A stretch of DNA of 64,000 bases from Portibacter lacus (lineage in GTDB: Bacteria > Bacteroidota > Bacteroidia > Chitinophagales > Saprospiraceae), in contig NZ_JAJNKA010000009.1 of NCBI RefSeq assembly GCF_021533215.1, positions 124,001 to 188,000 of the forward strand, given 5' to 3'. The notes below the pieces were generated by a model that was given only the letters and a program-made list of their open reading frames with translations, searched no databases and had not been told where the DNA came from. How positions within the stretch are numbered: position 1 is the first letter of the stretch; every line of letters begins with the position of its first letter. The translations under genes and the position numbers were made by a program. This document shows positions 1-64,000 of the stretch, piece by piece.

Positions 1-598
1 AATCGGTCATATTCGCAACACGCGTTTTTTTCAAGTACACAAAGTCTTTAATTAAAATCCAGTGAAGTGTATAAAGACAATAAATAAACGGGGCATACAA
101 GTGCTGGAATTTATGCATTTTCTTCAGTTTGTGCTGCTTGGAAAGTCTTATAAATGGATTGTCATCTATATCTGCATCACAACCATCCACATTAGGGAAA
201 AGGTGATGAGAACGGATATGACGTTTTTTCCATAATGTAGCGTTAACACCTTGAAGATTAAATACCATATAGTGTAAAATAACATTGAATATTTTTTTAT
301 CAAACAGGACTTCATGTGTAGCATCATGTGAAGCATTAAAAGCAAATAGAATCCCCGAAAGACCAAAGAAGCAGTAGGCTATGATTAAGGTGTATTGATT
401 CGTGTAAACTGCTGGAGAGAAGATAGAGATAAAAAATAATATGTATATGAAAGCATAGAAGAGCAATTTTACCTTGATGAGTGTTTTTGCTTTTTGGATT
501 ATTTTAGGGTTCAGTATTTTCGTAACTTCTTCATGTAATTCCATAAAGAAGGTGGAGTTAGATCTCTTAAATTTGATTGCGCTTGATTTACTTTCCAT
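1..598 (-). CDS. Membrane fatty-acid desaturase (partial, cut by window edge)
   Basis: An open frame starts at the ATG at 598 and runs off the left edge of the window (199 codons, no stop). It begins MESKSSAIKF. It carries two histidine boxes of membrane di-iron desaturases: HDATH at residues 91-95 and HIRSHH at residues 127-132. Hydrophobic stretches lie near residues 43-62 and 68-90. The family introduces double bonds into acyl chains at the cytoplasmic membrane using O2. The third histidine box would lie beyond the edge, so the subfamily (acyl-lipid or acyl-CoA, delta position) cannot be decided. The family call is strong; substrate is unknown. Confidence 0.85.
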   Translation of the reverse strand, partial: MESKSSAIKFKRSNSTFFMELHEEVTKILNPKIIQKAKTLIKVKLLFYAFIYILFFISIFSPAVYTNQYTLIIAYCFFGLSGILFAFNASHDATHEVLFDKKIFNVILHYMVFNLQGVNATLWKKRHIRSHHLFPNVDGCDADIDDNPFIRLSKQHKLKKMHKFQHLYAPFIYCLYTLHWILIKDFVYLKKTRVANMTD

Positions 599-852
599 GC
601 TTATTTATAAATCTAAATTCTCGATTGTTAACAATGCTTTTTGAAGAATTTATTTAAGACATTTTGAGTGTTTAACAATTCAAGGTATTGTTCCCTTTAA
701 AAATACACAATAGCATCCTATTTTTTCAGAATTCTTTTTCATTGGTGAATTGTATTTGGTAGTAAACTCAAATGAATTGATATTTTAATAATTGTCTTAA
801 TTCTATATTTGCGAAGTTTTTCATAAAGAATACATCATATAGTTTTACGTGA

Positions 853-870
853 TTTTAGCAATTGCTAAAA
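853..870. repeat. 18-base perfect palindrome
   Basis: TTTTAGCAATTGCTAAAA is self-complementary over all 18 bases and lies about 40 bases downstream of the TATATTTG motif at 804-811. It lacks the loop and the following T-tract expected of a terminator, so a protein-binding site is the simpler reading. No known regulator is assigned. Confidence 0.45.
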
Positions 871-1421
871 AAATAATAAACTGTATCTAACATTGGTTGG
901 TGGGTGAGCATTTGGAAATAAGATGGAATGGATTATTGATGCAATAGATTCCACTTTTACCAAGTTTCAGTCAAGTGGACATGATGTTAAGTTAATCAGT
1001 ACGGTTCTTCGAATGAATCTGCTAAGGAACTGGAGGATAAGCTTATGTAATAATTACTCCTGTAAAGTTTATCCAATTATCTATACACGTAAATTGAAAG
1101 CGTATATAAAAAGCATTTTGTTATACATGCGGAAAAGCAAAAGTGTCTTTTTCAAATCTATCCAAATTGTATAAATCAAAATACTCAAGAACAATTTCTT
1201 CTTCCCCTAGAAACAAAGTAGATGGCATGTGTTAAAGAATTATTTTCTATTAAAGGTTGGGTCTATTCATATTTAGGTCAATTTTGAAGCTTCTTCTCGA
1301 AATATATGTTGGAATACGCTTTGGAATAGTTATACAATTCTGAAATTTCACATATCAGGCGAATAAAAAGAGTAGTTTTTAGCTATTTTTTATATAAATG
1401 ATAATATTTCTTTGTAAAAAA

Positions 1422-1453
1422 TTTGACTCAGAGTCAAAAAATAGCCATATTTG
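1422..1453 (+). promoter_or_regulatory. Promoter of the acyl-CoA dehydrogenase with overlapping operator-like palindrome
   Basis: The first 17 bases, TTTGACTCAGAGTCAAA (1422-1438), form a perfect odd palindrome centred on A1430. The leading TTTG fits a Bacteroidota -33 element. Twenty bases later CATATTTG (1446-1453) matches the -7 consensus TAnnTTTG in all but the first base. The palindrome therefore lies on the -33 element, the usual place for a repressor. A fatty-acid-responsive TetR-type regulator would be a reasonable guess, but no such gene is in the window. Confidence 0.55.
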
Positions 1454-1517
1454 TATCTTGAATAATTAAGGCTAGTAATAAATAGTGGTCTTTTATAAAC
1501 TTACTCAAAGTTAAAAT

Positions 1518-3320
1518 ATGGAAAGTTCTATAGCAAAATCAAAAGCAATCAAAGGTGGTGCTTTTATAGTCGAAGATCAAAATGCCCAAGATATTTACAT
1601 TCCTGAAGATCATAATGAAGAGCAAGGAATGTTTATTGACATGGCTAAAGATTTTGTAGGGAAAGAGTGGATGCCTGTTAAAGAAGAAATTGAAAAACAA
1701 GCGAATCAAGCTTGTGAAAAATTAATGGATAAAGCAGGTGAAATGGGATTCTTAGGTTCTCATATCCCAGCTGAATATGAAGGGATGGAACTAGATACCA
1801 ATACGAATACGCATATTCTAGATGTATTCGGACCTATGGGATCTTTTAATACAACTTTTGCTGCGCATACAGGAATCGGAATGTTACCAGTTCTATATTA
1901 TGGTACAGAAGAACAGAAGAAAAAATACCTTCCAAGGTTGATTTCAGGTGAACTTAAAGCTGCATATTGTCTTACAGAGCCTTCTTCAGGATCTGACGCA
2001 CTTTCAGCAAAGACAACCGCAAAGCTTTCAGATGATGGCAAAGATTACATTATTAATGGCCAGAAAATGTGGATTTCTAATGCAGGATTCGCAAATTTCT
2101 TTGTGCTTTTCGCGCAGATCGATGGAGATAAGTTTACAGGTTTCGTAGTCGAAGGAAAGCCAGAAGGTTTGACTTTAGGAGAAGAGGAAGCTAAATTAGG
2201 AATCAAAGGATCATCTACGAGAATGGTATTCTTTGAAAATATGAAAGTGCCCGTTGAGAACTTGTTAGGAGAAATTGGCAAAGGTCACTTAATTGCTTTT
2301 AATGCATTGAATATGGGTAGATTCAAACTTGGATCTATGGCGATGGGAGGCGCGAAAGCAATCATAGACATGGCTACGAAATATGCGAATGAAAGAATTC
2401 AATTCAAAGTTCCTATTTCATCTTTCGGAGCTATTCAATACAAATTGGCAGAAATGACCATTAGGAATTTTGCTGTCGAAAGTGCTGTATATCGAGTATC
2501 CGATTTATTAGATCGTAAAATTGCTGAGTTAAAAGATGCTGGTGTTCCAGCAGGAGAAGCAAAAAGACAAGCAGCGGAAGAATATGCAATAGAGTGTTCT
2601 ATTATCAAAGTAGGTGGTTCTGAGAGTTCAGACTACGCAGTTGATGAGAATGTTCAGATTCACGGGGGTATTGGATTTTCTGAGGAAGCAATGGCAGCAA
2701 GAGCATATAGAGACAACAGAATAACGAGAATATACGAAGGAACGAATGAGATTAATCGATTATTGATCGTAGATATGCTTTTGAAAAAAGCATTGAAAGG
2801 ACAGATTGATCTTACAGGTCCAGCTTGGGAAGTTCAGAAAGAACTTAAGCAAATGCCATCTTTTGATAAAATAGAAGGTGAGTTTGGTCATGAAATCAAA
2901 GCAGTAGAAGGATTTAAAAAGCTAATTCTGTTAGTTGCTGGAGCAGCGACAAAGAAGCAAATGGATGGAGAGTTGAACTTGAAAGTAGAGCAGCAATTAC
3001 TTACATATGTTTCTGATATGATTATCAGCACTTATAATGCCGAATCTTTGCTTCTAAGAGTTCAGAAACTAGAAGGGAAGGGAAGCGATAAAATGAACAT
3101 TTACAAAGCGATCATGAGAACTTATTTTCAGGATACGAAATTGAAAATGGATCAGTTATGTATGAATGCCATTCCACAATTAGCATCTGGAGATATTCAA
3201 AAGATATTTGTAATGGGTGTAAGCCGATTCAATAAGTATCCGCTACAGAATGTCATTGAAAATAGAAAAGAAATAGCCAAATCATTGATAGAGGCTAATG
3301 GATATAACTTATTTCGATAA
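1518..3320 (+). CDS. Acyl-CoA dehydrogenase, long-chain (VLCAD/FadE-like) type
   Basis: A 600-residue flavoprotein of fatty-acid beta-oxidation that makes the trans-2-enoyl-CoA. The N-terminal helical domain is followed by the family signature AYCLTEPSSGSDA and MWISNAGFAN. The FAD/C-terminal core has QIHGGIGF and RIYEGTNEI, in which Glu407 is at the position of the catalytic base of medium-chain enzymes. About 150 residues follow the core, as in VLCAD/ACAD9-type enzymes of about 600 residues; short- and medium-chain enzymes are nearer 380. The gene stands alone: it has its own promoter (1422-1453) and terminator (3347-3379), with no electron-transfer flavoprotein or thiolase beside it. Confidence 0.93.
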   Translation: MESSIAKSKAIKGGAFIVEDQNAQDIYIPEDHNEEQGMFIDMAKDFVGKEWMPVKEEIEKQANQACEKLMDKAGEMGFLGSHIPAEYEGMELDTNTNTHILDVFGPMGSFNTTFAAHTGIGMLPVLYYGTEEQKKKYLPRLISGELKAAYCLTEPSSGSDALSAKTTAKLSDDGKDYIINGQKMWISNAGFANFFVLFAQIDGDKFTGFVVEGKPEGLTLGEEEAKLGIKGSSTRMVFFENMKVPVENLLGEIGKGHLIAFNALNMGRFKLGSMAMGGAKAIIDMATKYANERIQFKVPISSFGAIQYKLAEMTIRNFAVESAVYRVSDLLDRKIAELKDAGVPAGEAKRQAAEEYAIECSIIKVGGSESSDYAVDENVQIHGGIGFSEEAMAARAYRDNRITRIYEGTNEINRLLIVDMLLKKALKGQIDLTGPAWEVQKELKQMPSFDKIEGEFGHEIKAVEGFKKLILLVAGAATKKQMDGELNLKVEQQLLTYVSDMIISTYNAESLLLRVQKLEGKGSDKMNIYKAIMRTYFQDTKLKMDQLCMNAIPQLASGDIQKIFVMGVSRFNKYPLQNVIENRKEIAKSLIEANGYNLFR

Positions 3321-3346
3321 GATTTAATGTTAATTAAGTTTAGATT

Positions 3347-3379
3347 GCCCTGTTCTTTAATGAGTTCAGGGCTTTTTTT
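3347..3379 (+). terminator. Rho-independent terminator of the acyl-CoA dehydrogenase gene
   Basis: GCCCTG (3347-3352) pairs with CAGGGC (3367-3372) across a 14-base loop and is followed by seven Ts. The stem is short but GC-rich for this genome. Confidence 0.7.
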
Positions 3380-3435
3380 ATAGGGTCAAAGTTTCAACTA
3401 GATCCATATCTTAATATGGAAAGTATACGACCAGC

Positions 3436-4059
3436 TTAGATGCCTAGAAATTCTTTAAACAAGACTTTGCGTTCTAAGATAAGCCAGATGAAAAAAGCCA
3501 CGATAAAAATAGGATCTGTAGTGCCACCTAATCCCAGGAAGCTAATGATAACATGCCATATGGAATCTAATGGTAAGGTTTGCCCATTTAAGGTAAATTC
3601 AAATCGATAACTCAGATAACAAGTCATGAAAATATAGAAGATAAATAAGCCAAGCAGCATCTTGAGTATCTTTCTTGTCCATTTAATAGGGGTTGCAAGG
3701 AATAAACAGAGCAAGAAAAGACTTGGGATTAGAAATAGTTCATGTGGATTTTGGTATAATATAGCACTCGGTGGATTTTTTGCTCTAAAGTTCTTCACTC
3801 GGATTCGTTCGTCATATTTTCTCTTATCCCATATTCTAAAAGTGATTCCCCAGTCGTTATCATTTTCTATAGCACCTTCTTCGAACTCTGCATATACATG
3901 CGGATTAAGAACATTAAATATAGGTGTAGCTATAAAGCTATAATAGGCGGTGTGATGCTTTCTTAATGTCTGATTGCTGAATACGAGCGCTAGAACGATA
4001 AAAGAAATAGAGAGTATAATAAAAAAGCGACTTAGGGGTTTAAGTTTTTTCATTAACAA
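3436..4059 (-). CDS. Multi-pass membrane protein, exosortase partner
   Basis: A 207-residue protein with no family I can name with certainty. It has an N-terminal membrane anchor (about 10-28), then a polar extracytoplasmic segment of about 80 residues containing NDNDWGITFRIWDKRKYDERIR broken over residues 66-90, then three or four further membrane spans (about 105-125, 132-152, 165-182, 185-198). It overlaps the end of the exosortase-family gene by 20 bases, which implies translational coupling and shared function. Exosortase systems often have a dedicated membrane partner next to the protease/transpeptidase, so a role in that sorting system is inferred. The second Met, at the third codon, is an equally likely start. 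Confidence 0.7.
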   Translation of the reverse strand: MLMKKLKPLSRFFIILSISFIVLALVFSNQTLRKHHTAYYSFIATPIFNVLNPHVYAEFEEGAIENDNDWGITFRIWDKRKYDERIRVKNFRAKNPPSAILYQNPHELFLIPSLFLLCLFLATPIKWTRKILKMLLGLFIFYIFMTCYLSYRFEFTLNGQTLPLDSIWHVIISFLGLGGTTDPIFIVAFFIWLILERKVLFKEFLGI

Positions 4060-4597
4060 TCTTGTTTTGAGACATTGAATTTTGGAGCCATTTTACCCAA
4101 ATAAATACCGTGAAAATGATAAATGCAATTTGCCATATATCTACATGCATGATATCGAAAATGTAATCATTGGTATATTTTCCAATCAGGAATAAACTTA
4201 TAATTCTAATCGTATTAAGCACTGCTAGTATAAGAATTCCATACAAGATACCTTTGATTTTAGACATATAATGTACTGGGAAAAAGGCAATAGCAAAAAT
4301 GTATAATATCATGGGTGCGATGGCATCGCAACCTTTCTTAATGCTTATAGAGAATTCTGGAGACACAATTTGCCCATCATTGGCAGTCGTGTTTTGCTGC
4401 AACAGATTCAAGAAAACATTGGAAATCTTAGCATACATATTTAGTATAGATTTCGAAATAGGTTCGAACCATAATTGATTCGAAAAGATAAAAAACAAAA
4501 TAGAACAAGCTGTGACCAAAACAATGTATAAGATCATTTTTTTCTTTAGGCCAGTATTGTCTTTATTGATTTTAGCGTTTTTGGGGACTTCGCTCAC
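4040..4597 (-). CDS. Exosortase/archaeosortase-family transpeptidase
   Basis: A 185-residue integral membrane protein. The three invariant residues of the family are visible: Cys90 in GCDAI, Arg131 in NTIRI and His151 in MHVDIWQ, each at or near a membrane-span boundary. Such enzymes cleave a C-terminal sorting signal (short motif, membrane helix, basic tail) and pass the protein to the cell envelope. It lies in a three-gene minus-strand operon: the 73-residue gene is 3 bases upstream and the 207-residue membrane gene overlaps its end. No protein in this window has a matching C-terminal sorting signal; the secreted proteins here carry T9SS tails. The Bacteroidota subfamily cannot be fixed from sequence alone. 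Confidence 0.85.
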   Translation of the reverse strand: MSEVPKNAKINKDNTGLKKKMILYIVLVTACSILFFIFSNQLWFEPISKSILNMYAKISNVFLNLLQQNTTANDGQIVSPEFSISIKKGCDAIAPMILYIFAIAFFPVHYMSKIKGILYGILILAVLNTIRIISLFLIGKYTNDYIFDIMHVDIWQIAFIIFTVFIWVKWLQNSMSQNKIVNEKT

Positions 4598-4600
4598 GTT

Positions 4601-4822
4601 CTAATTTTGAATAATATGAATAAGGTATGTTAATAGAAAACCACTAATAATGCCTCCTGGGATATCAGAACTGGTCATTTTGTAATTAAAGAATAATACA
4701 GAAACCAATAATAAAAGAGCTAATCCGAGTAGTACTTTAAAGAGTAACGGGAAATAAGAACTTTTGTCTAATGTGAACGACACACCGAAGATCTTAAAGC
4801 GTATGGTAGAATTTTTTTGCAT
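4601..4822 (-). CDS. Small two-span membrane protein of the exosortase operon
   Basis: A 73-residue protein with hydrophobic stretches near residues 26-45 and 54-71 and a basic N-terminus (MQKNSTIRFKIFG). It lies 3 bases upstream of the exosortase gene and is the first gene of the trio. A minus-strand -7-like box (TAAATTTG, bases 4916 to 4909) lies about 90 bases upstream of its start. The function is unknown; involvement in exosortase sorting is inferred from gene order only. Confidence 0.65.
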   Translation of the reverse strand: MQKNSTIRFKIFGVSFTLDKSSYFPLLFKVLLGLALLLLVSVLFFNYKMTSSDIPGGIISGFLLTYLIHIIQN

Positions 4823-4958
4823 GGTGCCAAAATTATAAAATTAAGTTTAATTTATGGTCTAATTCTTAAGATTCCGTATTGTGTTTTTGAAGAATGCAGT
4901 CCATTAAGCAAATTTACTAGTAAAAAGGAATCTTATGGTTGTTCGTGTTAAGAAATAA

Positions 4959-5999
4959 TTACTGTGGCATATTTCTTAAGTCTTCCTCCGAAACGATTAC
5001 GATTTCGCTACCGTGGACCTCTATGATTCCTTCATGTTTGAAGTCTGTTAATGTTCGTGTAATGGTTTCTTTTGCTGAACCAGTGAAACTTGCTAAGTCA
5101 TCTCTTGATATTCTAAAATTCATTTGATGAGACTTAGCGGCGATGGATAATAACACATTCGCTAATTTCTTACGTACTGAACTGTAAGCGATTTCTATTA
5201 ACTGGCTTTCGGAATGTCCAGCGTGATTCGCTAATAAAGAAATAAATTTTGCAGAGAAATCTCGACTTTTGAACAGAAGCAGCCTAAAATCTTCTGCTGG
5301 AATCAAGGTGATTTCACTATTTTGTAAGGCTAGTGCATTTTCTGAATATTTTTCATTGTTAAGCAAATTAATATACCCGAAAAAATCTCCTTTGCTGAAT
5401 AAGTGAGTAATAAGATCTTTTCCCGATTCAGAAGTCTGGAATGTTTTTACCTGTCCTGAGTTAATGAAAAAGAGGTATTTAGGAATTTGACCTTCTTCGT
5501 AGATGAGATCTTTTTTATTATACTTTCTGACATCTCGATCTTTAGATAATTCTTTCAATTCTGCTTCAGCTCGAGCTTCATTGAAGAAAGTTCGCAATCC
5601 AGCATCTGAGTTGTCTATTTTCTTGAAAAGTGCACTTTTCTTAAGTCTCATTTCTATAGAGTCTAATAGCTCTACATCATCGAAAGGCTTTGTAATATAG
5701 TCATCTGCACCTAATCCCATGCCTTTACGGAAACTTTCTTTTTCTGTTTTAGCGGTAAGAAATAGGAACGGGATTTTAAATAATTCTGGATCTTTGTTAA
5801 TGATTTTTAAGACACCGAATCCATCCAGTTCAGGCATCATAACATCACACAAGATCAGATCAGGAATAATTGACTTAGCAATTTCTACTCCCACTTTTCC
5901 ATTTTTGGCCTGGTGTGTTTCATAGCTAGCAAGTTCAAGTATCTCGGATAGATTCTCTCGAATATCCTGGTCATCTTCTATGATTAGTATCTTTTTCAT
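4959..5999 (-). CDS. Receiver domain fused to Crp/FNR-family transcription factor
   Basis: A 346-residue fusion. Residues 1-120 form a CheY-like receiver with acidic pocket EDD (8-10), phospho-acceptor Asp52 in CDVMMPELDG and TAK near 100. Residues about 150-265 form a cyclic-nucleotide-fold effector domain, and about 270-346 a Crp-type winged helix. The recognition helix reads AKETITRTL: the E-x-x-[ST]-R pattern is that of FNR/FixK proteins, which read TTGAT half-sites. The only cysteine is Cys51, so it cannot hold an FNR iron-sulfur cluster; its input is probably phosphorylation. It combines what FixJ (receiver) and FixK (Crp-type output) do as two proteins. Divergent CBS/Usp genes and the nearby cbb3 cluster carry matching TGAT-N4-ATCA boxes. 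The likely partner kinase is at 19327-20550. Confidence 0.9.
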   Translation of the reverse strand: MKKILIIEDDQDIRENLSEILELASYETHQAKNGKVGVEIAKSIIPDLILCDVMMPELDGFGVLKIINKDPELFKIPFLFLTAKTEKESFRKGMGLGADDYITKPFDDVELLDSIEMRLKKSALFKKIDNSDAGLRTFFNEARAEAELKELSKDRDVRKYNKKDLIYEEGQIPKYLFFINSGQVKTFQTSESGKDLITHLFSKGDFFGYINLLNNEKYSENALALQNSEITLIPAEDFRLLLFKSRDFSAKFISLLANHAGHSESQLIEIAYSSVRKKLANVLLSIAAKSHQMNFRISRDDLASFTGSAKETITRTLTDFKHEGIIEVHGSEIVIVSEEDLRNMPQ

Positions 6000-6094
6000 C
6001 TTTATTTAAGATCGATTCTGCTTCAAATATGCCATTTTTTTCATGGTTAATGAATCGAATATAGATTTTTCATGTAATAGATCATTAACTGGGG

Positions 6095-6106
6095 TGACGC
6101 AGATCA
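6095..6106. promoter_or_regulatory. FNR/FixK-type box upstream of the CBS gene cluster
   Basis: TGACGCAGATCA matches TGAT-N4-ATCA in seven of eight defined bases. Its centre (6100.5) is exactly 29.5 bases before a perfect -7 element, TATATTTG at 6130-6137, which puts the box near -42 of the predicted start. A weaker half-match, TGTAATAGATCA (6073-6084), lies 22 bases upstream, the same offset as in the triple array at 19.0 kb. It sits between the receiver-Crp gene and the CBS genes. Confidence 0.55.
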
Positions 6107-6129
6107 TAAACACTTCATTGCTTGACATT

Positions 6130-6148
6130 TATATTTGAATTAATTCAA
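6130..6148 (+). promoter_or_regulatory. -7 element and palindrome before the first CBS gene
   Basis: TATATTTG (6130-6137) matches the Bacteroidota -7 consensus perfectly. It runs into the 14-base palindrome TTGAATTAATTCAA (6135-6148), which would cover the predicted transcription start. No good -33 TTG is present at 19-21 bases, in keeping with an activator-dependent promoter using the box at 6095-6106. Confidence 0.5.
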
Positions 6149-6167
6149 TGATTAAAAATATAAAATT

Positions 6168-6593
6168 ATGATCTCTAATACTAAAATAACTGCAGGTGAT
6201 CTGATGAGATCAAAACTTATTACACTGCATCCTAAAGATAAACTAGAACGTGTAAAGCAAATTTTCGATGATTACAGTTTTAGACACATTCCAATTGTAG
6301 TAGGAGGAAAAGTTCAAGGGATCATTAGCAAATCTGATTTTCTCCATATCGAAGGAACTAGCCGAGATAGTTTCGATAAATTTCTCAATAGCAAACGGTT
6401 TAAAATGCACACTGTAGATGAGTACATGAAAGCAGAAGTGGTTTGCTGTAAACTGGATACTCCGCTATTGAATCTGACCAAGCTTTTCCTTGCAAATGAA
6501 ATTCATTCTGTTTTAGTAGTTGATGATGAAGAACTAGTAGGCATTGTAACACCACAAGATATCTTGAGGTGGTTGCATAACGAAATAGAATAG
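6168..6593 (+). CDS. Two-CBS-domain protein
   Basis: A 141-residue protein made almost wholly of two CBS motifs (residues about 8-65 and 78-139). Hallmarks are FRHIPIVVGGKVQGIISKSD in the first and HSVLVVDDEELVGIVTPQD in the second. A CBS pair folds as a Bateman module that usually binds an adenosine nucleotide; with no enzymatic domain attached it must act on a partner or as a nucleotide buffer. It is the first of four such genes in this cluster and is preceded by an FNR/FixK-type box. Stand-alone CBS proteins are known members of hypoxia regulons in some bacteria (for example Hrp1 of Mycobacterium). Confidence 0.88.
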   Translation: MISNTKITAGDLMRSKLITLHPKDKLERVKQIFDDYSFRHIPIVVGGKVQGIISKSDFLHIEGTSRDSFDKFLNSKRFKMHTVDEYMKAEVVCCKLDTPLLNLTKLFLANEIHSVLVVDDEELVGIVTPQDILRWLHNEIE

Positions 6594-6632
6594 AAGCTGT
6601 GTGTTATATTATTTTTAATAAAAGAAAATAAG

Positions 6633-7277
6633 ATGAAAAATTATTTAATAATTATATGTTTAGCGATTCTGAATAATCTGGCAATAGGGCAGGAGATGAA
6701 CTCTAAATCAAGTGATCCATATCCATTTGTTAATGTTCTTAAACTAAGCCCAATTGAACTTGGACGTTCAGAATTTCAAGTTTCTTATGAAAGGTACTTT
6801 AAAAATAGAGCACAAAGTATATTTATCGCTCCATCAATATTTCTTAGTAGCCAAGGCGAAGAAACAAAGGATGGCTTCCAATTATTTGTCCAATATCGAT
6901 TCTATTTATCTCATTTATTCGTAGAAAACAACAATACATTGGGAATGTATAATATAGGATTCTATGCCGCTCCATATGTAACAGGATTGACTTATAAGGA
7001 AACCTATGAGCAAGGGATATATGATCCGAGTTCTGGAGAAAATGTTTATAATCTGATTGATGATAAAGTGAATGCCATAGAAGGAGGTGCTTTAATGGGT
7101 GTTCAATTTGATATCACGAGCAGAATTGTTTTAGATTTTTATTTGGGTGGTGGTATCAGAAAGAGCAATTTCGAAAGCAGTGGGGATAGTTTTAGTCAAG
7201 GTGGGATCGGTTTGTTTGACCTTGCCTACACTGGTGTTAAGCCAAGAATTGGATTACAAATAGGGATAACTTTTTAG
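6633..7277 (+). CDS. Predicted small outer-membrane beta-barrel protein
   Basis: A 214-residue protein with an N-terminal signal peptide (MKNYLIIICLAILNNLAIGQ, cleavage after about residue 19). The mature part has alternating beta-strand segments typical of porin-like barrels (FQVSYERYF, FIAPSIFLS, QLFVQYRFYL, IVLDFYLGGGI) and ends in Phe (GLQIGITF), the usual outer-membrane assembly signal. No specific family is recognised. It lies 39 bases downstream of the first CBS gene and is probably cotranscribed; the next CBS gene has its own promoter. A role in envelope adjustment under the same stimulus is an inference from position. Confidence 0.7.
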   Translation: MKNYLIIICLAILNNLAIGQEMNSKSSDPYPFVNVLKLSPIELGRSEFQVSYERYFKNRAQSIFIAPSIFLSSQGEETKDGFQLFVQYRFYLSHLFVENNNTLGMYNIGFYAAPYVTGLTYKETYEQGIYDPSSGENVYNLIDDKVNAIEGGALMGVQFDITSRIVLDFYLGGGIRKSNFESSGDSFSQGGIGLFDLAYTGVKPRIGLQIGITF

Positions 7278-7338
7278 AGATCTAACACAGAATTAATATA
7301 CTGAAATTTGAAAAGTTGATAAAGGTCATGTTGAGTTC

Positions 7339-7350
7339 TGATAAGGATCA
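7339..7350. promoter_or_regulatory. FNR/FixK-type box upstream of second CBS gene
   Basis: TGATAAGGATCA is a perfect TGAT-N4-ATCA. Its centre (7344.5) is 29.5 bases before CATATTTA (7374-7381), a 6-of-8 match to TAnnTTTG. The predicted transcript would start just before the ATG at 7393, leaving a leader of only a few bases. Confidence 0.6.
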
Positions 7351-7392
7351 TGATTTATATCATTTGATTGTATCATATTTAAAATAAAAACA

Positions 7393-7836
7393 ATGAATTT
7401 ACTTGCGCCTGTTTCTTCAATAATGGCTAAGAATTTAATTACAATTTCTCCAGAAGATAGCATTAAAAAGGTTGAAAACTTATTTAAGCAACATGCTATC
7501 CACCATTTGCCAGTTGAATTAGATGGTAAGTTTGTAGGAATAGTAAGTAAGTCTGACTATTTATATTTTAAGCGAGGATTCAATGAAATTAACATAGAAG
7601 ACAAATGGGATCTTTTTCGATTAAAATCACATAATGTTAAAGAGATCATGACCAAGAAGATTGCAATCATGGCACCAGACGAAAAGATCAATGTAGCCAT
7701 CGAAATTTTTAAAGAAAATTTATTCCATGCCATTCCCATTGTTGAGAAGGAACGATTAGTGGGTATAGTCACGACGATGGATATCATCAAGCATTTATCA
7801 GAAGATAAAGAAATTTATAAATCATATAAAAAATAA
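7393..7836 (+). CDS. Two-CBS-domain protein
   Basis: A 147-residue paralogue of the 6168 gene, again only a CBS pair: first motif with IHHLPVELDGKFVGIVSKSD (about residues 37-56), second with FHAIPIVEKERLVGIVTTMD (about 109-128). The linker between the domains has KEIMTKKIAIMAPDEKI, where a new CBS motif begins. It has its own upstream box and promoter-like element and is followed after 2 bases by the universal-stress gene, so the two are cotranscribed. The ligand is unknown; adenine nucleotides are usual for the family. Confidence 0.88.
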   Translation: MNLLAPVSSIMAKNLITISPEDSIKKVENLFKQHAIHHLPVELDGKFVGIVSKSDYLYFKRGFNEINIEDKWDLFRLKSHNVKEIMTKKIAIMAPDEKINVAIEIFKENLFHAIPIVEKERLVGIVTTMDIIKHLSEDKEIYKSYKK

Positions 7837-7838
7837 TC

Positions 7839-8984
7839 ATGACAGCTGTTAAAATTTATGGAGCAGAAACTTCTCGTTATGAGTATTTCAAGTTTAACCT
7901 AGATGAGTTTATTAAAAAACATGATTTGAATATTATGATAGAAGAAATCAAGGATATTAATAAAATCATTGAAGAGAATGTTCAGTCTATTCCTACACTT
8001 AGAATTAATTCACATGTAGATATTGTTTATAATGATGAGAAAGGAATAGACCAATTCATATCGGAAGCTAAAAAAGAAATCGTACACGAATTTGCTCCTG
8101 GATTACTCACATCTATTCTTATTCCTGTGGATTTTTCTGAAATGTCATTGAATGCGTTGAATTATGGTATGGACTTGTCTAAGAAAATAGGTAGTGAAAT
8201 AGAACTATTGCATGTTAATCATCCATCACCTATGGTTGTGGAAGGTGCTGTGATCTTAGATAAAATTTCATCGGAGAATCAGAAATATAACCTTCAGAGA
8301 ATCGTAGATAATCATAAGATGGATCTGGATATGCGCCGAAATGAACACGAACTTGTGTTGTTCAAGACGACTTACCTAGAAGGATTTGCAGGTGATGAAA
8401 TCATTAGAATTTCTAAGGAGAAAGATCTTATTATCATGGGCGCTACCGGTGAAAATCTAACTAAAAAGTTACTTGGTTCTGTCTCTCTTAAAGTATTAAA
8501 AAAGGCACATTGCCCTGTTATCTTTGTACAGGAAAATCAGAAGTTCAAGGGTTTCGAAAAAATCGTATACGCATACTCTCCTACAGCATATGATCAGAAG
8601 GCCATAAAAGAAGTCGTAGAGTTAGCGAGTAAGTATAATTCAGAAGTACACTTGGTCCATGTAGACGATGGTTCAGATTTTACAAGCTTCGATATTGAAT
8701 CTTATGTTGCTCATATGTACGAAGGCCTTGAATTCATATACAAAGAAATAAAAGATGAAAGCGTTTCTTCAGGAATAACGAAATATGCTGAACAAATAGA
8801 CGCGGATCTCATTATTCTATCTAAGAAGAAAAAGAATTTACTTCAAAAGATAATAGATGTAAGCCAAAGTAAAGCGACCGTTCTTAAAGCAACAACGCCA
8901 GTAATGGTGTTGCATGAGTCAGATCGTGGTTGTCTTTGCGGAGGAGCGTGCAAGAGAAAACCGGAAGACAGTTGTAATCACTGA
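7839..8984 (+). CDS. Tandem universal stress protein with N-terminal thioredoxin-like domain and Cys-rich tail
   Basis: A 381-residue protein. Residues 1-80 resemble a small thioredoxin/glutaredoxin fold: a KIYG opening strand and IPTLRIN, the usual cis-proline region. The CxxC position reads AETSRYE with no cysteine, so the domain cannot be redox-active in the normal way. Two Usp domains follow (about 90-233 and 240-362). The first has an ATP-binding loop, GATGENLTKKLLGSVS; the second has lost it. The last 17 residues hold four cysteines and a terminal histidine (CLCGGACKRK...SCNH), a possible metal site or redox tail. The gene starts 2 bases after a CBS gene; pairing of Usp and CBS proteins is common in low-oxygen and energy-stress responses. 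Confidence 0.85.
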   Translation: MTAVKIYGAETSRYEYFKFNLDEFIKKHDLNIMIEEIKDINKIIEENVQSIPTLRINSHVDIVYNDEKGIDQFISEAKKEIVHEFAPGLLTSILIPVDFSEMSLNALNYGMDLSKKIGSEIELLHVNHPSPMVVEGAVILDKISSENQKYNLQRIVDNHKMDLDMRRNEHELVLFKTTYLEGFAGDEIIRISKEKDLIIMGATGENLTKKLLGSVSLKVLKKAHCPVIFVQENQKFKGFEKIVYAYSPTAYDQKAIKEVVELASKYNSEVHLVHVDDGSDFTSFDIESYVAHMYEGLEFIYKEIKDESVSSGITKYAEQIDADLIILSKKKKNLLQKIIDVSQSKATVLKATTPVMVLHESDRGCLCGGACKRKPEDSCNH

Positions 8985-9014
8985 TCAGTAATAAATTGTT
9001 TTAGGAGGGGAATT

Positions 9015-9095
9015 ATGACTAATTCAAAAGTAATTTTCTACACACATTTGCAAGAGCCATTTATAGAAAGAGAATATTTATTTTGCCACAATTAA
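9015..9095 (+). CDS. Possible 26-residue ORF with Shine-Dalgarno-like leader
   Basis: The ATG at 9015 follows AGGAGGGG (9003-9010) at ideal ribosome-binding spacing, which is unusual because Bacteroidota genes rarely use Shine-Dalgarno sites. The reading frame gives 26 residues beginning MTNSKVIFYTHLQE. It lies in the gap between the Usp gene and the third CBS gene. It may be a leader peptide or chance. Confidence 0.22.
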   Translation: MTNSKVIFYTHLQEPFIEREYLFCHN

Positions 9096-9107
9096 TTAAA
9101 ATGAGAT

Positions 9108-9554
9108 ATGAGTTCAATTACGATTGATTTAGAAATGAAGGTGACTGAGATTATGACTGAAAATCTGATTTCTGTAGATCCAAAAACTTCGATGTTGAAG
9201 ATTCAGGAAATTTTTGAAAAAGAATCTTTTCATCATTTGCCAGTTTTGGATGATCAGAGACGACCTGTAGGCATGATAAGTAAGAATGATTATCATAAAC
9301 TCCAGCATCATTTTACATTGATGAATATAAAAGACGCTGAAATCTATAATCAAAGGTTTTTTAAGTCTCTTATTGCTAAAGATATTATGAGTAAAAAGTT
9401 GATTTCGGCTCCAGCTAGTACGACTATAGGTGAGGCATTGAAAATGTTTCATGACAACAAATATCATAGTATCATTGTAGTAGGAGATGGCGAGTGTGTT
9501 GGAATTGTAACACCATATGATTTTATAGAAGTCCTATCAGAAATTAAAAGCTAA
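9108..9554 (+). CDS. Two-CBS-domain protein
   Basis: A 148-residue CBS pair. The first motif carries FHHLPVLDDQRRPVGMISKND (split over about residues 43-64), the second YHSIIVVGDGECVGIVTPYD (about 121-140). It starts 123 bases after the Usp gene and is followed directly by the fourth CBS gene (1 base between stop and the next start), so the pair is cotranslated. Two linked CBS pairs may assemble as a heteromer; this is an inference from spacing. Confidence 0.87.
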   Translation: MSSITIDLEMKVTEIMTENLISVDPKTSMLKIQEIFEKESFHHLPVLDDQRRPVGMISKNDYHKLQHHFTLMNIKDAEIYNQRFFKSLIAKDIMSKKLISAPASTTIGEALKMFHDNKYHSIIVVGDGECVGIVTPYDFIEVLSEIKS

Positions 9555-9555
9555 A

Positions 9556-9972
9556 ATGATGAAGAACCAGCGGGTGATCGAAATAATGAATAAGGACCCT
9601 AAGTGCCTAGAAAAGTCCTCTCCCTTGAAGTCAGTTGTGGAGTTAATCAGTGCACATCGATTTTCCCATGTTCCAGTTCTCAGTGAAGGTAAGTTAGTCG
9701 GAATCGTTTCTAAAAGTGATCTGATTAATAGATTTCTACAGATGTTGAATCAAACAAGTGGGAAGTTCTACTCGAAAATGCTAATGGAACATATCAAAGT
9801 AGAAGACATCATGAAGGCGGATCCTATTACTATCCATGAAAATGACGACATAGAATATGCTTCAGAATTACTGTTGCAAGGCGAGTTTCATAGCCTTATT
9901 GTGCTTAATGATAAGGATGCAGTTACAGGTATTGTTACTGCATATGACATATTGAAAGCAAAATCTCAATAG
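9556..9972 (+). CDS. Two-CBS-domain protein, last gene of the cluster
   Basis: A 138-residue CBS pair: FSHVPVLSEGKLVGIVSKSD (about residues 36-55) and FHSLIVLNDKDAVTGIVTAYD (split over about 112-132). The start codon is 1 base after the stop of the preceding CBS gene. A strong terminator follows at 10013-10043, which closes the CBS/Usp unit. The four CBS pairs of this cluster share the same layout and the repeated phrase VGI(V/I)(S/T), so they arose by duplication, but they are well diverged. Confidence 0.87.
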   Translation: MMKNQRVIEIMNKDPKCLEKSSPLKSVVELISAHRFSHVPVLSEGKLVGIVSKSDLINRFLQMLNQTSGKFYSKMLMEHIKVEDIMKADPITIHENDDIEYASELLLQGEFHSLIVLNDKDAVTGIVTAYDILKAKSQ

Positions 9973-10012
9973 ACTAGATTGTCAAATTGGCATTTGAAAA
10001 CGTCCTATAATT

Positions 10013-10043
10013 CCCTATGATTACCCTGTCATAGGGTTTTTTT
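10013..10043 (+). terminator. Rho-independent terminator ending the CBS/Usp operon
   Basis: CCCTATGA (10013-10020) pairs perfectly with TCATAGGG (10029-10036) around an 8-base loop and is followed by seven Ts. Confidence 0.85.
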
Positions 10044-10128
10044 ATTTGGCAATCTTTAGAAGCGTGATAAGTAAGAAGAGCTTTAGTTTAAGCGCCTTTT
10101 ACAAATCAAAAAGCAGTTCTTGGTCAAA

Positions 10129-10293
10129 ATGGTTAAGAATGAACTCATCCAGATTTTGCCGTTCATGCCATCGTCTTTTCGTTATACCATAGGTGATGCT
10201 CTATTCAAGGTAGAAATAAACATTGACATAGAAAGTTATGGTGACCATTCAGATAGATTAAATTTCTCGTACAAAATTAAAGTCAAATTCTGA
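10129..10293 (+). CDS. Possible small protein (54 residues)
   Basis: An ATG at 10129 opens 54 codons to a TGA at 10291-10293, beginning MVKNELIQIL and ending KIKVKF. It sits alone between the terminator of the CBS operon and the end of the convergent cbb3 cluster. The composition looks protein-like (alternating hydrophobic residues, VEINIDIE), but I recognise no family and see no clear promoter. The remaining bases of 10044-10363 show nothing else. Confidence 0.28.
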   Translation: MVKNELIQILPFMPSSFRYTIGDALFKVEINIDIESYGDHSDRLNFSYKIKVKF

Positions 10294-10363
10294 AGGGGTT
10301 TTTAAAAAACACAGAATTAATCTTTTAGTGATATCGCTATATTGCCCTTAGTAAGCCTAAAGA

Positions 10364-11059
10364 TTAGTGGCACATGATTTTTCCCATACTCCATAGTAAT
10401 TCCAAGTTTTCAGGAACGTTAATACCATATGCTCGATAGATCAGAAAGCAACCAACTAATAACTGAAGAACAGCAAAAATACTTTTCAAATTGATCCTTT
10501 TTCTAAGATCCAGCACAGAAATACTTGCTAAGAGTAAAAACATAGCTGGGAAGGTTCCTAGGCCGAAAAAGAGCATAAATTGACCACTTTTAAGAAAGCC
10601 ATCAGATGTCATTGCTCCAGCTAATGCTAGATAGACAAGCCCGCAAGGTACGAATCCATTAAGCATACCCATCAAGAATGAGTTTTGGGAAGATATTTTC
10701 TGAACGACTTTCGTGATAAAGGTTCTATAACTAGTGAAAATGCTTCGAAATTTGCTTGATTTGAATAAGACCTTTTCGATATCTAATGATAGAAAGAAAA
10801 GTAGAATTAATCCAACCCCCATAATTAAAGTCAATGGCTTCTGGATCCCCGAAATATTGATTACACCACTTAGTACACCCATAAATAATCCTAGGACAAC
10901 GTAGCTCGCTACCCGCCCAGAATTATAGCCGATTATTCTTGTGTAATTCCTAGCTGAACGCTCTTCGATACCAGGTAGTAATGCAAAGGCTAAAGGCCCG
11001 CACATACCTAGACAGTGGAGACTTCCGAATAAACCCAATGTGAAGGCTACATAAATCAT
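10364..11059 (-). CDS. SafE/TauE-family membrane protein of the cbb3 cluster
   Basis: A 231-residue protein with about six membrane spans, of the cytochrome-biogenesis-transmembrane/UreH-like group often annotated as sulfite exporter TauE/SafE. Signature repeats are GSLHCLGMCGP near residues 12-22 and NGFVPCGLVY near 134-143. In cbb3 operons of Bacteroidota this gene regularly follows ccoH, and a role in copper or redox handling during oxidase assembly is likely; the sulfite-exporter name should not be taken as a function. Its start overlaps the last bases of ccoH (11056-11059), so it is translationally coupled and is the last gene of the operon. Confidence 0.82.
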   Translation of the reverse strand: MIYVAFTLGLFGSLHCLGMCGPLAFALLPGIEERSARNYTRIIGYNSGRVASYVVLGLFMGVLSGVINISGIQKPLTLIMGVGLILLFFLSLDIEKVLFKSSKFRSIFTSYRTFITKVVQKISSQNSFLMGMLNGFVPCGLVYLALAGAMTSDGFLKSGQFMLFFGLGTFPAMFLLLASISVLDLRKRINLKSIFAVLQLLVGCFLIYRAYGINVPENLELLWSMGKIMCH

Positions 11060-11502
11060 AGCTTCTGAATATAGATATCTTGTTCTTTAAAGTAGGATCG
11101 CGCATTATCCGCCCATTCTACTTTTACTTGCCATTTTCCTGGAATAAGGGTTTCTAGGTCAATGTCAGCCGCGTCTGCAGTATTATCTATTGAATAATTG
11201 AAATCAGATGATTTATCAGATGCTCTATAGAGATGAACTTGTGCATTTTTGAAATCACTCTGCTCCCCAAAGTCAAGTTTTAGCTTTTTTTCAGTTTGAT
11301 TATAAGTGATATTAAGATCTTGAGCAAGTAGTTTCCTATTCTTAATCTTATCTAGTTTTTCTTGAAAGTGAATATCATGTTCATAATAATTTTCTTCTAC
11401 TAAAGAATGATCTATAGTAGTAGATTTCACTACAACTCTAACTAAATTTCCTATGTAAAGAATAAAAAATATAAGCAATCCCGTTCCCCAATTAATCTTC
11501 AT
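11056..11502 (-). CDS. ccoH: CcoH/FixH-like cbb3 oxidase assembly protein
   Basis: A 148-residue protein with one N-terminal membrane anchor (about 4-24) and a periplasmic beta domain ending in a FixH-like GKWQVKVEW motif. CcoH/FixH stabilises the cbb3 oxidase and links it to the copper-supplying ATPase CcoI. The gene lies 6 bases after ccoG and overlaps the SafE-like gene by 4 bases, the standard order. FixH proteins are poorly conserved in sequence; the call rests on size, topology, the terminal motif and gene order. Confidence 0.83.
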   Translation of the reverse strand: MKINWGTGLLIFFILYIGNLVRVVVKSTTIDHSLVEENYYEHDIHFQEKLDKIKNRKLLAQDLNITYNQTEKKLKLDFGEQSDFKNAQVHLYRASDKSSDFNYSIDNTADAADIDLETLIPGKWQVKVEWADNARSYFKEQDIYIQKL

Positions 11503-11508
11503 GATTTC

Positions 11509-12918
11509 CTATTTTATAGGTCCTAAAAATGTTGTTTTCACTTGATCGATTTCTCGATCACCAACCATCACCGAAATTTTCAAGTTTGTCTTTCTATCTA
11601 ATATTTTAGATTTCGGAATTTTTATAAAAACGGCTCCTTCTGAATTACCATTACTAACTGTAGTAGGATGTTCTCCAGCAAACTCGAATTCTACATCATC
11701 TATATTTGTACATACAAATTCGATTTTATAAACGTTCCCAGTTTTGTTAGTTAGTTGGTAATTGAATAAATTAGAAATGGTTCCGTCTTCTAATTCATAA
11801 TACATGGTTCCTGGCGTTCTTAGCATTAATACATCCACCTCCGATCTGTTAATAAATAAGAAGGATTCTAATACTAATAAAATCAGTAATACACTACTGT
11901 AAGCTATCGATCTTTTATTGATCAATTTATGTTTCTTGTTAACGATGCCTTCATAACTATCTAATCGGATGAGCCCTTTAGGTCTTTCGATCTTTTCCAT
12001 TACTTCATCACAAGCATCCATACATGCTGTACAGTTAACGCATTCTAATTGGATACCATTTCTTATATCTATTCCAGTAGGACAGACCTTGACACATAAA
12101 TTACAATCGATACAATCTCCTAAAGCTGGTGTTTCTGGCTCCACTTTTTTCTTCATTTTTCCTCTAGGCTCTCCACGTTCGAAGTCATAATAGACAGCAA
12201 GTGATTGCTTGTCTAATAATACTCCTTGTAATCTTCCGTATGGGCAGATTGTGGTACATACTTGCTCTCTAAGAAATGCGAACACACCATAGAATATGAA
12301 GGAAAAAACGATCATTGCAATGAAACCGTTAAGGTGCATGGAAATAGGTTCTTTGATAATATTGATCACTTCATCTACGCCTATAATGTAGGCTAGAAAA
12401 GTGTTCGCAATTAACACTGCAATACCGAAGAAAAGTATTTGCTTGATAGTTTTCTTCAGTATTTTATCCTTGGTCCATGGAGCATTGTTCAATCTTCTTT
12501 GAGCATTAGCATCGCCTTCTATCCAGTATTCTATCCGACGATAGACCATTTCCATGAAAATAGTTTGCGGACAGATCCATCCACAAAATAGCCTTCCGAA
12601 AATAACGGTGAATAGGGCAATGAAAACCATGAAAATCAACATGGCGATGACAAAGAGGAAGAAGTCTTGTGGTGGGAAATAGATCCCGAATATTATAAAC
12701 TTTCGTTCTAGAATATTAAGTAAAACTAACGGAGATCCATTCCATTTTATCCACGGTAATCCAAAAAGGGTCAAGAGCAGAAGGTAGCTGAGCCACTTTC
12801 TGTATTTGTAGAAAATACCTTTTGGCATTTTCGGATAAATCCAGATTCGCTTACCACTTTTGTCTACTGTGGCTAGTTCGTCTCTAAATCCCTCTTCATC
12901 CTCTATGAAATCTTCCAT
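11509..12918 (-). CDS. ccoG: CcoG/RdxA polyferredoxin, cbb3 assembly and copper reduction
   Basis: A 469-residue membrane iron-sulfur protein. Membrane spans lie near 43-58, 86-110, 155-180, 198-215 and 330-350. CGWICPQ (112-117) and CTTICPYG (221-228) are the membrane-proximal cysteine pairs. Two classical 4Fe-4S motifs follow: Cys269-272-275-279 and Cys293-296-299-303. The C-terminal 110 residues form an extracytoplasmic Ig-like domain. CcoG is known to reduce copper (II) for oxidase assembly. It lies 3 bases after ccoP and 6 before ccoH. Confidence 0.95.
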   Translation of the reverse strand: MEDFIEDEEGFRDELATVDKSGKRIWIYPKMPKGIFYKYRKWLSYLLLLTLFGLPWIKWNGSPLVLLNILERKFIIFGIYFPPQDFFLFVIAMLIFMVFIALFTVIFGRLFCGWICPQTIFMEMVYRRIEYWIEGDANAQRRLNNAPWTKDKILKKTIKQILFFGIAVLIANTFLAYIIGVDEVINIIKEPISMHLNGFIAMIVFSFIFYGVFAFLREQVCTTICPYGRLQGVLLDKQSLAVYYDFERGEPRGKMKKKVEPETPALGDCIDCNLCVKVCPTGIDIRNGIQLECVNCTACMDACDEVMEKIERPKGLIRLDSYEGIVNKKHKLINKRSIAYSSVLLILLVLESFLFINRSEVDVLMLRTPGTMYYELEDGTISNLFNYQLTNKTGNVYKIEFVCTNIDDVEFEFAGEHPTTVSNGNSEGAVFIKIPKSKILDRKTNLKISVMVGDREIDQVKTTFLGPIK

Positions 12919-12921
12919 TGT

Positions 12922-13857
12922 TTAATTTTTTGCATCCTCCGTTTCTACTGCATCGTTAGATCCTATAGGCGTAGACTCTTCAGGAACATATAGTTCTCCT
13001 TCTTTGTCCTTCGGATTTGGAGGATTTGTACCTTTTAAAGATTGAATATAACTAGCTACGTTCTGCATGGTAGTCGGCTTTAGTTGACTTGCCCACGCAA
13101 TCATTCCTTTCTCCGGAACACCGTATTTAATCGTCTTGAAAATACTCTGAATGCTTCCACCATGTATCCAGTAATCATCCGTTAGATTTGGACCCACGAT
13201 ACCTTGTCCTTGCACTCCATGACATGCTGCACAACTCTTTACAAAGATTTCCTCTCCTAATAATAGTCTGTCTTTATCATCCACATATACAACAGTATTC
13301 TCATCAACTACACTAGCTGAATTAGCAAGAAATTTTTCTTTCTGAATTTCAGCATCTTCCATTGCAATGTTATATTCCTGTAGTGAGCTCCATTCATTCG
13401 GTCCCCATTGGTAGATGTATAAATAAACCACTGCGAAAATGATCGTTCCGTAGAACATACCTACCCACCATGGTGGAAGTTTGTTATCTAATTCTCGAAT
13501 TCCGTCATAATCGTGTCCCAAGTCAATGGTTTCTTCTTTGTCCTTTGGAACTAGGTTCCACATTTTATCGTAGATCTTTTTCCAACTTGGAATTTGTATT
13601 GCCTCAGTAACTTCTTCTTTTTCTATTCCTAGTTCTTGATTAAGCCTTAGTTTCTGAAGCTCTATAAAGTTAAAGACCATATTGATTAAAGTTGCAGCAG
13701 CTGCAATAATAACCAGTCCAGCTAAGATCAAAAATATATTTTCAAAGGCCAGTTCCATAAGAGGAGAGCCGCCTTTAGCATTGGCTGCCAAAGGGAGAAG
13801 AGATATTCCTCCCATTAAAAGCAACGTTCTTTTTAAATATTTATTTAGTTGATTCAT
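12922..13857 (-). CDS. ccoP: CcoP subunit of cbb3 oxidase, single-heme form
   Basis: A 311-residue membrane-anchored cytochrome c that delivers electrons to CcoO/CcoN. Hydrophobic segments near residues 9-27 (possible signal/anchor), 38-62 and 130-150 are followed by one cytochrome c domain. There is a single heme motif, CAACH at 209-213, with Met252 (KGMIAWA) as the likely sixth ligand. Proteobacterial CcoP has two hemes; the one-heme form is typical of Bacteroidota. The acidic tail (about 290-311) is unstructured. It lies between ccoQ and ccoG with 17- and 3-base gaps. Confidence 0.94.
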   Translation of the reverse strand: MNQLNKYLKRTLLLMGGISLLPLAANAKGGSPLMELAFENIFLILAGLVIIAAAATLINMVFNFIELQKLRLNQELGIEKEEVTEAIQIPSWKKIYDKMWNLVPKDKEETIDLGHDYDGIRELDNKLPPWWVGMFYGTIIFAVVYLYIYQWGPNEWSSLQEYNIAMEDAEIQKEKFLANSASVVDENTVVYVDDKDRLLLGEEIFVKSCAACHGVQGQGIVGPNLTDDYWIHGGSIQSIFKTIKYGVPEKGMIAWASQLKPTTMQNVASYIQSLKGTNPPNPKDKEGELYVPEESTPIGSNDAVETEDAKN

Positions 13858-13874
13858 GTTTATCAGTTTGTTTA

Positions 13875-14057
13875 TTAAGAATTATTATCATCCATTCGAT
13901 CATTGATCAATGGTAATTCTGCAATGTGTTTTATTGTATTCGTATTTTTAGTGAGTATTAATACCGCACTTACAATAAAAACGATCATGAATGTTAAGAG
14001 CGCGAAAAGTGCCATCCAGTTTATGTTACCTGCCGCTTCTAATATATATTTATACAT
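13875..14057 (-). CDS. ccoQ: CcoQ-like small membrane subunit of cbb3 oxidase
   Basis: A 60-residue protein with one membrane span (about 15-36) and a polar C-terminus. It lies 15 bases after the ccoNO fusion and 17 before ccoP, exactly where ccoQ is found. CcoQ stabilises the association of CcoP with the core. Sequence conservation is low in this family; identity rests on size, topology and position. Confidence 0.85.
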   Translation of the reverse strand: MYKYILEAAGNINWMALFALLTFMIVFIVSAVLILTKNTNTIKHIAELPLINDRMDDNNS

Positions 14058-14072
14058 TTGCTTAGTTTTAGT

Positions 14073-16196
14073 TTATTTAGTAATGTTTTCAGGCTTAGCA
14101 TCTGTACCTAATCTTTGCAGGTAAGCAATTAATGCTGTAATCTGTTTGGTCTCTAAATTTTCTTGCTCGATACCTTGAGATTTCAGAGCTGCTACGATTT
14201 CTTTAGCCTGTTTTTCTAAGTCAGCTACTGCTTTGTCAGCATAATTTTCAGGATAAGGTGTGTTCAGCGTTTGTAACACTCTTATCTTAGCAGCAGTATA
14301 TTCTGTATTAATCTCTCGTGTAAATAACCATGGATATGCTGGCATAATAGAACCAGGAGACATGGATGTCGGATCTTCCATGTGACTGTAATGCCAACTA
14401 TGAGAATATTTTGCTCCTACTCTATGCAAGTCAGGTCCAGTTCGTTTCGATCCCCATAAGAATGGTCGATCATATACAAATTCTCCTGACTTAGAAAAGT
14501 CTCCGTATCGCTCTGTTTCAGATCGGAATGGTCTTACCATCTGAGAGTGGCAACCTACACAACCTTCAGAAATATAAATATCTCTTCCTTCTAATTCCAA
14601 TGGAGTATAAGGTTGCACATTGGTGATTTTTGGAACATTCTTGTCAATGAGTATCATAGGGAATATTTCCACGAGCCCACCGATAAGAACAACAATAGTT
14701 GCAACAATTAACATCTGGATAGGTCTTCTTTCTATCCATCTGTGCCAATGTTCGCCTTTTTGTTTCTTTACTTTTTTCAATGGAGGGAAACTAACTTCGG
14801 TATTTTCAATTGTACCCGTTTTAGCCGTTTTCCATAAATTGTAAACCATTAAGAAAACCCCCAATACATATATTGTTCCACCTAATGCTCTCAAAGCATA
14901 CATCGGTATAATTACAGTTACGGTTTCTAAGAAGTTTCCATAAGTTAATAAACCGTCTGGTTCGAATTGTTTCCACATTAAACTTTGTGTCCATCCTGCC
15001 CAATAAAGTGGAATAGTGTAGAATAAAGTTCCTAGTGTAGCAATCCAGAAATGCCAATTGGCCATTTTCCCAGAATACAATTTGGTATTATATAATTTAG
15101 GAATTAACCAGTATAAAATACCGAAGGTTAACATTCCATTCCAGCCTAAAGTACCTACGTGAACGTGTGCTACCGTCCAATCCGTATAGTGACTGATTGC
15201 ATTAATAGATTTTATAGAAAGTAAAGGTCCTTCCAGAGTTGCCATACCGTATGCGGAGATCGCAACCACCATAAATTTCAAAATTGGATCTTGTCGTACT
15301 CTATCCCATGCTCCTCTAAGCGTTAATAGTCCATTCAACATACCACCCCAAGAAGGAGCGATAAGCATAATGGAAAACGCGGTTCCTAAAGATTGAGCCC
15401 AGTCAGGTAATGAGGTGTAAAGTAAGTGGTGAGGCCCAGCCCAGATGTATATGAAAATAAGTCCCCAGAAGTGAATGATCGATAATTTATAGGAATATAC
15501 AGGTCTGTTTGCCGCTTTCGGTAAGAAATAATACATCAATCCTAAGTAAGGCGTTGTTAGAAAGAACGCAACCGCATTATGTCCATACCACCATTGAATG
15601 AGTGCATCTTGAACTCCTGCGAACACTGGAATACTTTGTGTTAATGATACAGGAATAACCAAGTTGTTAAAGATGTGCAATACGGTTACCGTAACCCAAG
15701 TTGCAATATAGAACCAGATTGCTACGTATAAGTGATTTTCTCTTCGTTTAATGATGGTTCCGAACATATTCAGTCCGAATGCAACCCACACCACAGCAAT
15801 TAAAATATCTATAGGCCACTCAAGCTCTGCGTACTCATGAGAACTGGTAAAGCCTAATGGTAAGGAAATTGCTGCAAGCAGAATGATCGATTGCCATCCC
15901 CAGAAATTAAACTTAGAGAGAAAGTCACTCCACATCCTTGCCTTTAATAGACGCTGTAGGGAATAGTACACTCCCATAAAGATCCCATTTCCCACAAATG
16001 CAAAAATCACTGCATTCGTATGAAGTGGTCGAATTCTACCGAAAGCTGTTTCTGCAGAAAAGTTAAGAGCAGGAAATACAAGCTGGAATGCAGCAAGTAA
16101 ACCAACTAACATTCCCACTACTCCCCAAATTGCAGTAGCGATGGCAAAATTTCTTACAATTTTGTCATCGTATTTAAAGGTTTCTAAATTACTCAT
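14073..16196 (-). CDS. ccoNO: Fused CcoN-CcoO, catalytic and mono-heme subunits of cbb3 oxidase
   Basis: A 707-residue fusion. Residues 1-480 are CcoN with about 12 membrane spans. Heme and copper ligands are visible: His59 (PLHTNAV) and His346 for the low-spin heme, His206 (WYGH) and His256/His257 (GPHHLLY) for CuB, and His344 (VAHVH) for the high-spin heme. Residues about 490-707 are CcoO: one anchor (about 493-512), heme motif CVGCH at 546-550, and Met in SPGSIMPAYPW as sixth ligand. The enzyme reduces O2 at low concentrations and pumps protons. Proteobacteria keep ccoN and ccoO separate; the fusion is usual in Bacteroidota. It starts 27 bases after ccoS. Confidence 0.97.
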   Translation of the reverse strand: MSNLETFKYDDKIVRNFAIATAIWGVVGMLVGLLAAFQLVFPALNFSAETAFGRIRPLHTNAVIFAFVGNGIFMGVYYSLQRLLKARMWSDFLSKFNFWGWQSIILLAAISLPLGFTSSHEYAELEWPIDILIAVVWVAFGLNMFGTIIKRRENHLYVAIWFYIATWVTVTVLHIFNNLVIPVSLTQSIPVFAGVQDALIQWWYGHNAVAFFLTTPYLGLMYYFLPKAANRPVYSYKLSIIHFWGLIFIYIWAGPHHLLYTSLPDWAQSLGTAFSIMLIAPSWGGMLNGLLTLRGAWDRVRQDPILKFMVVAISAYGMATLEGPLLSIKSINAISHYTDWTVAHVHVGTLGWNGMLTFGILYWLIPKLYNTKLYSGKMANWHFWIATLGTLFYTIPLYWAGWTQSLMWKQFEPDGLLTYGNFLETVTVIIPMYALRALGGTIYVLGVFLMVYNLWKTAKTGTIENTEVSFPPLKKVKKQKGEHWHRWIERRPIQMLIVATIVVLIGGLVEIFPMILIDKNVPKITNVQPYTPLELEGRDIYISEGCVGCHSQMVRPFRSETERYGDFSKSGEFVYDRPFLWGSKRTGPDLHRVGAKYSHSWHYSHMEDPTSMSPGSIMPAYPWLFTREINTEYTAAKIRVLQTLNTPYPENYADKAVADLEKQAKEIVAALKSQGIEQENLETKQITALIAYLQRLGTDAKPENITK

Positions 16197-16222
16197 AAAC
16201 TGACTGATTTAAATTAGTTTTA

Positions 16223-16375
16223 TTATTTCGTTTTGTTATCATCTTCGAAAAGCATCCTCATCGATGGTGTGTGATCATCGTCATATTGGCCATCTTTCAC
16301 TGCCCAGAAAAAGGCAAATAAAAAACCCAGGGCCAACACTAAACTCACACCTATAAGCAAAAGAATGATTTTCAT
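16223..16375 (-). CDS. ccoS: CcoS cbb3 oxidase maturation protein
   Basis: A 50-residue protein, short enough to be easily missed: ATG at 16375, stop at 16223-16225. A single N-terminal membrane span (about 3-23) leads into the family signature FFWAVKDGQYDD and an acidic tail with RMLFEDD. CcoS is needed for insertion of the metal cofactors of the cbb3 core. It sits between ccoI and ccoNO, as in most cbb3 clusters. The 90-base gap upstream holds an FNR/FixK-type box, so ccoS-ccoNO-ccoQPGH may be transcribed separately from ccoI. Confidence 0.95.
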   Translation of the reverse strand: MKIILLLIGVSLVLALGFLFAFFWAVKDGQYDDDHTPSMRMLFEDDNKTK

Positions 16376-16393
16376 GTTTTTTATTTTACGCTG

Positions 16394-16435
16394 CAAATTA
16401 GTAGAGACTGCACTCTTCCTTTATGATAGGTATCA
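16394..16435 (-). promoter_or_regulatory. FNR/FixK-type box and promoter for ccoS-ccoNOQPGH
   Basis: TGATAGGTATCA (16424-16435) is a perfect TGAT-N4-ATCA; read on the minus strand with flanks it is TTGATACCTATCAT. Centre 16429.5 is 29.5 bases from the start of a minus-strand -7-like element, TAATTTG (16400 to 16394; one base shorter than TAnnTTTG). The spacing equals that found at 6.1, 7.3 and 19.05 kb. It lies 19 bases or more upstream of the ccoS start. Confidence 0.62.
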
Positions 16436-16465
16436 AAGGGAAAAATGATTTGTGTCACTTTTTTA

Positions 16466-18826
16466 TTACAATAGTTTTAAAGAGAGCCATTTACTCACTA
16501 ATAATCCATAAACCATTATGGTAATACTGCTCGTCGGCATCAAGATCGCAGCAACGATCGGTGATAAATTCCCGGTAACAGCAAAACCAAGTCCAATAAA
16601 ATTATATAGAAAAGCTATAATGAAAGCTCCGATTAATGCAACTTTTAACTTCTTAACGTAATCGAGGATTTGGATAAATCCAGCCAAGCGATCTGATGAA
16701 ATGATGGCATCACAAGCTGGGGTGAAAGTGTTATTATCTTCCGAAACAACCATCCCTACATCACTTTGCTTTAGCGCTCCAGCATCATTAAGTCCATCTC
16801 CTACCATCATTACGCTAGCTCCGTTAGCTTGTAATTCCTTAATGTATTTCAATTTATCTTTTGGGCTTTGCTCGAAATTTAGAACAGCACCTTCTGGAAA
16901 AATTTCTTTCATTCGAGACCTTTCTCGTTCATTATCACCAGATAGTAAAGCCAACTTGTAGGAAGATAAATTAGTGATGATGTTACTAATATTCCTCCTT
17001 AATTTTTTTTCAAAGGTATAGTGCCCTATTATTTGATGGCTCATTTCAATAATTACATTTCTTTCATCATTATTTTCTGCTCCTAATATGAAAGATGCTG
17101 AACCAATTTTTACAAGCTTTCCTTCACATTCTGCGATAATTCCTTTTCCAGGGACTTCCACATAATTAGATACTGATCGTAATGTTCCATTTATTTCTTG
17201 AGAAATGGCAGTACTGAGTGGGTGGCTAGATTGTGAAGTAACCGAAAATATGATGTCTCTATCTGTAGCGGATAGTGGGTTTCCTATAAAAGCGGCATTC
17301 ATAGATTTGTTCTCCGTAATAGTTCCAGTCTTATCGAATACGATGGTGTCGATGTCTAATAATTTTTCAAGGGTTTCTGTGGATCTGGCATAGAATTCTT
17401 TTTTCCCTAAGATTCTGGTTGCGTTTCCGAGAATAAAAGGGACCGATAAGGCTAAAGCACAAGGACATGCAACGATAAGAACGGCTGTGATAGATCTAAA
17501 GGCAGTAGAAACATCTACAAAGATCCAAAATAAGAAAGTAAGCGTAGCAATTGCCAGTATCGTCCAAGTGAAATACTTACTGATGTTGTTAAGTAATAAT
17601 TCTGCTTTGCTAGATTTTGCTTCTTTGAAAGGGCTTTCTTGCCATAGTTGCGTCAAGTAACCTTGGTCTACCGTTTTACTAACTTTAATTTCTATAGAGG
17701 AAGATGTCTGCTTTCCGCCCGCGAATATGGGCTCTCCTATGCTCATGGATTTTGGAGTCGTTTCGCCTGTGACAAAGCTGTAATCTATTTGAGCATTTCC
17801 TGCGATTAGTTCACCATCGCAAGGAATGATTTCTCCGCTCCGCACTTTAATAATTTCATCTACCTCTATCTTATCTATAGACTTGCTTATCCAAGAATTT
17901 TCAGAAAGTACTTGAATCGCTATAGGGAAGTAGCTACGGTAGTCTCTGTCGAAAGCGATAGACTTTTTAGTAAAGTCCTGAAACCATTGACCTATAAGAA
18001 GAAAAAGTACAAATCCAGCAAAACTATCTAGGTATCCTTCACCTGTAGTTGAAAGGATCTCATAAACACTTCGAAGAAATAACGTGATCATTCCTATAGC
18101 AAGTGGAACATGAATTCCCAGGTTGCCTTGTTTAATGTTTTTTACCGCATCTGATAGATAGCCATATCCAGAATAGAAAAATACAGGTAATGCTAGCAAA
18201 ATATTGATGTAACCTAAGTAGTAAGACGAGGCTGCATCAGCAAATCCTAAGTATTCAGGAAAACTAAGCAACATAATATTTCCGAATGAAAAACCTGCAA
18301 CTCCGATTTTTAATAACAGTGAACGATCTACAGTCGTATTTTTTTCTTCGTGTAGTTTCGAGAAATTAAGCTCCGGTTCATACCCAATTTTATAAAGTAA
18401 GGAGACAAGTTCGAATAATTCTATTTGATCATGCTCGAAAGTAATGTAGGCCTTTTTTTCGAGGAAGTTAACCGTGCAATTAGAAATACCAGCATGTAGT
18501 TTGGGCAAATTTTCTAGTAAATAGAGACAAGAAGCGCAATGAATAGCTGGTAATTTGAAATTAACTTTGGATAATTTTTCATCCCTAAAAGAGAGAATTT
18601 TGAGAACGGCGTCTGTTTCTTTCAGGTACTCTAGGTCTTCAGGGACAATATTGTATCTGGAAACACCTGGATGCTTTTCGATATCATAATACTGTGTAAG
18701 GTCACTATCCTTTAACAGTAAGTAAATCTGCTTACACCCATTACAGCAAAAGTTTAACGGACCTGTTTCATCACAAGTTTCGCCACAATGGTCGCATTTT
18801 GTCTGAATGTTAATTTCTTTAAGCAA
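16466..18826 (-). CDS. ccoI: CcoI/FixI-type copper P1B-ATPase, cbb3 assembly
   Basis: A 786-residue P-type ATPase that supplies copper to the cbb3 core. An N-terminal cysteine cluster (CDHCGETC, CCNGC; residues 11-31) is followed by a heavy-metal domain with HCASC (Cys97, Cys100), a membrane block, the CPC motif (IVACPCALALS, about 450-460), the phosphorylation site DKTGTITE and the hinge GDGLNDAGALK. No ATG is available before the cysteine cluster; the frame opens with TTG at 18826, which overlaps the stop of the 37-residue upstream ORF by 8 bases, so initiation is probably coupled. It is the first large gene of the cbb3 cluster and lies downstream of three tandem FNR/FixK-type boxes. Confidence 0.94.
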   Translation of the reverse strand: MLKEINIQTKCDHCGETCDETGPLNFCCNGCKQIYLLLKDSDLTQYYDIEKHPGVSRYNIVPEDLEYLKETDAVLKILSFRDEKLSKVNFKLPAIHCASCLYLLENLPKLHAGISNCTVNFLEKKAYITFEHDQIELFELVSLLYKIGYEPELNFSKLHEEKNTTVDRSLLLKIGVAGFSFGNIMLLSFPEYLGFADAASSYYLGYINILLALPVFFYSGYGYLSDAVKNIKQGNLGIHVPLAIGMITLFLRSVYEILSTTGEGYLDSFAGFVLFLLIGQWFQDFTKKSIAFDRDYRSYFPIAIQVLSENSWISKSIDKIEVDEIIKVRSGEIIPCDGELIAGNAQIDYSFVTGETTPKSMSIGEPIFAGGKQTSSSIEIKVSKTVDQGYLTQLWQESPFKEAKSSKAELLLNNISKYFTWTILAIATLTFLFWIFVDVSTAFRSITAVLIVACPCALALSVPFILGNATRILGKKEFYARSTETLEKLLDIDTIVFDKTGTITENKSMNAAFIGNPLSATDRDIIFSVTSQSSHPLSTAISQEINGTLRSVSNYVEVPGKGIIAECEGKLVKIGSASFILGAENNDERNVIIEMSHQIIGHYTFEKKLRRNISNIITNLSSYKLALLSGDNERERSRMKEIFPEGAVLNFEQSPKDKLKYIKELQANGASVMMVGDGLNDAGALKQSDVGMVVSEDNNTFTPACDAIISSDRLAGFIQILDYVKKLKVALIGAFIIAFLYNFIGLGFAVTGNLSPIVAAILMPTSSITIMVYGLLVSKWLSLKLL

Positions 18827-18932
18827 TATAATAGAGTAAGAGAACTATTGAAATTGTAAAAATTAGAATAAGAAATAGGATACTAAAAAAAGGCATGACG
18901 TGTTCGAATAAAGATTTAGTCTTTTTTCCCAT
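18819..18932 (-). CDS. 37-residue single-span membrane ORF overlapping ccoI
   Basis: The ATG at 18932 opens 37 codons: a basic start (MGKKTKSLFEHVMPFF) and one membrane span ending LLLYYIA. The stop (18821-18819) lies inside the start region of ccoI, which begins with TTG at 18826. The ORF is the first reading frame behind the triple FNR/FixK box array, with a perfect minus-strand -7 motif (TAGATTTG, 18956 to 18949) 17 bases upstream. It could be a small regulatory or assembly subunit, or a translated leader that couples ccoI initiation. No family is recognised. Confidence 0.55.
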   Translation of the reverse strand: MGKKTKSLFEHVMPFFSILFLILIFTISIVLLLYYIA

Positions 18933-19001
18933 TGGTAATTTTTTTTAGCAAATCTAATCTTGATTTACATGAAGATTAATGATGGGTGTCAATTCTAAAA
19001 T

Positions 19002-19013
19002 TGATCTTGATCA
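19002..19013. promoter_or_regulatory. FNR/FixK-type box, copy 1 of 3
   Basis: TGATCTTGATCA, preceded by T (TTGAT), matches TGAT-N4-ATCA perfectly. It is the box nearest ccoI. On the minus strand, a weak -7-like TAATCTTC (18978 to 18971) is 29.5 bases from its centre, and a perfect TAGATTTG lies further on at 18956 to 18949. Confidence 0.65.
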
Positions 19014-19024
19014 CTATTAAAAAG

Positions 19025-19036
19025 TGATATAGATCA
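19025..19036. promoter_or_regulatory. FNR/FixK-type box, copy 2 of 3
   Basis: TGATATAGATCA sits within the longer near-palindrome AGTGATATAGATCACT (half-sites AGTGAT/ATCACT). It starts 23 bases after copy 1 and 22 before copy 3, about two helical turns in each case, so proteins on all three boxes would lie on the same face of the DNA. Confidence 0.65.
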
Positions 19037-19046
19037 CTAGAAAATA

Positions 19047-19058
19047 TGATCTAGATCA
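19047..19058. promoter_or_regulatory. FNR/FixK-type box, copy 3 of 3
   Basis: TGATCTAGATCA within the perfect palindrome ATGATCTAGATCAT. Its centre (19052.5) is exactly 29.5 bases before the perfect plus-strand -7 element TATATTTG at 19082-19089, which points away from ccoI. Confidence 0.65.
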
Positions 19059-19081
19059 TTTTTTACATCTCTTTTTGGTTC

Positions 19082-19089
19082 TATATTTG
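19082..19089 (+). promoter_or_regulatory. -7 element of a rightward promoter
   Basis: TATATTTG matches TAnnTTTG exactly. No TTG lies at the normal -33 distance; box copy 3 occupies the activator position instead. There is no protein gene on the plus strand downstream before the convergent kinase gene. Confidence 0.5.
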
Positions 19090-19095
19090 AATAAA

Positions 19096-19262
19096 GTGAT
19101 ACTCAAGCCATGAAAGCTATCTAAAAGTATCAAATTCGAACAACAGAAAAGTAGGTTATTTAAGCGTTTTTTATCGTATGCAAAAAAAGAAAATTTGCTA
19201 TTTAATCGATAAGGAAATAATAAATAAGAATAGGTTTTAAAGAGACTGAATTTCAGTTTTTA
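19096..19262 (+). ncRNA. Candidate small RNA under FNR/FixK-type control
   Basis: From the predicted start near 19096 the transcript would open with a hairpin: GATACT (19098-19103) pairs with AGTATC (19126-19131), with an inner AGC/GCT pairing. It would end at ACTGAA/TTCAGT (19245-19257) followed by TTTTATT, a weak terminator. No coding frame of note lies within. The stretch is not explained by either neighbour gene. This is a prediction from promoter, fold and terminator only. Confidence 0.35.
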
Positions 19263-19326
19263 TTAATCCATTGTGAAGAATTGTTCGATCACAAAAGGCA
19301 TAAAAATTAGTTTTATATTGTTTAGT

Positions 19327-20550
19327 TTATAGGCTAGGAGATTTTGGGATTTGCACAGTAAATGTGCTCCCAATATTCTCCTTACTCTCAAAGGTTAATT
19401 CTCCATTTAACAAGTGCACGTAACGTTGTACAATAGGAAGTCCTAATCCAGTTCCTTGGATATTTTCTGCATTAGTAGCTCTGAAGAATCGTTCGAATAA
19501 GTAGATCTGTTGCTCTGTAGGAATTCCCATACCATGGTCTATAATACTCATGATTAAGTTGTCCACATCGCTTTTTACATGTACTGTTATTTCACCAACT
19601 CCAGAATACTTGATCGCATTTGATAATAGGTTGAAAAGAATATTTTTTATCGTGTTTTTATCGGAGTGAATGGAGACTTCTTCATCAATAATTAATTTAA
19701 GAACCTGTCCTTCCTTTAAAAGACCTTCTAACTCAGAAAATGTTTCATGAACGATTTCTGAAACATTGATAGTGACTAAGTTTAGTGTGACCTTGCCTTC
19801 TTCTAATTTGGATAAATCGAGAAAATCATTTAGAATTCCAGTTAAGTGATTAACGGAGCTCTTTATTTTTTGGATGTGTTTGATTCTTTTGTCTTGTGAT
19901 GCAGCGTCTTCATATTTTCCGATTAATGCTGCTGAAGACAATATGGTACTAAGTGGTGTTCTGAATTCGTGTGCTGCTGTTGTGATAAATCTGGTCTTCA
20001 GCTCGTTAGTTTTTTTCTCAGATTGTAAAGCGTCTGTAAGAGCCTCTTCACTTTTTTCAAGTTTTCGGTTCGTCTTGATTAACCTATTGATTACAGATTC
20101 AAGCTCATTCGTTCTCTCTGCTATTTTTTCTTCTAGCTTTTGGTTTAATTTCCATAGATCATCTTGTGCTTTCTTTGTATCAGAAATATCATGAATGATC
20201 CCAGTAAACATAACGCGATCATTCAGCACTACCTCACTAACAGCAAGTCTGAAAGGAAATACGGTACCATCTTTTTTTCTTCCTTTAACCTCTCGACCGA
20301 TGCCTATGATTTTGGCCTGACGAGTAGTAATGTAATTATGGAGATAGGAATCATGTTTCGAATGATCGGGCTCAGGCATAAGCATAGAAACATTGTTGCC
20401 GATCATGTCTTCTTTAGTGTATTGAAATAGATTGTGAACTGCTTGATTCACGGTTTCTATATTCCCGCGACTATCAATGGTGATGATGCCATCGATTGCT
20501 GCTTCGATGATGGAATTTAGTCTAAGTGCAAATTCTTCATTAGATTTCAT
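19327..20550 (-). CDS. PAS-domain histidine kinase, FixL-like oxygen sensor candidate
   Basis: A 407-residue soluble kinase without membrane spans. The PAS domain (about 8-125) has SKHDSYL with His66 where FixL has its heme ligand, and IIGIGREVKGRKKDG with Arg86 exactly 20 residues on, as His200 and Arg220 are in Bradyrhizobium FixL. A coiled coil (about 128-185) leads to the HisKA box TAAHEFRTPLS (His194) and an HATPase domain (NLLSNAIKYS, DHGMGIP, GTGLGLPIV). The probable role is autophosphorylation when O2 leaves the heme and transfer to a receiver. No receiver gene is adjacent; the receiver-Crp fusion at 4959-5999, across the cbb3 cluster, is the natural candidate. Heme binding itself is inferred. 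Confidence 0.85.
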   Translation of the reverse strand: MKSNEEFALRLNSIIEAAIDGIITIDSRGNIETVNQAVHNLFQYTKEDMIGNNVSMLMPEPDHSKHDSYLHNYITTRQAKIIGIGREVKGRKKDGTVFPFRLAVSEVVLNDRVMFTGIIHDISDTKKAQDDLWKLNQKLEEKIAERTNELESVINRLIKTNRKLEKSEEALTDALQSEKKTNELKTRFITTAAHEFRTPLSTILSSAALIGKYEDAASQDKRIKHIQKIKSSVNHLTGILNDFLDLSKLEEGKVTLNLVTINVSEIVHETFSELEGLLKEGQVLKLIIDEEVSIHSDKNTIKNILFNLLSNAIKYSGVGEITVHVKSDVDNLIMSIIDHGMGIPTEQQIYLFERFFRATNAENIQGTGLGLPIVQRYVHLLNGELTFESKENIGSTFTVQIPKSPSL

Positions 20551-20653
20551 ACACTAAATGTATTAAAAGTGTAGAAAAGAAAAGGCGTTATCTTGATATT
20601 TGTGGCGTAATTAAAGGAAAACGCTTAAGAATTTACAATTAAAATTGTATCAA

Positions 20654-21532
20654 CTATCCAAATAAGTCTGAACTCAAATAACGGTCGCCTCGATCGCATA
20701 CAATACTAACAATCACACCTTCTTCTAGTTCTTCAGAAAGTTTTATGGCTGCTGACATAGCGCCTCCGCTGCTCATACCAGCAAGAATGCCTTCTTCCTG
20801 TGCGAGTCTGCGAGTCATTCGTGTTGCTTCTTCTTCAGAAACGTCCATAACACGGTCCACTCTGGATGGGTTGAAAATTTTAGGTAGGAATTCTGGACTC
20901 CATCGTCTTATACCTGGAATAGACGAACCATCAGTTGGCTGGCATCCGATAATCTGAATAGCTGGATTTTGTTCTTTTAAATATTTAGAAACGCCCATGA
21001 TGGTCCCAGTTGTTCCCATCGAAGAAACGAAATGGGTTACTTTCCCTTCAGTATCTCTAAGGATTTCAGGTCCAGTAGTTCTATAATGAGCGCCATAGTT
21101 ATCTGGGTTTCCGAATTGATTGAGCATAATATACCCCTCTTCAGCAACCATTTTGTCCGCTACCTCTCTGGAGTATTCGATGGTTTTATCGATGTCTGTA
21201 AGAATAACAGTCGCTCCATAAGCTCGCATGGTGTCGACTCTTTCTTTGGTAGCTTTTGCAGGCATGAGTAGCGTCATATCTAATCCGAGTTGTCCCGCTA
21301 TCATTGCTAAAGCAATTCCAGTATTTCCACTGGTGGCTTCCACTAATCGGTCACCTTTTTTGATATCACCTCTCTTAAGCGCCTCAGTAATCATACCATA
21401 TGCAGCTCGATCTTTCACACTTCCTCCTGGATTATTACCTTCTAATTTTCCATAAATTTTCACCTTAGGATTTTTGTTGAGATGCTGGATTTCAACTAAA
21501 GGCGTATTACCGATCAATTCTAATAACTTCAT
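20654..21532 (-). CDS. cysM: Cysteine synthase, CysM type
   Basis: A 292-residue PLP enzyme that makes cysteine from O-acetylserine and sulfide (or thiosulfate). Lys40 in GGSVKDRAAYG binds PLP; TSGNTGIALA contacts the substrate carboxylate and GTTGTIMG the phosphate. The C-terminus CDRGDRYLSSDLF is of the CysM (cysteine synthase B) kind. It starts 2 bases after the serine acetyltransferase gene; together they form a complete serine-to-cysteine operon. Confidence 0.93.
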   Translation of the reverse strand: MKLLELIGNTPLVEIQHLNKNPKVKIYGKLEGNNPGGSVKDRAAYGMITEALKRGDIKKGDRLVEATSGNTGIALAMIAGQLGLDMTLLMPAKATKERVDTMRAYGATVILTDIDKTIEYSREVADKMVAEEGYIMLNQFGNPDNYGAHYRTTGPEILRDTEGKVTHFVSSMGTTGTIMGVSKYLKEQNPAIQIIGCQPTDGSSIPGIRRWSPEFLPKIFNPSRVDRVMDVSEEEATRMTRRLAQEEGILAGMSSGGAMSAAIKLSEELEEGVIVSIVCDRGDRYLSSDLFG

Positions 21533-21534
21533 TG

Positions 21535-22410
21535 CTATGATAAGGTTTCTTTTATGATAAATGTATCTATAGAATCATCATTATTGTTCTGCAGATTAGC
21601 TCTATAATATAACTTTGTATTTGCTGGTACAGATCTGGTTAACCATACATTTCCACCGATGATGGAATTCTTTCCAATAACTGTCTTTCCACCAAGAATT
21701 GCTGCATTCGCATAGATCACCACGTTATCTTCTATGGTCGGGTGACGCTTAGTATTAGCATCAGATTTATCCACACTTAATGCACCCAGCGTAACACCTT
21801 GATATATCTTCACATGCTCGCCGATGTTACTTGTTTCTCCTATCACAACACCTGTCCCGTGATCTATACAAAAGTATGGTCCTATAGTCGCACCAGGATG
21901 AATGTCAATTCCTGTTTTACTGTGGGCATATTCAGTAAGGATCCGAGGAATGTCATTTATATTTAACAGAAGCATTGCATTAGAAATCCGGTATACAAAT
22001 GTGGCATAGAAACCTGGATAAGAACGAATCACCTCACGTCTAGATTTAGCAGCTGGATCACCTTCGAATATTGCAGTAATATCTTTTTCAAGGAGATCAT
22101 ATACTTCAGGTAGTTTTTTGAAAAAATCAGCTGCGATCTGATTAACTTTTGTGAAATCGTTGTCTGGATTTCGGATCAGAAGTCCTGCAAATTTTTTCTC
22201 AAGATTGTTCAGATATGCATCTATTTGGTCTGTAGAATAGAAGCTCTGTTTAGCATAGTCCATATACAACGCGCCACTTAATTCCTTAAAAAAGGAGACG
22301 ATCTCCATCGGGGTAGGGCAGTCAGAGCATAATCTGTGCGCTTCTAATAATTGATCTAGAAATTTCTTATTCATAGTATTATTAAATGTATGCAATTCTA
22401 TAAGGTTCAA
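21535..22410 (-). CDS. cysE: Serine O-acetyltransferase
   Basis: A 291-residue enzyme making O-acetylserine. An N-terminal helical region of about 150 residues is followed by the left-handed beta-helix with [27 protein letters not shown] and [13 protein letters not shown]; the catalytic His is in the DHGTG segment. The longer N-terminus resembles EpsC-type bacterial enzymes. The first 12 codons may not be translated: an ATG at 22374 (MNKKFLDQ) is an equally good start. It is followed after 2 bases by cysM. Confidence 0.92.
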
Positions 22411-22683
22411 AAATGAAGCCTAATTCACGAAAAAAACATATTACCTGATTATTCAGAATACTTTAACGGTATAAATTTTAAAATCTTACCTAGAGGTTGT
22501 AGCAGAATTTTATGATGGTCAATGTTAATACCCCTGCAGGAATGAGATTCATTTGACAGCAATTTAATGTTATTCTTGGATAAATGTTTTGGACATTCCT
22601 AATTATATTGAAAACTAAGAAGTTACCTGATGTGATAGAGAGAGTTAGTTGCTATTAGCAATATGAGGACTAATTGCTGGTAT
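22411..22683. other. Intergenic region, nothing recognised
   Basis: About 270 bases upstream of cysE and downstream of the HPPD terminator. I see no reading frame longer than 25 codons with a plausible start, no FNR/FixK-type box and no convincing hairpin. Confidence 0.5.
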
Positions 22684-22721
22684 AAAAAAAGAGAAGGTGG
22701 ACTGTGGCTTGCCACCTTCTC
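22684..22721 (-). terminator. Rho-independent terminator of the HPPD gene
   Basis: On the minus strand, GAGAAGGTGG (22721 to 22712) pairs perfectly over 10 bases with its complement at 22700-22691 and is followed by seven Ts (22690-22684). One of the strongest hairpins in the window. Confidence 0.9.
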
Positions 22722-22731
22722 AGGATCGTTA

Positions 22732-23862
22732 TTATAGCGTTCCTCTTAATTCTTGTTCGCGTTCTAAAGCCTCAAATAAGGCTTTGAAGTTTCCTTTTCC
22801 GAATGAATTGGCTCCTTTTCTTTGTATGATTTCGAAGAACATAGTAGGTCTTGCTTGTACTGTTTTAGTGAATATTTGTAATAAATATCCTTCTTCATCT
22901 CTATCGACTAAGATACCTAGTTCTGCAAGTGCACTAATGTCTTCATCTATTTTTCCTACTCTTTCACTTAATACATCATAATAAGTCTGAGGAACTTTCA
23001 GAAATTCAATTCCACGAGATTTTAGTTTCGTGACCGTTTTGATAATATCATCGGTTGCAACTGCTATATGTTGAACACCAGCACCGTTGTAGAATTCAAG
23101 GTATTCATCTACTTGTGATTTCTTTAAACCTGGTGCAGGCTCATTGATAGGAAATTTGATTCTTCCATTTCCATTACTCATCACTTTACTCATTAGTGCA
23201 GTGAATTCTGTAGAAATATCATTGTCATCGAAAGATAAGATCTGTTTGAAACCAAGTACTTCTTCATAAAATTTCACCCACTCATTCATCTGACCTTCCT
23301 CTACGTTTCCTACCATATGGTCTACAAATTTTAACCCTACCGATGTAACTTTGAAATCAGAATTCCAAGCTCTGAATCCAGGCAAGAAAACGCCATTGTA
23401 ATTTTTGCGTTCTACGAAAACATGGACAACATCACCGTAAGTATGAATTCCAGCTCTGATCACTTGGCCATGATCATCTTTTTCGATCATCGGTTCGAAG
23501 AATGATTTCGCGCCACGACCGATGGCTTCCTCATATGCTTGAGTGGCATCTTCTACCCATAATGCGATGGTTTTCACACCGTCACCATGTTTGTCTATTT
23601 GCTTGCCTATTTCCGAGTTTCCTTTTAAAGGAGAGGTAAAAACAAATTTGATTTTATCCTGGTATACTACATAGGATTCAGTTACTTTATTACCTGTTTC
23701 TAATCCACTATATGCTAAGGAATTAAATCCCATTGCAGTTTTGTAGAAATGAGCTGCTTGTTTAGAATTACTAACATAGAATTCTACATAATCAGTGCCG
23801 AGTAAGGGCATGAATTCTTCTGATTTAAGTTTATCTGCTTCTGTGATAACTGTACTTTTCAT
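22732..23862 (-). CDS. hppD: 4-Hydroxyphenylpyruvate dioxygenase
   Basis: A 376-residue non-heme iron enzyme that converts 4-hydroxyphenylpyruvate to homogentisate in tyrosine breakdown. It has two vicinal-oxygen-chelate domains; the second carries the iron ligands His182 (FVDHMVGN), His265 (GVQHIAVAT) and Glu344 (MFFEIIQRKG). The C-terminal GNFKALFEALEREQELRG helix, which gates the active site in this family, is intact. It has a near-ideal promoter with a palindrome over the -7 box (23891-23930), and the divergence in gene content suggests that the neighbouring MarR gene controls it. Confidence 0.95.
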   Translation of the reverse strand: MKSTVITEADKLKSEEFMPLLGTDYVEFYVSNSKQAAHFYKTAMGFNSLAYSGLETGNKVTESYVVYQDKIKFVFTSPLKGNSEIGKQIDKHGDGVKTIALWVEDATQAYEEAIGRGAKSFFEPMIEKDDHGQVIRAGIHTYGDVVHVFVERKNYNGVFLPGFRAWNSDFKVTSVGLKFVDHMVGNVEEGQMNEWVKFYEEVLGFKQILSFDDNDISTEFTALMSKVMSNGNGRIKFPINEPAPGLKKSQVDEYLEFYNGAGVQHIAVATDDIIKTVTKLKSRGIEFLKVPQTYYDVLSERVGKIDEDISALAELGILVDRDEEGYLLQIFTKTVQARPTMFFEIIQRKGANSFGKGNFKALFEALEREQELRGTL

Positions 23863-23890
23863 AATATTTTTATTATTGCATTAACAATAG

Positions 23891-23930
23891 TTGCATATGC
23901 AAATATACACTAATTATTTTTGCAAGTCAA
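23891..23930 (-). promoter_or_regulatory. hppD promoter with operator-like palindrome
   Basis: On the minus strand a -33 TTG (23930-23928) is 20 bases from a perfect -7 element TATATTTG (23907-23900). The palindrome TTGCATATGCAA (23891-23902) overlaps the -7 element and covers the predicted start of transcription. A near-copy, TTGCATAATGTAA, overlaps the start codon of the MarR gene (24470-24482). Confidence 0.65.
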
Positions 23931-24040
23931 GATTTTTTGTGACTGATGAAGATCTATTGAATTGATTTAATTCGGAATGCTCTTAAGGGTAGAGGTAGGA
24001 GTTCGTTGATAGGTGGAAAGAGTATGCTGTATGGGAGTTT

Positions 24041-24475
24041 TTATTCCTTTGACATATTATCAAATATCTTGTTTATTATTTTTAGAAATTTGGTGTAATC
24101 TTCTTTGGACAAACCTTGCCATGACTGATTCCTTAATTTGTTGACTAAAGGCGTAAGAGCTTTGACGGTTTTAATTCCGTCTTCCGTTAGAAAAATTTCA
24201 AATTTTCTTCGGTCATTCTTAACCGGTTTTCGTTCTACAAAACTTTTTCTTGCAAGCGTATCAATAATTCTGGAAATGCTGGGTGCATCTTTAAATGATT
24301 GTTCTGCTAAATCGGATTGACTCAGACCATTTTGGGAATTGAGTATATCTAGAATGACCCATTGTTCAGGAGTAATATTAAAACCTGCATTTTTAAATGC
24401 TTGGTGAAAGTTCAACTTAACTAAGCGAGTCGTTCTTTCTAAATAATATCCAATTTTATTATTTTCAGCTTGCAT
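24041..24475 (-). CDS. MarR-family transcriptional regulator
   Basis: A 144-residue winged-helix regulator. It opens with a dimerisation helix, followed by the DNA-reading part (ITPEQWVILDIL, GLSQSDLAEQSFKDAPSISRII) and the wing with KNDRRKFEIFLTEDG. It lies upstream of hppD in the same orientation. MarR proteins near aromatic-degradation genes usually repress and respond to the substrate. Its start codon is overlapped by TTGCATAATGTAA, similar to the palindrome in the hppD promoter, which suggests repression of both genes by the same protein. A -7-like TATATTTA (24487-24480) lies so close that the mRNA may be leaderless. Confidence 0.9.
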   Translation of the reverse strand: MQAENNKIGYYLERTTRLVKLNFHQAFKNAGFNITPEQWVILDILNSQNGLSQSDLAEQSFKDAPSISRIIDTLARKSFVERKPVKNDRRKFEIFLTEDGIKTVKALTPLVNKLRNQSWQGLSKEDYTKFLKIINKIFDNMSKE

Positions 24476-24482
24476 AATGTAA
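24470..24482. promoter_or_regulatory. Operator-like palindrome over the marR start codon
   Basis: TTGCATAATGTAA pairs TTGCAT with ATGTAA around a central A with one mismatch. It matches the hppD palindrome TTGCATATGCAA and lies at the same place relative to the -7 box, as expected for autoregulation. Confidence 0.45.
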
Positions 24483-24650
24483 ATATACTGCTCTTTCGAA
24501 TTAATATCGTAAATGTAAGCCTAGATAGAAAATTTTTCTTTTATTTGTCAATATAAATGGATAACTTACTATTTAGCACACATAAGGCAAATATTGTTAC
24601 ACGGAAAACTGAAAACCAAATGAAATAACAAAACACTAAACTTATTAAAT

Positions 24651-25127
24651 ATGAAACTTGACAAAATTGATTATCAGATCATTGATATGTTGCAGCAGGA
24701 TGGTCGGATGACAATTAGAGATATGGCACAACAGTTAAATCTCTCTACCACTCCGATTTTCAATAGAATAAAGAAGCTAGAGCAGGATGGAGTAATTGAA
24801 AAATATATTGCACAGATTAATCCAAAGAAGGTTAATAAAGGCCTATTTGCCTTTGTTCACCTTTCTATTAAAGAGCACTCTAAGGAAGCCGTAGATGCGA
24901 TAGTCGGCCAAGTGACCGCTTTTCAGGAAGTAATGGAATGTCATTACGTGACAGGTGGTGCGGATTTCGTTCTGAAAGTGCTTGTAAAGAATATGGAGGA
25001 ATACAATGTATTTATTACTGAAAAGCTCTTTACGGTAAAGAACATTTCGAAAATTGATTCCTTATTGTCTTTATCTATTCCTAAGCACACGAGCAGGATT
25101 CCATTAAATGAAAAGCTAATGCTTTAG
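24651..25127 (+). CDS. Lrp/AsnC-family transcriptional regulator
   Basis: A 158-residue protein. An N-terminal helix-turn-helix (DYQIIDMLQQDGRMTIRDMA, with LSTTPIFNRIKKLEQDGVI) is followed by the RAM ligand/oligomerisation domain (about 70-145, CHYVTGGADFVLKV). Such regulators sense amino acids. It is divergent from the MarR gene and convergent with the DinB/enoyl-CoA hydratase gene, which ends 5 bases after it. Control of amino-acid catabolism (HPPD, hydratase) is possible but not shown. Confidence 0.92.
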   Translation: MKLDKIDYQIIDMLQQDGRMTIRDMAQQLNLSTTPIFNRIKKLEQDGVIEKYIAQINPKKVNKGLFAFVHLSIKEHSKEAVDAIVGQVTAFQEVMECHYVTGGADFVLKVLVKNMEEYNVFITEKLFTVKNISKIDSLLSLSIPKHTSRIPLNEKLML

Positions 25128-25132
25128 TCTAG

Positions 25133-26350
25133 TTAAGCCTTCTTTTTTAAGGCACTTAGTTTGCTTTTCGTAAATTCAGATAGTACAAGTTTTCCACTTG
25201 TGATTGCACGTTCATTAAGAAGAACATCCCAATGGTCCGTTCCAGACCAAAGCATTTTCTTGATAGATGCTCGTGCTTCTGGGTTCGTATGACATAATTC
25301 TTCTGCAAAGATTCTAACCGCAGTTTCCATAGAAAGTGCTGTATCATGAACCTGATGGTATAGTCCTTTATCTAATGCCCAGTTTGCATCAAAAAACCGC
25401 TTAAATTCTAACGTTAATTGCGAAAATGCAGAGGTGCCGATTTTTCTTTCTACCGCCGGACCAATAACGAATGGCCCGATACCTATTCCTAGTTCACTGA
25501 GCTTAATACTAGCATAATTAGTAGCAAAGCAATAATCTACCGCTGATGCTATCCCGACACCACCACCTACTGCTTTTCCCTGCACACATCCAATAATCAG
25601 CTTCGAACATTTACGAATTGCATTAATCACATTGGCGAAGCCGGAAAAGAAAGAATGACCTTCTTCTGCATTCGAGATGGCTATTAATTCATCGAAACTT
25701 GCACCTGCACAAAAAGTCCTATTCCCACCACTTTTCAGAATGATGACTTGGGCATCTGTATGAGTATCATATTTCCGAATAGCTTCAGTAAGTTCACTCA
25801 ATAAGTAACTTGGAAGTGCATTATGTGATGGATGAAAGAACTCTATATAAGCCACACCATTTTTCTCGATATATTGATCGATATAACCAGCTGGATTATG
25901 TTTTTTGAGGTCGAACTGTCTGATGTGATGTTCGAAATGCTTTTTATGAATCAAGTCCCACTTTTCTTTATTAAGCGGGCCATATACGATGTGATTATTT
26001 TCAGCTAATGGATGCTCAGAATAATACTTTTCATAGATCTCGAAATATTCATAAAGAGCTTCCTTAGCCTCATCTAATGAAGCAAATTCAAGCTTTTCTT
26101 GTTCATCACTTTTTAAATATGGATTTTTAAAATGCTTAGGAATGCGTCGTTCTCCATAAAGACTTTGCTGATAACGGTCTATTTTTTCCTTTGGTGTAAT
26201 AATGTCTTGCTGTATTTCACCAATGGACATCTTGAATAGATAAATCAGGTGTTCCACCATATGGTGAGCGTCCAGAATACCCCATAGCGCACTATCTTTA
26301 TCAGTTAATGGGGAGATGTGTGTTTTTATATAATCAAGGGTAAGTTTCAT
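25133..26350 (-). CDS. Fusion of a DinB-like domain and an enoyl-CoA hydratase/isomerase
   Basis: A 405-residue protein. Residues about 1-150 form a four-helix DinB-superfamily (DUF1569-like) domain with histidines in the expected places (AHHMVEHL at 28-35 and KKHFEHHIRQF near 136-146), a probable metal-binding triad. Residues about 160-400 are a crotonase fold: an FCAGASFDEL oxyanion segment and GKAVGGGVGIASAVDY. The acid of typical hydratases is replaced in part (SELGIGIGPFVIGP), so the reaction is unknown. It lies 9 bases after the AhpD-like gene and is probably cotranscribed. The combination of DinB and crotonase domains is unusual. Confidence 0.82.
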   Translation of the reverse strand: MKLTLDYIKTHISPLTDKDSALWGILDAHHMVEHLIYLFKMSIGEIQQDIITPKEKIDRYQQSLYGERRIPKHFKNPYLKSDEQEKLEFASLDEAKEALYEYFEIYEKYYSEHPLAENNHIVYGPLNKEKWDLIHKKHFEHHIRQFDLKKHNPAGYIDQYIEKNGVAYIEFFHPSHNALPSYLLSELTEAIRKYDTHTDAQVIILKSGGNRTFCAGASFDELIAISNAEEGHSFFSGFANVINAIRKCSKLIIGCVQGKAVGGGVGIASAVDYCFATNYASIKLSELGIGIGPFVIGPAVERKIGTSAFSQLTLEFKRFFDANWALDKGLYHQVHDTALSMETAVRIFAEELCHTNPEARASIKKMLWSGTDHWDVLLNERAITSGKLVLSEFTKSKLSALKKKA

Positions 26351-26359
26351 GAGTTGGGT

Positions 26360-26959
26360 TTATCTTTTGTGCTTGCCTCCTGTCCAGTTACTTTTAGCCA
26401 TTAATAATTCTTCACCAGATTCGATTGCTCCTGATTCGATAGTCGTTGCCATAGAATCATTCCATCGATTTAGGTAACCGAATAGCGCAATAACACCCAT
26501 GATTTCAACAATTTCACCAGCTTCCCAGTGAGTTCTCATATTTTCACTTATGGCTTCATCTACTGCATTAGGGACTGCAGATGCGGCAACCGACAGGTCA
26601 AGCGCAGCTCTTTCTGCATCATTAAAGGCAGGATGTGTTTTATATTCCCAGATATTCTCTATTTGTTCTTTTGCTGCGCCATATCTTTCAGCAGCTCTAA
26701 TTCCGTGAGCCTGACAATATTGGCATCCAGTTGCGTGGCTCGAAACATATGCAATTAATCGTTTTAATGCGCTGGTTACGCGACCCTTATTTTCCATAAC
26801 CGCTTTATTCATCTCCACAAATGCTGCTGCAATTCTGGGACGTCGCTGCATAGTCTTTATGCTATTCGGACAAAATCCTAGGGTTTCATTATAGAACAAA
26901 ACCATTTCCTGGATAGAAGGGTCGGTTTCAGGTATGGGATCTACTAGTGGCTTTTTCAT
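26360..26959 (-). CDS. AhpD-like carboxymuconolactone-decarboxylase-family protein
   Basis: A 199-residue helical protein with the peroxidase-type CxxC...H site: Cys79, Cys82 and His85 in CQYCQAHG. This is the redox centre of AhpD-type alkylhydroperoxidases. The family is broad, and the reaction here is not known. It begins the two-gene minus-strand unit with the DinB/hydratase fusion. Confidence 0.85.
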   Translation of the reverse strand: MKKPLVDPIPETDPSIQEMVLFYNETLGFCPNSIKTMQRRPRIAAAFVEMNKAVMENKGRVTSALKRLIAYVSSHATGCQYCQAHGIRAAERYGAAKEQIENIWEYKTHPAFNDAERAALDLSVAASAVPNAVDEAISENMRTHWEAGEIVEIMGVIALFGYLNRWNDSMATTIESGAIESGEELLMAKSNWTGGKHKR

Positions 26960-27428
26960 AAATCTATTGATTTTTTTAAATGTAAAAATAGAAATTTACA
27001 CGGCTTGTCCGATTAGATGAGTAATATATGCGTTAAGAAATGGATTATATTTTAGTTGTTCGCTCTGTAAATTGCTGGCATAGAGTAGTAAATTGCATTT
27101 GAAATTGTTTGAATCCCCTGTAAAAAGGAATATCGATTGTAGATGAGCATGTAGTCGGTTAATATTGAAATAGGAAGTATGAAAAATGGTGAATGATCAG
27201 GTTTCGGATAAGTTATTTCAAATTAGGCTTGAATAAATTAAAAAACACTTCTGCTTTCTAGAAAGAAGTTTTAGTTATAAAATGTTGTGAATCAGCGTAC
27301 AATAAAGAACTTTTAAAATTGGTTGAATATTTTTTGCTAAAAACATCGAATTAAGGCGATGAATTTATATATTTGTGCCGCTTTAGAATCAATGGTATAA
27401 GTATTATTTGATTTTATAAGTAAAGTTT
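26960..27428. other. Intergenic region with the tRNA promoter
   Basis: About 470 bases without a supported gene. A perfect plus-strand -7 element, TATATTTG (27368-27375), lies about 55 bases before the first tRNA-like copy and is the likely promoter of the whole tRNA array. I see no other motif. Confidence 0.5.
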
Positions 27429-27516
27429 AAGGGCGTAGCGCAGTCCGGTTAGCGCATCACGCTTTAGAGGCGTGAGGGACGTAGGTTTCTCGCGAAAGAA
27501 ATAAAATAAATAATTT
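27429..27516 (+). pseudogene. Broken tRNA copy 1 (88-base tandem unit)
   Basis: It has the acceptor 5' strand (one change: AAGGGCG for AGGGGCG), the D arm and the start of the T stem of the tRNA-Pro at 27605. The anticodon arm differs (CACGC-TTTAGAG-GCGTG; the loop would present UAG), and the T loop and acceptor 3' strand are replaced by TTTCTCGCGAAAG and an AT-rich stretch. The acceptor stem cannot form, so it cannot be a working tRNA. Confidence 0.75.
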
Positions 27517-27604
27517 AGGGGCGTAGCGCAGTCCGGTTAGCGCATCACGCTTTAGAGGCGTGAGGGACGTAGGTTTCTCGCGAAAGAAATAAAATAAATA
27601 ATTT
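27517..27604 (+). pseudogene. Broken tRNA copy 2 (88-base tandem unit)
   Basis: Identical to copy 1 except for one base (here AGGGGCG, as in the intact tRNA). It joins the intact tRNA-Pro without spacer, so all three begin at an exact 88-base period. Confidence 0.75.
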
Positions 27605-27679
27605 AGGGGCGTAGCGCAGTCCGGTTAGCGCACTTGGTTTGGGACCAAGGGGTCGTAGGTTCGAATCCTATCGCCCCTA
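27605..27679 (+). tRNA. tRNA-Pro (anticodon UGG)
   Basis: A complete 75-base cloverleaf: acceptor AGGGGCG/CGCCCCT, D stem GCGC/GCGC, anticodon stem CTTGG/CCAAG with loop TTTGGGA (anticodon TGG), T stem GTAGG/CCTAT with TTCGAAT loop, discriminator A. The CCA end is not encoded. A terminator follows at 27690. Confidence 0.97.
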
Positions 27680-27689
27680 CTAAATTACG

Positions 27690-27723
27690 AAAGACTGTTT
27701 CACAAGAAGCAGTCTTTTTTTTT
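27690..27723 (+). terminator. Terminator of tRNA-Pro, inside repeat unit 1
   Basis: AAAGACTG (27690-27697) pairs with CAGTCTTT (27710-27717) and leads into a long T-tract. The GIY-YIG start (ATG 27728) follows within 5 bases of the T-tract. The same structure recurs at 28069 and 28448. Confidence 0.88.
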
Positions 27724-27727
27724 GTCT

Positions 27728-27964
27728 ATGTACAAAGTATATATTCTATATAGCGAAACTGTAGGGAAATATTATACAGGCTTCACATCACTCACTGTGA
27801 AAGCAAGACTTAGTTATCATAACAATAAGAATGGCGGATTTACTAACCAAACAAAGGATTGGATGGTTGTATTTGTACAAGAATTTAAAACTAAAAAGGA
27901 GGCGTTGTTATTTGAGAAGAAAATCAAAAAGCAAGGCGCAGGAAGATTTTTAGAAAGACATTAA
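27728..27964 (+). CDS. GIY-YIG domain protein, copy 1
   Basis: A 78-residue protein from ATG 27728 (a TTG at 27722 would add two residues). It is a minimal GIY-YIG fold: VYILYSETVGKYYTGFT holds the two signature strands, Arg in KARLSYHN and Glu in LLFEKKIKK complete the usual active-site set. Stand-alone proteins of this size are common in Bacteroidota next to tRNA and rRNA genes; their function is not established. It is not UvrC, being only the nuclease-like domain. Because the ATG follows a terminator directly, expression would need read-through from the tRNA transcript. Confidence 0.88.
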   Translation: MYKVYILYSETVGKYYTGFTSLTVKARLSYHNNKNGGFTNQTKDWMVVFVQEFKTKKEALLFEKKIKKQGAGRFLERH

Positions 27965-28068
27965 CGAGCAATACGCTGAAACTAATAAGGTCGAATATTG
28001 TTTGCAGCTATAACTCATTCGTATACTATCGCCTCATGCTAAAGCATGACAGGCTCTACTAAATTACG

Positions 28069-28102
28069 AAAGACTGTTTCACAAGAAGCAGTCTTTTTTT
28101 TT
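28069..28102 (+). terminator. Terminator inside repeat unit 2
   Basis: The same GACTG/CAGTC hairpin and T-tract as in unit 1, displaced by 379 bases. Confidence 0.8.
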
Positions 28103-28106
28103 GTCT

Positions 28107-28343
28107 ATGTACAAAGTATATATTCTATATAGCGAAACTGTAGGGAAGTATTATACAGGCTTCACATCACTCACTGTGAAAGCAAGACTTAGTTATCATA
28201 ACAATAAGAATGGCGGATTTACAAACCAAGCAAAGGATTGGATGGTTGTATTTGTACAAGAATTTAAAACTAAAAAGGAGGCATTGTTATTTGAGAAGAA
28301 AATCAAAAAGCAAGGCGCAGGAAGATTTTTAGAAAGACATTGA
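28107..28343 (+). CDS. GIY-YIG domain protein, copy 2
   Basis: A 78-residue protein that differs from copy 1 by a single residue (Ala for Thr in FTNQAKDW). Both copies keep the GIY-YIG motif and the downstream Arg and Glu. It follows its own copy of the terminator. Near-identity shows a recent duplication or ongoing homogenisation. Confidence 0.87.
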   Translation: MYKVYILYSETVGKYYTGFTSLTVKARLSYHNNKNGGFTNQAKDWMVVFVQEFKTKKEALLFEKKIKKQGAGRFLERH

Positions 28344-28434
28344 CGAGCAATACGCTGAAAGTAATATGGTCGAATATTGTTTGCAGCTATAACTCATCCG
28401 CATACTATCGCCTCATGCTAAAGCATGACAGGCT

Positions 28435-28574
28435 CTACTAAATTACGAAAGACTGTTTCACAAGAAGCAGTCTTTTTTTTTGCCTATGTACAAAGTATAT
28501 ATTCTATATAGCGAAACTGTAGGGAAGTATTATACAGGCTTCACATCATTCACTGTGAAAGCAAGACTTAGTTA
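28435..28574 (+). repeat. 379-base tandem repeat, truncated unit 3
   Basis: The first 140 bases of the unit, ending in the middle of the GIY-YIG gene; beyond 28574 the sequence is unrelated. It includes a third terminator copy at 28448-28481. Confidence 0.88.
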
Positions 28575-28575
28575 G
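28486..28575 (+). pseudogene. Truncated GIY-YIG copy 3
   Basis: The ATG at 28486 opens the same protein, but the repeat breaks off after KARLS and a TAG follows at 28573-28575, leaving 29 codons. The GIY-YIG strands are present but the catalytic core is lost. Confidence 0.85.
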
Positions 28576-29008
28576 AATTATAAAATTGTTTGATATATAC
28601 AATCAATAATTAATGAATTCGCTCCCAGAAGACTTACATAGTATTTTATTAAAAGGGTCAAAATTTATTTTTAGTAGGCTTCAATTGATTTAGAAAAAAA
28701 ATATTACTTTTGATTTAAATTCTTTAATTCGGTGCAATTTGCGCTAAACTTTTTATTTATAAACATCCTTCCTAAACAACCTAGTTCTTAGTTTTCTAAG
28801 CCGGTTGAACTTTAAAATTAAATTTTGATACGAACATTTCGAACAAATAATGTCGATTCAAAATTTGATGGTTAAAAATATCCCCTTTACCCTTAACACC
28901 CTTCATTGATTTGTAAATATACTGCGCGTCTGCGTGTGGTTTTTATTAAAATTGGATAGAGCTTTCCTGTAAGAATTCTATCTAAATGAACATATACAAA
29001 TAAGAGAT
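28576..29008. other. Intergenic region with likely promoter of the SdrD-type protein
   Basis: About 430 bases. A perfect plus-strand -7 motif, TACTTTTG (28705-28712), has a TTG 17 bases upstream (28685-28687), a little closer than usual. This would leave a leader of about 290 bases before 29009. Nothing else is recognised. Confidence 0.4.
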
Positions 29009-31651
29009 ATGAAGCAGTTAATACTTATTTTTTTTCAAACCTTAATTCCAATATTAGTTTTTTCTCAGTCTGGAACAATTGACTTTAATCTTTTGTCCAA
29101 CAACAATTATAACCAAACAATAAATGGAGGGAATGGAATTACAGCAGAGGTCATTTATTCTGGAAGTTCAGATGGGACTCAATCTCCTGTTGACATTATA
29201 GATTATAGACCTTCTACAAATGGCGCAGAGTTTACTATTGGGTGTGTTCCATCTATTAAGAGTAATGGCCAACCGGATAATCTAGAAGGATTATTTGTTG
29301 TCCATGATTATTTATCTACTCAAGCGGCACTTGATGGGAATTATTTCATCTCTAGGTTTTCTGAACCTTTATGTGATGTAGAATTTAAATTAGTCGACTT
29401 GACTTCCCCTGGAATTACTGGCACCTACCCTTCAGCTGCTCAAGCTGTATATAATGATCAAGTGATCATAACGGGTATAGATGCTGATGGAAATACCGTT
29501 GTACCCACAATTTCGATTATTTCTAGAGGAGTAGTAGAACTAAATCCAAATTGTACTTATACAGCAAATATTGGGAATTCAGATTTGGACTTCTGCGCTT
29601 CAGATCAAGTAGTTGATGGAAATCGAGCTTACGTTAATGGAGGTGCTGCGGAAGTATATTGTAATATAGGAGGTTGTTTGACAGGGGTTTATTTTAATAG
29701 TATGGATGTTCAAGTTGATTTTAACGGCGTATGTTTGAGTGAAGTGAGTATTCAGTACAACAATAATAATGATCGTAACACATTACATGTTTATGAATCG
29801 AATAATTCTGACCTAACCTGTAATAATTTATTATTAGGTGCCGATCAACAACCACAAGCTATACTTTTTGAGGATTATGATTACGCAAGTGTTTCAAGAG
29901 GTATCATATCAGGGAGTGTACTTGCTGATATTAACAATGACGATGATGGCGAGAATCCACTAGGTGATGTAACTATTACGTTATATTTAGATAGCGATGG
30001 AAATGGAGTCTTGTCAGTAAGTGAATTATTAGCTGGACCCGCTTTAATAGATAGTGATGGTGATGGCATGCCAGATGATCAAGCCATTACACAGAGCAGT
30101 AATGTCGATGGAAGCTATACATTTAATGGAGTCCCTGCAGGAAATTATATAATAATTGAAACTGATCCTAGTGGATATTTTTCTGTTCAAGATGGAGATA
30201 TTTCCGTTGATGATACGGTAGATGATGTTATAAATAGCAATGATAATGATAATGCAATTCCGATTACATTGCTTGCTGGAGAGGAAGATGGGGGAAATAA
30301 TTTTATAGATGAGGAATCGGGATCTATTAGTGGAGTCGTATCTGCAGATTCAGATAATGATGGAGATGAATTAAATATGGGAGATCCTGAAGAGTTACTG
30401 TCTAACATAACAGTCACACTTTATGCTGATACAAATGGTGACGGTGTTTTGTCTGTAGCTGAATTTAATGCTGGTCCTGCGCTTATAGATGCTAATGGCG
30501 ATGGTAACCCTAATGAACTTGCAATGACAACTACTGACGTAAATGGAAATTATAGCTTTTCTGGAATATCTCCAGGGAACTATATCGTCGTAGAAACGGA
30601 TCCTAATAATTATGCTTCAGTTTATGATGGCGATGACATTACAGATAGTGGAACTTCTACAGATCAAGTAGATGGTTTTAATAATAACTCAATTCCTGCA
30701 ACTATTGATGCAGGAGAAGTAGACACTGGAAATAACTTCGTGGACGAAAAAGCAGGACTTATTAGTGGTACGGTATACCTTGATGAAGTTGATAATGGAA
30801 CAGTGGACAAGACTTCTGGGGTAGATGCCATAACAATGTCTTTATTGGAAAGTGATGGTAGCCCTGTTTTGGATTCTGATGGGATTCCTATCACTGCCAC
30901 TACAAACGCAAGTGGATATTATGAGTTTTTAAATGTCCCACCAGGCAATTATCTAGTTGAAATTGGTAGTACTCCAAATTCGCTGACTTATGAAAATGAT
31001 GATATGATAGACGGTGCCGAGGATGAAGAAGAAAATGATGGAAGTACAATTAATGGTCGCATACCTGTTTCAGTAGGTGTAGGCACGCAAGAAACTGATA
31101 GTACAAATGATTTTGTAACCAGTGATTTTATACTTCCAGTTGAATTGATTTCTTTCAATGCTTTCAAGCAGGATAATGGTAATCTTTTAAAATGGTCCAC
31201 ATCTTCAGAGATAGATAATCAAGAATTTAACATTTTACATTCAGTTAATGGTAAAGACTATCGAATGATAGGAAAAATTATAGGTCAAGGTACCACAGAG
31301 TTTGTTTCAGATTATGAATATTTGGATAGGGCTCCATCTAACGGTTCAAATTTTTACCAGCTAATTCAGGTGGATTTTAATGGAAATGAATCAGTAATGG
31401 GAATAAAGCATATAAAAAACACAAAAGAAGCTCGAATAAGTGTCTATCCTAATCCTGTTGTAAGCAAAATTAATATATCTGGATTTGAAAAAGGCATGAA
31501 GATATTTATTGTAAACCAAGCCGGGAAGGTCGTAAATTCTACTAATGATTCCACTAGTATTAACATTGAGGATTTGACTAATGGTATCTACTTTATCAGA
31601 ATATACGATGAGGAAAAGCTTGTTTTAACGGAGAAAATCTTGAAACTATAA
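29009..31651 (+). CDS. Secreted SdrD B-like repeat protein with T9SS tail
   Basis: An 880-residue protein with a signal peptide (residues 1-19, ending VFSQ). After a unique domain (about 20-290) come three B-type (SdrD_B/Cna-like) modules starting near residues 295, 437 and 583. Each opens with GxxSGxV and has Asp-rich loops (DSDGNG, DTNGDG) that suggest calcium binding. The last 180 residues hold a beta domain with PVELISFNAF and then a T9SS type A sorting tail: VYPNPV and a NGIYFIRIYD segment. It is probably exported by the type IX system and anchored or released at the cell surface. A strong terminator follows (31665). Confidence 0.85.
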   Translation: MKQLILIFFQTLIPILVFSQSGTIDFNLLSNNNYNQTINGGNGITAEVIYSGSSDGTQSPVDIIDYRPSTNGAEFTIGCVPSIKSNGQPDNLEGLFVVHDYLSTQAALDGNYFISRFSEPLCDVEFKLVDLTSPGITGTYPSAAQAVYNDQVIITGIDADGNTVVPTISIISRGVVELNPNCTYTANIGNSDLDFCASDQVVDGNRAYVNGGAAEVYCNIGGCLTGVYFNSMDVQVDFNGVCLSEVSIQYNNNNDRNTLHVYESNNSDLTCNNLLLGADQQPQAILFEDYDYASVSRGIISGSVLADINNDDDGENPLGDVTITLYLDSDGNGVLSVSELLAGPALIDSDGDGMPDDQAITQSSNVDGSYTFNGVPAGNYIIIETDPSGYFSVQDGDISVDDTVDDVINSNDNDNAIPITLLAGEEDGGNNFIDEESGSISGVVSADSDNDGDELNMGDPEELLSNITVTLYADTNGDGVLSVAEFNAGPALIDANGDGNPNELAMTTTDVNGNYSFSGISPGNYIVVETDPNNYASVYDGDDITDSGTSTDQVDGFNNNSIPATIDAGEVDTGNNFVDEKAGLISGTVYLDEVDNGTVDKTSGVDAITMSLLESDGSPVLDSDGIPITATTNASGYYEFLNVPPGNYLVEIGSTPNSLTYENDDMIDGAEDEEENDGSTINGRIPVSVGVGTQETDSTNDFVTSDFILPVELISFNAFKQDNGNLLKWSTSSEIDNQEFNILHSVNGKDYRMIGKIIGQGTTEFVSDYEYLDRAPSNGSNFYQLIQVDFNGNESVMGIKHIKNTKEARISVYPNPVVSKINISGFEKGMKIFIVNQAGKVVNSTNDSTSINIEDLTNGIYFIRIYDEEKLVLTEKILKL

Positions 31652-31664
31652 AAATTACTTTAAA

Positions 31665-31712
31665 GGAAGTCAAGTTATTGATCTCTTGATAACTTGACTT
31701 CCTATTTTATTA
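31665..31712 (+). terminator. Long-stem terminator after the SdrD-type gene
   Basis: GGAAGTCAAGTTAT (31665-31678) is perfectly complementary to ATAACTTGACTTCC (31689-31702), with a 10-base loop and a T-rich tail. Confidence 0.85.
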
Positions 31713-32443
31713 ACATTTCTTTTTGCAAGGAATGATTTACACCTCAAAAGTTTATAATTGATCATTGACCTATTCTTGCAAAGCATTCGATAATCATCCG
31801 AGCTCAATTTAACCCAAGATACACTTCAGTAGTTAGGTGTGAGTCCTTCTTTGAACGTATTTAATGATACTTAAAAGAATAAATTTCTATGACATAGTCG
31901 AAAAGCTATATTGCAATCTCATTTCTCTTCTACTACTGTACAATCGCTGGTAGTTACAATTTATTAAAAATAAAATATGTAAGAAATTAAGGATCAACAT
32001 ATTTTAATTGTAGAAACCTATTGTTGACATATTTAAATATTTTTATATATCTAAATATTACATATTTAATTTATTATATATGTTAAAAAATTACAATATG
32101 TTTTATTTGTCGTGTTATAATCATTATTATTGTGGTGTGAATTAGTCTTCCCAAAGACGAATTCCTTAAAAGGAAAATTATCTCAAACCGATTTTCCAAC
32201 TGTAGAATATAACACGCAAGCAGTGATTGCTATGTGTGAGAACCTATCGTGTAAATCGGTATGAGATATGAATATTATTCATCTAAATAAGATGATTTAA
32301 AAAATTCACATCTACACAAAATTTATGGAATAGAGCAAAGCAACTTCTGTCGCTTACTATCTATAAAGTGCATCATTTCGATTTACTGCTTAAATGAATT
32401 TATAAATCCATATTGGAGATCATACAATCAGTAATTTATTCTA
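31713..32443. other. Long leader/intergenic region before the giant gene
   Basis: About 730 bases, very AT-rich at 32030-32110, without a supported gene. A long inverted repeat is described at 32180-32267. No -7 element stands out among the many AT-rich candidates. Confidence 0.4.
32180..32267 (+). promoter_or_regulatory. Imperfect 15-base inverted repeat, possible structured leader RNA
   Basis: ATCTCAAACCGATTT (32180-32194) pairs with AAATCGGTATGAGAT (32253-32267), 14 of 15 bases, closing a 58-base interior that itself contains AGCA...TGCT. It ends 176 bases before the giant gene's first ATG. There is no T-tract behind it, so it is not a terminator. No known riboswitch is recognised. Confidence 0.35.
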
Positions 32444-35400
32444 ATGGCGAACTTTATTTTACGTACATCATTAACACCACAAGGACAGAATTCTAATTTA
32501 TTAGATTCAGGCCTTAACCCTTCTTCAAAAAATAGTACCAATTCTGTGCTAAAGCAATTTTGCATGAAATTGACATTATTTACTATTTTGATTTTGAGTT
32601 CATTCTCTTTGAACGCTCAGTGTCCTGTTATTCAATTTCAGGATTTAAGAGGTGTAATTGGATTCCCACAATTTGATAATACAAGTCAATGCGGAGATGC
32701 AGATACACTTTCACTTTTAGTTTTTACCGATTCTCCAGGAGAAATTTTAGGATTTAACCTAAAACTTGATCTTGTGGATGGCTTAAATTATGCCGGGATT
32801 AGCGAAACATATTATGGTGGAAACACAACTATAAGTTATGGTGGCGGTTCTCCTACTTGTCCTGAATTTTCATTGGGAGGTGTAACTGATCCTGATGATG
32901 TATTTATAGCAAGTATAGGTTTAGTACCTGATTGTAATTTGGATTTGAATGACCTGTATTATGTAGGAGTTGAATATGAGTACACTTTTATGGATACTTC
33001 TGGTAATATAATAGAATGTGAAGGTACCTTTCAGATCGAACAAGAACTTAACTCTGCGTTAAAGCGACCAGAGCTTAATATGAATACGGTATCACCTGTA
33101 ACAAGGAATATCACCAGTTTAGGACAGCCATATTGCCAGACTATGGTTGTTTCTCAAGATGGATTGCAAGCTAGTTTGAATGAAATGACATTTGAAGTAA
33201 CTAACTTCCCTACTATTGATCCTAACGTTTCTATAGTAAGTATATCAGCTAATGCAATAGATCTTCCATTTACAGCTAACTCAGATTCTTCTGTAATTGC
33301 TGTTGTAGATGGTTCTTACTTTATAGGTAACACATCACCGAATCCAACAGATGATAAATTTAATACAGGTGAAAAAATAACATTTAGTGTATGTTATCAA
33401 TCTGATTTATGTCCAGAGCAAAGTATTTTTAATCCAGTATATGAAGCGTCATACGGTTGCGGTGGGGATGTTTGTAATAGTACATCACAAGTTGGAACTG
33501 TTAGGGTTCAGCCTACAGGTGCCGCAGATCCAATAGCTAGTGCATCTTTTACAGGGCCATTACAAATATGTGGAAATGCTGGTACTATTACCTTATCGGT
33601 AACTAACCCAGGAGATCCTGGTTTAGAAAATACATATACGGATCTTTCAGTAGGATATGAAACATGTGAGCGTACGAATCTAGGAATAGGGGAGGTAAGA
33701 ATTGGTGCAACAGTGCTTTCTGATAGTGATTATTCTTGGATAGGAGATGATCTTAAGATTAATTTTGATAGTCTCGCAGAAATTCCAGGTTCGGGGTTAA
33801 CAGATGCAGATGGTGATGGATATTTTGATGATCTAGAAGGTGGCGCTACAGTTAATCTTGAAATTGATATGATCATAACATGTGGTATTAACGAAGTTGA
33901 TGCTACATCATTAGAATGTCCTACAATTAACTGTCCGTTTGCAACATTCTTTGTTGAGGCGAAGGCTAATTGTGGAAATACATTCAGCAGATTTCCATCA
34001 GTTGAACCTTTCAATCTTAATTATGGCCCTACAGGTGTATTAAATGATAATGAAGTCAATATAGGTACTACAGCTAATCCTATTCAGGGATATGATTTTG
34101 GCCAACATGGAACGCCATCCAATAATTCGACTCCACTTCCACCAGCAACGATTGATTATGTTTTCTGCTATGATTTTGGATCTGAGAATATAGATCCATG
34201 TCCTACAGGAGCTGATTATAGTCTAAAATTAACATTTTCAGGAACGCCTAGAATTGTTCAAGATTATGAAGTAGTACCAGGTTCTATGGCTTATAGTGTA
34301 GATAATGGAGCTGATATAAGTATTCCAGACGGAAACGCTACATTTATGACTCCGGATCCAGCGACTCCAGGAATTCGTATGTTAACAATAGATGGTGGAG
34401 CTGTAAATAATACCGTATGTTATAAAATGCAATTGCAATTAGATACTGCATATTGTAGTCCTAGACAATTTGTAGCCGTTTCACAACAAGTGGTTGAATA
34501 CTGTTCTGACTGCGATTGTGAAATAGTAAAAGCTTGTAAGAATACTCAGTTTGTTTCGGATCCTCAATACTTTGATTGTGTATGTCTAGTAGGTCACGAA
34601 ATAGAGGTAACAAGAAAAAATCTTGGTTTTACAGATCATACAATGACCACAAGAGTTGATAGACAAGTATTATTAGATAATTGTCCTGCTGATTTAACAA
34701 ATTTCGGTCCTGGTGATACCATGGCTGTTGCTGTAAAATACGATATAAAGGATTTGGATGCGATAACTAATATGAATATGTGGTTATTTAGTGCACGAGT
34801 AGAAAGTACTTCTGGTTTATTGAATACTGCTGAGTTGCCATTAACTCCAGATCGAAGAGCAGGTGGTATTGTTAAATGGGAAGTAATTAAAGCTGGCCAA
34901 TCACCAGTAGAATTTTCGTTTGGAGATTTTGCATCTTGCGATAGTAGAACAGGAAATACATATTCTACCAATGACGAGAGAGATGGAAATGAAATAGAGT
35001 ATGGATTTGCGGCTCTATCTGATAGAGGTGTTCAGGATTTAACAACAGATTATGACGTAAATACTATTTATCCAGGAAACAGTTCTCTTGATGGATACGA
35101 CAATACGATAAACGCATATCTATATGTAAGAAACGCACAGCAATCAAATGAATGTGGTACAACAACTAATAGCTCTGGAGGTAATTGTTTGCAGGAATTC
35201 TTTGACTCCTTTAATTTTGCTGTTGGAGATACAATAAAGGTTTATCATGAGTATCCAATGAAAAGAAATCCGTACCGTGCTGCTGCAATTGCTGCAGGTG
35301 AAAATCCAGGGATTAATAATAGCATGCGGTTACGATTTAACATGACAATGTATAATTATGATGAATTTGGTAATGCGAATTATTGTTATACGACATTAGC

Positions 35401-38400
35401 ATCTTCTTGTAATAGTTATCCTATTGTCAATGTAGCCGAATATGGTGGGGTTACTGCTATCACAGAATTAGACCTAGATAATTGTGGTGGATCAGCTAAG
35501 CACACTTTTTCTATCGCTAATCCTGCACCAACGGGTTGGTACCAATGTGAATTTAGACCTATTGCAAACATTGACGATGTGGATGCTCCGATGTTCGGAC
35601 CATTTGCTTACTGCAGTAATGCAATGGTAGAAGATTATGATGGAAATATCATCCCATTAGAAGTAGACAGTACGATTAATGCATATTGTACAACTGTTGC
35701 TTCTGTAACCGGACAGATTTGTGCAACTGAAGATGCAGGAATAGGAGATGGAAAGGTGATTTTTGATCTCTCATCTCAAGGGGTCAGACCTCTTGGTGTC
35801 GGATTAATGAATGATGATAGTTTAGTGATGAGCTATGATTTATGTGCATTATGCCCGAATCCTTTTGAAATAGACTATGAACTGATTTACGATTGGTCAG
35901 ATATTTGCGATGCTCCACGAGATCCTGCAGGGTATAGATGTAATACAGGTGGAGTTAATGGGGTATATAGTTATTGTGACCAATTAGGAATTTCAGGGAA
36001 TTACTATAGTGCTTTGAACTTAGATACATTGCAATATCACTTAGATGAATCTAGTGTTGATTTTATTGTCAATGATAATAGAGTAGATGATGCAGGAATG
36101 TCATCAGCCAACCAAGGACCTGAGTTGATTGCTTCAGGTGGACCGGGAACAGCAGTTGAATACCAAGAAATACTTCTATGTAATGCAGATGCAGCTTTAA
36201 CTCAAAGTAGTGTAAGTGGATCCGTTACTGTTCCTAATAGTGTGAAATTTGTAGGGGCCTATAGAGATGCTTCTAATGCAAGTCCATTACCTACAACCTT
36301 AGTGGCAGATGATGGAACTTACAAAACATATTCGATCGCGACAGATGCGACATCGCTTGCTCCAGGAGAGTGTGAGACAGTATTTATAGGAACTACTTTA
36401 TTGTTCTGTCCTGAATTACCTGCTCCTCCTCCTCAAATATGTGTAAGTGCAGTATCTGGTTGTGCTGACCCTGATGTAACAACAGCCCTAGCAGGAAGTG
36501 GAACTTGTGGTTCTGCTGAAGACTGTTATGCGTATATTGCTGGAGAAGCAGACTTACAAACAGAGTGGTATAACACACCAGAGAATACGGACTTGTGCCA
36601 AACAGACACTTTTTACATCAGAGTAAAAAACACGAAACAATTAGCATTGTTAAACCTGGAGACAGTTGTTAACATTCCTCCTGGAATAACAATCGTCCCA
36701 GGTAGTTGGGAAGCAGCTTATCCTGGTGGATCTGTAGGATTAATGGGTACATTTGGAACATGGAATCCAATTACTCCGCAACCGAACGCTAGTGGAACAG
36801 CATATACATTTGTGGATGATGATTATAGTGCGGACATTGTAAATACAGGACTGCCTGGTGTATTTGCACAATTAGATAGTAATAATGTATCCTTTAGATT
36901 TGTAGCTGTTACAGAATGTGATGAATTCATTTCAGGGTCTAAGTTTACAACAGAAACAACGGCTTCGGATCCATGTGGCCCTAACAGGTTAGAGTCAGGT
37001 GTAGTAGATTCTCCTCCGATGATCATTTCAGGGGCAGATCCGAGACAGAGTGCTCAAATTTTAACAACAGCACAACCTAAAAATTCATATTGTATAGATG
37101 GACCATCTACATTCGGTCTAACTGCACTTAATATAGGAGAAAACCCAACGGCTTCTGAAGTTCAGACATGTATTACGATACCAATGTCATCATTAACTTA
37201 CGAGGCTAATTCAATATCTTTTACGAATCCATCTTATACACCAACCACTATAACAGAGGAAGTTTCGGGTAATGATGTAATCGTATGTTTCGATTCGCCA
37301 CCCTTAAACCCAGGACAGAAATTCAGTGTTCAGTTTATGGCAACTCAGCCACAAACAGCTGAATGTGGAGTGATCTTGCTTGGTATGGATGTGAAATCAT
37401 TCCAGCCAGCAGTTCAATGTGAATCAATACCAGAAATGAGTTGTGGTGTTTATATTCAGAATAGTATTAATCCATCATTGGTCTTAGAAATGGGTCCTCC
37501 ATTACAAACAGTAGATGTAAGACTTAACAGACAATGTAATGCTGGGACTGATCCAGAAAATATGTGTTATGAAATAGATCTAGTGAATCCTGGTGAAATG
37601 AATTACACAGGAGATATCACAATAGGAATACACGACGACGTTCTAGCTGATGGAGTTTATGATAATATAGTTGACGAAGAACTAGCAAGTTTTGTACATT
37701 CAAATGTTTCTGTAGATGCAGGAGCGATGACAACGATCACGATGTGTCTTGATGTTCCAGCTGCTCAGGCTTGCCCTATATTATTGAGACAAACTTTCGC
37801 GACAGCATGTGCATGTGATGAAGCCATCACACCATTTAATAATATACCACCTGCATTTTTAGACACCATAGAGAATGTGGTTTTATGTGCTGGTGATCCA
37901 TTCACCACTGAAATATGTGGAGATTATACATTTACTTTAGAACCTGCAGAAGGTGGGGTCATTACAGAAAATGGTAGTACATTATCTGTGACCTTGAACT
38001 CAGGATTTGGAATTGATGAAGCTGTTGTATTAATAGCTACAGAGAATATAGGAGATTGTAAATCTGAAGCAAGTGTAGATTTATTTAGCACTGGTGACTA
38101 TATGCCTGCTGATTTAGCATTCCAAGTTTGTGAAGGAGAATGTATAGATCCAGACTTAATGATTCCTGATAATATTGCTGAAGGTTCTACGATAACAATT
38201 ACACAGGCAGGAACTGCAACAATGGGTGCTGATCTTAATATGTCTAATCCTGAAATATGTGGGCTTGTGCCTAATATGACAGACACTTATACAGTAACAA
38301 TAACTTCTAGTCCTACATGTTCATATGAATTTGATTTTACGGTAGAAGTATTACCAATTCTTGCTCTAAATATTACGGAAGAAGAAGTATGTAACCATCC

Positions 38401-41400
38401 ACTTTTCGGAGGAACAATAGAAGCTGAGACAGGTTTTGATAATTACCAATTTTTCTTTGTGTTACCTAATGGAACAGAAGTACTAAAATCCGCTGGATCT
38501 TCGAATACCTATAATACAGATGTAGAAGGAGATTATGTTATAAAAGCAACTAGCGCTGCTAATTTATGCCCAGCTGTAGGTTATGCTAGTATCAGTTCTG
38601 ATTTCTGTGTGGACTTAGCACTTAAAAAAGAAGTGGTTAGCATCTCACCTGGACCAACACCTACTACAGGTGGAACAGTTCAATATCGAATTCGTGTTTA
38701 TAATCAAGGCGGAGTAGATATGATGGATGTAGATATTACAGACTACGTACCAGTTGGCTTGACAAATAATGATGGAAATTGGAATCCTGGAGGTCTAAGT
38801 AACGGGCCAGTTACATATAATGCTCCAATTGCAGTTGCAGCTGGGGATTCAGCAGATGTGTTTATAACATTGACTGTAAATGAAGGAGCAAACTTCGAAA
38901 ACACAATCAACATTGCCGAAATATCAGGCATGACCAATACAAGTGGCGAAGATGTAAGTCTAGACGATATAGACAGCACACCAGATGGAGATCCACTAAA
39001 TGATGCGGGAGGAAATCCTAATAGTGGTTCTGATAATGTAGTAGGGGGAGATGGAACAAATGGTGGCGGAAGCCTTGGAGACTCTGATCCTTTAACGGAT
39101 GAAGATGATCATGATCCAGCTACTCTTGATGTATTTGATTTAGCATTGACGAAAACGGTAGATCCGGCAAGTGTTCCTCCTTCTGGAATGTTTACTTTAG
39201 GAGATACTATAAACTTTTTTGTAACTGTAATTAATCAAGGATCTATAGATGCTACAGACGTAGTAATAACTGATTTGATTCCTTGTGGAATGGAATTCTT
39301 TGATGAAAATTTATCTACTAATGTTGGAGCAGGATGGGGAACAGCAACTTTAAATTTAGATGCTAGTTCAGGATATCAAACTCAAACTACAATAGCTTCT
39401 ATTCCTGCTGGAACTTCAGTTCAGGTTCCAATTAAAATGGTACTCGCACTTCCTACTGGAGGTTTAGGACATACTCTTTGTGGTGTTGGAATGGACTCAT
39501 ATCTTAACTATAGTTACATTGAATCTGCTTTAGATGGAGATGGAATGCCAGTTTCTGATATAGATTCAGATCCAGGTTCATTTACACCAGAGGAAGAAGC
39601 AACGACGCCTAATGAAAGTGGAGATAATGATATCACAAGTACAGGAAATGGTCAGCCAGGTAGTCAAGATGACAGTGATCCTGCGAACATAGAAATTTTT
39701 GACCTGGCATTGTCTAAGATATTGAATCCTGATAACGGACCTTATCAGTATAACGATGTTGCTACCTTTGAAATATGTGTTACTAATCAAGGGAATGTTC
39801 CTTCTGATGATCTTCAGATTGTAGATTATATTCCATCTGGATACGCATTTGCTCCATCTAATGATCCTAAATGGACTGATAATGGAGATGGCACAGCGAC
39901 ATATGATGCTGACCCAAGTGACTTTGCAGGAAATACTACTCCTGGCCAAATTGGATTTTTAGAGCAAGTATGTGTGAATATAGAATTGATAGTACAACCT
40001 TCGTCAGGTGATCCTCTGGCCTATGTGAATACAGCGGAAATAGCTGGAGCAAATACGGTAATAGACCCTGATGGACCTTTATTCCCTGGACCTCCAGTAT
40101 CAACACCAGTAACTGCAGATAATGATGGTGCTTTCGATACAGATATGACTAATGACGCTGGTGGTGCGTTAGGGACAGGAAGTGATGCAATGACTTCTGA
40201 TACAGATGATCCAGCAATTCAAGGTGATGGCACTGGTGCGCCAGGCGATACTGATCCTGCTACGGATTCAGACGATGCAGATATAGCTGCGATTGATATT
40301 GTCGATTTCGCATTAAAGAAGACGATTGCAAGTCCAGAAGCTCCATATGCTTATGGTGACACCATAACTTTCGAAATTACTGTTTATAATCAAGGAACAG
40401 TAACGGGAGAGAATATTGAAATTACGGATTATTCACCTATTGGACTAGAATATATTGCAAACCCATTAGTTAATCCTAATTGGTCGGGTTCTGATGCGTC
40501 ACATATGACTGTGATCGATGGCCCACTGGTATCAGGCGATTCTACTTCAGTTTTTGTTAAAATGATCGTTAATAACCTTGGAAATTCTCAAATTGAATAT
40601 ACGAACGTTGCAGAAATATCGGATGTAGATGACACAGATGGAAATAGTATCAGACTTGATGATGTAGATAGTACCCCTAATACTGATCCATTCGATGATG
40701 CGGGTGGAGCTGTTAATACAGATAGTGATAATGCTATCGATGGAAATGGAACTGGAGCAAATGGAGATACTGACCCTTTAACGGATGAAGATGATAATGA
40801 TCCAGCTTTCGTTCAAATCTTTGATTTAGCATTAACGAAAGAAATTGTAGGCGGTCCTTATTCAATAGGAGACCTCGTAGAATATCAAGTAACTACCATT
40901 AACCAAGGTAATACACCAGTTGCGAATGTAGTTCTTAGTGATTATGTGCCATCAGGTCTAGCATTTACTGCTGGAGAAAACATGGGTTGGGCTTTTGTTG
41001 GAACAAATCCAACGGGTATTACTATTAATACAACGATTACGGATACTATTTATCCAGGAGATGAATATGAAACAAGTTTATTCTTAAGAGTTCAGGTAGG
41101 AGATGGTTCTGTGGAAGCATATACTAATGTTGCTGAAATAACTTCTTTCGAAGACATTAATGGAAACAGTAGTACTGACGATCCTACGATCGTAGATTCT
41201 GACAGTACTCCTGATGATGATCCTACGAATGATGCAGGTGGTAACCCAGATTCTGATTCTGATGATTCAGTTAATGGAGACGGAACAGGAATGCCTGGAG
41301 ATGATGTAGCAGGTACAGATGAAGATGATGCAGATCCAGCTAAATTATCAATTGCAGATTTAGCACTGATCAAAACAACAGCTGAAACAGGTCCATTTAG

Positions 41401-44400
41401 CTACGGAGATACGATCACTTTTGATATCTCTGTTGTAAATCAAGGAAATGTAGTTGCTTCTAATGTAGAAGTTACAGATTATATTCCTAGTGGATTTGAA
41501 TATGCATTGTCTAATAATCCAACTTGGTCTTATGATGGAACAAATGCAACGACTATTATTACAGGTCCTGTTATAACTGGAGACTCTATAGTTGTTTCTA
41601 TAGACTTAGTGATTGTCCCTTCTGCAACTCCTGCAGATGCTTATACTAATGAAGCGGAAATTTCAGAAGCATTTGAAGAAGATGGTTTAACTCCTTTCGA
41701 TGATGTTGATAGTGAAGCAGATAATGATAATACGAATGATGCTGGTGGATCACCAATGACAGATAGTGACAATGCACTTGATGGAACTGGAACCAACGGA
41801 ATGGGTGTTCCTGATGATGCTGATGGAGCGACAGATGAAGATGATGCAGATCCAGAAATGATAGAAATTGTTGATGTAGCACAAACGAAAATGATAGCAT
41901 CAGCCGGTCCATTTATGTATGGTGATTCTATTGAATTTACCATAACTACCTATAACCAAGGAAATGTTCCTTTAACGAATATTGTAATTTCTGACTATAT
42001 CCCAGATGGATTTACTTTATCTGGAACAAGTGAAGGCGCCGGATGGGCAGTTTCAGCGAACGGTGCAGAGTTTATCATTACGGATATTCTTCTACCTGGT
42101 GAAGAAATTGAAACTCCAATTTTACTTATTCTAGGTATGACAACAGGTTCTAATAATGCCTACACGAATGTGAGTGAAGTAAGTATGATGACTGATACTT
42201 TAGGAATGGATGTTTCAGGAGATGATGTAGATAGTGATATCAATAACGATCCTACAGATAATGGAGGAGGAGAACCGAATACAGATAGTGATGATGCAAT
42301 AGATGGAGATGGAACAGGAATGCCTGGAGATACAACAGCATTGACAGATGAAGATAACTCGGATCCAGCGTTTGTTGAGATCTTGGATCTAGCAGTGATC
42401 ATGGAGAATAGTGATGATGTGATATCTATGTATGGTGATAGTATTACTTTCCCAATAACACTGACAAATCAAGGAAATGTAGCAAGTGATTCACCAGAGG
42501 TTACGGTGATGGTGCCAGACGGGTTCGCATTCGATGGAATGGCTAATCCAGATTGGATAGACAATGGAGATGGAACGGTAACATATGCTTACCCAGATAC
42601 CTTAGCACCTGGAGATTTAGAGATGTTTGATCTAGTATTGATAGCACAGCCAGCGACAGGAGATGGAGCATGGACGCCAGTAGTAGCCATAACAGCAGAT
42701 AATCCGATCAGTGAAACACCAGGGTTAACCGATATCGACAGTGATATAGATGGAGATCCAAGCAATGATGCAGGTGGAAATCCAACACCAGATACAGGTG
42801 ACGGACCGATCGTAGGAAGTGATGATAGTTTGACAGGAGACGGAAGTGGAAATCCAGACGATACAGATCCAGCAACAGATAGTGATGCTTCAGATCCAGA
42901 ATTCGTAAGAATCATGGATGTGGCACAGACGAAAATGGTAATTGGAGCTGGACCATATGTTTATGGTGATACGATACCATTCTTGATCACGACCTATAAC
43001 CAAGGAAATATAGCCTTAGTCAATACTGAGATCAGTGATTATGTACCATTAGGATTTACTTACGCAGGAGACATCAACACTGGATGGACAGGAGTAGATG
43101 GTCCAGGCGACCAAACGATCACCTATACTATTCCTGATACGATTATCGGAGGAACAAGTGTAGAAGATACAGTGATGTTGATCTTAACAATGACAACAGG
43201 AGGATTAGATAATTATACGAATACATCAGAAGTAAGTTTTGCACAAGATACCTTGGGTAATGATACGGATGGCAATGGACCAAACGGAGGCTTAGATGAT
43301 GTAGATAGTGATATAAATAATGATCCTACAGATAATGGAGGAGGAGAGCCAAATACTGGTAGTGATGATGCAATAGATGGAGATGGAACAGGAATGCCTG
43401 GAGATACAACAGCATTGACAGATGAAGATAACTCGGATCCAGCGTTTGTTGAGATCCTGGATCTAGCAGTGATCATGGAGAATAGTGATGATGTGATATC
43501 TATGTATGGTGATAGTATTACTTTCCCAATAACACTTACAAATCAAGGAAATGTAGCAAGTGATTCACCAGAGGTTACAGTGATGGTGCCAGATGGGTTC
43601 GTATTCTATAGCGGAGGCAATCCAGATTGGATAGACAATGGAGACGGAACGGTAACATATGCTTACCCAGATACCTTAGCACCTGGAGATTTAGAGATGT
43701 TTGATCTTATACTATTCGCACAGCCAGCGACAGGAGATGGAGCATGGACGCCAGTAGTAGCCATAACAGCAGATAATCCGATCAGTGAAACACCAGGATT
43801 AACCGATATCGACAGTGATATAGATGGAGATCCAAGCAATGATGCAGGTGGAAATCCAACACCAGATACAGGAGATGGACCGATCGTAGGAAGTGATGAT
43901 AGTTTGACAGGAGACGGAAGTGGAAATCCAGACGACACAGATCCAGCAACAGATAGTGATGCTTCAGATCCAGAATTCGTAAGAATTATGGATGTAGCAC
44001 AGACGAAAATGGTAATTGGAGCTGGACCATATGTTTATGGTGATACGATACCATTTTTGATCACGACCTATAACCAAGGAAATATTGCCTTAGTCAATAC
44101 TGAGATCAGTGATTATGTACCGTTAGGGTTTACTTACGCAGGAGACATCAATACTGGATGGACAGGAGTAGATGGTCCAGGCGACCAAACGATCACCTAT
44201 ACTATTCCTGATACGATTATCGGAGGAACAAGTGTAGAAGATACAGTGATGTTGATCTTAACAATGACAACAGGAGGATTAGATAATTACACGAATACAT
44301 CAGAAGTAAGTTTTGCACAAGATACCTTGGGTAATGATACGGATGGCAATGGACCGAATGGTGGCTTAGATGATGTAGATAGTGATATCAATAACGATCC

Positions 44401-47400
44401 TACAGATAATGGAGGAGGAGAACCGAATACAGATAGTGATGATGCAATAGATGGAGATGGAACAGGAATGCCTGGAGATACAACAGCATTGACAGATGAA
44501 GATAACTCGGATCCAGCGTTTATAGAAGTATTTGATTTAGCACTGATACTAGGAGCAAGTGAGGATACATTAACCATGTATAACCAAACTGTAACTTTCC
44601 CTGTAACGATTGCGAATCAAGGTAACGTAGCAAGTGAATCACCAGAGATTACGGTGATGGTGCCAGACGGATTCGCATTCGATGGAATGACTAATCCAGA
44701 TTGGGAAGACAATGGAGATGGAACCGTAACCTATGTGTACCCTGATACATTGGCACCAGGTGATTCTGAAATGTTCGATTTAATATTGACATCTCAACCA
44801 GCTTCAGGCCCTGATGCATGGACACCTATTGGAGAAATCACAAGTGATAATCCAATAAGTGATACACCAGATATCACGGATATTGATAGTACACCAGATG
44901 ATACATTTGATAATGATGCAGGAGGTGCAGCAGATCCAGATAGTGAAGATGGAAACTTCCCAGGAAGTGATGATATCCTTGATGGTGACGGTACAGGAAT
45001 GATAGGAGATACAGATGCAGCAGGTGATGAGGATGATAATGATCCAGAACTTGTTAACATCTTTGATCTTGCATTGACTAAGAAAACAATGATGACTACT
45101 GGAAACTCTTTCGGAGATACAATCCAGTTCATGATTAAAGTATATAATCAAGGAAATATTCCAGCTACGAATGTAGAAATTACAGATTTTATGCCTGATG
45201 GCTTTGATTATGTAACTTCTAACGATACGACAGGCTGGTCTTTTGATCCAGGATTAATGACAGCGACGATTCAGTTAGCAAATGATACGATCCAACCAGG
45301 AGATTCGTTAACTGTAAATTATTATGTAACCATCATGATGAGTAACATGGGAGATGCATTCCAGAATCAAGCTGAGATAAGTGCAGCTGAGGATGACAAT
45401 GGGAATAGCACTGATGATGGCTCATTAGTGGATGCAGATAGTACGCCAGATGATGATAATACAAATGATCCGGGTGGAAATCCTGGAACTGATTCGGATG
45501 ATTCTATAGACGGAGACGGAACAAATGGAGGTGGATCACCAGGTGATACCAATGCTGATACAGATGAAGATGATTCAGATCCAGCATTAATACAAGTGAT
45601 CGATGTTGCAATACAAAAAACGATTGTTGATGGACAAGCTCCATATTCTTATGGCACTCCAGTTAATTTCTTAGTAAAAGTGATTAACCAAGGAAACGAG
45701 CCATTACATAATGTAGAGGTAACAGATTATATTCCTGTTGGCTATACTTATGATGTAGCAAGTGATGCTGCGGGTTGGGCATATGATTCAATAAGTTCAG
45801 TTGCAACAACCGTTATTCCTGGACCTATGAACCAATGGGATAGCACAGAAATCATTATAACATTGATTCCAGAAAGGATGATTCCTTCTAATGACCCTGA
45901 AGCATGGACAAATGTTGCAGAGGTAAGTGAAATGTTTGATGGAGAAGGGATGGACATCAGCGGAGATGATATCGATTCGAATGCAGATGATGATCCAGAC
46001 AACGATCCGGGTGGAGCAGCTGGAACGGATAGTGATGACAGCTTGAGTGGAGACGGAAATAATGGTGGAGGTGCACCTGGAGATACAGATGCTAATAGTG
46101 ACGAAGATGATTCGGATCCTGCATTACTGCCTATTTTCGATCTAGCATTGACTAAGCAATTGGTTTACCCAGATAGTATATATGCGTTTGGTGATGAAAT
46201 GGAATTCTTTATTACATTGGATAATCAAGGAAATATTCCAGCTACGAACATTTTAGTAACAGAATATGTCCCTGGAGCATTGACAGAAGTAGGAGCAACT
46301 AACGATCCTACGTGGATGTTTGGCGGTGCAACTGCAACGTATCTATATGAAGATACTCTTCAAGCAGGTTCTTCAGACACGATTTACTTAAACATGGTAT
46401 TCCAGATTGGTTCTTCAATAGAAGATTATGTGAATTATGCAGAAATAAGTGAGGCAGCTGATACGATGGGTAACAATACAACGGACAATCCAGATGTCTT
46501 ATATGATATAGATAGTACGCCGGATGATATCGCAGATAATGATGCAGGTGGTAATCCAGATACTGATAGTGATGATGCTGTAGATGGTGATGGTTCTGGA
46601 ATGTTCGGAGATGAATTAGCAGAGACAGATGAAGACGACCATGATCCAGTACAACTGGGATATGTAGATATGGCATTAGTGAAAACACTAGTTACTACTG
46701 GACCGGTTCAAGTAGGCCAAGATGTAACCTTTAATATCGAAGTGATTAATCAAGGTACATTCCCTATGGTTGCTGTGGAAGTAGTAGACTATATTCCTGC
46801 AGGATTCGAATTAAGTGCTGCCAATGGTGGAGCATGGACAGAAGATGTAGATGGAAATGCAAGAATGACTTTAGCTGGTCCTATTGGATTTGAAGAATCA
46901 GATACTGTTCAGATTATTCTAACGGTTCTACCGAATGCGAATGCGGATAATATGGTCAATGTTGGAGAACTTTCTGAATTCTTCTTTGAATTCGGTGACG
47001 AAGCGACCGATCATGACATCGATTCACAGGCTGATACAATTCCTGACAATGATGCAGGTGGCATGGTTTATACTGATAGTGATGATGCAGTGGATGGTGA
47101 TGGAACAGGAATTCCTGGAGATGATGTTGCAGCAACGGATGAAGATGATGCAGATCCTGCAGTACCAGAAGTACTAGATCTTTCCCTAGTTAAAACAGTT
47201 GCAGAAGGTACTGCTCCTGTAAGACCTGGTGATTTGGTTACTTTCAATATCGAAGTGTGTAACCAAGGTAATGTACCAGTAGAAGGAGTTACCATATACG
47301 ATACTATTCCATCGGGTCTAGCGAAAGATCCAAGTGTAATGGATGGTTGGACATTGGTTAGTGAAAATACATATGCTTATGTAATCACAGAAAGATTACT

Positions 47401-50400
47401 TAGAGATAGTTGTATTACGATACAAATTGAATTAGAAGTACAACCTGAAAGTGTTGTTGCTGATATGATCAATGTAGCAGAAATTGCTCAAGTACTTGAT
47501 ACTTTAGGTAATGATGTTTCAGATCAAGACATTGATAGTACACCTAACGATGATAATGGTGAGGCAGAAGATACTTACGGAACAGACGATGATGACGCTA
47601 CGGACGGAAGTGTTCATAATGGGGAAGATTCAGATGACGCTGATCCAGCTGCACCACCAGTATTTGACTTGGCAATTAGAAAGATTAATACTGTTGCAGG
47701 TTCAAGTAACATAGGAGATATAGTACCATTTAATATTACGGTATTTAATCAAGGAAATGTTCCAGCAACTCAGATAGTTGTTACTGATTATGTGCCAGAT
47801 GGTTTAGGTCTTGCTTCAGTTCCTGAAAATGCGGATTGGGCTTTAGTAGGAGGTCAATATGAATACTTGATTACAGATACTATTTATGGTGGTCAAGATA
47901 CAACTATACAGATTTTCTTAGAAGTACTTCCTAATGCTGTTCCAATGAATGTTGTGAACATGACGGAGATAAGCAGTGCTTTAGATACAAGTGGTGTAGA
48001 TGTATCTCTTAATGATTACGATAGTAATGGAGATAGTGATAATGGAAATGATGTAGGTAATGAACTATATGATTTTGATAATGATAACGTGACGGATGAG
48101 TTTGGTATTGATCAAAATGGTGCGACTGGAATGGATGAAGATGATCATGATCAAGCTTGGGTTTTAATCTGTGATGCGATACTTTGTACAGGTGACATTA
48201 ACATCAGTCTTGATGAAATGTGCATGGCTGAATTAACACCTAGTATGTTGCTTAATGGACCAGTATTCCCTGATCATGTTTATGACATCGAGATTGTTGG
48301 ACCTAATGGAGTTGTTAAGGAAGGAAATATCTTCGGTTCTGAAGATGTAGGAAAAATGTTCGAAGTGTCTATCATCAATCCTTTATGTGGAGAAAACTCA
48401 TGTTGGGGTAAGGTGCTAGTAGAGAACAAATTCCCTCCAGTAATAGAATGTAAGAGTGATACAATCAGCTGTGGAGAGTTGTTAGTTCTTGATCCGCCAA
48501 CAGTGATTAACAATTGTGGAGAGGTGACCTTGAAGCTAATAGATAGAACAACCGTAGATGTTGCATGTGAAGATCCTAATTTACAATTGATCATTACAGA
48601 AACATGGGTTGCATCTGATCCGAGTGGTGTAAGAACAGATACTTGTACTCAGACATTGTCTGTAGAGAAGTTTGATATAACTGAAGTAGTAGGACCATCG
48701 GTTACAGATACCTTATTAAGCTGTTCAGTAGGAACTATGCCAAGTCCAGAAACGATAGGCGTACCAACATTGAACGGAATTGCATTGTATCCTGATAACT
48801 TTGCGGAGTGTGGCATATTTGTAGACTTCGAAGATGAGTTCTTTAGTTTTGGTAACGATTGTTCATCAGGTGTACAAAGAACATGGACAGTGAATAACTG
48901 GATCTGTGGAACCGATAACTCAGTTACATTTACTCAGTTGATCACATTTATAGATACAACTGGACCAGTATTGAGTAATGTGCCTTCAGATATTACAGTA
49001 AGTACTTCAGGATTCACTTGTGAAGCTCAAGTAGCAATACCAGCGATCACAACAGTAGATGAATGTAATCCTGAAGGAATACGAGTAGATATTCAGTATG
49101 AAGGTGGATTCGTACAAGATCAGAATGGAGTGACCGTAGGATTAAGTGCTGGAACGAGTACGGTAACCTATGTAGTCTATGATGTTTGTGGCAACACTAG
49201 TACAGCAAGCTACAATGTAACCGTTCAAGATCTTGAACAGCCAGTGACAATATGCGATGCATTCACAACGGTTAGTCTGAATAGTGAAGGTAAAGCATCA
49301 TTGAGTGCGACGAAATTGGATAATGGAAGTATGGATGAATGTGGACCGGTTACGCTTGAGATCAGCAGAATGGATGATGAATTAGGCTTCTTAGAAGCAG
49401 TAGACTTCAGTTGTGCAGATATCGGGACAGAAAATATCATGGTTGCGCTTAGAGTAACAGATGTTTCTGGCAATAGTAATACATGTATGGCACAAGTAGA
49501 GATTCAAGATAAAGTGCCACCAGTATTAATTTCTGGATTACCTGACATCACGATCTCTTGTACATTCCCATTCTCTGAAGATAATTTGAGTGTATTCGGA
49601 ACGATTGTAAATGATGCAGATTCTATCAATGCAATAGTAATTGATGATCCTGCAGTTCAGTTCAGTGGACCAGCACAAGATGGATTAATCTTAGATAACT
49701 GTTCGACAGCAGCAATGAGTGAAGTGATGAGTGGTGACTTGAACAGTTGTGGAAGTGGAACAATGATAAGAACGATAACTGCTACAAGTCCTAATGGTGA
49801 AACAACAAGTTTAACTCAGCGAATTACCTTGGTTAACCCAACACCATTCGTAGAGTCAGATATAACTTGGCCTATAGACATCACAGTGAATCAATGTAAT
49901 GGAGATGGATTAGATCCATTGAACCTACCAGAAGGTCAAGGTTACCCTATATATGCAGAAGATAACTGTGATATGGTTAGCTCTACCTATGAAGATAGAG
50001 TGTTATCAAATACTCCAAACGGTGGAGGTTGTCTAGTGATAGAAAGAACTTGGTACGTAAGTGACTGGTGTCAGAAAGTGAATAATCAATACGTCATTTT
50101 CGAAGATGTACAGTTGATTACGATCAATAATAATGTGGCTCCTGTTATCACTTCTACGTGTGAAGACATTAGAGTTGAAAGTTTAGATGGCGCATGTGGA
50201 GGAGCTCAAGTTAGTTTAACAGCAAGTGCAACGGATGATTGTGTGACAGCTGAAAACTTAATCTGGACATGGACAGTAGATCTCGATTCTGATGGAACGA
50301 TAGATAGTACAGGAACAGGAAATGATGCAAGTGCAGTTTATCCTGTAGGAACTCATAAAGTTAACTTCATCGTAGGCGATGGTTGTGGAAACTTAGCTGG

Positions 50401-51997
50401 ATGTAGTTATACATTCGAAGTGGATAATGTAAAAGCACCAAGTCCGAAATGTTTCCAAGGATTATCAGCTAGTCTGACACCTATGGATACGACTGGTGAC
50501 AATATTGCTGATACTGAAATGCTAATGTTAACTCCAGATTATATAGATGCTGGAAGTGATCATCCATGCGGATATGATCTACAATTAAGCTTCTCAGCTG
50601 ATGTGAATGATACGCTAAGAATCTTTGGATGTGATGATTTAGGTCAACAAGGAATCCAATTATGGGTGACAGATCAGAATGGAAATCAAGATTTCTGTGC
50701 AACCTTTATCATCGTAGAGGATAATAATGATGTTGATCTATGTCCAAGTGTTAGCGAGTTAGTTGACATAACAGGAGCGTTGTTTACTGAAGAGGATGTT
50801 GAAATTAGTGAAGTTGAAGTTTACTTAGATGGAAGTGACTTAATGAATGTTTCTGACGAGACTGGAAACTATAACTTCTCAGATATGCCGAAAGGTGGAA
50901 GTTATGAGGTAATGCCAGAGAAGAACACTGATCATTCTAATGGAGTTACGACTTTAGATTTAATCATGATTCAGAAGCATATTTTAGGGATCACAGAGAT
51001 AGAAAGTCCATACAAGTTATTAGCAGCTGATATAAATAACAACGGAAAGATTACGGGTTCTGACTTATTAGAATTAAGGAAATTAATCTTAGGAATCTAC
51101 GATGAGTTCCCTAATAATACAAGTTGGAGATTTGTAGATGGTGAACATAGTTTCATAGATAGCAGTGATCCTTGGGCTCAAGCGATTCCTGAAACGACTA
51201 CGATCGATGTATTGAACAAAGATACGAAGGTAGATTTCTACGGTTTAAAAGTGGGAGATATCAACGGAAGTGTAGAGATGAGCGGATTGCCACTGCATGC
51301 AGAAGTTAGAAGTACGGAAGCGCCATTTGTATTATCTTATGAAGATAGAATGTTGAAAGCTGGAGAATTAGTGAATGTTCCGGTATACGCTGATAGCATA
51401 CATAATATCATTGGATACCAGTTCACACTTAATGTTGATGCTAGATTAGCAACTATCGGAGAGGTTACAGGAATAGGTACAAATGTAAGTGGCCTGAACT
51501 TCGGACAGAGATATGCAGACAAAGGAATCTTGACAAGTAGTTGGGATAATTCAGCGGGTCAAGATGTTGATGGAACGTCACCTATATTCATGGTAAGTGT
51601 AATTGCGCATGAGCCAGTAAGGTTGTCAGAAATTCTATCATTGTCAAGTGATGTGACAAAAGCTGAAGCATACTCTTCGAAAGGTGAGTTGATGGATGTC
51701 GAGTTAGAATTAAGAGGTGATGCAGCAATTGTTGGTTTACCAGAATTGTTCCAGAACCAACCGAATCCTTGGGCTAAGAGTACGATAATTAGCTTCAGTT
51801 TACCAGAAGCAGCGCGTGCAAGTATCCGAATCTACGATGTTGCAGGAAAGCTTGTAAAAGAGCATACTGCAGATTACAAAGCGGGACTTCATAAGTATGA
51901 GGTGATCGAAGAAGAGTTTAGTTCTAGAGGAGTGTACTACTACGAGCTATTGACAAATGATTACAAACTATCTAAGAAAATGGTATTGATAAAATAA
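32444..51997 (+). CDS. Giant secreted DUF11-repeat surface protein (6,517 codons)
   Basis: The ORF opens at 32444, but a typical signal peptide (MKLTLFTILILSSFSLNAQ) starts at the internal ATG at 32564, which may be the true start. Residues to about 2050 form Cys-bearing beta domains I cannot name. Residues about 2055-5240 hold 18 DUF11 modules of about 177 residues, each opening with (F/V/L)D(L/V)A and NQGN, and each followed by an Asp-rich linker of the DSD/DGDGTG type that should bind calcium. HYR-like domains follow (about 5270-6060), then a dockerin-like pair (VTTLDLIMIQKHILGI and ITGSDLLELRKLILGI, about 6165-6220), a cohesin-like domain (about 6290-6420) and a T9SS type A tail (last 90 residues, FQNQPNPW). 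It is likely a stalk-like adhesin or matrix protein on the cell surface. The length is close to that of SprB, but the domains differ. Confidence 0.9.
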   Translation: MANFILRTSLTPQGQNSNLLDSGLNPSSKNSTNSVLKQFCMKLTLFTILILSSFSLNAQCPVIQFQDLRGVIGFPQFDNTSQCGDADTLSLLVFTDSPGEILGFNLKLDLVDGLNYAGISETYYGGNTTISYGGGSPTCPEFSLGGVTDPDDVFIASIGLVPDCNLDLNDLYYVGVEYEYTFMDTSGNIIECEGTFQIEQELNSALKRPELNMNTVSPVTRNITSLGQPYCQTMVVSQDGLQASLNEMTFEVTNFPTIDPNVSIVSISANAIDLPFTANSDSSVIAVVDGSYFIGNTSPNPTDDKFNTGEKITFSVCYQSDLCPEQSIFNPVYEASYGCGGDVCNSTSQVGTVRVQPTGAADPIASASFTGPLQICGNAGTITLSVTNPGDPGLENTYTDLSVGYETCERTNLGIGEVRIGATVLSDSDYSWIGDDLKINFDSLAEIPGSGLTDADGDGYFDDLEGGATVNLEIDMIITCGINEVDATSLECPTINCPFATFFVEAKANCGNTFSRFPSVEPFNLNYGPTGVLNDNEVNIGTTANPIQGYDFGQHGTPSNNSTPLPPATIDYVFCYDFGSENIDPCPTGADYSLKLTFSGTPRIVQDYEVVPGSMAYSVDNGADISIPDGNATFMTPDPATPGIRMLTIDGGAVNNTVCYKMQLQLDTAYCSPRQFVAVSQQVVEYCSDCDCEIVKACKNTQFVSDPQYFDCVCLVGHEIEVTRKNLGFTDHTMTTRVDRQVLLDNCPADLTNFGPGDTMAVAVKYDIKDLDAITNMNMWLFSARVESTSGLLNTAELPLTPDRRAGGIVKWEVIKAGQSPVEFSFGDFASCDSRTGNTYSTNDERDGNEIEYGFAALSDRGVQDLTTDYDVNTIYPGNSSLDGYDNTINAYLYVRNAQQSNECGTTTNSSGGNCLQEFFDSFNFAVGDTIKVYHEYPMKRNPYRAAAIAAGENPGINNSMRLRFNMTMYNYDEFGNANYCYTTLASSCNSYPIVNVAEYGGVTAITELDLDNCGGSAKHTFSIANPAPTGWYQCEFRPIANIDDVDAPMFGPFAYCSNAMVEDYDGNIIPLEVDSTINAYCTTVASVTGQICATEDAGIGDGKVIFDLSSQGVRPLGVGLMNDDSLVMSYDLCALCPNPFEIDYELIYDWSDICDAPRDPAGYRCNTGGVNGVYSYCDQLGISGNYYSALNLDTLQYHLDESSVDFIVNDNRVDDAGMSSANQGPELIASGGPGTAVEYQEILLCNADAALTQSSVSGSVTVPNSVKFVGAYRDASNASPLPTTLVADDGTYKTYSIATDATSLAPGECETVFIGTTLLFCPELPAPPPQICVSAVSGCADPDVTTALAGSGTCGSAEDCYAYIAGEADLQTEWYNTPENTDLCQTDTFYIRVKNTKQLALLNLETVVNIPPGITIVPGSWEAAYPGGSVGLMGTFGTWNPITPQPNASGTAYTFVDDDYSADIVNTGLPGVFAQLDSNNVSFRFVAVTECDEFISGSKFTTETTASDPCGPNRLESGVVDSPPMIISGADPRQSAQILTTAQPKNSYCIDGPSTFGLTALNIGENPTASEVQTCITIPMSSLTYEANSISFTNPSYTPTTITEEVSGNDVIVCFDSPPLNPGQKFSVQFMATQPQTAECGVILLGMDVKSFQPAVQCESIPEMSCGVYIQNSINPSLVLEMGPPLQTVDVRLNRQCNAGTDPENMCYEIDLVNPGEMNYTGDITIGIHDDVLADGVYDNIVDEELASFVHSNVSVDAGAMTTITMCLDVPAAQACPILLRQTFATACACDEAITPFNNIPPAFLDTIENVVLCAGDPFTTEICGDYTFTLEPAEGGVITENGSTLSVTLNSGFGIDEAVVLIATENIGDCKSEASVDLFSTGDYMPADLAFQVCEGECIDPDLMIPDNIAEGSTITITQAGTATMGADLNMSNPEICGLVPNMTDTYTVTITSSPTCSYEFDFTVEVLPILALNITEEEVCNHPLFGGTIEAETGFDNYQFFFVLPNGTEVLKSAGSSNTYNTDVEGDYVIKATSAANLCPAVGYASISSDFCVDLALKKEVVSISPGPTPTTGGTVQYRIRVYNQGGVDMMDVDITDYVPVGLTNNDGNWNPGGLSNGPVTYNAPIAVAAGDSADVFITLTVNEGANFENTINIAEISGMTNTSGEDVSLDDIDSTPDGDPLNDAGGNPNSGSDNVVGGDGTNGGGSLGDSDPLTDEDDHDPATLDVFDLALTKTVDPASVPPSGMFTLGDTINFFVTVINQGSIDATDVVITDLIPCGMEFFDENLSTNVGAGWGTATLNLDASSGYQTQTTIASIPAGTSVQVPIKMVLALPTGGLGHTLCGVGMDSYLNYSYIESALDGDGMPVSDIDSDPGSFTPEEEATTPNESGDNDITSTGNGQPGSQDDSDPANIEIFDLALSKILNPDNGPYQYNDVATFEICVTNQGNVPSDDLQIVDYIPSGYAFAPSNDPKWTDNGDGTATYDADPSDFAGNTTPGQIGFLEQVCVNIELIVQPSSGDPLAYVNTAEIAGANTVIDPDGPLFPGPPVSTPVTADNDGAFDTDMTNDAGGALGTGSDAMTSDTDDPAIQGDGTGAPGDTDPATDSDDADIAAIDIVDFALKKTIASPEAPYAYGDTITFEITVYNQGTVTGENIEITDYSPIGLEYIANPLVNPNWSGSDASHMTVIDGPLVSGDSTSVFVKMIVNNLGNSQIEYTNVAEISDVDDTDGNSIRLDDVDSTPNTDPFDDAGGAVNTDSDNAIDGNGTGANGDTDPLTDEDDNDPAFVQIFDLALTKEIVGGPYSIGDLVEYQVTTINQGNTPVANVVLSDYVPSGLAFTAGENMGWAFVGTNPTGITINTTITDTIYPGDEYETSLFLRVQVGDGSVEAYTNVAEITSFEDINGNSSTDDPTIVDSDSTPDDDPTNDAGGNPDSDSDDSVNGDGTGMPGDDVAGTDEDDADPAKLSIADLALIKTTAETGPFSYGDTITFDISVVNQGNVVASNVEVTDYIPSGFEYALSNNPTWSYDGTNATTIITGPVITGDSIVVSIDLVIVPSATPADAYTNEAEISEAFEEDGLTPFDDVDSEADNDNTNDAGGSPMTDSDNALDGTGTNGMGVPDDADGATDEDDADPEMIEIVDVAQTKMIASAGPFMYGDSIEFTITTYNQGNVPLTNIVISDYIPDGFTLSGTSEGAGWAVSANGAEFIITDILLPGEEIETPILLILGMTTGSNNAYTNVSEVSMMTDTLGMDVSGDDVDSDINNDPTDNGGGEPNTDSDDAIDGDGTGMPGDTTALTDEDNSDPAFVEILDLAVIMENSDDVISMYGDSITFPITLTNQGNVASDSPEVTVMVPDGFAFDGMANPDWIDNGDGTVTYAYPDTLAPGDLEMFDLVLIAQPATGDGAWTPVVAITADNPISETPGLTDIDSDIDGDPSNDAGGNPTPDTGDGPIVGSDDSLTGDGSGNPDDTDPATDSDASDPEFVRIMDVAQTKMVIGAGPYVYGDTIPFLITTYNQGNIALVNTEISDYVPLGFTYAGDINTGWTGVDGPGDQTITYTIPDTIIGGTSVEDTVMLILTMTTGGLDNYTNTSEVSFAQDTLGNDTDGNGPNGGLDDVDSDINNDPTDNGGGEPNTGSDDAIDGDGTGMPGDTTALTDEDNSDPAFVEILDLAVIMENSDDVISMYGDSITFPITLTNQGNVASDSPEVTVMVPDGFVFYSGGNPDWIDNGDGTVTYAYPDTLAPGDLEMFDLILFAQPATGDGAWTPVVAITADNPISETPGLTDIDSDIDGDPSNDAGGNPTPDTGDGPIVGSDDSLTGDGSGNPDDTDPATDSDASDPEFVRIMDVAQTKMVIGAGPYVYGDTIPFLITTYNQGNIALVNTEISDYVPLGFTYAGDINTGWTGVDGPGDQTITYTIPDTIIGGTSVEDTVMLILTMTTGGLDNYTNTSEVSFAQDTLGNDTDGNGPNGGLDDVDSDINNDPTDNGGGEPNTDSDDAIDGDGTGMPGDTTALTDEDNSDPAFIEVFDLALILGASEDTLTMYNQTVTFPVTIANQGNVASESPEITVMVPDGFAFDGMTNPDWEDNGDGTVTYVYPDTLAPGDSEMFDLILTSQPASGPDAWTPIGEITSDNPISDTPDITDIDSTPDDTFDNDAGGAADPDSEDGNFPGSDDILDGDGTGMIGDTDAAGDEDDNDPELVNIFDLALTKKTMMTTGNSFGDTIQFMIKVYNQGNIPATNVEITDFMPDGFDYVTSNDTTGWSFDPGLMTATIQLANDTIQPGDSLTVNYYVTIMMSNMGDAFQNQAEISAAEDDNGNSTDDGSLVDADSTPDDDNTNDPGGNPGTDSDDSIDGDGTNGGGSPGDTNADTDEDDSDPALIQVIDVAIQKTIVDGQAPYSYGTPVNFLVKVINQGNEPLHNVEVTDYIPVGYTYDVASDAAGWAYDSISSVATTVIPGPMNQWDSTEIIITLIPERMIPSNDPEAWTNVAEVSEMFDGEGMDISGDDIDSNADDDPDNDPGGAAGTDSDDSLSGDGNNGGGAPGDTDANSDEDDSDPALLPIFDLALTKQLVYPDSIYAFGDEMEFFITLDNQGNIPATNILVTEYVPGALTEVGATNDPTWMFGGATATYLYEDTLQAGSSDTIYLNMVFQIGSSIEDYVNYAEISEAADTMGNNTTDNPDVLYDIDSTPDDIADNDAGGNPDTDSDDAVDGDGSGMFGDELAETDEDDHDPVQLGYVDMALVKTLVTTGPVQVGQDVTFNIEVINQGTFPMVAVEVVDYIPAGFELSAANGGAWTEDVDGNARMTLAGPIGFEESDTVQIILTVLPNANADNMVNVGELSEFFFEFGDEATDHDIDSQADTIPDNDAGGMVYTDSDDAVDGDGTGIPGDDVAATDEDDADPAVPEVLDLSLVKTVAEGTAPVRPGDLVTFNIEVCNQGNVPVEGVTIYDTIPSGLAKDPSVMDGWTLVSENTYAYVITERLLRDSCITIQIELEVQPESVVADMINVAEIAQVLDTLGNDVSDQDIDSTPNDDNGEAEDTYGTDDDDATDGSVHNGEDSDDADPAAPPVFDLAIRKINTVAGSSNIGDIVPFNITVFNQGNVPATQIVVTDYVPDGLGLASVPENADWALVGGQYEYLITDTIYGGQDTTIQIFLEVLPNAVPMNVVNMTEISSALDTSGVDVSLNDYDSNGDSDNGNDVGNELYDFDNDNVTDEFGIDQNGATGMDEDDHDQAWVLICDAILCTGDINISLDEMCMAELTPSMLLNGPVFPDHVYDIEIVGPNGVVKEGNIFGSEDVGKMFEVSIINPLCGENSCWGKVLVENKFPPVIECKSDTISCGELLVLDPPTVINNCGEVTLKLIDRTTVDVACEDPNLQLIITETWVASDPSGVRTDTCTQTLSVEKFDITEVVGPSVTDTLLSCSVGTMPSPETIGVPTLNGIALYPDNFAECGIFVDFEDEFFSFGNDCSSGVQRTWTVNNWICGTDNSVTFTQLITFIDTTGPVLSNVPSDITVSTSGFTCEAQVAIPAITTVDECNPEGIRVDIQYEGGFVQDQNGVTVGLSAGTSTVTYVVYDVCGNTSTASYNVTVQDLEQPVTICDAFTTVSLNSEGKASLSATKLDNGSMDECGPVTLEISRMDDELGFLEAVDFSCADIGTENIMVALRVTDVSGNSNTCMAQVEIQDKVPPVLISGLPDITISCTFPFSEDNLSVFGTIVNDADSINAIVIDDPAVQFSGPAQDGLILDNCSTAAMSEVMSGDLNSCGSGTMIRTITATSPNGETTSLTQRITLVNPTPFVESDITWPIDITVNQCNGDGLDPLNLPEGQGYPIYAEDNCDMVSSTYEDRVLSNTPNGGGCLVIERTWYVSDWCQKVNNQYVIFEDVQLITINNNVAPVITSTCEDIRVESLDGACGGAQVSLTASATDDCVTAENLIWTWTVDLDSDGTIDSTGTGNDASAVYPVGTHKVNFIVGDGCGNLAGCSYTFEVDNVKAPSPKCFQGLSASLTPMDTTGDNIADTEMLMLTPDYIDAGSDHPCGYDLQLSFSADVNDTLRIFGCDDLGQQGIQLWVTDQNGNQDFCATFIIVEDNNDVDLCPSVSELVDITGALFTEEDVEISEVEVYLDGSDLMNVSDETGNYNFSDMPKGGSYEVMPEKNTDHSNGVTTLDLIMIQKHILGITEIESPYKLLAADINNNGKITGSDLLELRKLILGIYDEFPNNTSWRFVDGEHSFIDSSDPWAQAIPETTTIDVLNKDTKVDFYGLKVGDINGSVEMSGLPLHAEVRSTEAPFVLSYEDRMLKAGELVNVPVYADSIHNIIGYQFTLNVDARLATIGEVTGIGTNVSGLNFGQRYADKGILTSSWDNSAGQDVDGTSPIFMVSVIAHEPVRLSEILSLSSDVTKAEAYSSKGELMDVELELRGDAAIVGLPELFQNQPNPWAKSTIISFSLPEAARASIRIYDVAGKLVKEHTADYKAGLHKYEVIEEEFSSRGVYYYELLTNDYKLSKKMVLIK
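42224..43297 (+). repeat. 1,074-base tandem duplication within the DUF11 array, copy 1
   Basis: It spans two DUF11 modules (LDLAVIM and MDVAQTKM types), 358 codons. Start point taken at GATGTAGATAGTGATAT. Confidence 0.88.
43298..44371 (+). repeat. 1,074-base tandem duplication, copy 2
   Basis: Almost identical to copy 1 at the DNA level, including third codon positions. The main protein changes are in FAFDGMANP versus FVFYSGGNP and near LVLIAQ/LILFAQ. Confidence 0.88.
44372..44520 (+). repeat. 1,074-base tandem duplication, partial copy 3
   Basis: The first 149 bases of the unit, then divergence at the next module (VFDLALILGAS). This part is closer to copy 1 than to copy 2 (GATATCAATAACGAT in both), which points to the order of duplication or to gene conversion. 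Confidence 0.8.
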
Positions 51998-52160
51998 AGT
52001 TAGCATTTAGATTGAGTTAGTTATGAGTTATGAGCCGTGGTGTGCTCATAGCTTGTAACATTTTGATTGACGATTTATGATTTTGGAATTGTGATTTACG
52101 ACTTCAGATTTACTAAAAACAACATCTAAAAGCTAAGAACAAAGAAAAAAGTAGTTTATT

Positions 52161-52178
52161 AAATGCCTATAGGCATTT
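52161..52178. repeat. 18-base palindrome in the gap after the giant gene
   Basis: AAATGCCTATAGGCATTT is self-complementary. It stands next to the terminator and may add to it. The preceding bases 52000-52140 consist of short degenerate phrases (for example TGATTTACGA, TTATGAGTTATGAG) and hold no gene. Confidence 0.5.
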
Positions 52179-52179
52179 T

Positions 52180-52211
52180 AAAGCAGCATCCTAGTCAGGT
52201 GCTGCTTTTTT
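52180..52211 (+). terminator. Terminator of the giant gene
   Basis: AAAGCAGCA (52180-52188) pairs with TGCTGCTTT (52200-52208) over an 11-base loop and is followed by further Ts. Confidence 0.85.
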
Positions 52212-52305
52212 AGTTTAAACATTATTAAAATTTAACATATGTAATACATTAGAATCTGTATAATTGTGGTCTAATTGAAATATTTAAATACAGATTGACA
52301 TACAC

Positions 52306-53886
52306 ATGATTAAACTATTAAAGACTATATTTTTTCTTTTTTTACTGAATAATTCCTTGTTAGCACAAGATCCTGTTTTAGTTACCGATTTTTATGAAGG
52401 CCTTGAGGATGCATTCCAAAGTGATGAATATAGCTATTCATCTGTTCAAGTAGGCAACAAGATTTTTCTACCCGTCACTACTGAAGAAACGGGAGAGGAA
52501 ATAGGGATCATTGAAAATAATGAAATCAAAGTTGTGAAGGACATTCTAGAAGGAAGTGAATCTTCTGACATTAAAGAATTAACCGTGTACAATGATAAGG
52601 TATATTTTGCAGCGAAGGATGGCTCTGGTGGAAGTGGACTTTGGGAAACAGATGGAACGGAAGAAGGTACAGAAATGATTTTCAAAATAGATGGGAATTC
52701 TAATAGTCCAATTGGCTTAATAGTTTCTAAGTCTAATGTGCTGTACTACACCTACGCGGGGAATTTATATAGTTATGATGGGACAGAAAATAAAAAATTA
52801 AGAAACGGTGTAAACTTTGTAAGTGACTTTGCTACAGCATCAAATCTATATTGTCTGTACGGTGATGATATTGCTTTCTTAGAAGAGTCTGGTCCTTTTG
52901 GTGATAACATCCAACTTGTGATTCTTAAGGATGGACAGTTCAAAGAAGTTGGTGAAATCGTTGATCCTGCATTTTTTTCCAAGCCATTTGGTTTAAATCC
53001 AGTTTCTAATGGGCTTGTTTTCGTTATCAGTGGAGACTCAGAGGAATCAGCAACATATAAGTACTTAGATGGAAACTTCAGTTTTTCAAAATTAAAAACC
53101 GATGGCAGTACAGCTCCATTTGATAGATTAGAAAACGTTTCTGATAAAGTTAGTGTAGGATTAATTAGAGAGAAAGGATACTATGCGATAAATGGTGTAG
53201 CTGGAGAAGAATATCTAATTCGCGAGACAACAGAGGTATCCACAACTCAAGGTTTTGGATTTGAAAAAGCTAATTATGGTGATAAATTTATCATTCAATT
53301 GCCAGAAGGAGGCTTTTTTAATGGGAGTAATAACATTATTTATTCGGACGGAACAGCTGAAGGATCTAAGGTGTTAATTGAAATGGGAGAATACAATTCT
53401 AATATCGTTACTAATAATCAGTTCGCATACGTTGCGAAAGATATTTCTAATGGATTCGAACCGGTTTTATATGAAATCAATATGGATGATGGATCGTATA
53501 AATTGTTGAAAGAATTCGAAGAACGTTCCTTAAATTTAAACTCCATCTATATTCTAGGTGTAGTAGATAATAACTTGTATTACATTAGCAACCTTGATCC
53601 TCAGTTAGGGAGAGAACTTTATTATCTACCATTAGGACCTCCTAGTTCAATATCTTCGATGAAAAGTAATCAATTAGATGTTCGTTTTGAAGGGAATGGG
53701 ATCACTATAAATTCTTCGAGTGCTGTATCTGCTTCGGTTAATATTTTCAATTTAGATGGCAAATTGATTCAATCAATGGACTTGACTACAAACCTTCGTC
53801 ATGACATCAGTCAGTTAAAAGGAGCGTTTGTTTTTCAAGTAATCCTAGACGGCCGAATTGGGAGTTACAAGCATATTATTCATTAA
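52306..53886 (+). CDS. Secreted ELWxxDGT-type repeat protein with T9SS-like tail
   Basis: A 526-residue protein with a signal peptide (about 1-20, LLNNSLLAQ). The body shows repeats of the ELWxxDGT kind: LWETDGTEEGTEMI (about 106-119) and IIYSDGTAEGSKVLIE (about 344-359), with weaker ones between (YSYDGTENKKL). Such repeats probably form a beta-propeller. The final 75 residues resemble a T9SS sorting domain (SVNIFNLDGKLIQSM, ending KHIIH). It follows the giant gene after a terminator, so it has its own promoter. Its role is unknown; it is likely surface-exposed or secreted. Confidence 0.8.
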   Translation: MIKLLKTIFFLFLLNNSLLAQDPVLVTDFYEGLEDAFQSDEYSYSSVQVGNKIFLPVTTEETGEEIGIIENNEIKVVKDILEGSESSDIKELTVYNDKVYFAAKDGSGGSGLWETDGTEEGTEMIFKIDGNSNSPIGLIVSKSNVLYYTYAGNLYSYDGTENKKLRNGVNFVSDFATASNLYCLYGDDIAFLEESGPFGDNIQLVILKDGQFKEVGEIVDPAFFSKPFGLNPVSNGLVFVISGDSEESATYKYLDGNFSFSKLKTDGSTAPFDRLENVSDKVSVGLIREKGYYAINGVAGEEYLIRETTEVSTTQGFGFEKANYGDKFIIQLPEGGFFNGSNNIIYSDGTAEGSKVLIEMGEYNSNIVTNNQFAYVAKDISNGFEPVLYEINMDDGSYKLLKEFEERSLNLNSIYILGVVDNNLYYISNLDPQLGRELYYLPLGPPSSISSMKSNQLDVRFEGNGITINSSSAVSASVNIFNLDGKLIQSMDLTTNLRHDISQLKGAFVFQVILDGRIGSYKHIIH

Positions 53887-54010
53887 GTCTTTGAATCTAA
53901 AGAAACATTTATAATCGGAGATTAAGTTTTATATCATTCTTAGCTTTAATATTGACCTATGTAAATTTAATGTTAACTTTAGGTTTAATTAATGTTAATA
54001 AATAATAAGA

Positions 54011-54187
54011 ATGACAAATACAAAGAAACTCAAAAAGAGCATTAAATCTTTAAAGTCGAAGTTAAAGAAAGAGCAAAGCAAACTGAAAAAAGCTAAAAAA
54101 ACAAAATCTTCTTCGAAGCCAAAGTCTAAAGCGACAAAGTCTAAAAAAGTAAAGTCGAAGAAAGGCGGCAAGAAGAAAGCAAAATAG
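54011..54187 (+). CDS. Small lysine-rich basic protein, histone H1-like
   Basis: A 58-residue protein from ATG 54011, half of it lysine, with Ser, Ala and Gly (TKSKKVKSKKGGKKKAK at the C-terminus). The N-terminal half (LKKSIKSLKSKLKKEQSKLKK) can form an amphipathic helix. It resembles the basic tails of histone-H1-like DNA-binding proteins. A clean hairpin terminator follows 6 bases after the stop, which supports a real transcription unit. Binding to nucleic acids is an inference from charge. Confidence 0.65.
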   Translation: MTNTKKLKKSIKSLKSKLKKEQSKLKKAKKTKSSSKPKSKATKSKKVKSKKGGKKKAK

Positions 54188-54192
54188 AAATA

Positions 54193-54225
54193 AAAAAGCC
54201 AGAATATTTATTCTGGCTTTTTTTA
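54193..54225. terminator. Bidirectional terminator between the basic protein and the sulfatase
   Basis: GCCAGAAT (54198-54205) pairs with ATTCTGGC (54210-54217), flanked by As on the left and Ts on the right. It can stop transcripts from both the small gene (plus) and the sulfatase (minus). Confidence 0.85.
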
Positions 54226-54299
54226 TTGAACGCTGTAAACCTACATATACTTATAATTCCTTAACCCTTAATACCCTTGGAGATTAGTAAATGTATTCT

Positions 54300-55787
54300 T
54301 TAATCTGCTTTAGATTGTAAATAACCCGATTGCTCAAATTTGAAAATATCAGAATCCGTTCTTACTGTTTTAAGAATTTCTTCCATATCTTTTATGATCT
54401 CTGGGTGTTCTGAAGCAACATTATTTTTTTCACCAATATCTTTGGATAAATCGTATAATTCTAAAGGCTTCTCAGGATCTCTTAGCACATTATACTTTAC
54501 CGCTTTCCAGTCTCCTTTTCTGATTGCTTGACGGCCGCCTTTTTCGTGGAATTCCCAATATAAATATTCGTGTTCTGCTTGTTCTGTTCCAGTTAATGTA
54601 GGCAAGAACGAAATTCCATCTATGTCTTCTTTGTTATCATAACCTGCTATTTCCGCGAAAGTAGGGAAGACATCCCAGAACGCAGAAACATGGTCTGATG
54701 TTGATTTAGCTTCCACATGTCCCGGCCATTTAACGATCATAGGAACTCTGATTCCACCTTCATATAGATCTCTTTTGCTTCCTTTAAGCGGGCCGTTACT
54801 GTCAAAGTATTTTGGATCTGCGCCACCTTCTGTGTGCGGGCCGTTATCAGAAGTGAAAATGATAATGGTATTATCTGCGATACCCAACTTTTCCACCTTG
54901 TCCATGATTTCTCCTACTTGAGTATCTAATAAATCGATCATTGCAGCAAATGCTGTATGTGTTTCTTCCTGTGATTCATATGGTCCTGTGCGGTAGGAAG
55001 GGCCGCTATCTGTTCCAATGTATTTTTTTTCTGGCAAGAATTTTCCACGATATTTTTCCATAAATTCCTCGGGTGCTGCTAATTCAGCATGAGGAATGAT
55101 AGATGCTACGAATAAGAAGAAAGGATTATCCTTGTTGTCTTCTATAAATTTTAATGTCTGATCATGGATAAGTGCTGGAGCGTATTCATTTTTTTGTTTA
55201 CCAGCATTTCCTTTCAGGCTTATAGAATCTCTGTCAGACCATAGATGATATGGATAATAATGATGCCCTAATCTTTGGCAATTATAGCCGTAGAACCGAT
55301 CGAAACCTTGGTTCATTGGATCTCCTTCTGATCTTGGGAATCCAAGGCCCCATTTTCCGAATGCTCCCGTTGTATATCCTACTTTCTTAAGCATTTCAGG
55401 AAGTAAGAAGGTGGAGTCAGGAATTGGATATTGGCCTTCTGGCATAATTTCTTTATTGCCTCTCACATAGGTGTGTCCAGTATGCAGTCCAGTCATTAAT
55501 GCCGATCTAGAAGGCGCACATACGGTACTTCCAGAATAATGCTGTGTAAATAACATGCCCTGACTTGCTAGTCGATCGATATTAGGAGTAGTAAATTTTT
55601 CCTGTCCGTAGCAGCTTAAGTCACCATATCCTAGATCATCTGCTAAGATGTAGATGATATTAGGTTGATTAAGTTTTAAACTCACATTATTGTCTGAATT
55701 ATTATGAGCACTATTTGCTGTGTTATTACAAGCAATAAAGAAGCAAGAACATACTGCAGTTAGGATTAAAAAGCTTATTCTTTTCAT
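54300..55787 (-). CDS. Sulfatase lipoprotein (type I, formylglycine-dependent)
   Basis: A 495-residue protein from ATG 55787. The frame extends 37 codons further up (to 55898), but only the 55787 start gives a lipoprotein signal (MKRISFLILTAVCSCFFIAC, lipobox Cys20). Metal-binding Asp50-Asp51 (ILADDLG) and Cys90 in VCAPSRSALMTG match the sulfatase site in which Cys is converted to formylglycine. The enzyme hydrolyses sulfate esters, here probably on a polysaccharide at the outer membrane or in the periplasm. The maturase needed for Cys activation is not in the window. It ends the susC-susD-sulfatase operon. Confidence 0.92.
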   Translation of the reverse strand: MKRISFLILTAVCSCFFIACNNTANSAHNNSDNNVSLKLNQPNIIYILADDLGYGDLSCYGQEKFTTPNIDRLASQGMLFTQHYSGSTVCAPSRSALMTGLHTGHTYVRGNKEIMPEGQYPIPDSTFLLPEMLKKVGYTTGAFGKWGLGFPRSEGDPMNQGFDRFYGYNCQRLGHHYYPYHLWSDRDSISLKGNAGKQKNEYAPALIHDQTLKFIEDNKDNPFFLFVASIIPHAELAAPEEFMEKYRGKFLPEKKYIGTDSGPSYRTGPYESQEETHTAFAAMIDLLDTQVGEIMDKVEKLGIADNTIIIFTSDNGPHTEGGADPKYFDSNGPLKGSKRDLYEGGIRVPMIVKWPGHVEAKSTSDHVSAFWDVFPTFAEIAGYDNKEDIDGISFLPTLTGTEQAEHEYLYWEFHEKGGRQAIRKGDWKAVKYNVLRDPEKPLELYDLSKDIGEKNNVASEHPEIIKDMEEILKTVRTDSDIFKFEQSGYLQSKAD

Positions 55788-55904
55788 AAAGTGTTTTGTA
55801 CGAGGTAAAAAATGGCAAGAACTCTTAAAATAACAGTTATAAAGCCCCGTTGTAAATTTAAGAGCACTTGCCAGTTGACAAAAATATAGAAATCTCACTT
55901 TCTT

Positions 55905-57458
55905 TTATCTGTATCCATTATTCGTTGGATCGGAATCCAGTAAATTAGGATTTAATTCTATTTCAGCTAGTGGAATCGGCCAGTGTATATGATGCGGTTT
56001 AATATTTGACGCTGGATTGTTCCAAGCACGCTGTTCAGTAGTTTGAATGGTTTCTACCAATATGCCCCACCTGATCAAGTCCATCTTTCTATGTCCCTCT
56101 GCACTTAACTCATATTTTCTTTCATTTCGGAGTGCAATATTAAATTGATCCTTACTCATTCCGGACCAAGGTTTGTCTGGTTCGAAAGCTCTCGCTCTTA
56201 CTGCATTCACATAGCTATATGCTCCTTCTGGACCATTCAAGTTGTTTTCTGCTTCAGCAGCCATCAGGTAAGTATCCGCCAATCTGAAAACGATGTAATT
56301 TTCTGGGTGATTTCCACGTAATGAGTGTTCTTGATCAAGGTTCCAGTTTTTTCTAAAGTATGGATGAGTTAATTGGAAACCTAAATGTTCCGTTACAATC
56401 GTCGCATCATATCTCATATCTCCATCTTCCCAGTTTTCTTGTCTAGCGATTTCTGGAAGTGGAACAGACCATCCATAACCGGTCATGTCTTCATTTTGTT
56501 CTTTTAACAAGGCTTGGAATAACTCGAGGTTAGAAGGTGTGCCATCTCCTCCTGGTCTTGCATTTCTATTCGCTGGTTCATCTCTGATTCTTGGATTGTA
56601 ATCATCAGTTCTTTTTGATTGAAAATTGCCATTCACGGCATTAGAAGTGAAATCTACAGCCCATATGTGTTCATCATTGTATTGATTAGCAGGATCTGAT
56701 TGATCGAAAACATCAGCATAATGATCTAAAAGAACATGAGGTGAATTGTTTATTACATCATCACAAGCAGCTTTGGTCTGCGCCCATTCTTCATCAAGAA
56801 TATGGAATTTCGCTTTTAACATGGCAGCAGCCCACTTCGTAGGTCTCCCAAGATCAGAACCTGAATAAGAAACTGGTAGCAGAGAATATGCTCGTTCTAG
56901 ATCAGTTTTCATATCGGATTTGATTAAGTTTTGATCAGTTCTACCGATTACCGATAATTCTTCTACAGAAAGTAATTCTCTGAAGTAAGGAACATCCCCC
57001 CATATATTGGTTAAGTGGTAGTAAGCCAAGGACCTTAAGAATAAGATTTCACCTACAGCTTGTTTTTGTACACCATCAGAAATTTTATCATTTCCATCTA
57101 TTGAATTTAAAAAAAGACTTGAATTTCTAGCTAAGGAATACAGAACAGACCAAGTTCCATTGCCATCTGCAACACCTTCTGCCACATAGTAATTAAATAT
57201 AGTTCCGTTTACATTTCGACTAGGACCATTTTCGTCCGTTCCATTTTGATAGAAATTATCTAATCCTCTAGTCGTGTAAGTATTAGTGCTATGAAGAAGA
57301 TTATATAAGCCATTAACTGCTAGTTGTGCCTCTCCATCATTATTGAAGAAGTTGTCTGTAGTGATACCAGATCTAAAGTCTTCTTCTAGAAACTTGTCGC
57401 ATCCAGCTATGGAGAAACCTAGAATAAACAGTATGATTATTGATTTTATATTTTTCAT
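55905..57458 (-). CDS. SusD/RagB-family glycan-binding lipoprotein
   Basis: A 517-residue protein from ATG 57458; an upstream extension to 57539 overlaps susC and is unlikely. The signal MKNIKSIIILFILGFSIAGC ends in a lipobox Cys20. Typical SusD features are the N-terminal CDKFLEEDF, repeated TPR-like helices (LRSLAYYHLTNIWGDVPY) and the C-terminal RNERKYELSAEGHRKMDLIRWG. It binds oligosaccharide at the cell surface and closes over SusC. It starts 20 bases after the susC stop and is followed by the sulfatase. Confidence 0.94.
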   Translation of the reverse strand: MKNIKSIIILFILGFSIAGCDKFLEEDFRSGITTDNFFNNDGEAQLAVNGLYNLLHSTNTYTTRGLDNFYQNGTDENGPSRNVNGTIFNYYVAEGVADGNGTWSVLYSLARNSSLFLNSIDGNDKISDGVQKQAVGEILFLRSLAYYHLTNIWGDVPYFRELLSVEELSVIGRTDQNLIKSDMKTDLERAYSLLPVSYSGSDLGRPTKWAAAMLKAKFHILDEEWAQTKAACDDVINNSPHVLLDHYADVFDQSDPANQYNDEHIWAVDFTSNAVNGNFQSKRTDDYNPRIRDEPANRNARPGGDGTPSNLELFQALLKEQNEDMTGYGWSVPLPEIARQENWEDGDMRYDATIVTEHLGFQLTHPYFRKNWNLDQEHSLRGNHPENYIVFRLADTYLMAAEAENNLNGPEGAYSYVNAVRARAFEPDKPWSGMSKDQFNIALRNERKYELSAEGHRKMDLIRWGILVETIQTTEQRAWNNPASNIKPHHIHWPIPLAEIELNPNLLDSDPTNNGYR

Positions 57459-57477
57459 TTTTTTCAATTTAGATTTT

Positions 57478-60400
57478 TTAGAATTTTGCATTGACGCCCA
57501 TTGTGAAAGATCTTGCGTAGGGATATTGTCCCGTCGCAACTCCTTGCTCTAATGAAGATCCGTAATTACTTACTTCCGGGTCACCTAAGGTGAAATTTGT
57601 CAATAAGAATAGGTTGTTTCCAGTTACATATACTTGCAAGCTTTGGAAAACGCTACTTGCTCCTCTGCCTATCATAGGGAAGTCATATCCTAAGGTCAAT
57701 GCTTTAAGTCTCAGGTGAGAGCCATCTTCTATACCCAAAGTACTATTCGGATTGAATAAACTAGTAGAAGTACCTGCTCTTCCGATATCCGATGTTTCGT
57801 TTACACCTTGAATCCATCGATCGAGCACTGCTGGAAAAATATTCTGATCACCTCTACCGAATAAGTGTGTTTGGTTTCTTCCATTGTAAATGTCATTGCC
57901 ATATACACCTTGAAGAAATACATCAAGAGATAATCCTTTATAGCTAAAGGTATTTCTAAACCCTCCATAGAACGTTGGTTCAGGACTTCCGATGACGACA
58001 AAGTCTTCACTATTGATTACACCATTTCCATCAACATCAACATATCTAGGACTTCCTAAGAATGACTTGCCTTTCGTCCCATCTTCATCTATTTCAGCTG
58101 TTGTTTTATAAGTGCCAAGGTAGGTTGCTCCGACAAAAACTGGCACACCGTATCCTGGAATTAATCGCACTCCGTTTCCTCCCTGATTCGTAGGTTGTCT
58201 AAGATTGATAAACTCATCTCCGCCTAATTCTAACACAACATTTCTATTCCCTGATAATGTCAATTGGCTTTCCCACTTGAAATCGCCTTTAGCAAGATTA
58301 AAAGATCTGAGGCTGAATTCTAAGCCTCTATTTTGGATAGAACCAATGTTCTGCAATTGCGTACCACCCGCTGTATTAGGAAGTGGCTTAGAAAGAAGCA
58401 AGTCTTTCGTTGTTTTCTGATACCAATCTAGCTCCATAATGATTCTATCTTGGAAAAGACCTAATTCAAGACCTAAATCTATTTGCTCTGTGGTCTCCCA
58501 ACTTAAATCTTTACTCGGTAATGAACCAATTAAGACTCCATTTACTAAGGTTTCATTAAAGTAAGTATTCGTATTGTTAAACTTGGCAATAGAATTATAG
58601 ACACCTACACCTTGCTGGCCAACTTGTCCAATACTACCTCTGAATTTCAATCTGTTAATGGCATTGTTTCCACTAAGAAATGATTCTTCATGTATGTTCC
58701 AAGCAAATCCAACTGAAGGAAAGAAAGCATATTTGTTTCCATCTTCGAAAACAGATGAACCATCTCTTCTAGCTGCAAAAGTTAATAAGTATTTGCTATT
58801 AAAACTATAGTTAATCCTTGCGAATGAAGATACAAATGTTCGTTGTGAATAACCTGACCCTATACTAAAGGTTTCAGGATCAGATCCGAAACTTAGGTTG
58901 TTAAATTGTACAACATCATTCGGATATCCAGTAGCATTTGCACTAAATGATTCTGTCTTATTTTTCTGAAATGAAAATCCACCTAAGATGTCCAGTTTGT
59001 GAGTTGGCCCAAGCGGGATTTTATAACTAATTGTATTTTCATTTAATAGACTCTGGTAGTCAGAATAGGCAATAGATGCATATCCACCTGAACCAGATAA
59101 AATCCTTTCTGGTAGCGCGCCAGGTAAGTAGTCATTGTTTTTAGTCTTATCTAATTGTGTTCCTACATTTGTTTTAAGTAATAAACCTTCTAATGGTTCG
59201 AAAGACAAGTAAGCATTTCCTGTAATATTATTAGATAAGGTATGATCTACTCTTAGATCTATATCTGCAATAGGATTTCTTTGGCTACCGGAAGTAATAG
59301 GATTCGTACCTGTGTAATTACCGTCTTCATCATACACCGTCCTAACCGGTAGAACACCTCCTATTATAAAACCATAGTCAGTTTTGCTATTTTCTCTTCG
59401 GTAATTAGCAACATTTAGACGGATTCCAGTCTTTAGTTTTTTGTTAATATTGACATCAAAATTAGACCTGAATTGATAACGTTCTATTCCGCTTCCCTGA
59501 ATGATACCTTCTTGATCGAATCTGTTAAAGGAAAGATAGTAATTTGTGTTTTGGCTATTACCAGCGATGGATAGATCCGTGTTGATTGCTGTTCCGGTTT
59601 GAGTTATTAAGTCTAACCAATCAGTGTTCGCAGCACTTGAAGGATCTTCTATAGCAAGTGGGAGGGAAGTATCTGTAAAGCCATATCCCTCTGGACCTGG
59701 AACAAACTGACCAGACTCATTTATGTAATCTGCATATCCTTCACCACCTAATATTTCCACTGGATTAGCAACATTCTGAGTAGAATAATATTGGTTAAAG
59801 GAAATTTGAGGTTTCCCTGTTTTTACTCCAGAACCGTTTTTCGTAGTAATAATAATGACTCCAGCAGCTCCTCTTGTACCATAGATGGCTAGCGCGGTAG
59901 CATCTTTCAGTATCTCGATACTTTCTACATCATTCGCATTTATATTATTAAGATCGAAACCAGACCCAGAAACAAATCCATCGATTACAAATAGAGGATT
60001 ATTTTCTCCATTAATGGAATTAGTTCCTCGAATTCGAATGGTTGCTGCAGCACCTGGGGCACCATTTTGTGAAGTAACTTCTACACCACTGGCTCGACCT
60101 TGTAAAGATTGGTCAAGTCTTACAACTGGCTGGTTTTTTAATTGATCACCTTTAATAGAAGAGACACTTGAAACTAAATCTTTCTTAGCAGTAACACCAT
60201 ATCCGATGACAACTACCTCATCAAGGACTTCCGTGTTTTCTTCAAGTATTATGGAAAGTTGTGTCTGTGTGCCTATTACAACTTCTTGGTCACTGTAACC
60301 GATGTAAGAAAAAACAAGGGTCTGATCTTCGCTAGCGGCTATATTAAAAGAGCCATCTATATCAGTTGTTGTTCCCACATTTGTCCCTTTGATAATAATG

Positions 60401-60531
60401 GTCGCTCCGATAATGGGTTCGTCATTTGCACTTGTGACTTTCCCTGAAATCTCGGACTGAGCATTTGAGACAAAAGCGTTAAAACAGATAATTGCGAGTA
60501 CAAATATCCAGTTTTTAATTTTGTTTTGCAT
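57478..60531 (-). CDS. SusC/RagA-family TonB-dependent receptor
   Basis: A 1,017-residue outer-membrane transporter from ATG 60531; the longer frame to 60576 lacks a good signal. The signal peptide (cleavage near VSNAQ) is followed by a carboxypeptidase-like domain (SGKVTSANDEPIIGATIIIKG, about 28-110), the TonB-box region DEVVVIGYG and the plug with RIRGTNSINGENNPLFVIDGF. The rest is a 22-strand barrel ending in GVNAKF. It imports oligosaccharides with energy from TonB. It pairs with the SusD gene and is divergent from the sensor kinase at 60851. Confidence 0.95.
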   Translation of the reverse strand: MQNKIKNWIFVLAIICFNAFVSNAQSEISGKVTSANDEPIIGATIIIKGTNVGTTTDIDGSFNIAASEDQTLVFSYIGYSDQEVVIGTQTQLSIILEENTEVLDEVVVIGYGVTAKKDLVSSVSSIKGDQLKNQPVVRLDQSLQGRASGVEVTSQNGAPGAAATIRIRGTNSINGENNPLFVIDGFVSGSGFDLNNINANDVESIEILKDATALAIYGTRGAAGVIIITTKNGSGVKTGKPQISFNQYYSTQNVANPVEILGGEGYADYINESGQFVPGPEGYGFTDTSLPLAIEDPSSAANTDWLDLITQTGTAINTDLSIAGNSQNTNYYLSFNRFDQEGIIQGSGIERYQFRSNFDVNINKKLKTGIRLNVANYRRENSKTDYGFIIGGVLPVRTVYDEDGNYTGTNPITSGSQRNPIADIDLRVDHTLSNNITGNAYLSFEPLEGLLLKTNVGTQLDKTKNNDYLPGALPERILSGSGGYASIAYSDYQSLLNENTISYKIPLGPTHKLDILGGFSFQKNKTESFSANATGYPNDVVQFNNLSFGSDPETFSIGSGYSQRTFVSSFARINYSFNSKYLLTFAARRDGSSVFEDGNKYAFFPSVGFAWNIHEESFLSGNNAINRLKFRGSIGQVGQQGVGVYNSIAKFNNTNTYFNETLVNGVLIGSLPSKDLSWETTEQIDLGLELGLFQDRIIMELDWYQKTTKDLLLSKPLPNTAGGTQLQNIGSIQNRGLEFSLRSFNLAKGDFKWESQLTLSGNRNVVLELGGDEFINLRQPTNQGGNGVRLIPGYGVPVFVGATYLGTYKTTAEIDEDGTKGKSFLGSPRYVDVDGNGVINSEDFVVIGSPEPTFYGGFRNTFSYKGLSLDVFLQGVYGNDIYNGRNQTHLFGRGDQNIFPAVLDRWIQGVNETSDIGRAGTSTSLFNPNSTLGIEDGSHLRLKALTLGYDFPMIGRGASSVFQSLQVYVTGNNLFLLTNFTLGDPEVSNYGSSLEQGVATGQYPYARSFTMGVNAKF

Positions 60532-60598
60532 AATTGTAAGAGTTTTGGATTTGAAATTTAATTCCATGATTAACAATAAGTATCACATTATTATATGG

Positions 60599-60606
60599 CA
60601 AATTTA
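60599..60606 (-). promoter_or_regulatory. -7-like element upstream of susC
   Basis: On the minus strand TAAATTTG matches TAnnTTTG exactly, 68 bases before the susC start. No TTG lies at the standard -33 spacing. The region to 60850 is the divergent control region of the glycan locus and holds no gene. Confidence 0.4.
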
Positions 60607-60850
60607 CCTACGGCATAATTAAATTTTGTCTCAATCTTTGTATAAAAATGTTGCAAATGAGATTTTATATGCACTATTTCTTTGAAACACGAACTAATGA
60701 TGCCATTTTTATGGGGTGATCAGGAAGGAGCCTTATAAAGTAATGTAAGATTGGATTTTAAGTCAAAACGAATTTTATTTGCTCGTGGGAGGAATTTCAA
60801 TTACATGGCATTTCTACAAAAAAATGATATTTAAGGAATAAAAATAACGG

Positions 60851-63800
60851 ATGCGAATTATTAAATGTGGTGTTCTAATTTTTGTATTGTTGTTTATTTA
60901 CTGTGGCAGCAATGCACAGAAAAGTAGCATTAGCATTTCAGATTTTGATTATCCTGGATTTCCATATCATCAATCGATCGTTTGTGTTTTCGAAGATTCA
61001 GAAGGATTATTATGGATAGGGACTAATTCAGGTCTTTACCAATATGATGGAAATAAAGTCAGGCATTTTCAGTATGATGTTTTTGACCCAACCAGCATTC
61101 CTAATAATTCGGTTAAGCACATTTATGAAGACCGAGAAAAAAATCTTTGGATAGGGACTGAAAGTTACTTAGTCAGGTATTCTAGAAGAAAAGATGCATT
61201 CTATAGTTATTTTAAAGGACAGGTTTTTTCGTTCCTAGAAATCAGTAGTTATGGTAATATTCAAGCTGTGAGTCAAAGAAGTGTGCTGCTGGATATTAAA
61301 TCTGAATCGCTGCTAGATCATATAGAAGTTGATACTTTATTCAATGCTAAAAAGCTTAGCGGAGAGAAGCTACTCATTAATGAAGTTAAAACCGATGAAT
61401 TTGATCGCATATGGGTTGCCACTAATAGAGGATTGTTCTTTTTAGATCAGTCGAAATTGAAATCAGTGGGACTTGACTTTTCAGTTGATCATATATTGAT
61501 GTCATCAGATCAATTAATGTGGCTGTGCTCAGAGGATCAGTTGTATAAGGTTTCATATACTAATTCTTCCCATGAAATCAATGTGCTTAAGAAATTTGAC
61601 CTATCCGAAAATGACCAAGATGGATTAAGTCAGATTTCAGCTATTCTAGAAAGAAAGGATAATAGTATATGGGTTAGTTCGAATAAAGGACTTTTCAGAA
61701 GTGTTATAACGAATGGGCAATTTCGGTTTGAAAAGTTAGACTTGAATATCGGTAGCACTCCTATTAACTGCTTTGTTGAAGACCAAAATGGTAATTTATG
61801 GATCGGGACGCAAAAAGGGCTGAAGAAATATGTCCGAAATGCTTCAGTGTTTAATATGGTAGCTTTAGAGCATTTTGATCCAAGTTTGCATGATGCTAAT
61901 GTTTCATCTCTTTATTACGATGACCAAGATAATCTATGGATAGCCCTGTACTTAGATAAAATTTCAAAATTTAATACTATATCAAAGAAGAGCTTGGCGA
62001 CGTATCCAGTAGATGATATCGTCTATAAAATAAAACCTAGTTTGCAGAAAGGGAAGTATTGGACAATTTCAGATATGGCCATTGGTCAGATAGATAATAC
62101 TTCGAATGATCAACCAGAAATCACAACATTTAGCCCGCTGGGTCATAGAGTAGATGATTTTCTAGAAATAAATTCTGATGAATTTTGGATTGGGTTTTGG
62201 GGTGTGGGAATTCAGATTAAAGATGACTTGAAGGCCATTTCAGAATTCAAGAAAGAGGTCGTTGAAAAAACGAAGGGGGCTTACATCAGTTTTACATATC
62301 GGGATAAAAAGGGAATAATTTGGGTAGGAACGCGTGGTAAAGGACTTTATCAAGTTAATGTCGAAAAGAAAGAAATTACCCAATTTCTTCCTGACTTAGA
62401 GATCGGCATTACCTCTAATGCCTTCTTGAGTTATTGTGAAGATTTTTATGGTGATATGTGGTTCGGGACAAGAGGTGGCGGACTAATATACTACGAGCGA
62501 GAGAAGAATGTTTTTACATCATATACTGTTAAAGAGGGGATGCCTTCTAACACGGTTTCTTCTTTAGAACAAGATCATAGGAATAATATTTGGATGAGCA
62601 CGCAGAATGGGATTGCTCGGCTCTCCTTCGATGATAAGTCTATTGCTAGTTTCGGAAATATAAATGGTCTAGAAGTTACACAATTCAACTTTAATTCAAG
62701 TACGAAGTCTATTGATAGTGAGAAGATTTACTTTGGATTTAGAGGTGGTTTTTATGAGATTATATGTGATAATTATGTAGAAAACACTCTCGTTCCTATT
62801 ACTAGAATTAGTTCGTTAAAAATTTACGGAAATGAATCCCAGCGCAACCAGAAAGAATTTGATTTTGCTTCTGATAGTGAGCAAGAAGAGATAAGCCTAC
62901 CTTATAATCAAAATGATATATCGATAGAATTTTCTTCCTCGGATCTTAGTGCTCCCGCTAAAAATCTATATGCATACCAATTAGAAGGTGTTAATAATTA
63001 CTGGATTTTTCCAACAGATAATACACATAAAGCAGATTATTTTGATCTGAGTCCAGGCGAGTATACATTTAAAGTAAAAAGTACGAATAGTGATGGTCTC
63101 TGGAATGATGTTCCTACTACATTGAAGATTAAAATTACACCACCATTTTGGTTAAGCTGGTGGGCTTGTGTTTTTTACGTGCTGTGTGGAATTGGTCTAT
63201 TATATGGTTTTTATATTGCCTATCGGAGATGGTATACCCTGAAAAAGAACTTACTGAAAACAAGGGTTTCCAGAGAAAAAGATAATCAGTTTCATAATAT
63301 GAGGATGGTATTTTTTACAGATATCGCACATGAGCTGAGAACACCACTTACGCTTATCCTAAGTTCAATGGAACACTTTATTTCTAAGAATAAAGGAGAC
63401 GGAAATCATAAGAATAGATCTAGAATATTTAATAATGCAAACAAAATGAAGCATCTGATTAATCAGATAATGGATATCAGAAAGCACAGTGAGGGAGAAT
63501 TCAAACTTCAAGTTAAAAAATGCAATGCAGTTCAAGTGATCAAGACCATTCAAGCTAATTTTTCTGACCTTGCACGAATTAATAAAGTTGCCTTGACCTT
63601 TCATGCCGATAAGGAGGAGATTGTTTCTTTTATTGATTTAGCAATTCTTGAGAAAATCGTTAATAATATATTGTCAAATGCATTAAAACATACTCCGGCA
63701 AATGGAAAAATTGAGATTCATCTATCTGAAGTAAAAATTGACCTGGAAAATTTGCCTTCTCCTGAATTAAAAGAAGGAAGATATCTGAGATGTATTGTAA

Positions 63801-64000
63801 GAGATTCTGGCGTGGGAATGAATGAGGTTGATTTGCAACATATTTTCAATCGGTACTACCAAGCTAAAGATGAGCCAGTCGCTCAAATGAAAGGCACCGG
63901 AATAGGGATGGAATTGGTAAGTAAATTAGTGAGATTGCATCTTGGACATATAAAAGCGGACAGTCGAGTTAATGAATTTACAGAATTTACCATTTGGTTA
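60851..64000 (+). CDS. Propeller-type sensor histidine kinase (HTCS-like), partial at window end
   Basis: An open frame of 1,050 codons from ATG 60851 to the window end. A signal peptide (about 1-24) is followed by two-component propeller repeats (LWIGTNSGLYQYDG, LWIGTESYLVRY, LWIGTQKGLKKY and others), a Y_Y_Y domain (about 690-755) and a membrane span (about 767-795). Then comes HisKA with FFTDIAHELRTPLTLIL (His827) and HATPase (NNILSNALKHTP, DSGVGMNE, GTGIGMELV). The layout is that of hybrid two-component systems which sense oligosaccharides and activate SusC/D loci; the receiver and AraC-type domain, if present, would lie beyond 64000. It is divergent from susC and is its likely regulator. 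Confidence 0.93.
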   Translation, partial: MRIIKCGVLIFVLLFIYCGSNAQKSSISISDFDYPGFPYHQSIVCVFEDSEGLLWIGTNSGLYQYDGNKVRHFQYDVFDPTSIPNNSVKHIYEDREKNLWIGTESYLVRYSRRKDAFYSYFKGQVFSFLEISSYGNIQAVSQRSVLLDIKSESLLDHIEVDTLFNAKKLSGEKLLINEVKTDEFDRIWVATNRGLFFLDQSKLKSVGLDFSVDHILMSSDQLMWLCSEDQLYKVSYTNSSHEINVLKKFDLSENDQDGLSQISAILERKDNSIWVSSNKGLFRSVITNGQFRFEKLDLNIGSTPINCFVEDQNGNLWIGTQKGLKKYVRNASVFNMVALEHFDPSLHDANVSSLYYDDQDNLWIALYLDKISKFNTISKKSLATYPVDDIVYKIKPSLQKGKYWTISDMAIGQIDNTSNDQPEITTFSPLGHRVDDFLEINSDEFWIGFWGVGIQIKDDLKAISEFKKEVVEKTKGAYISFTYRDKKGIIWVGTRGKGLYQVNVEKKEITQFLPDLEIGITSNAFLSYCEDFYGDMWFGTRGGGLIYYEREKNVFTSYTVKEGMPSNTVSSLEQDHRNNIWMSTQNGIARLSFDDKSIASFGNINGLEVTQFNFNSSTKSIDSEKIYFGFRGGFYEIICDNYVENTLVPITRISSLKIYGNESQRNQKEFDFASDSEQEEISLPYNQNDISIEFSSSDLSAPAKNLYAYQLEGVNNYWIFPTDNTHKADYFDLSPGEYTFKVKSTNSDGLWNDVPTTLKIKITPPFWLSWWACVFYVLCGIGLLYGFYIAYRRWYTLKKNLLKTRVSREKDNQFHNMRMVFFTDIAHELRTPLTLILSSMEHFISKNKGDGNHKNRSRIFNNANKMKHLINQIMDIRKHSEGEFKLQVKKCNAVQVIKTIQANFSDLARINKVALTFHADKEEIVSFIDLAILEKIVNNILSNALKHTPANGKIEIHLSEVKIDLENLPSPELKEGRYLRCIVRDSGVGMNEVDLQHIFNRYYQAKDEPVAQMKGTGIGMELVSKLVRLHLGHIKADSRVNEFTEFTIWL

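Follow-up and report, generated by a model that had tools for sequence, protein, structure and literature searches.

A candidate low-oxygen circuit in Portibacter lacus: a FixL-like kinase and a one-chain receiver-FNR-type regulator on either side of the cbb3 oxidase genes

How might an aerobic member of the Bacteroidota sense that oxygen is running short, and how would the signal reach its cbb3 oxidase genes? The question is raised by a locus of Portibacter lacus in the window analysed here, a stretch of 64,000 nucleotides, in which the cbb3 cluster (10364-18826) lies between the gene of a PAS sensor kinase (19327..20550, minus strand) and that of a response regulator (4959..5999, minus strand), as the first-pass annotation had observed. 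The cluster, all on the minus strand, comprises genes for a DsbD_2-type membrane protein (10364..11059) and ccoH (FixH; 11056..11502), both from the family scan, ccoG (11509..12918; profile match), ccoP (12922..13857; TIGR00782 at 112.5 bits, under its cut-off of 180), a ccoN-ccoO fusion (14073..16196; NF011053, 1239 bits), a probable ccoS of about 50 residues recognized by eye from the sequence (16223..16375), and a ccoI-type P-type ATPase (16466..18826; family scan and profile match). Genes for four CBS proteins and a single Usp occupy 6168-9972 on the plus strand. The CBS-pair proteins are encoded at 6168..6593 (translation and family scan), at 7393..7836 (translation and neighbourhoods; the commonest divergent neighbour of the kinase-regulator pair in relatives), and at 9108..9554 and 9556..9972 (translation alone). 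The universal stress protein (7839..8984; translation, family scan and neighbourhoods) has an N-terminal thioredoxin-like part, which is a weak match.

The kinase is a soluble protein with PAS (10-122), HisKA (185-252) and HATPase_c (297-404) domains by Pfam. Over residues 10-134, its PAS domain gives a gap-free alignment with 1dp6, a FixL haem domain (E 1.9e-27), placing His66 and Arg86 at the positions of FixL His200 and Arg220. This spacing had been noticed from the letters alone and was borne out by the alignment, and both residues are invariant in an alignment of 25 kinases that includes the window's. The Ile and Leu residues flanking the FixL histidine and arginine are also kept. A structure prediction, which had been suggested as a check on the PAS pocket, puts His66 in a helix (62-76) and Arg86 in a strand (83-91) of a model with a mean pLDDT of 82 and a pTM of 0.50. 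Alignment and model together predict a PAS fold with a proximal His and a distal Arg as in FixL. The kinase scores below the FixL equivalog cut-off (NCBI model NF041777, 153 bits vs 850), and its E-values are 1e-54 for MASE3_PAS_HK and 9e-45 for FixL, with general PAS kinase models scoring equally well. In the genome, a search with one PAS model, PF00989, gave four other matches, in two proteins, none carrying the FixL signature by eye.

The regulator combines a receiver (Response_reg, 4-115), a cNMP-like domain (cNMP_binding, 158-243) and a Crp/FNR-type helix-turn-helix (HTH_Crp_2, 278-343) in one chain. Each domain exceeds its Pfam cut-off, so the fusion of a receiver to a Crp-type protein stands as first described, as does the recognition helix, AKETITR. 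In 28 aligned sequences the receiver residues Asp9, Asp52, Thr82 and Lys104 and the helix residues Lys310, Glu311 and Arg315 are invariant, and the second Thr of the helix is Ile in 26. The position of the phosphate-binding Arg of CRP looks like the invariant Tyr218 in a hand alignment to CRP. The two genes show the features of a two-component system: a HisKA-HATPase kinase, a receiver with the Asp, Lys and Thr, and paired genes. The protein carries a receiver, which the stand-alone FixK lacks, and an output of cNMP_binding and HTH_Crp_2 in place of the LuxR/FixJ-type helix-turn-helix of FixJ; its sole cysteine, Cys51, adjoining Asp52, leaves it without the cysteines of an FNR Fe-S cluster. 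The likeness to FixJ held for the presence of a receiver but not for its type, the top matches being MtrA, PhoB and RpaA.

The FixK identity proposed for the output fared similarly. In a quick tree, the Crp halves of 40 regulators form one clade (SH-aLRT 97) beside 29 FNR-like proteins, by which the Crp half groups as sister to the latter and is not demonstrably FixK. The regulator probably arose once, by a receiver joining an FNR-like protein; the DNA-binding protein would then leave sensing to the kinase, and there would be no step from FixJ to FixK.

Comparative genomics makes a strong case that kinase and regulator form a cognate two-component system and, together with the DNA sites described below, supports the proposed wiring well. 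The co-occurrence search that had been proposed found both genes in 110 of 198 relatives, the regulator alone in 8, the kinase alone in 2 and neither in 78 (Fisher p 6e-43), with G040, whose regulator is cut by a contig end, scored as regulator-lacking. Of 129 full-length regulators among the matches listed (a frame-broken copy in G049 was excluded), 97 have the kinase gene upstream in the same orientation at a distance of no more than 500 bp, and 60 at no more than 30 bp. The two genes, proposed as a circuit in their separated layout, are thus a genuine pair, but judged from gene order the split pair of the window is the exception, the kinase usually standing directly upstream of the regulator. 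In the best 80 matches of a named-genome scan, the pair occurs in named Bacteroidota of several orders and adjoins cbb3 genes in Chryseolinea serpens, Ohtaekwangia koreensis and a Ferruginibacter MAG; 33 genomes have the regulator without a ccoN match. A mirror tree of the two proteins gave a weak correlation (r 0.31 over 36 pairs) that none of 2000 permutations reached, and beyond G002 the nearest relatives of the window's kinase differ from those of its regulator. The locus samples behind these and the following counts share genomes in part, so the counts are not additive.

These results bear on the most sceptical reading of the locus, namely that kinase and regulator both happen to lie near the cbb3 genes, have no relation to each other and resemble FixL and FixK only generically. 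The 13 kb between the two genes in the window and the equally good scores of MASE3_PAS_HK and general PAS models would suit it; the adjacency and co-occurrence in relatives contradict it, and we consider it extremely improbable.

The DNA that the regulator might read was sought in the noncoding parts of 40 regulator neighbourhoods. Among 3840 palindrome and spacer combinations, the best was TGAT-N4-ATCA (74, vs 5.6 on average for its remaining spacers). The neighbourhoods are enriched in TGAY-N4-RTCA, mostly as pairs 22 bp apart: 46 of the 55 site pairs within 60 bp have exactly this distance. In these 46 pairs the core is preceded by A in 23 and 25 and by T in 9 and 9, and followed by T in 25 and 28. 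A tandem pair is present in 29 of the 40 neighbourhoods (28 at 22 bp, one at 23), and, where an oriented pair has a gene downstream, that gene encodes a kinase of the FixL-like type in 26 of 130 cases, the locus sets of these two counts overlapping. Genome-wide, the tandem pattern occurs in 95 of 118 regulator genomes (400 sites; 23 have no exact pair), in 14 of 26 with only an FNR-like protein (29 sites) and in 9 of 54 with neither (22 sites), vs 2 sites of a reversed control pattern across all 198 genomes. Within the window's own family it is found in 75 of 85 genomes with the regulator vs 6 of 33 with neither. Sites occur in the 1.5 kb before ccoN in 16 of 20 regulator genomes vs 10 of 20 without it (equal length), the latter being 20 of 26-27 regulator-lacking ccoN genomes.

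Where a promoter element is found nearby, the pairs mostly keep one position relative to it. The Bacteroidota -7 box spans -12 to -5 (PMC9723704). Around 110 pairs, this box gave 43 hits, 32 of them at offset 29, and four wrong spacers gave zero hits at that offset; the pair of G029 (L143), a genome outside the regulator-positive ccoN set, is among the 110 if distinct. TAnnTTTG at offset 28-30 stands beside the tandem in only 12 of the 29 tandem-bearing neighbourhoods. Where such a box lies near, the near site is mostly at -41.5 and the far site at -63.5, so that the regulator should act as a class II activator.

In the window, a tandem site (7317..7350; sites 7317 and 7339, 22 bp apart, with an extra site at 7351) precedes the CBS-Usp genes, a second (16424..16457; 16424 and 16446, 22 bp apart) precedes ccoS-ccoNO, and a four-site array (18980..19058; 18980, 19002, 19025 and 19047, in steps of 22, 23 and 22) precedes ccoI; none of the three is assigned a strand. 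Counted by hand, the offset between the centre of site 18980 and the -7 box TAGATTTG (TAnnTTTG; 18949..18956, minus strand) is 29, which puts that site at -41.5. At the expected offset, TAnnTTTG was not found for the CBS-Usp site, and the ccoS site has only TAATTTGC there by eye. Seven exact tandem pairs occur in the genome: four before the window's CBS-Usp and cbb3 genes, two in a second Usp cluster and one upstream of a cupin gene. FNR/FixK-like sites thus precede the cbb3, CBS and Usp genes named as targets, but the candidate targets extend beyond the window. The FixK box TTGAT-N4-ATCAA proposed for them is matched in its core, TGAY-N4-RTCA; the outer bases differ, and the preferred site is paired at 22 bp. 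In the window's first 28 kb there is no exact TTGAT-N4-ATCAA, TTGAC-N4-GTCAA or TGTGA-N6-TCACA, and one-mismatch matches were found for the first and last of these only.

Many cbb3 genomes without the regulator have an FNR-like protein in its place. The 46 FNR-like genomes were chosen by eye among the matches listed as short frames with a match starting near the N-terminus (in G024, G168 and G174 it starts later). A specific link of the 22-bp pairing to the receiver was ruled out, as FNR-like-only genomes pair their sites likewise. Since these genomes carry equal sites, pairing and geometry, the sites are no proof of the window's regulator, and another Crp/Fnr protein might read those before cbb3 and Usp while the kinase-regulator pair controls something else. 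The P. lacus genome offers candidates in its 17 cNMP-domain matches, several of them short proteins with a similar E-S-L-S-R helix by eye; the idea that the regulator is its only Crp protein with a Glu...Arg helix was accordingly dropped. The tracking of tandem sites with the regulator inside the family, their presence in most regulator neighbourhoods and their orientation toward kinase genes all argue against such a reader, and in this genome an FNR-like query at E up to 1e-25 matched the regulator alone, with no FNR-like orthologue. We regard a separate reader as very unlikely.

A somewhat stronger competitor, though still an unlikely one, accepts the cognate pair and its sites and gives the PAS domain a different signal, such as NO, CO, redox state or a non-haem ligand. 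The PAS pocket does vary: of the 95 loci where an upstream PAS could be detected, 19 lack the His and Arg pair, the Arg position being changed or the PAS of another kind, with His kept in 15 of these. The paired kinase of locus L084 resembles the haem PAS of EcDos/DosP (1v9y, 2.9e-9, vs 1.6e-10 for FixL 1d06), and the propionate-side residues Arg206 and His214 of FixL are Asn72 and Lys80 in the window's kinase. Against this, that kinase retains the His, the Arg and the flanking Ile and Leu in its PAS domain and has no cysteine for an Fe-S cluster, and the predicted targets (cbb3, Usp and, in two relatives, hemN) are typical of low oxygen.

We therefore favour oxygen as the signal, and consider it likely that a FixL-like haem kinase and a one-protein receiver-FNR-type switch turn on cbb3 and stress genes at low oxygen. 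The kinase would bind haem through His66, and oxygen bound beside Arg86 would keep it inactive. When oxygen falls, the kinase would phosphorylate Asp52 of the regulator, and two regulator dimers would then settle side by side on paired TGAY-N4-RTCA sites, acting, as the site statistics suggest, as a class II activator from -41.5 and -63.5. By exact site, the predicted targets are the CBS-Usp genes, ccoS-ccoNO with the genes downstream, ccoI, the second Usp cluster and the cupin gene.

In DosR/DosST of mycobacteria, a haem kinase governs Usp and CBS-type genes at low oxygen, a resemblance to the present system reached with different proteins, a GAF haem domain and a LuxR-type output. FixL-FixJ-FixK of rhizobia and Caulobacter shares the FixL-type PAS kinase and a Crp-type activator of cco genes; here, in contrast, one protein takes the place of FixJ plus FixK, its receiver does not resemble that of FixJ in the searches made, the outer bases of the sites differ and the sites mostly come in 22-bp pairs. 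The N4-spaced TGAT/ATCA core is common to the window's sites and the anaerobox TTGAT-N4-ATCAA (PMC7888657). In R. etli and R. leguminosarum, hFixL-FxkR-FixKf likewise uses a different two-component system to reach a FixK-type protein (PMC4999443, PMC7888657), but it keeps two serial regulators, FxkR reading its own K-box. FNR/FnrN and the FNR-like proteins of other genomes in the order are sister to the regulator's Crp half, with an E-[TS]-x-x-R helix and the same sites; they lack the receiver, and 17 of 29 examined have a CxxC..C..C cysteine set vs the regulator's single cysteine.

Little was found on low-oxygen sensing by aerobic Bacteroidota, and no report of a receiver-Crp protein in the phylum, among the open-licence PubMed Central papers listed, although one may exist in print. 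Low oxygen brings a strong induction of cbb3 in F. psychrophilum (PMC9723704); in the main text of that paper, term counts did not return the words Crp or response regulator. For many genera, cultured ones among them, the proposed circuit would provide a concrete sensor and regulator together with a DNA site and a promoter geometry. We give roughly even chances to a broader proposal, that a Bacteroidota FNR-like activator took up a receiver once and came under a FixL-like haem kinase. One set of promoters, with two dimers at -41.5 and -63.5, would then serve either an FNR-like protein or the phosphorylated fusion, and in a sizeable bacterial group oxygen sensing would have moved while the regulon stayed wired as before. 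Such a sensor exchange would parallel the swap from FnrN to FixLJ-FixK in Alphaproteobacteria, with one step fewer, and would offer a natural case of a regulon retained while its sensor was exchanged.

The sensor kinase (19327-20550, minus strand; 407 residues, without cysteine) carries PAS, HisKA and HATPase_c domains, and its PAS domain matches the FixL haem-PAS structures with an E-value of 1.9e-27 and EcDos/DosP with E-values of 1e-10 to 5e-12. The first-pass annotation had singled out His66 and Arg86 for their FixL-like spacing; both residues occupy the corresponding FixL positions, and neither varies among 25 aligned kinases. The AlphaFold model (mean pLDDT 82, pTM 0.50, blocks of ten residues round the pocket at 74-91) places His66 in a helix and Arg86 in a strand, both of the PAS fold. 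The highest 19-residue hydrophobic mean over the full sequence is 1.36, and no segment is hydrophobic enough for a membrane span. The regulator (4959-5999, minus strand) combines a receiver, a cNMP-like domain and a Crp-type helix-turn-helix in one chain; the domain scan confirmed this fusion, and Asp52 of the receiver is invariant, together with Asp9, Thr82 and Lys104, in 28 aligned sequences.

Comparison of genomes indicates that the regulator and the kinase belong together. We searched 198 relatives, counting regulators if full-length and kinases at E up to 1e-60, and found 129 full-length regulators in 118 genomes among the matches listed, and 126 kinase matches in 112 genomes. The co-occurrence search that the first-pass annotation suggested gave a clear answer: 110 genomes have both genes and 78 have neither, whereas 8 have just the regulator and 2 just the kinase (p = 6e-43); one of the two kinase-alone genomes (G049) carries a frame-broken regulator. 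The kinase lies upstream on the same strand within 500 bp for 97 of the 129 regulators and within 30 bp for 60, and the genes overlap (a gap of -1) in 10 of 33 same-strand pairs across 40 fetched neighbourhoods of the regulator. The pair is split in the window and in one relative (G002), with the same gene order in both and the cbb3 cluster in between. As far as titles tell, the best 80 named matches are from Bacteroidota, mostly Saprospiraceae, along with Pontibacter, Adhaeribacter, Reichenbachiella, Chryseolinea, Ohtaekwangia, Fulvivirga, Arenibacter and Ferruginibacter. Of the 40 neighbourhoods, 37 contain CBS or Usp relatives and 8 contain cbb3 genes; among the named matches, several Cytophagales and Chitinophagales have cbb3 genes next to the pair.

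All 256 four-base half-sites were combined with 15 spacers and searched in the noncoding DNA of the 40 neighbourhoods. TGAT-N4-ATCA scored highest: it occurs 74 times, whereas the same half-sites average 5.6 at the other spacers. Next came its shifted form, ATGA-N6-TCAT, and then TGAC-N4-GTCA. The window holds 8 exact TGAT-N4-ATCA sites versus 3.6 expected (2 of 100 shuffles were as high), 6 of them in the three intergenic regions that precede the CBS-Usp genes, ccoS and ccoI. In the 40 loci, 46 of 55 site pairs within 60 bp are spaced by 22 bp; three control spacers combined gave 2 pairs, none at 22 bp. This tandem pattern (two TGAY-N4-RTCA sites 22 bp apart) is present in 95 of the 118 genomes with the regulator (400 sites), in 14 of 26 genomes with only an FNR-like protein, a receiver-less Crp-type protein (29 sites), and in 9 of the 54 that have neither protein (22 sites); the respective fractions in the window's own family are 75/85, 1/2 and 6/33. 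The backwards-read control pattern gave two sites across all 198 genomes. Three loci (L245, L247, L143) from genomes counted as lacking the fusion have 22-bp tandem sites.

The window's genome has seven exact tandem pairs in total, four of them in the window (7317/7339, 16424/16446, 18980/19002 and 19025/19047). With gene names read from translations rather than from a family scan, two more stand before Usp genes in a cluster of four on contig 22, one of these also before a divergent gene, and the last sits between an ArsR-like gene and a divergently oriented cupin gene on contig 32. In the second Usp cluster, that on contig 22 (L323, 4669-9113), two tandem sites are exact and a third has one mismatch. 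Allowing one mismatch added three pairs, while the control pattern then gave one too; they precede another Usp gene of the contig 22 cluster, an ArsC-like gene with pta next, and an acetyltransferase-like gene. In relatives, tandem pairs also precede hemN, Hsp20 and carboxymuconolactone-decarboxylase-like genes, likewise named from translations.

Searching both flanks of 110 distinct pairs for a TAnnTTTG -7 box gave 43 hits, of which 32 start at offset 29, counted from the centre of the near site (the one closer to the box); any other offset has at most 2 hits, and four wrong spacers gave none at offset 29. A published Flavobacterium map (PMC9723704) locates the box between -12 and -5, which sets the centre of the near site at -41.5 and that of the far site at -63.5. 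Not every locus has the box: of 29 neighbourhoods that contain a tandem, 12 show it at offset 28-30. By hand count, the ccoI promoter fits, with TAGATTTG at 18956-18949 (minus strand) and sites at -41.5, -63.5, -86.5 and -108.5; in the ccoS promoter, TAATTTGC occupies the offset expected for the -7 box, and the CBS-Usp site has no TAnnTTTG box there. A small membrane-like frame of about 37 aa (about 18819-18932, minus strand; read by eye) directly precedes ccoI and overlaps its TTG start. CcoP (12922-13857, minus strand) has a single CxxC (Cys209 and Cys212), whereas the textbook CcoP has two haem motifs.

Could the sites belong to another regulator? The nearest relatives found for the Crp half of the fusion are FNR-like proteins encoded by other genomes of the order. 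A CxxC..C..C cysteine set is present in 17 of the 29 examined, and a quick tree groups the 40 fusions as a single clade next to them. Among 112 ccoN genomes, 69 have only the fusion, 18 only an FNR-like protein, 16 both and 9 neither; fusion and FNR-like protein are negatively associated (p = 7e-6, uncorrected for kinship). Sites stand in noncoding DNA before ccoN in 19 of 20 regulator genomes within 3 kb (16 of the same 20 within 1.5 kb) and in 24 of 29 within 1.5 kb, and in 10 of 20 genomes without the regulator. These 10 comprise 9 of the 14 FNR-like-only genomes and 1 of the 6 that have neither protein. The site is thus common to both regulator kinds and is weaker as proof for the fusion alone, but a search of the window's genome found no FNR-like protein. 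A similar exchange, of FnrN for FixLJ-FixK, is described in Alphaproteobacteria (PMC4999443).

Elsewhere in the window, a single open frame (32444-51997, plus strand; 6517 residues) has many DUF11 repeats in its first 6000 residues, the portion scanned (in two parts), and looks like a giant surface protein. The gene at 4040-4597 (minus strand) is of the exosortase/archaeosortase family, passing the general signature TIGR04178 but scoring too low for either XrtH or XrtX, the named types; it adjoins a membrane protein (3436-4059) without a Pfam match.

The sequence observation of the first-pass annotation stands. Very probably the circuit it proposed does exist as a two-component system that controls genes at low oxygen, and it is broader and more sharply defined than the sequence alone could tell; haem binding, oxygen sensing and phosphotransfer are what we infer for it. 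An upstream PAS domain with both His and Arg was found at 76 of 120 regulator loci, another PAS at 19 and none at 25, the last being at contig ends or in a different gene order. His is kept in 15 of the 19, with the Arg position occupied by Leu (5, one genome counted twice), Met (5), Gln (2), then Glu, Val or Tyr. Some paired kinases (upstream of the regulator at L210, L219, L221, L203, L186 and others) carry a second PAS kind, with His kept, that has MGxGM or MGxxL where IGxGR stands otherwise and possibly responds to another gas or ligand. With the Arg position varied among the paired PAS domains, the signal may differ between lineages.
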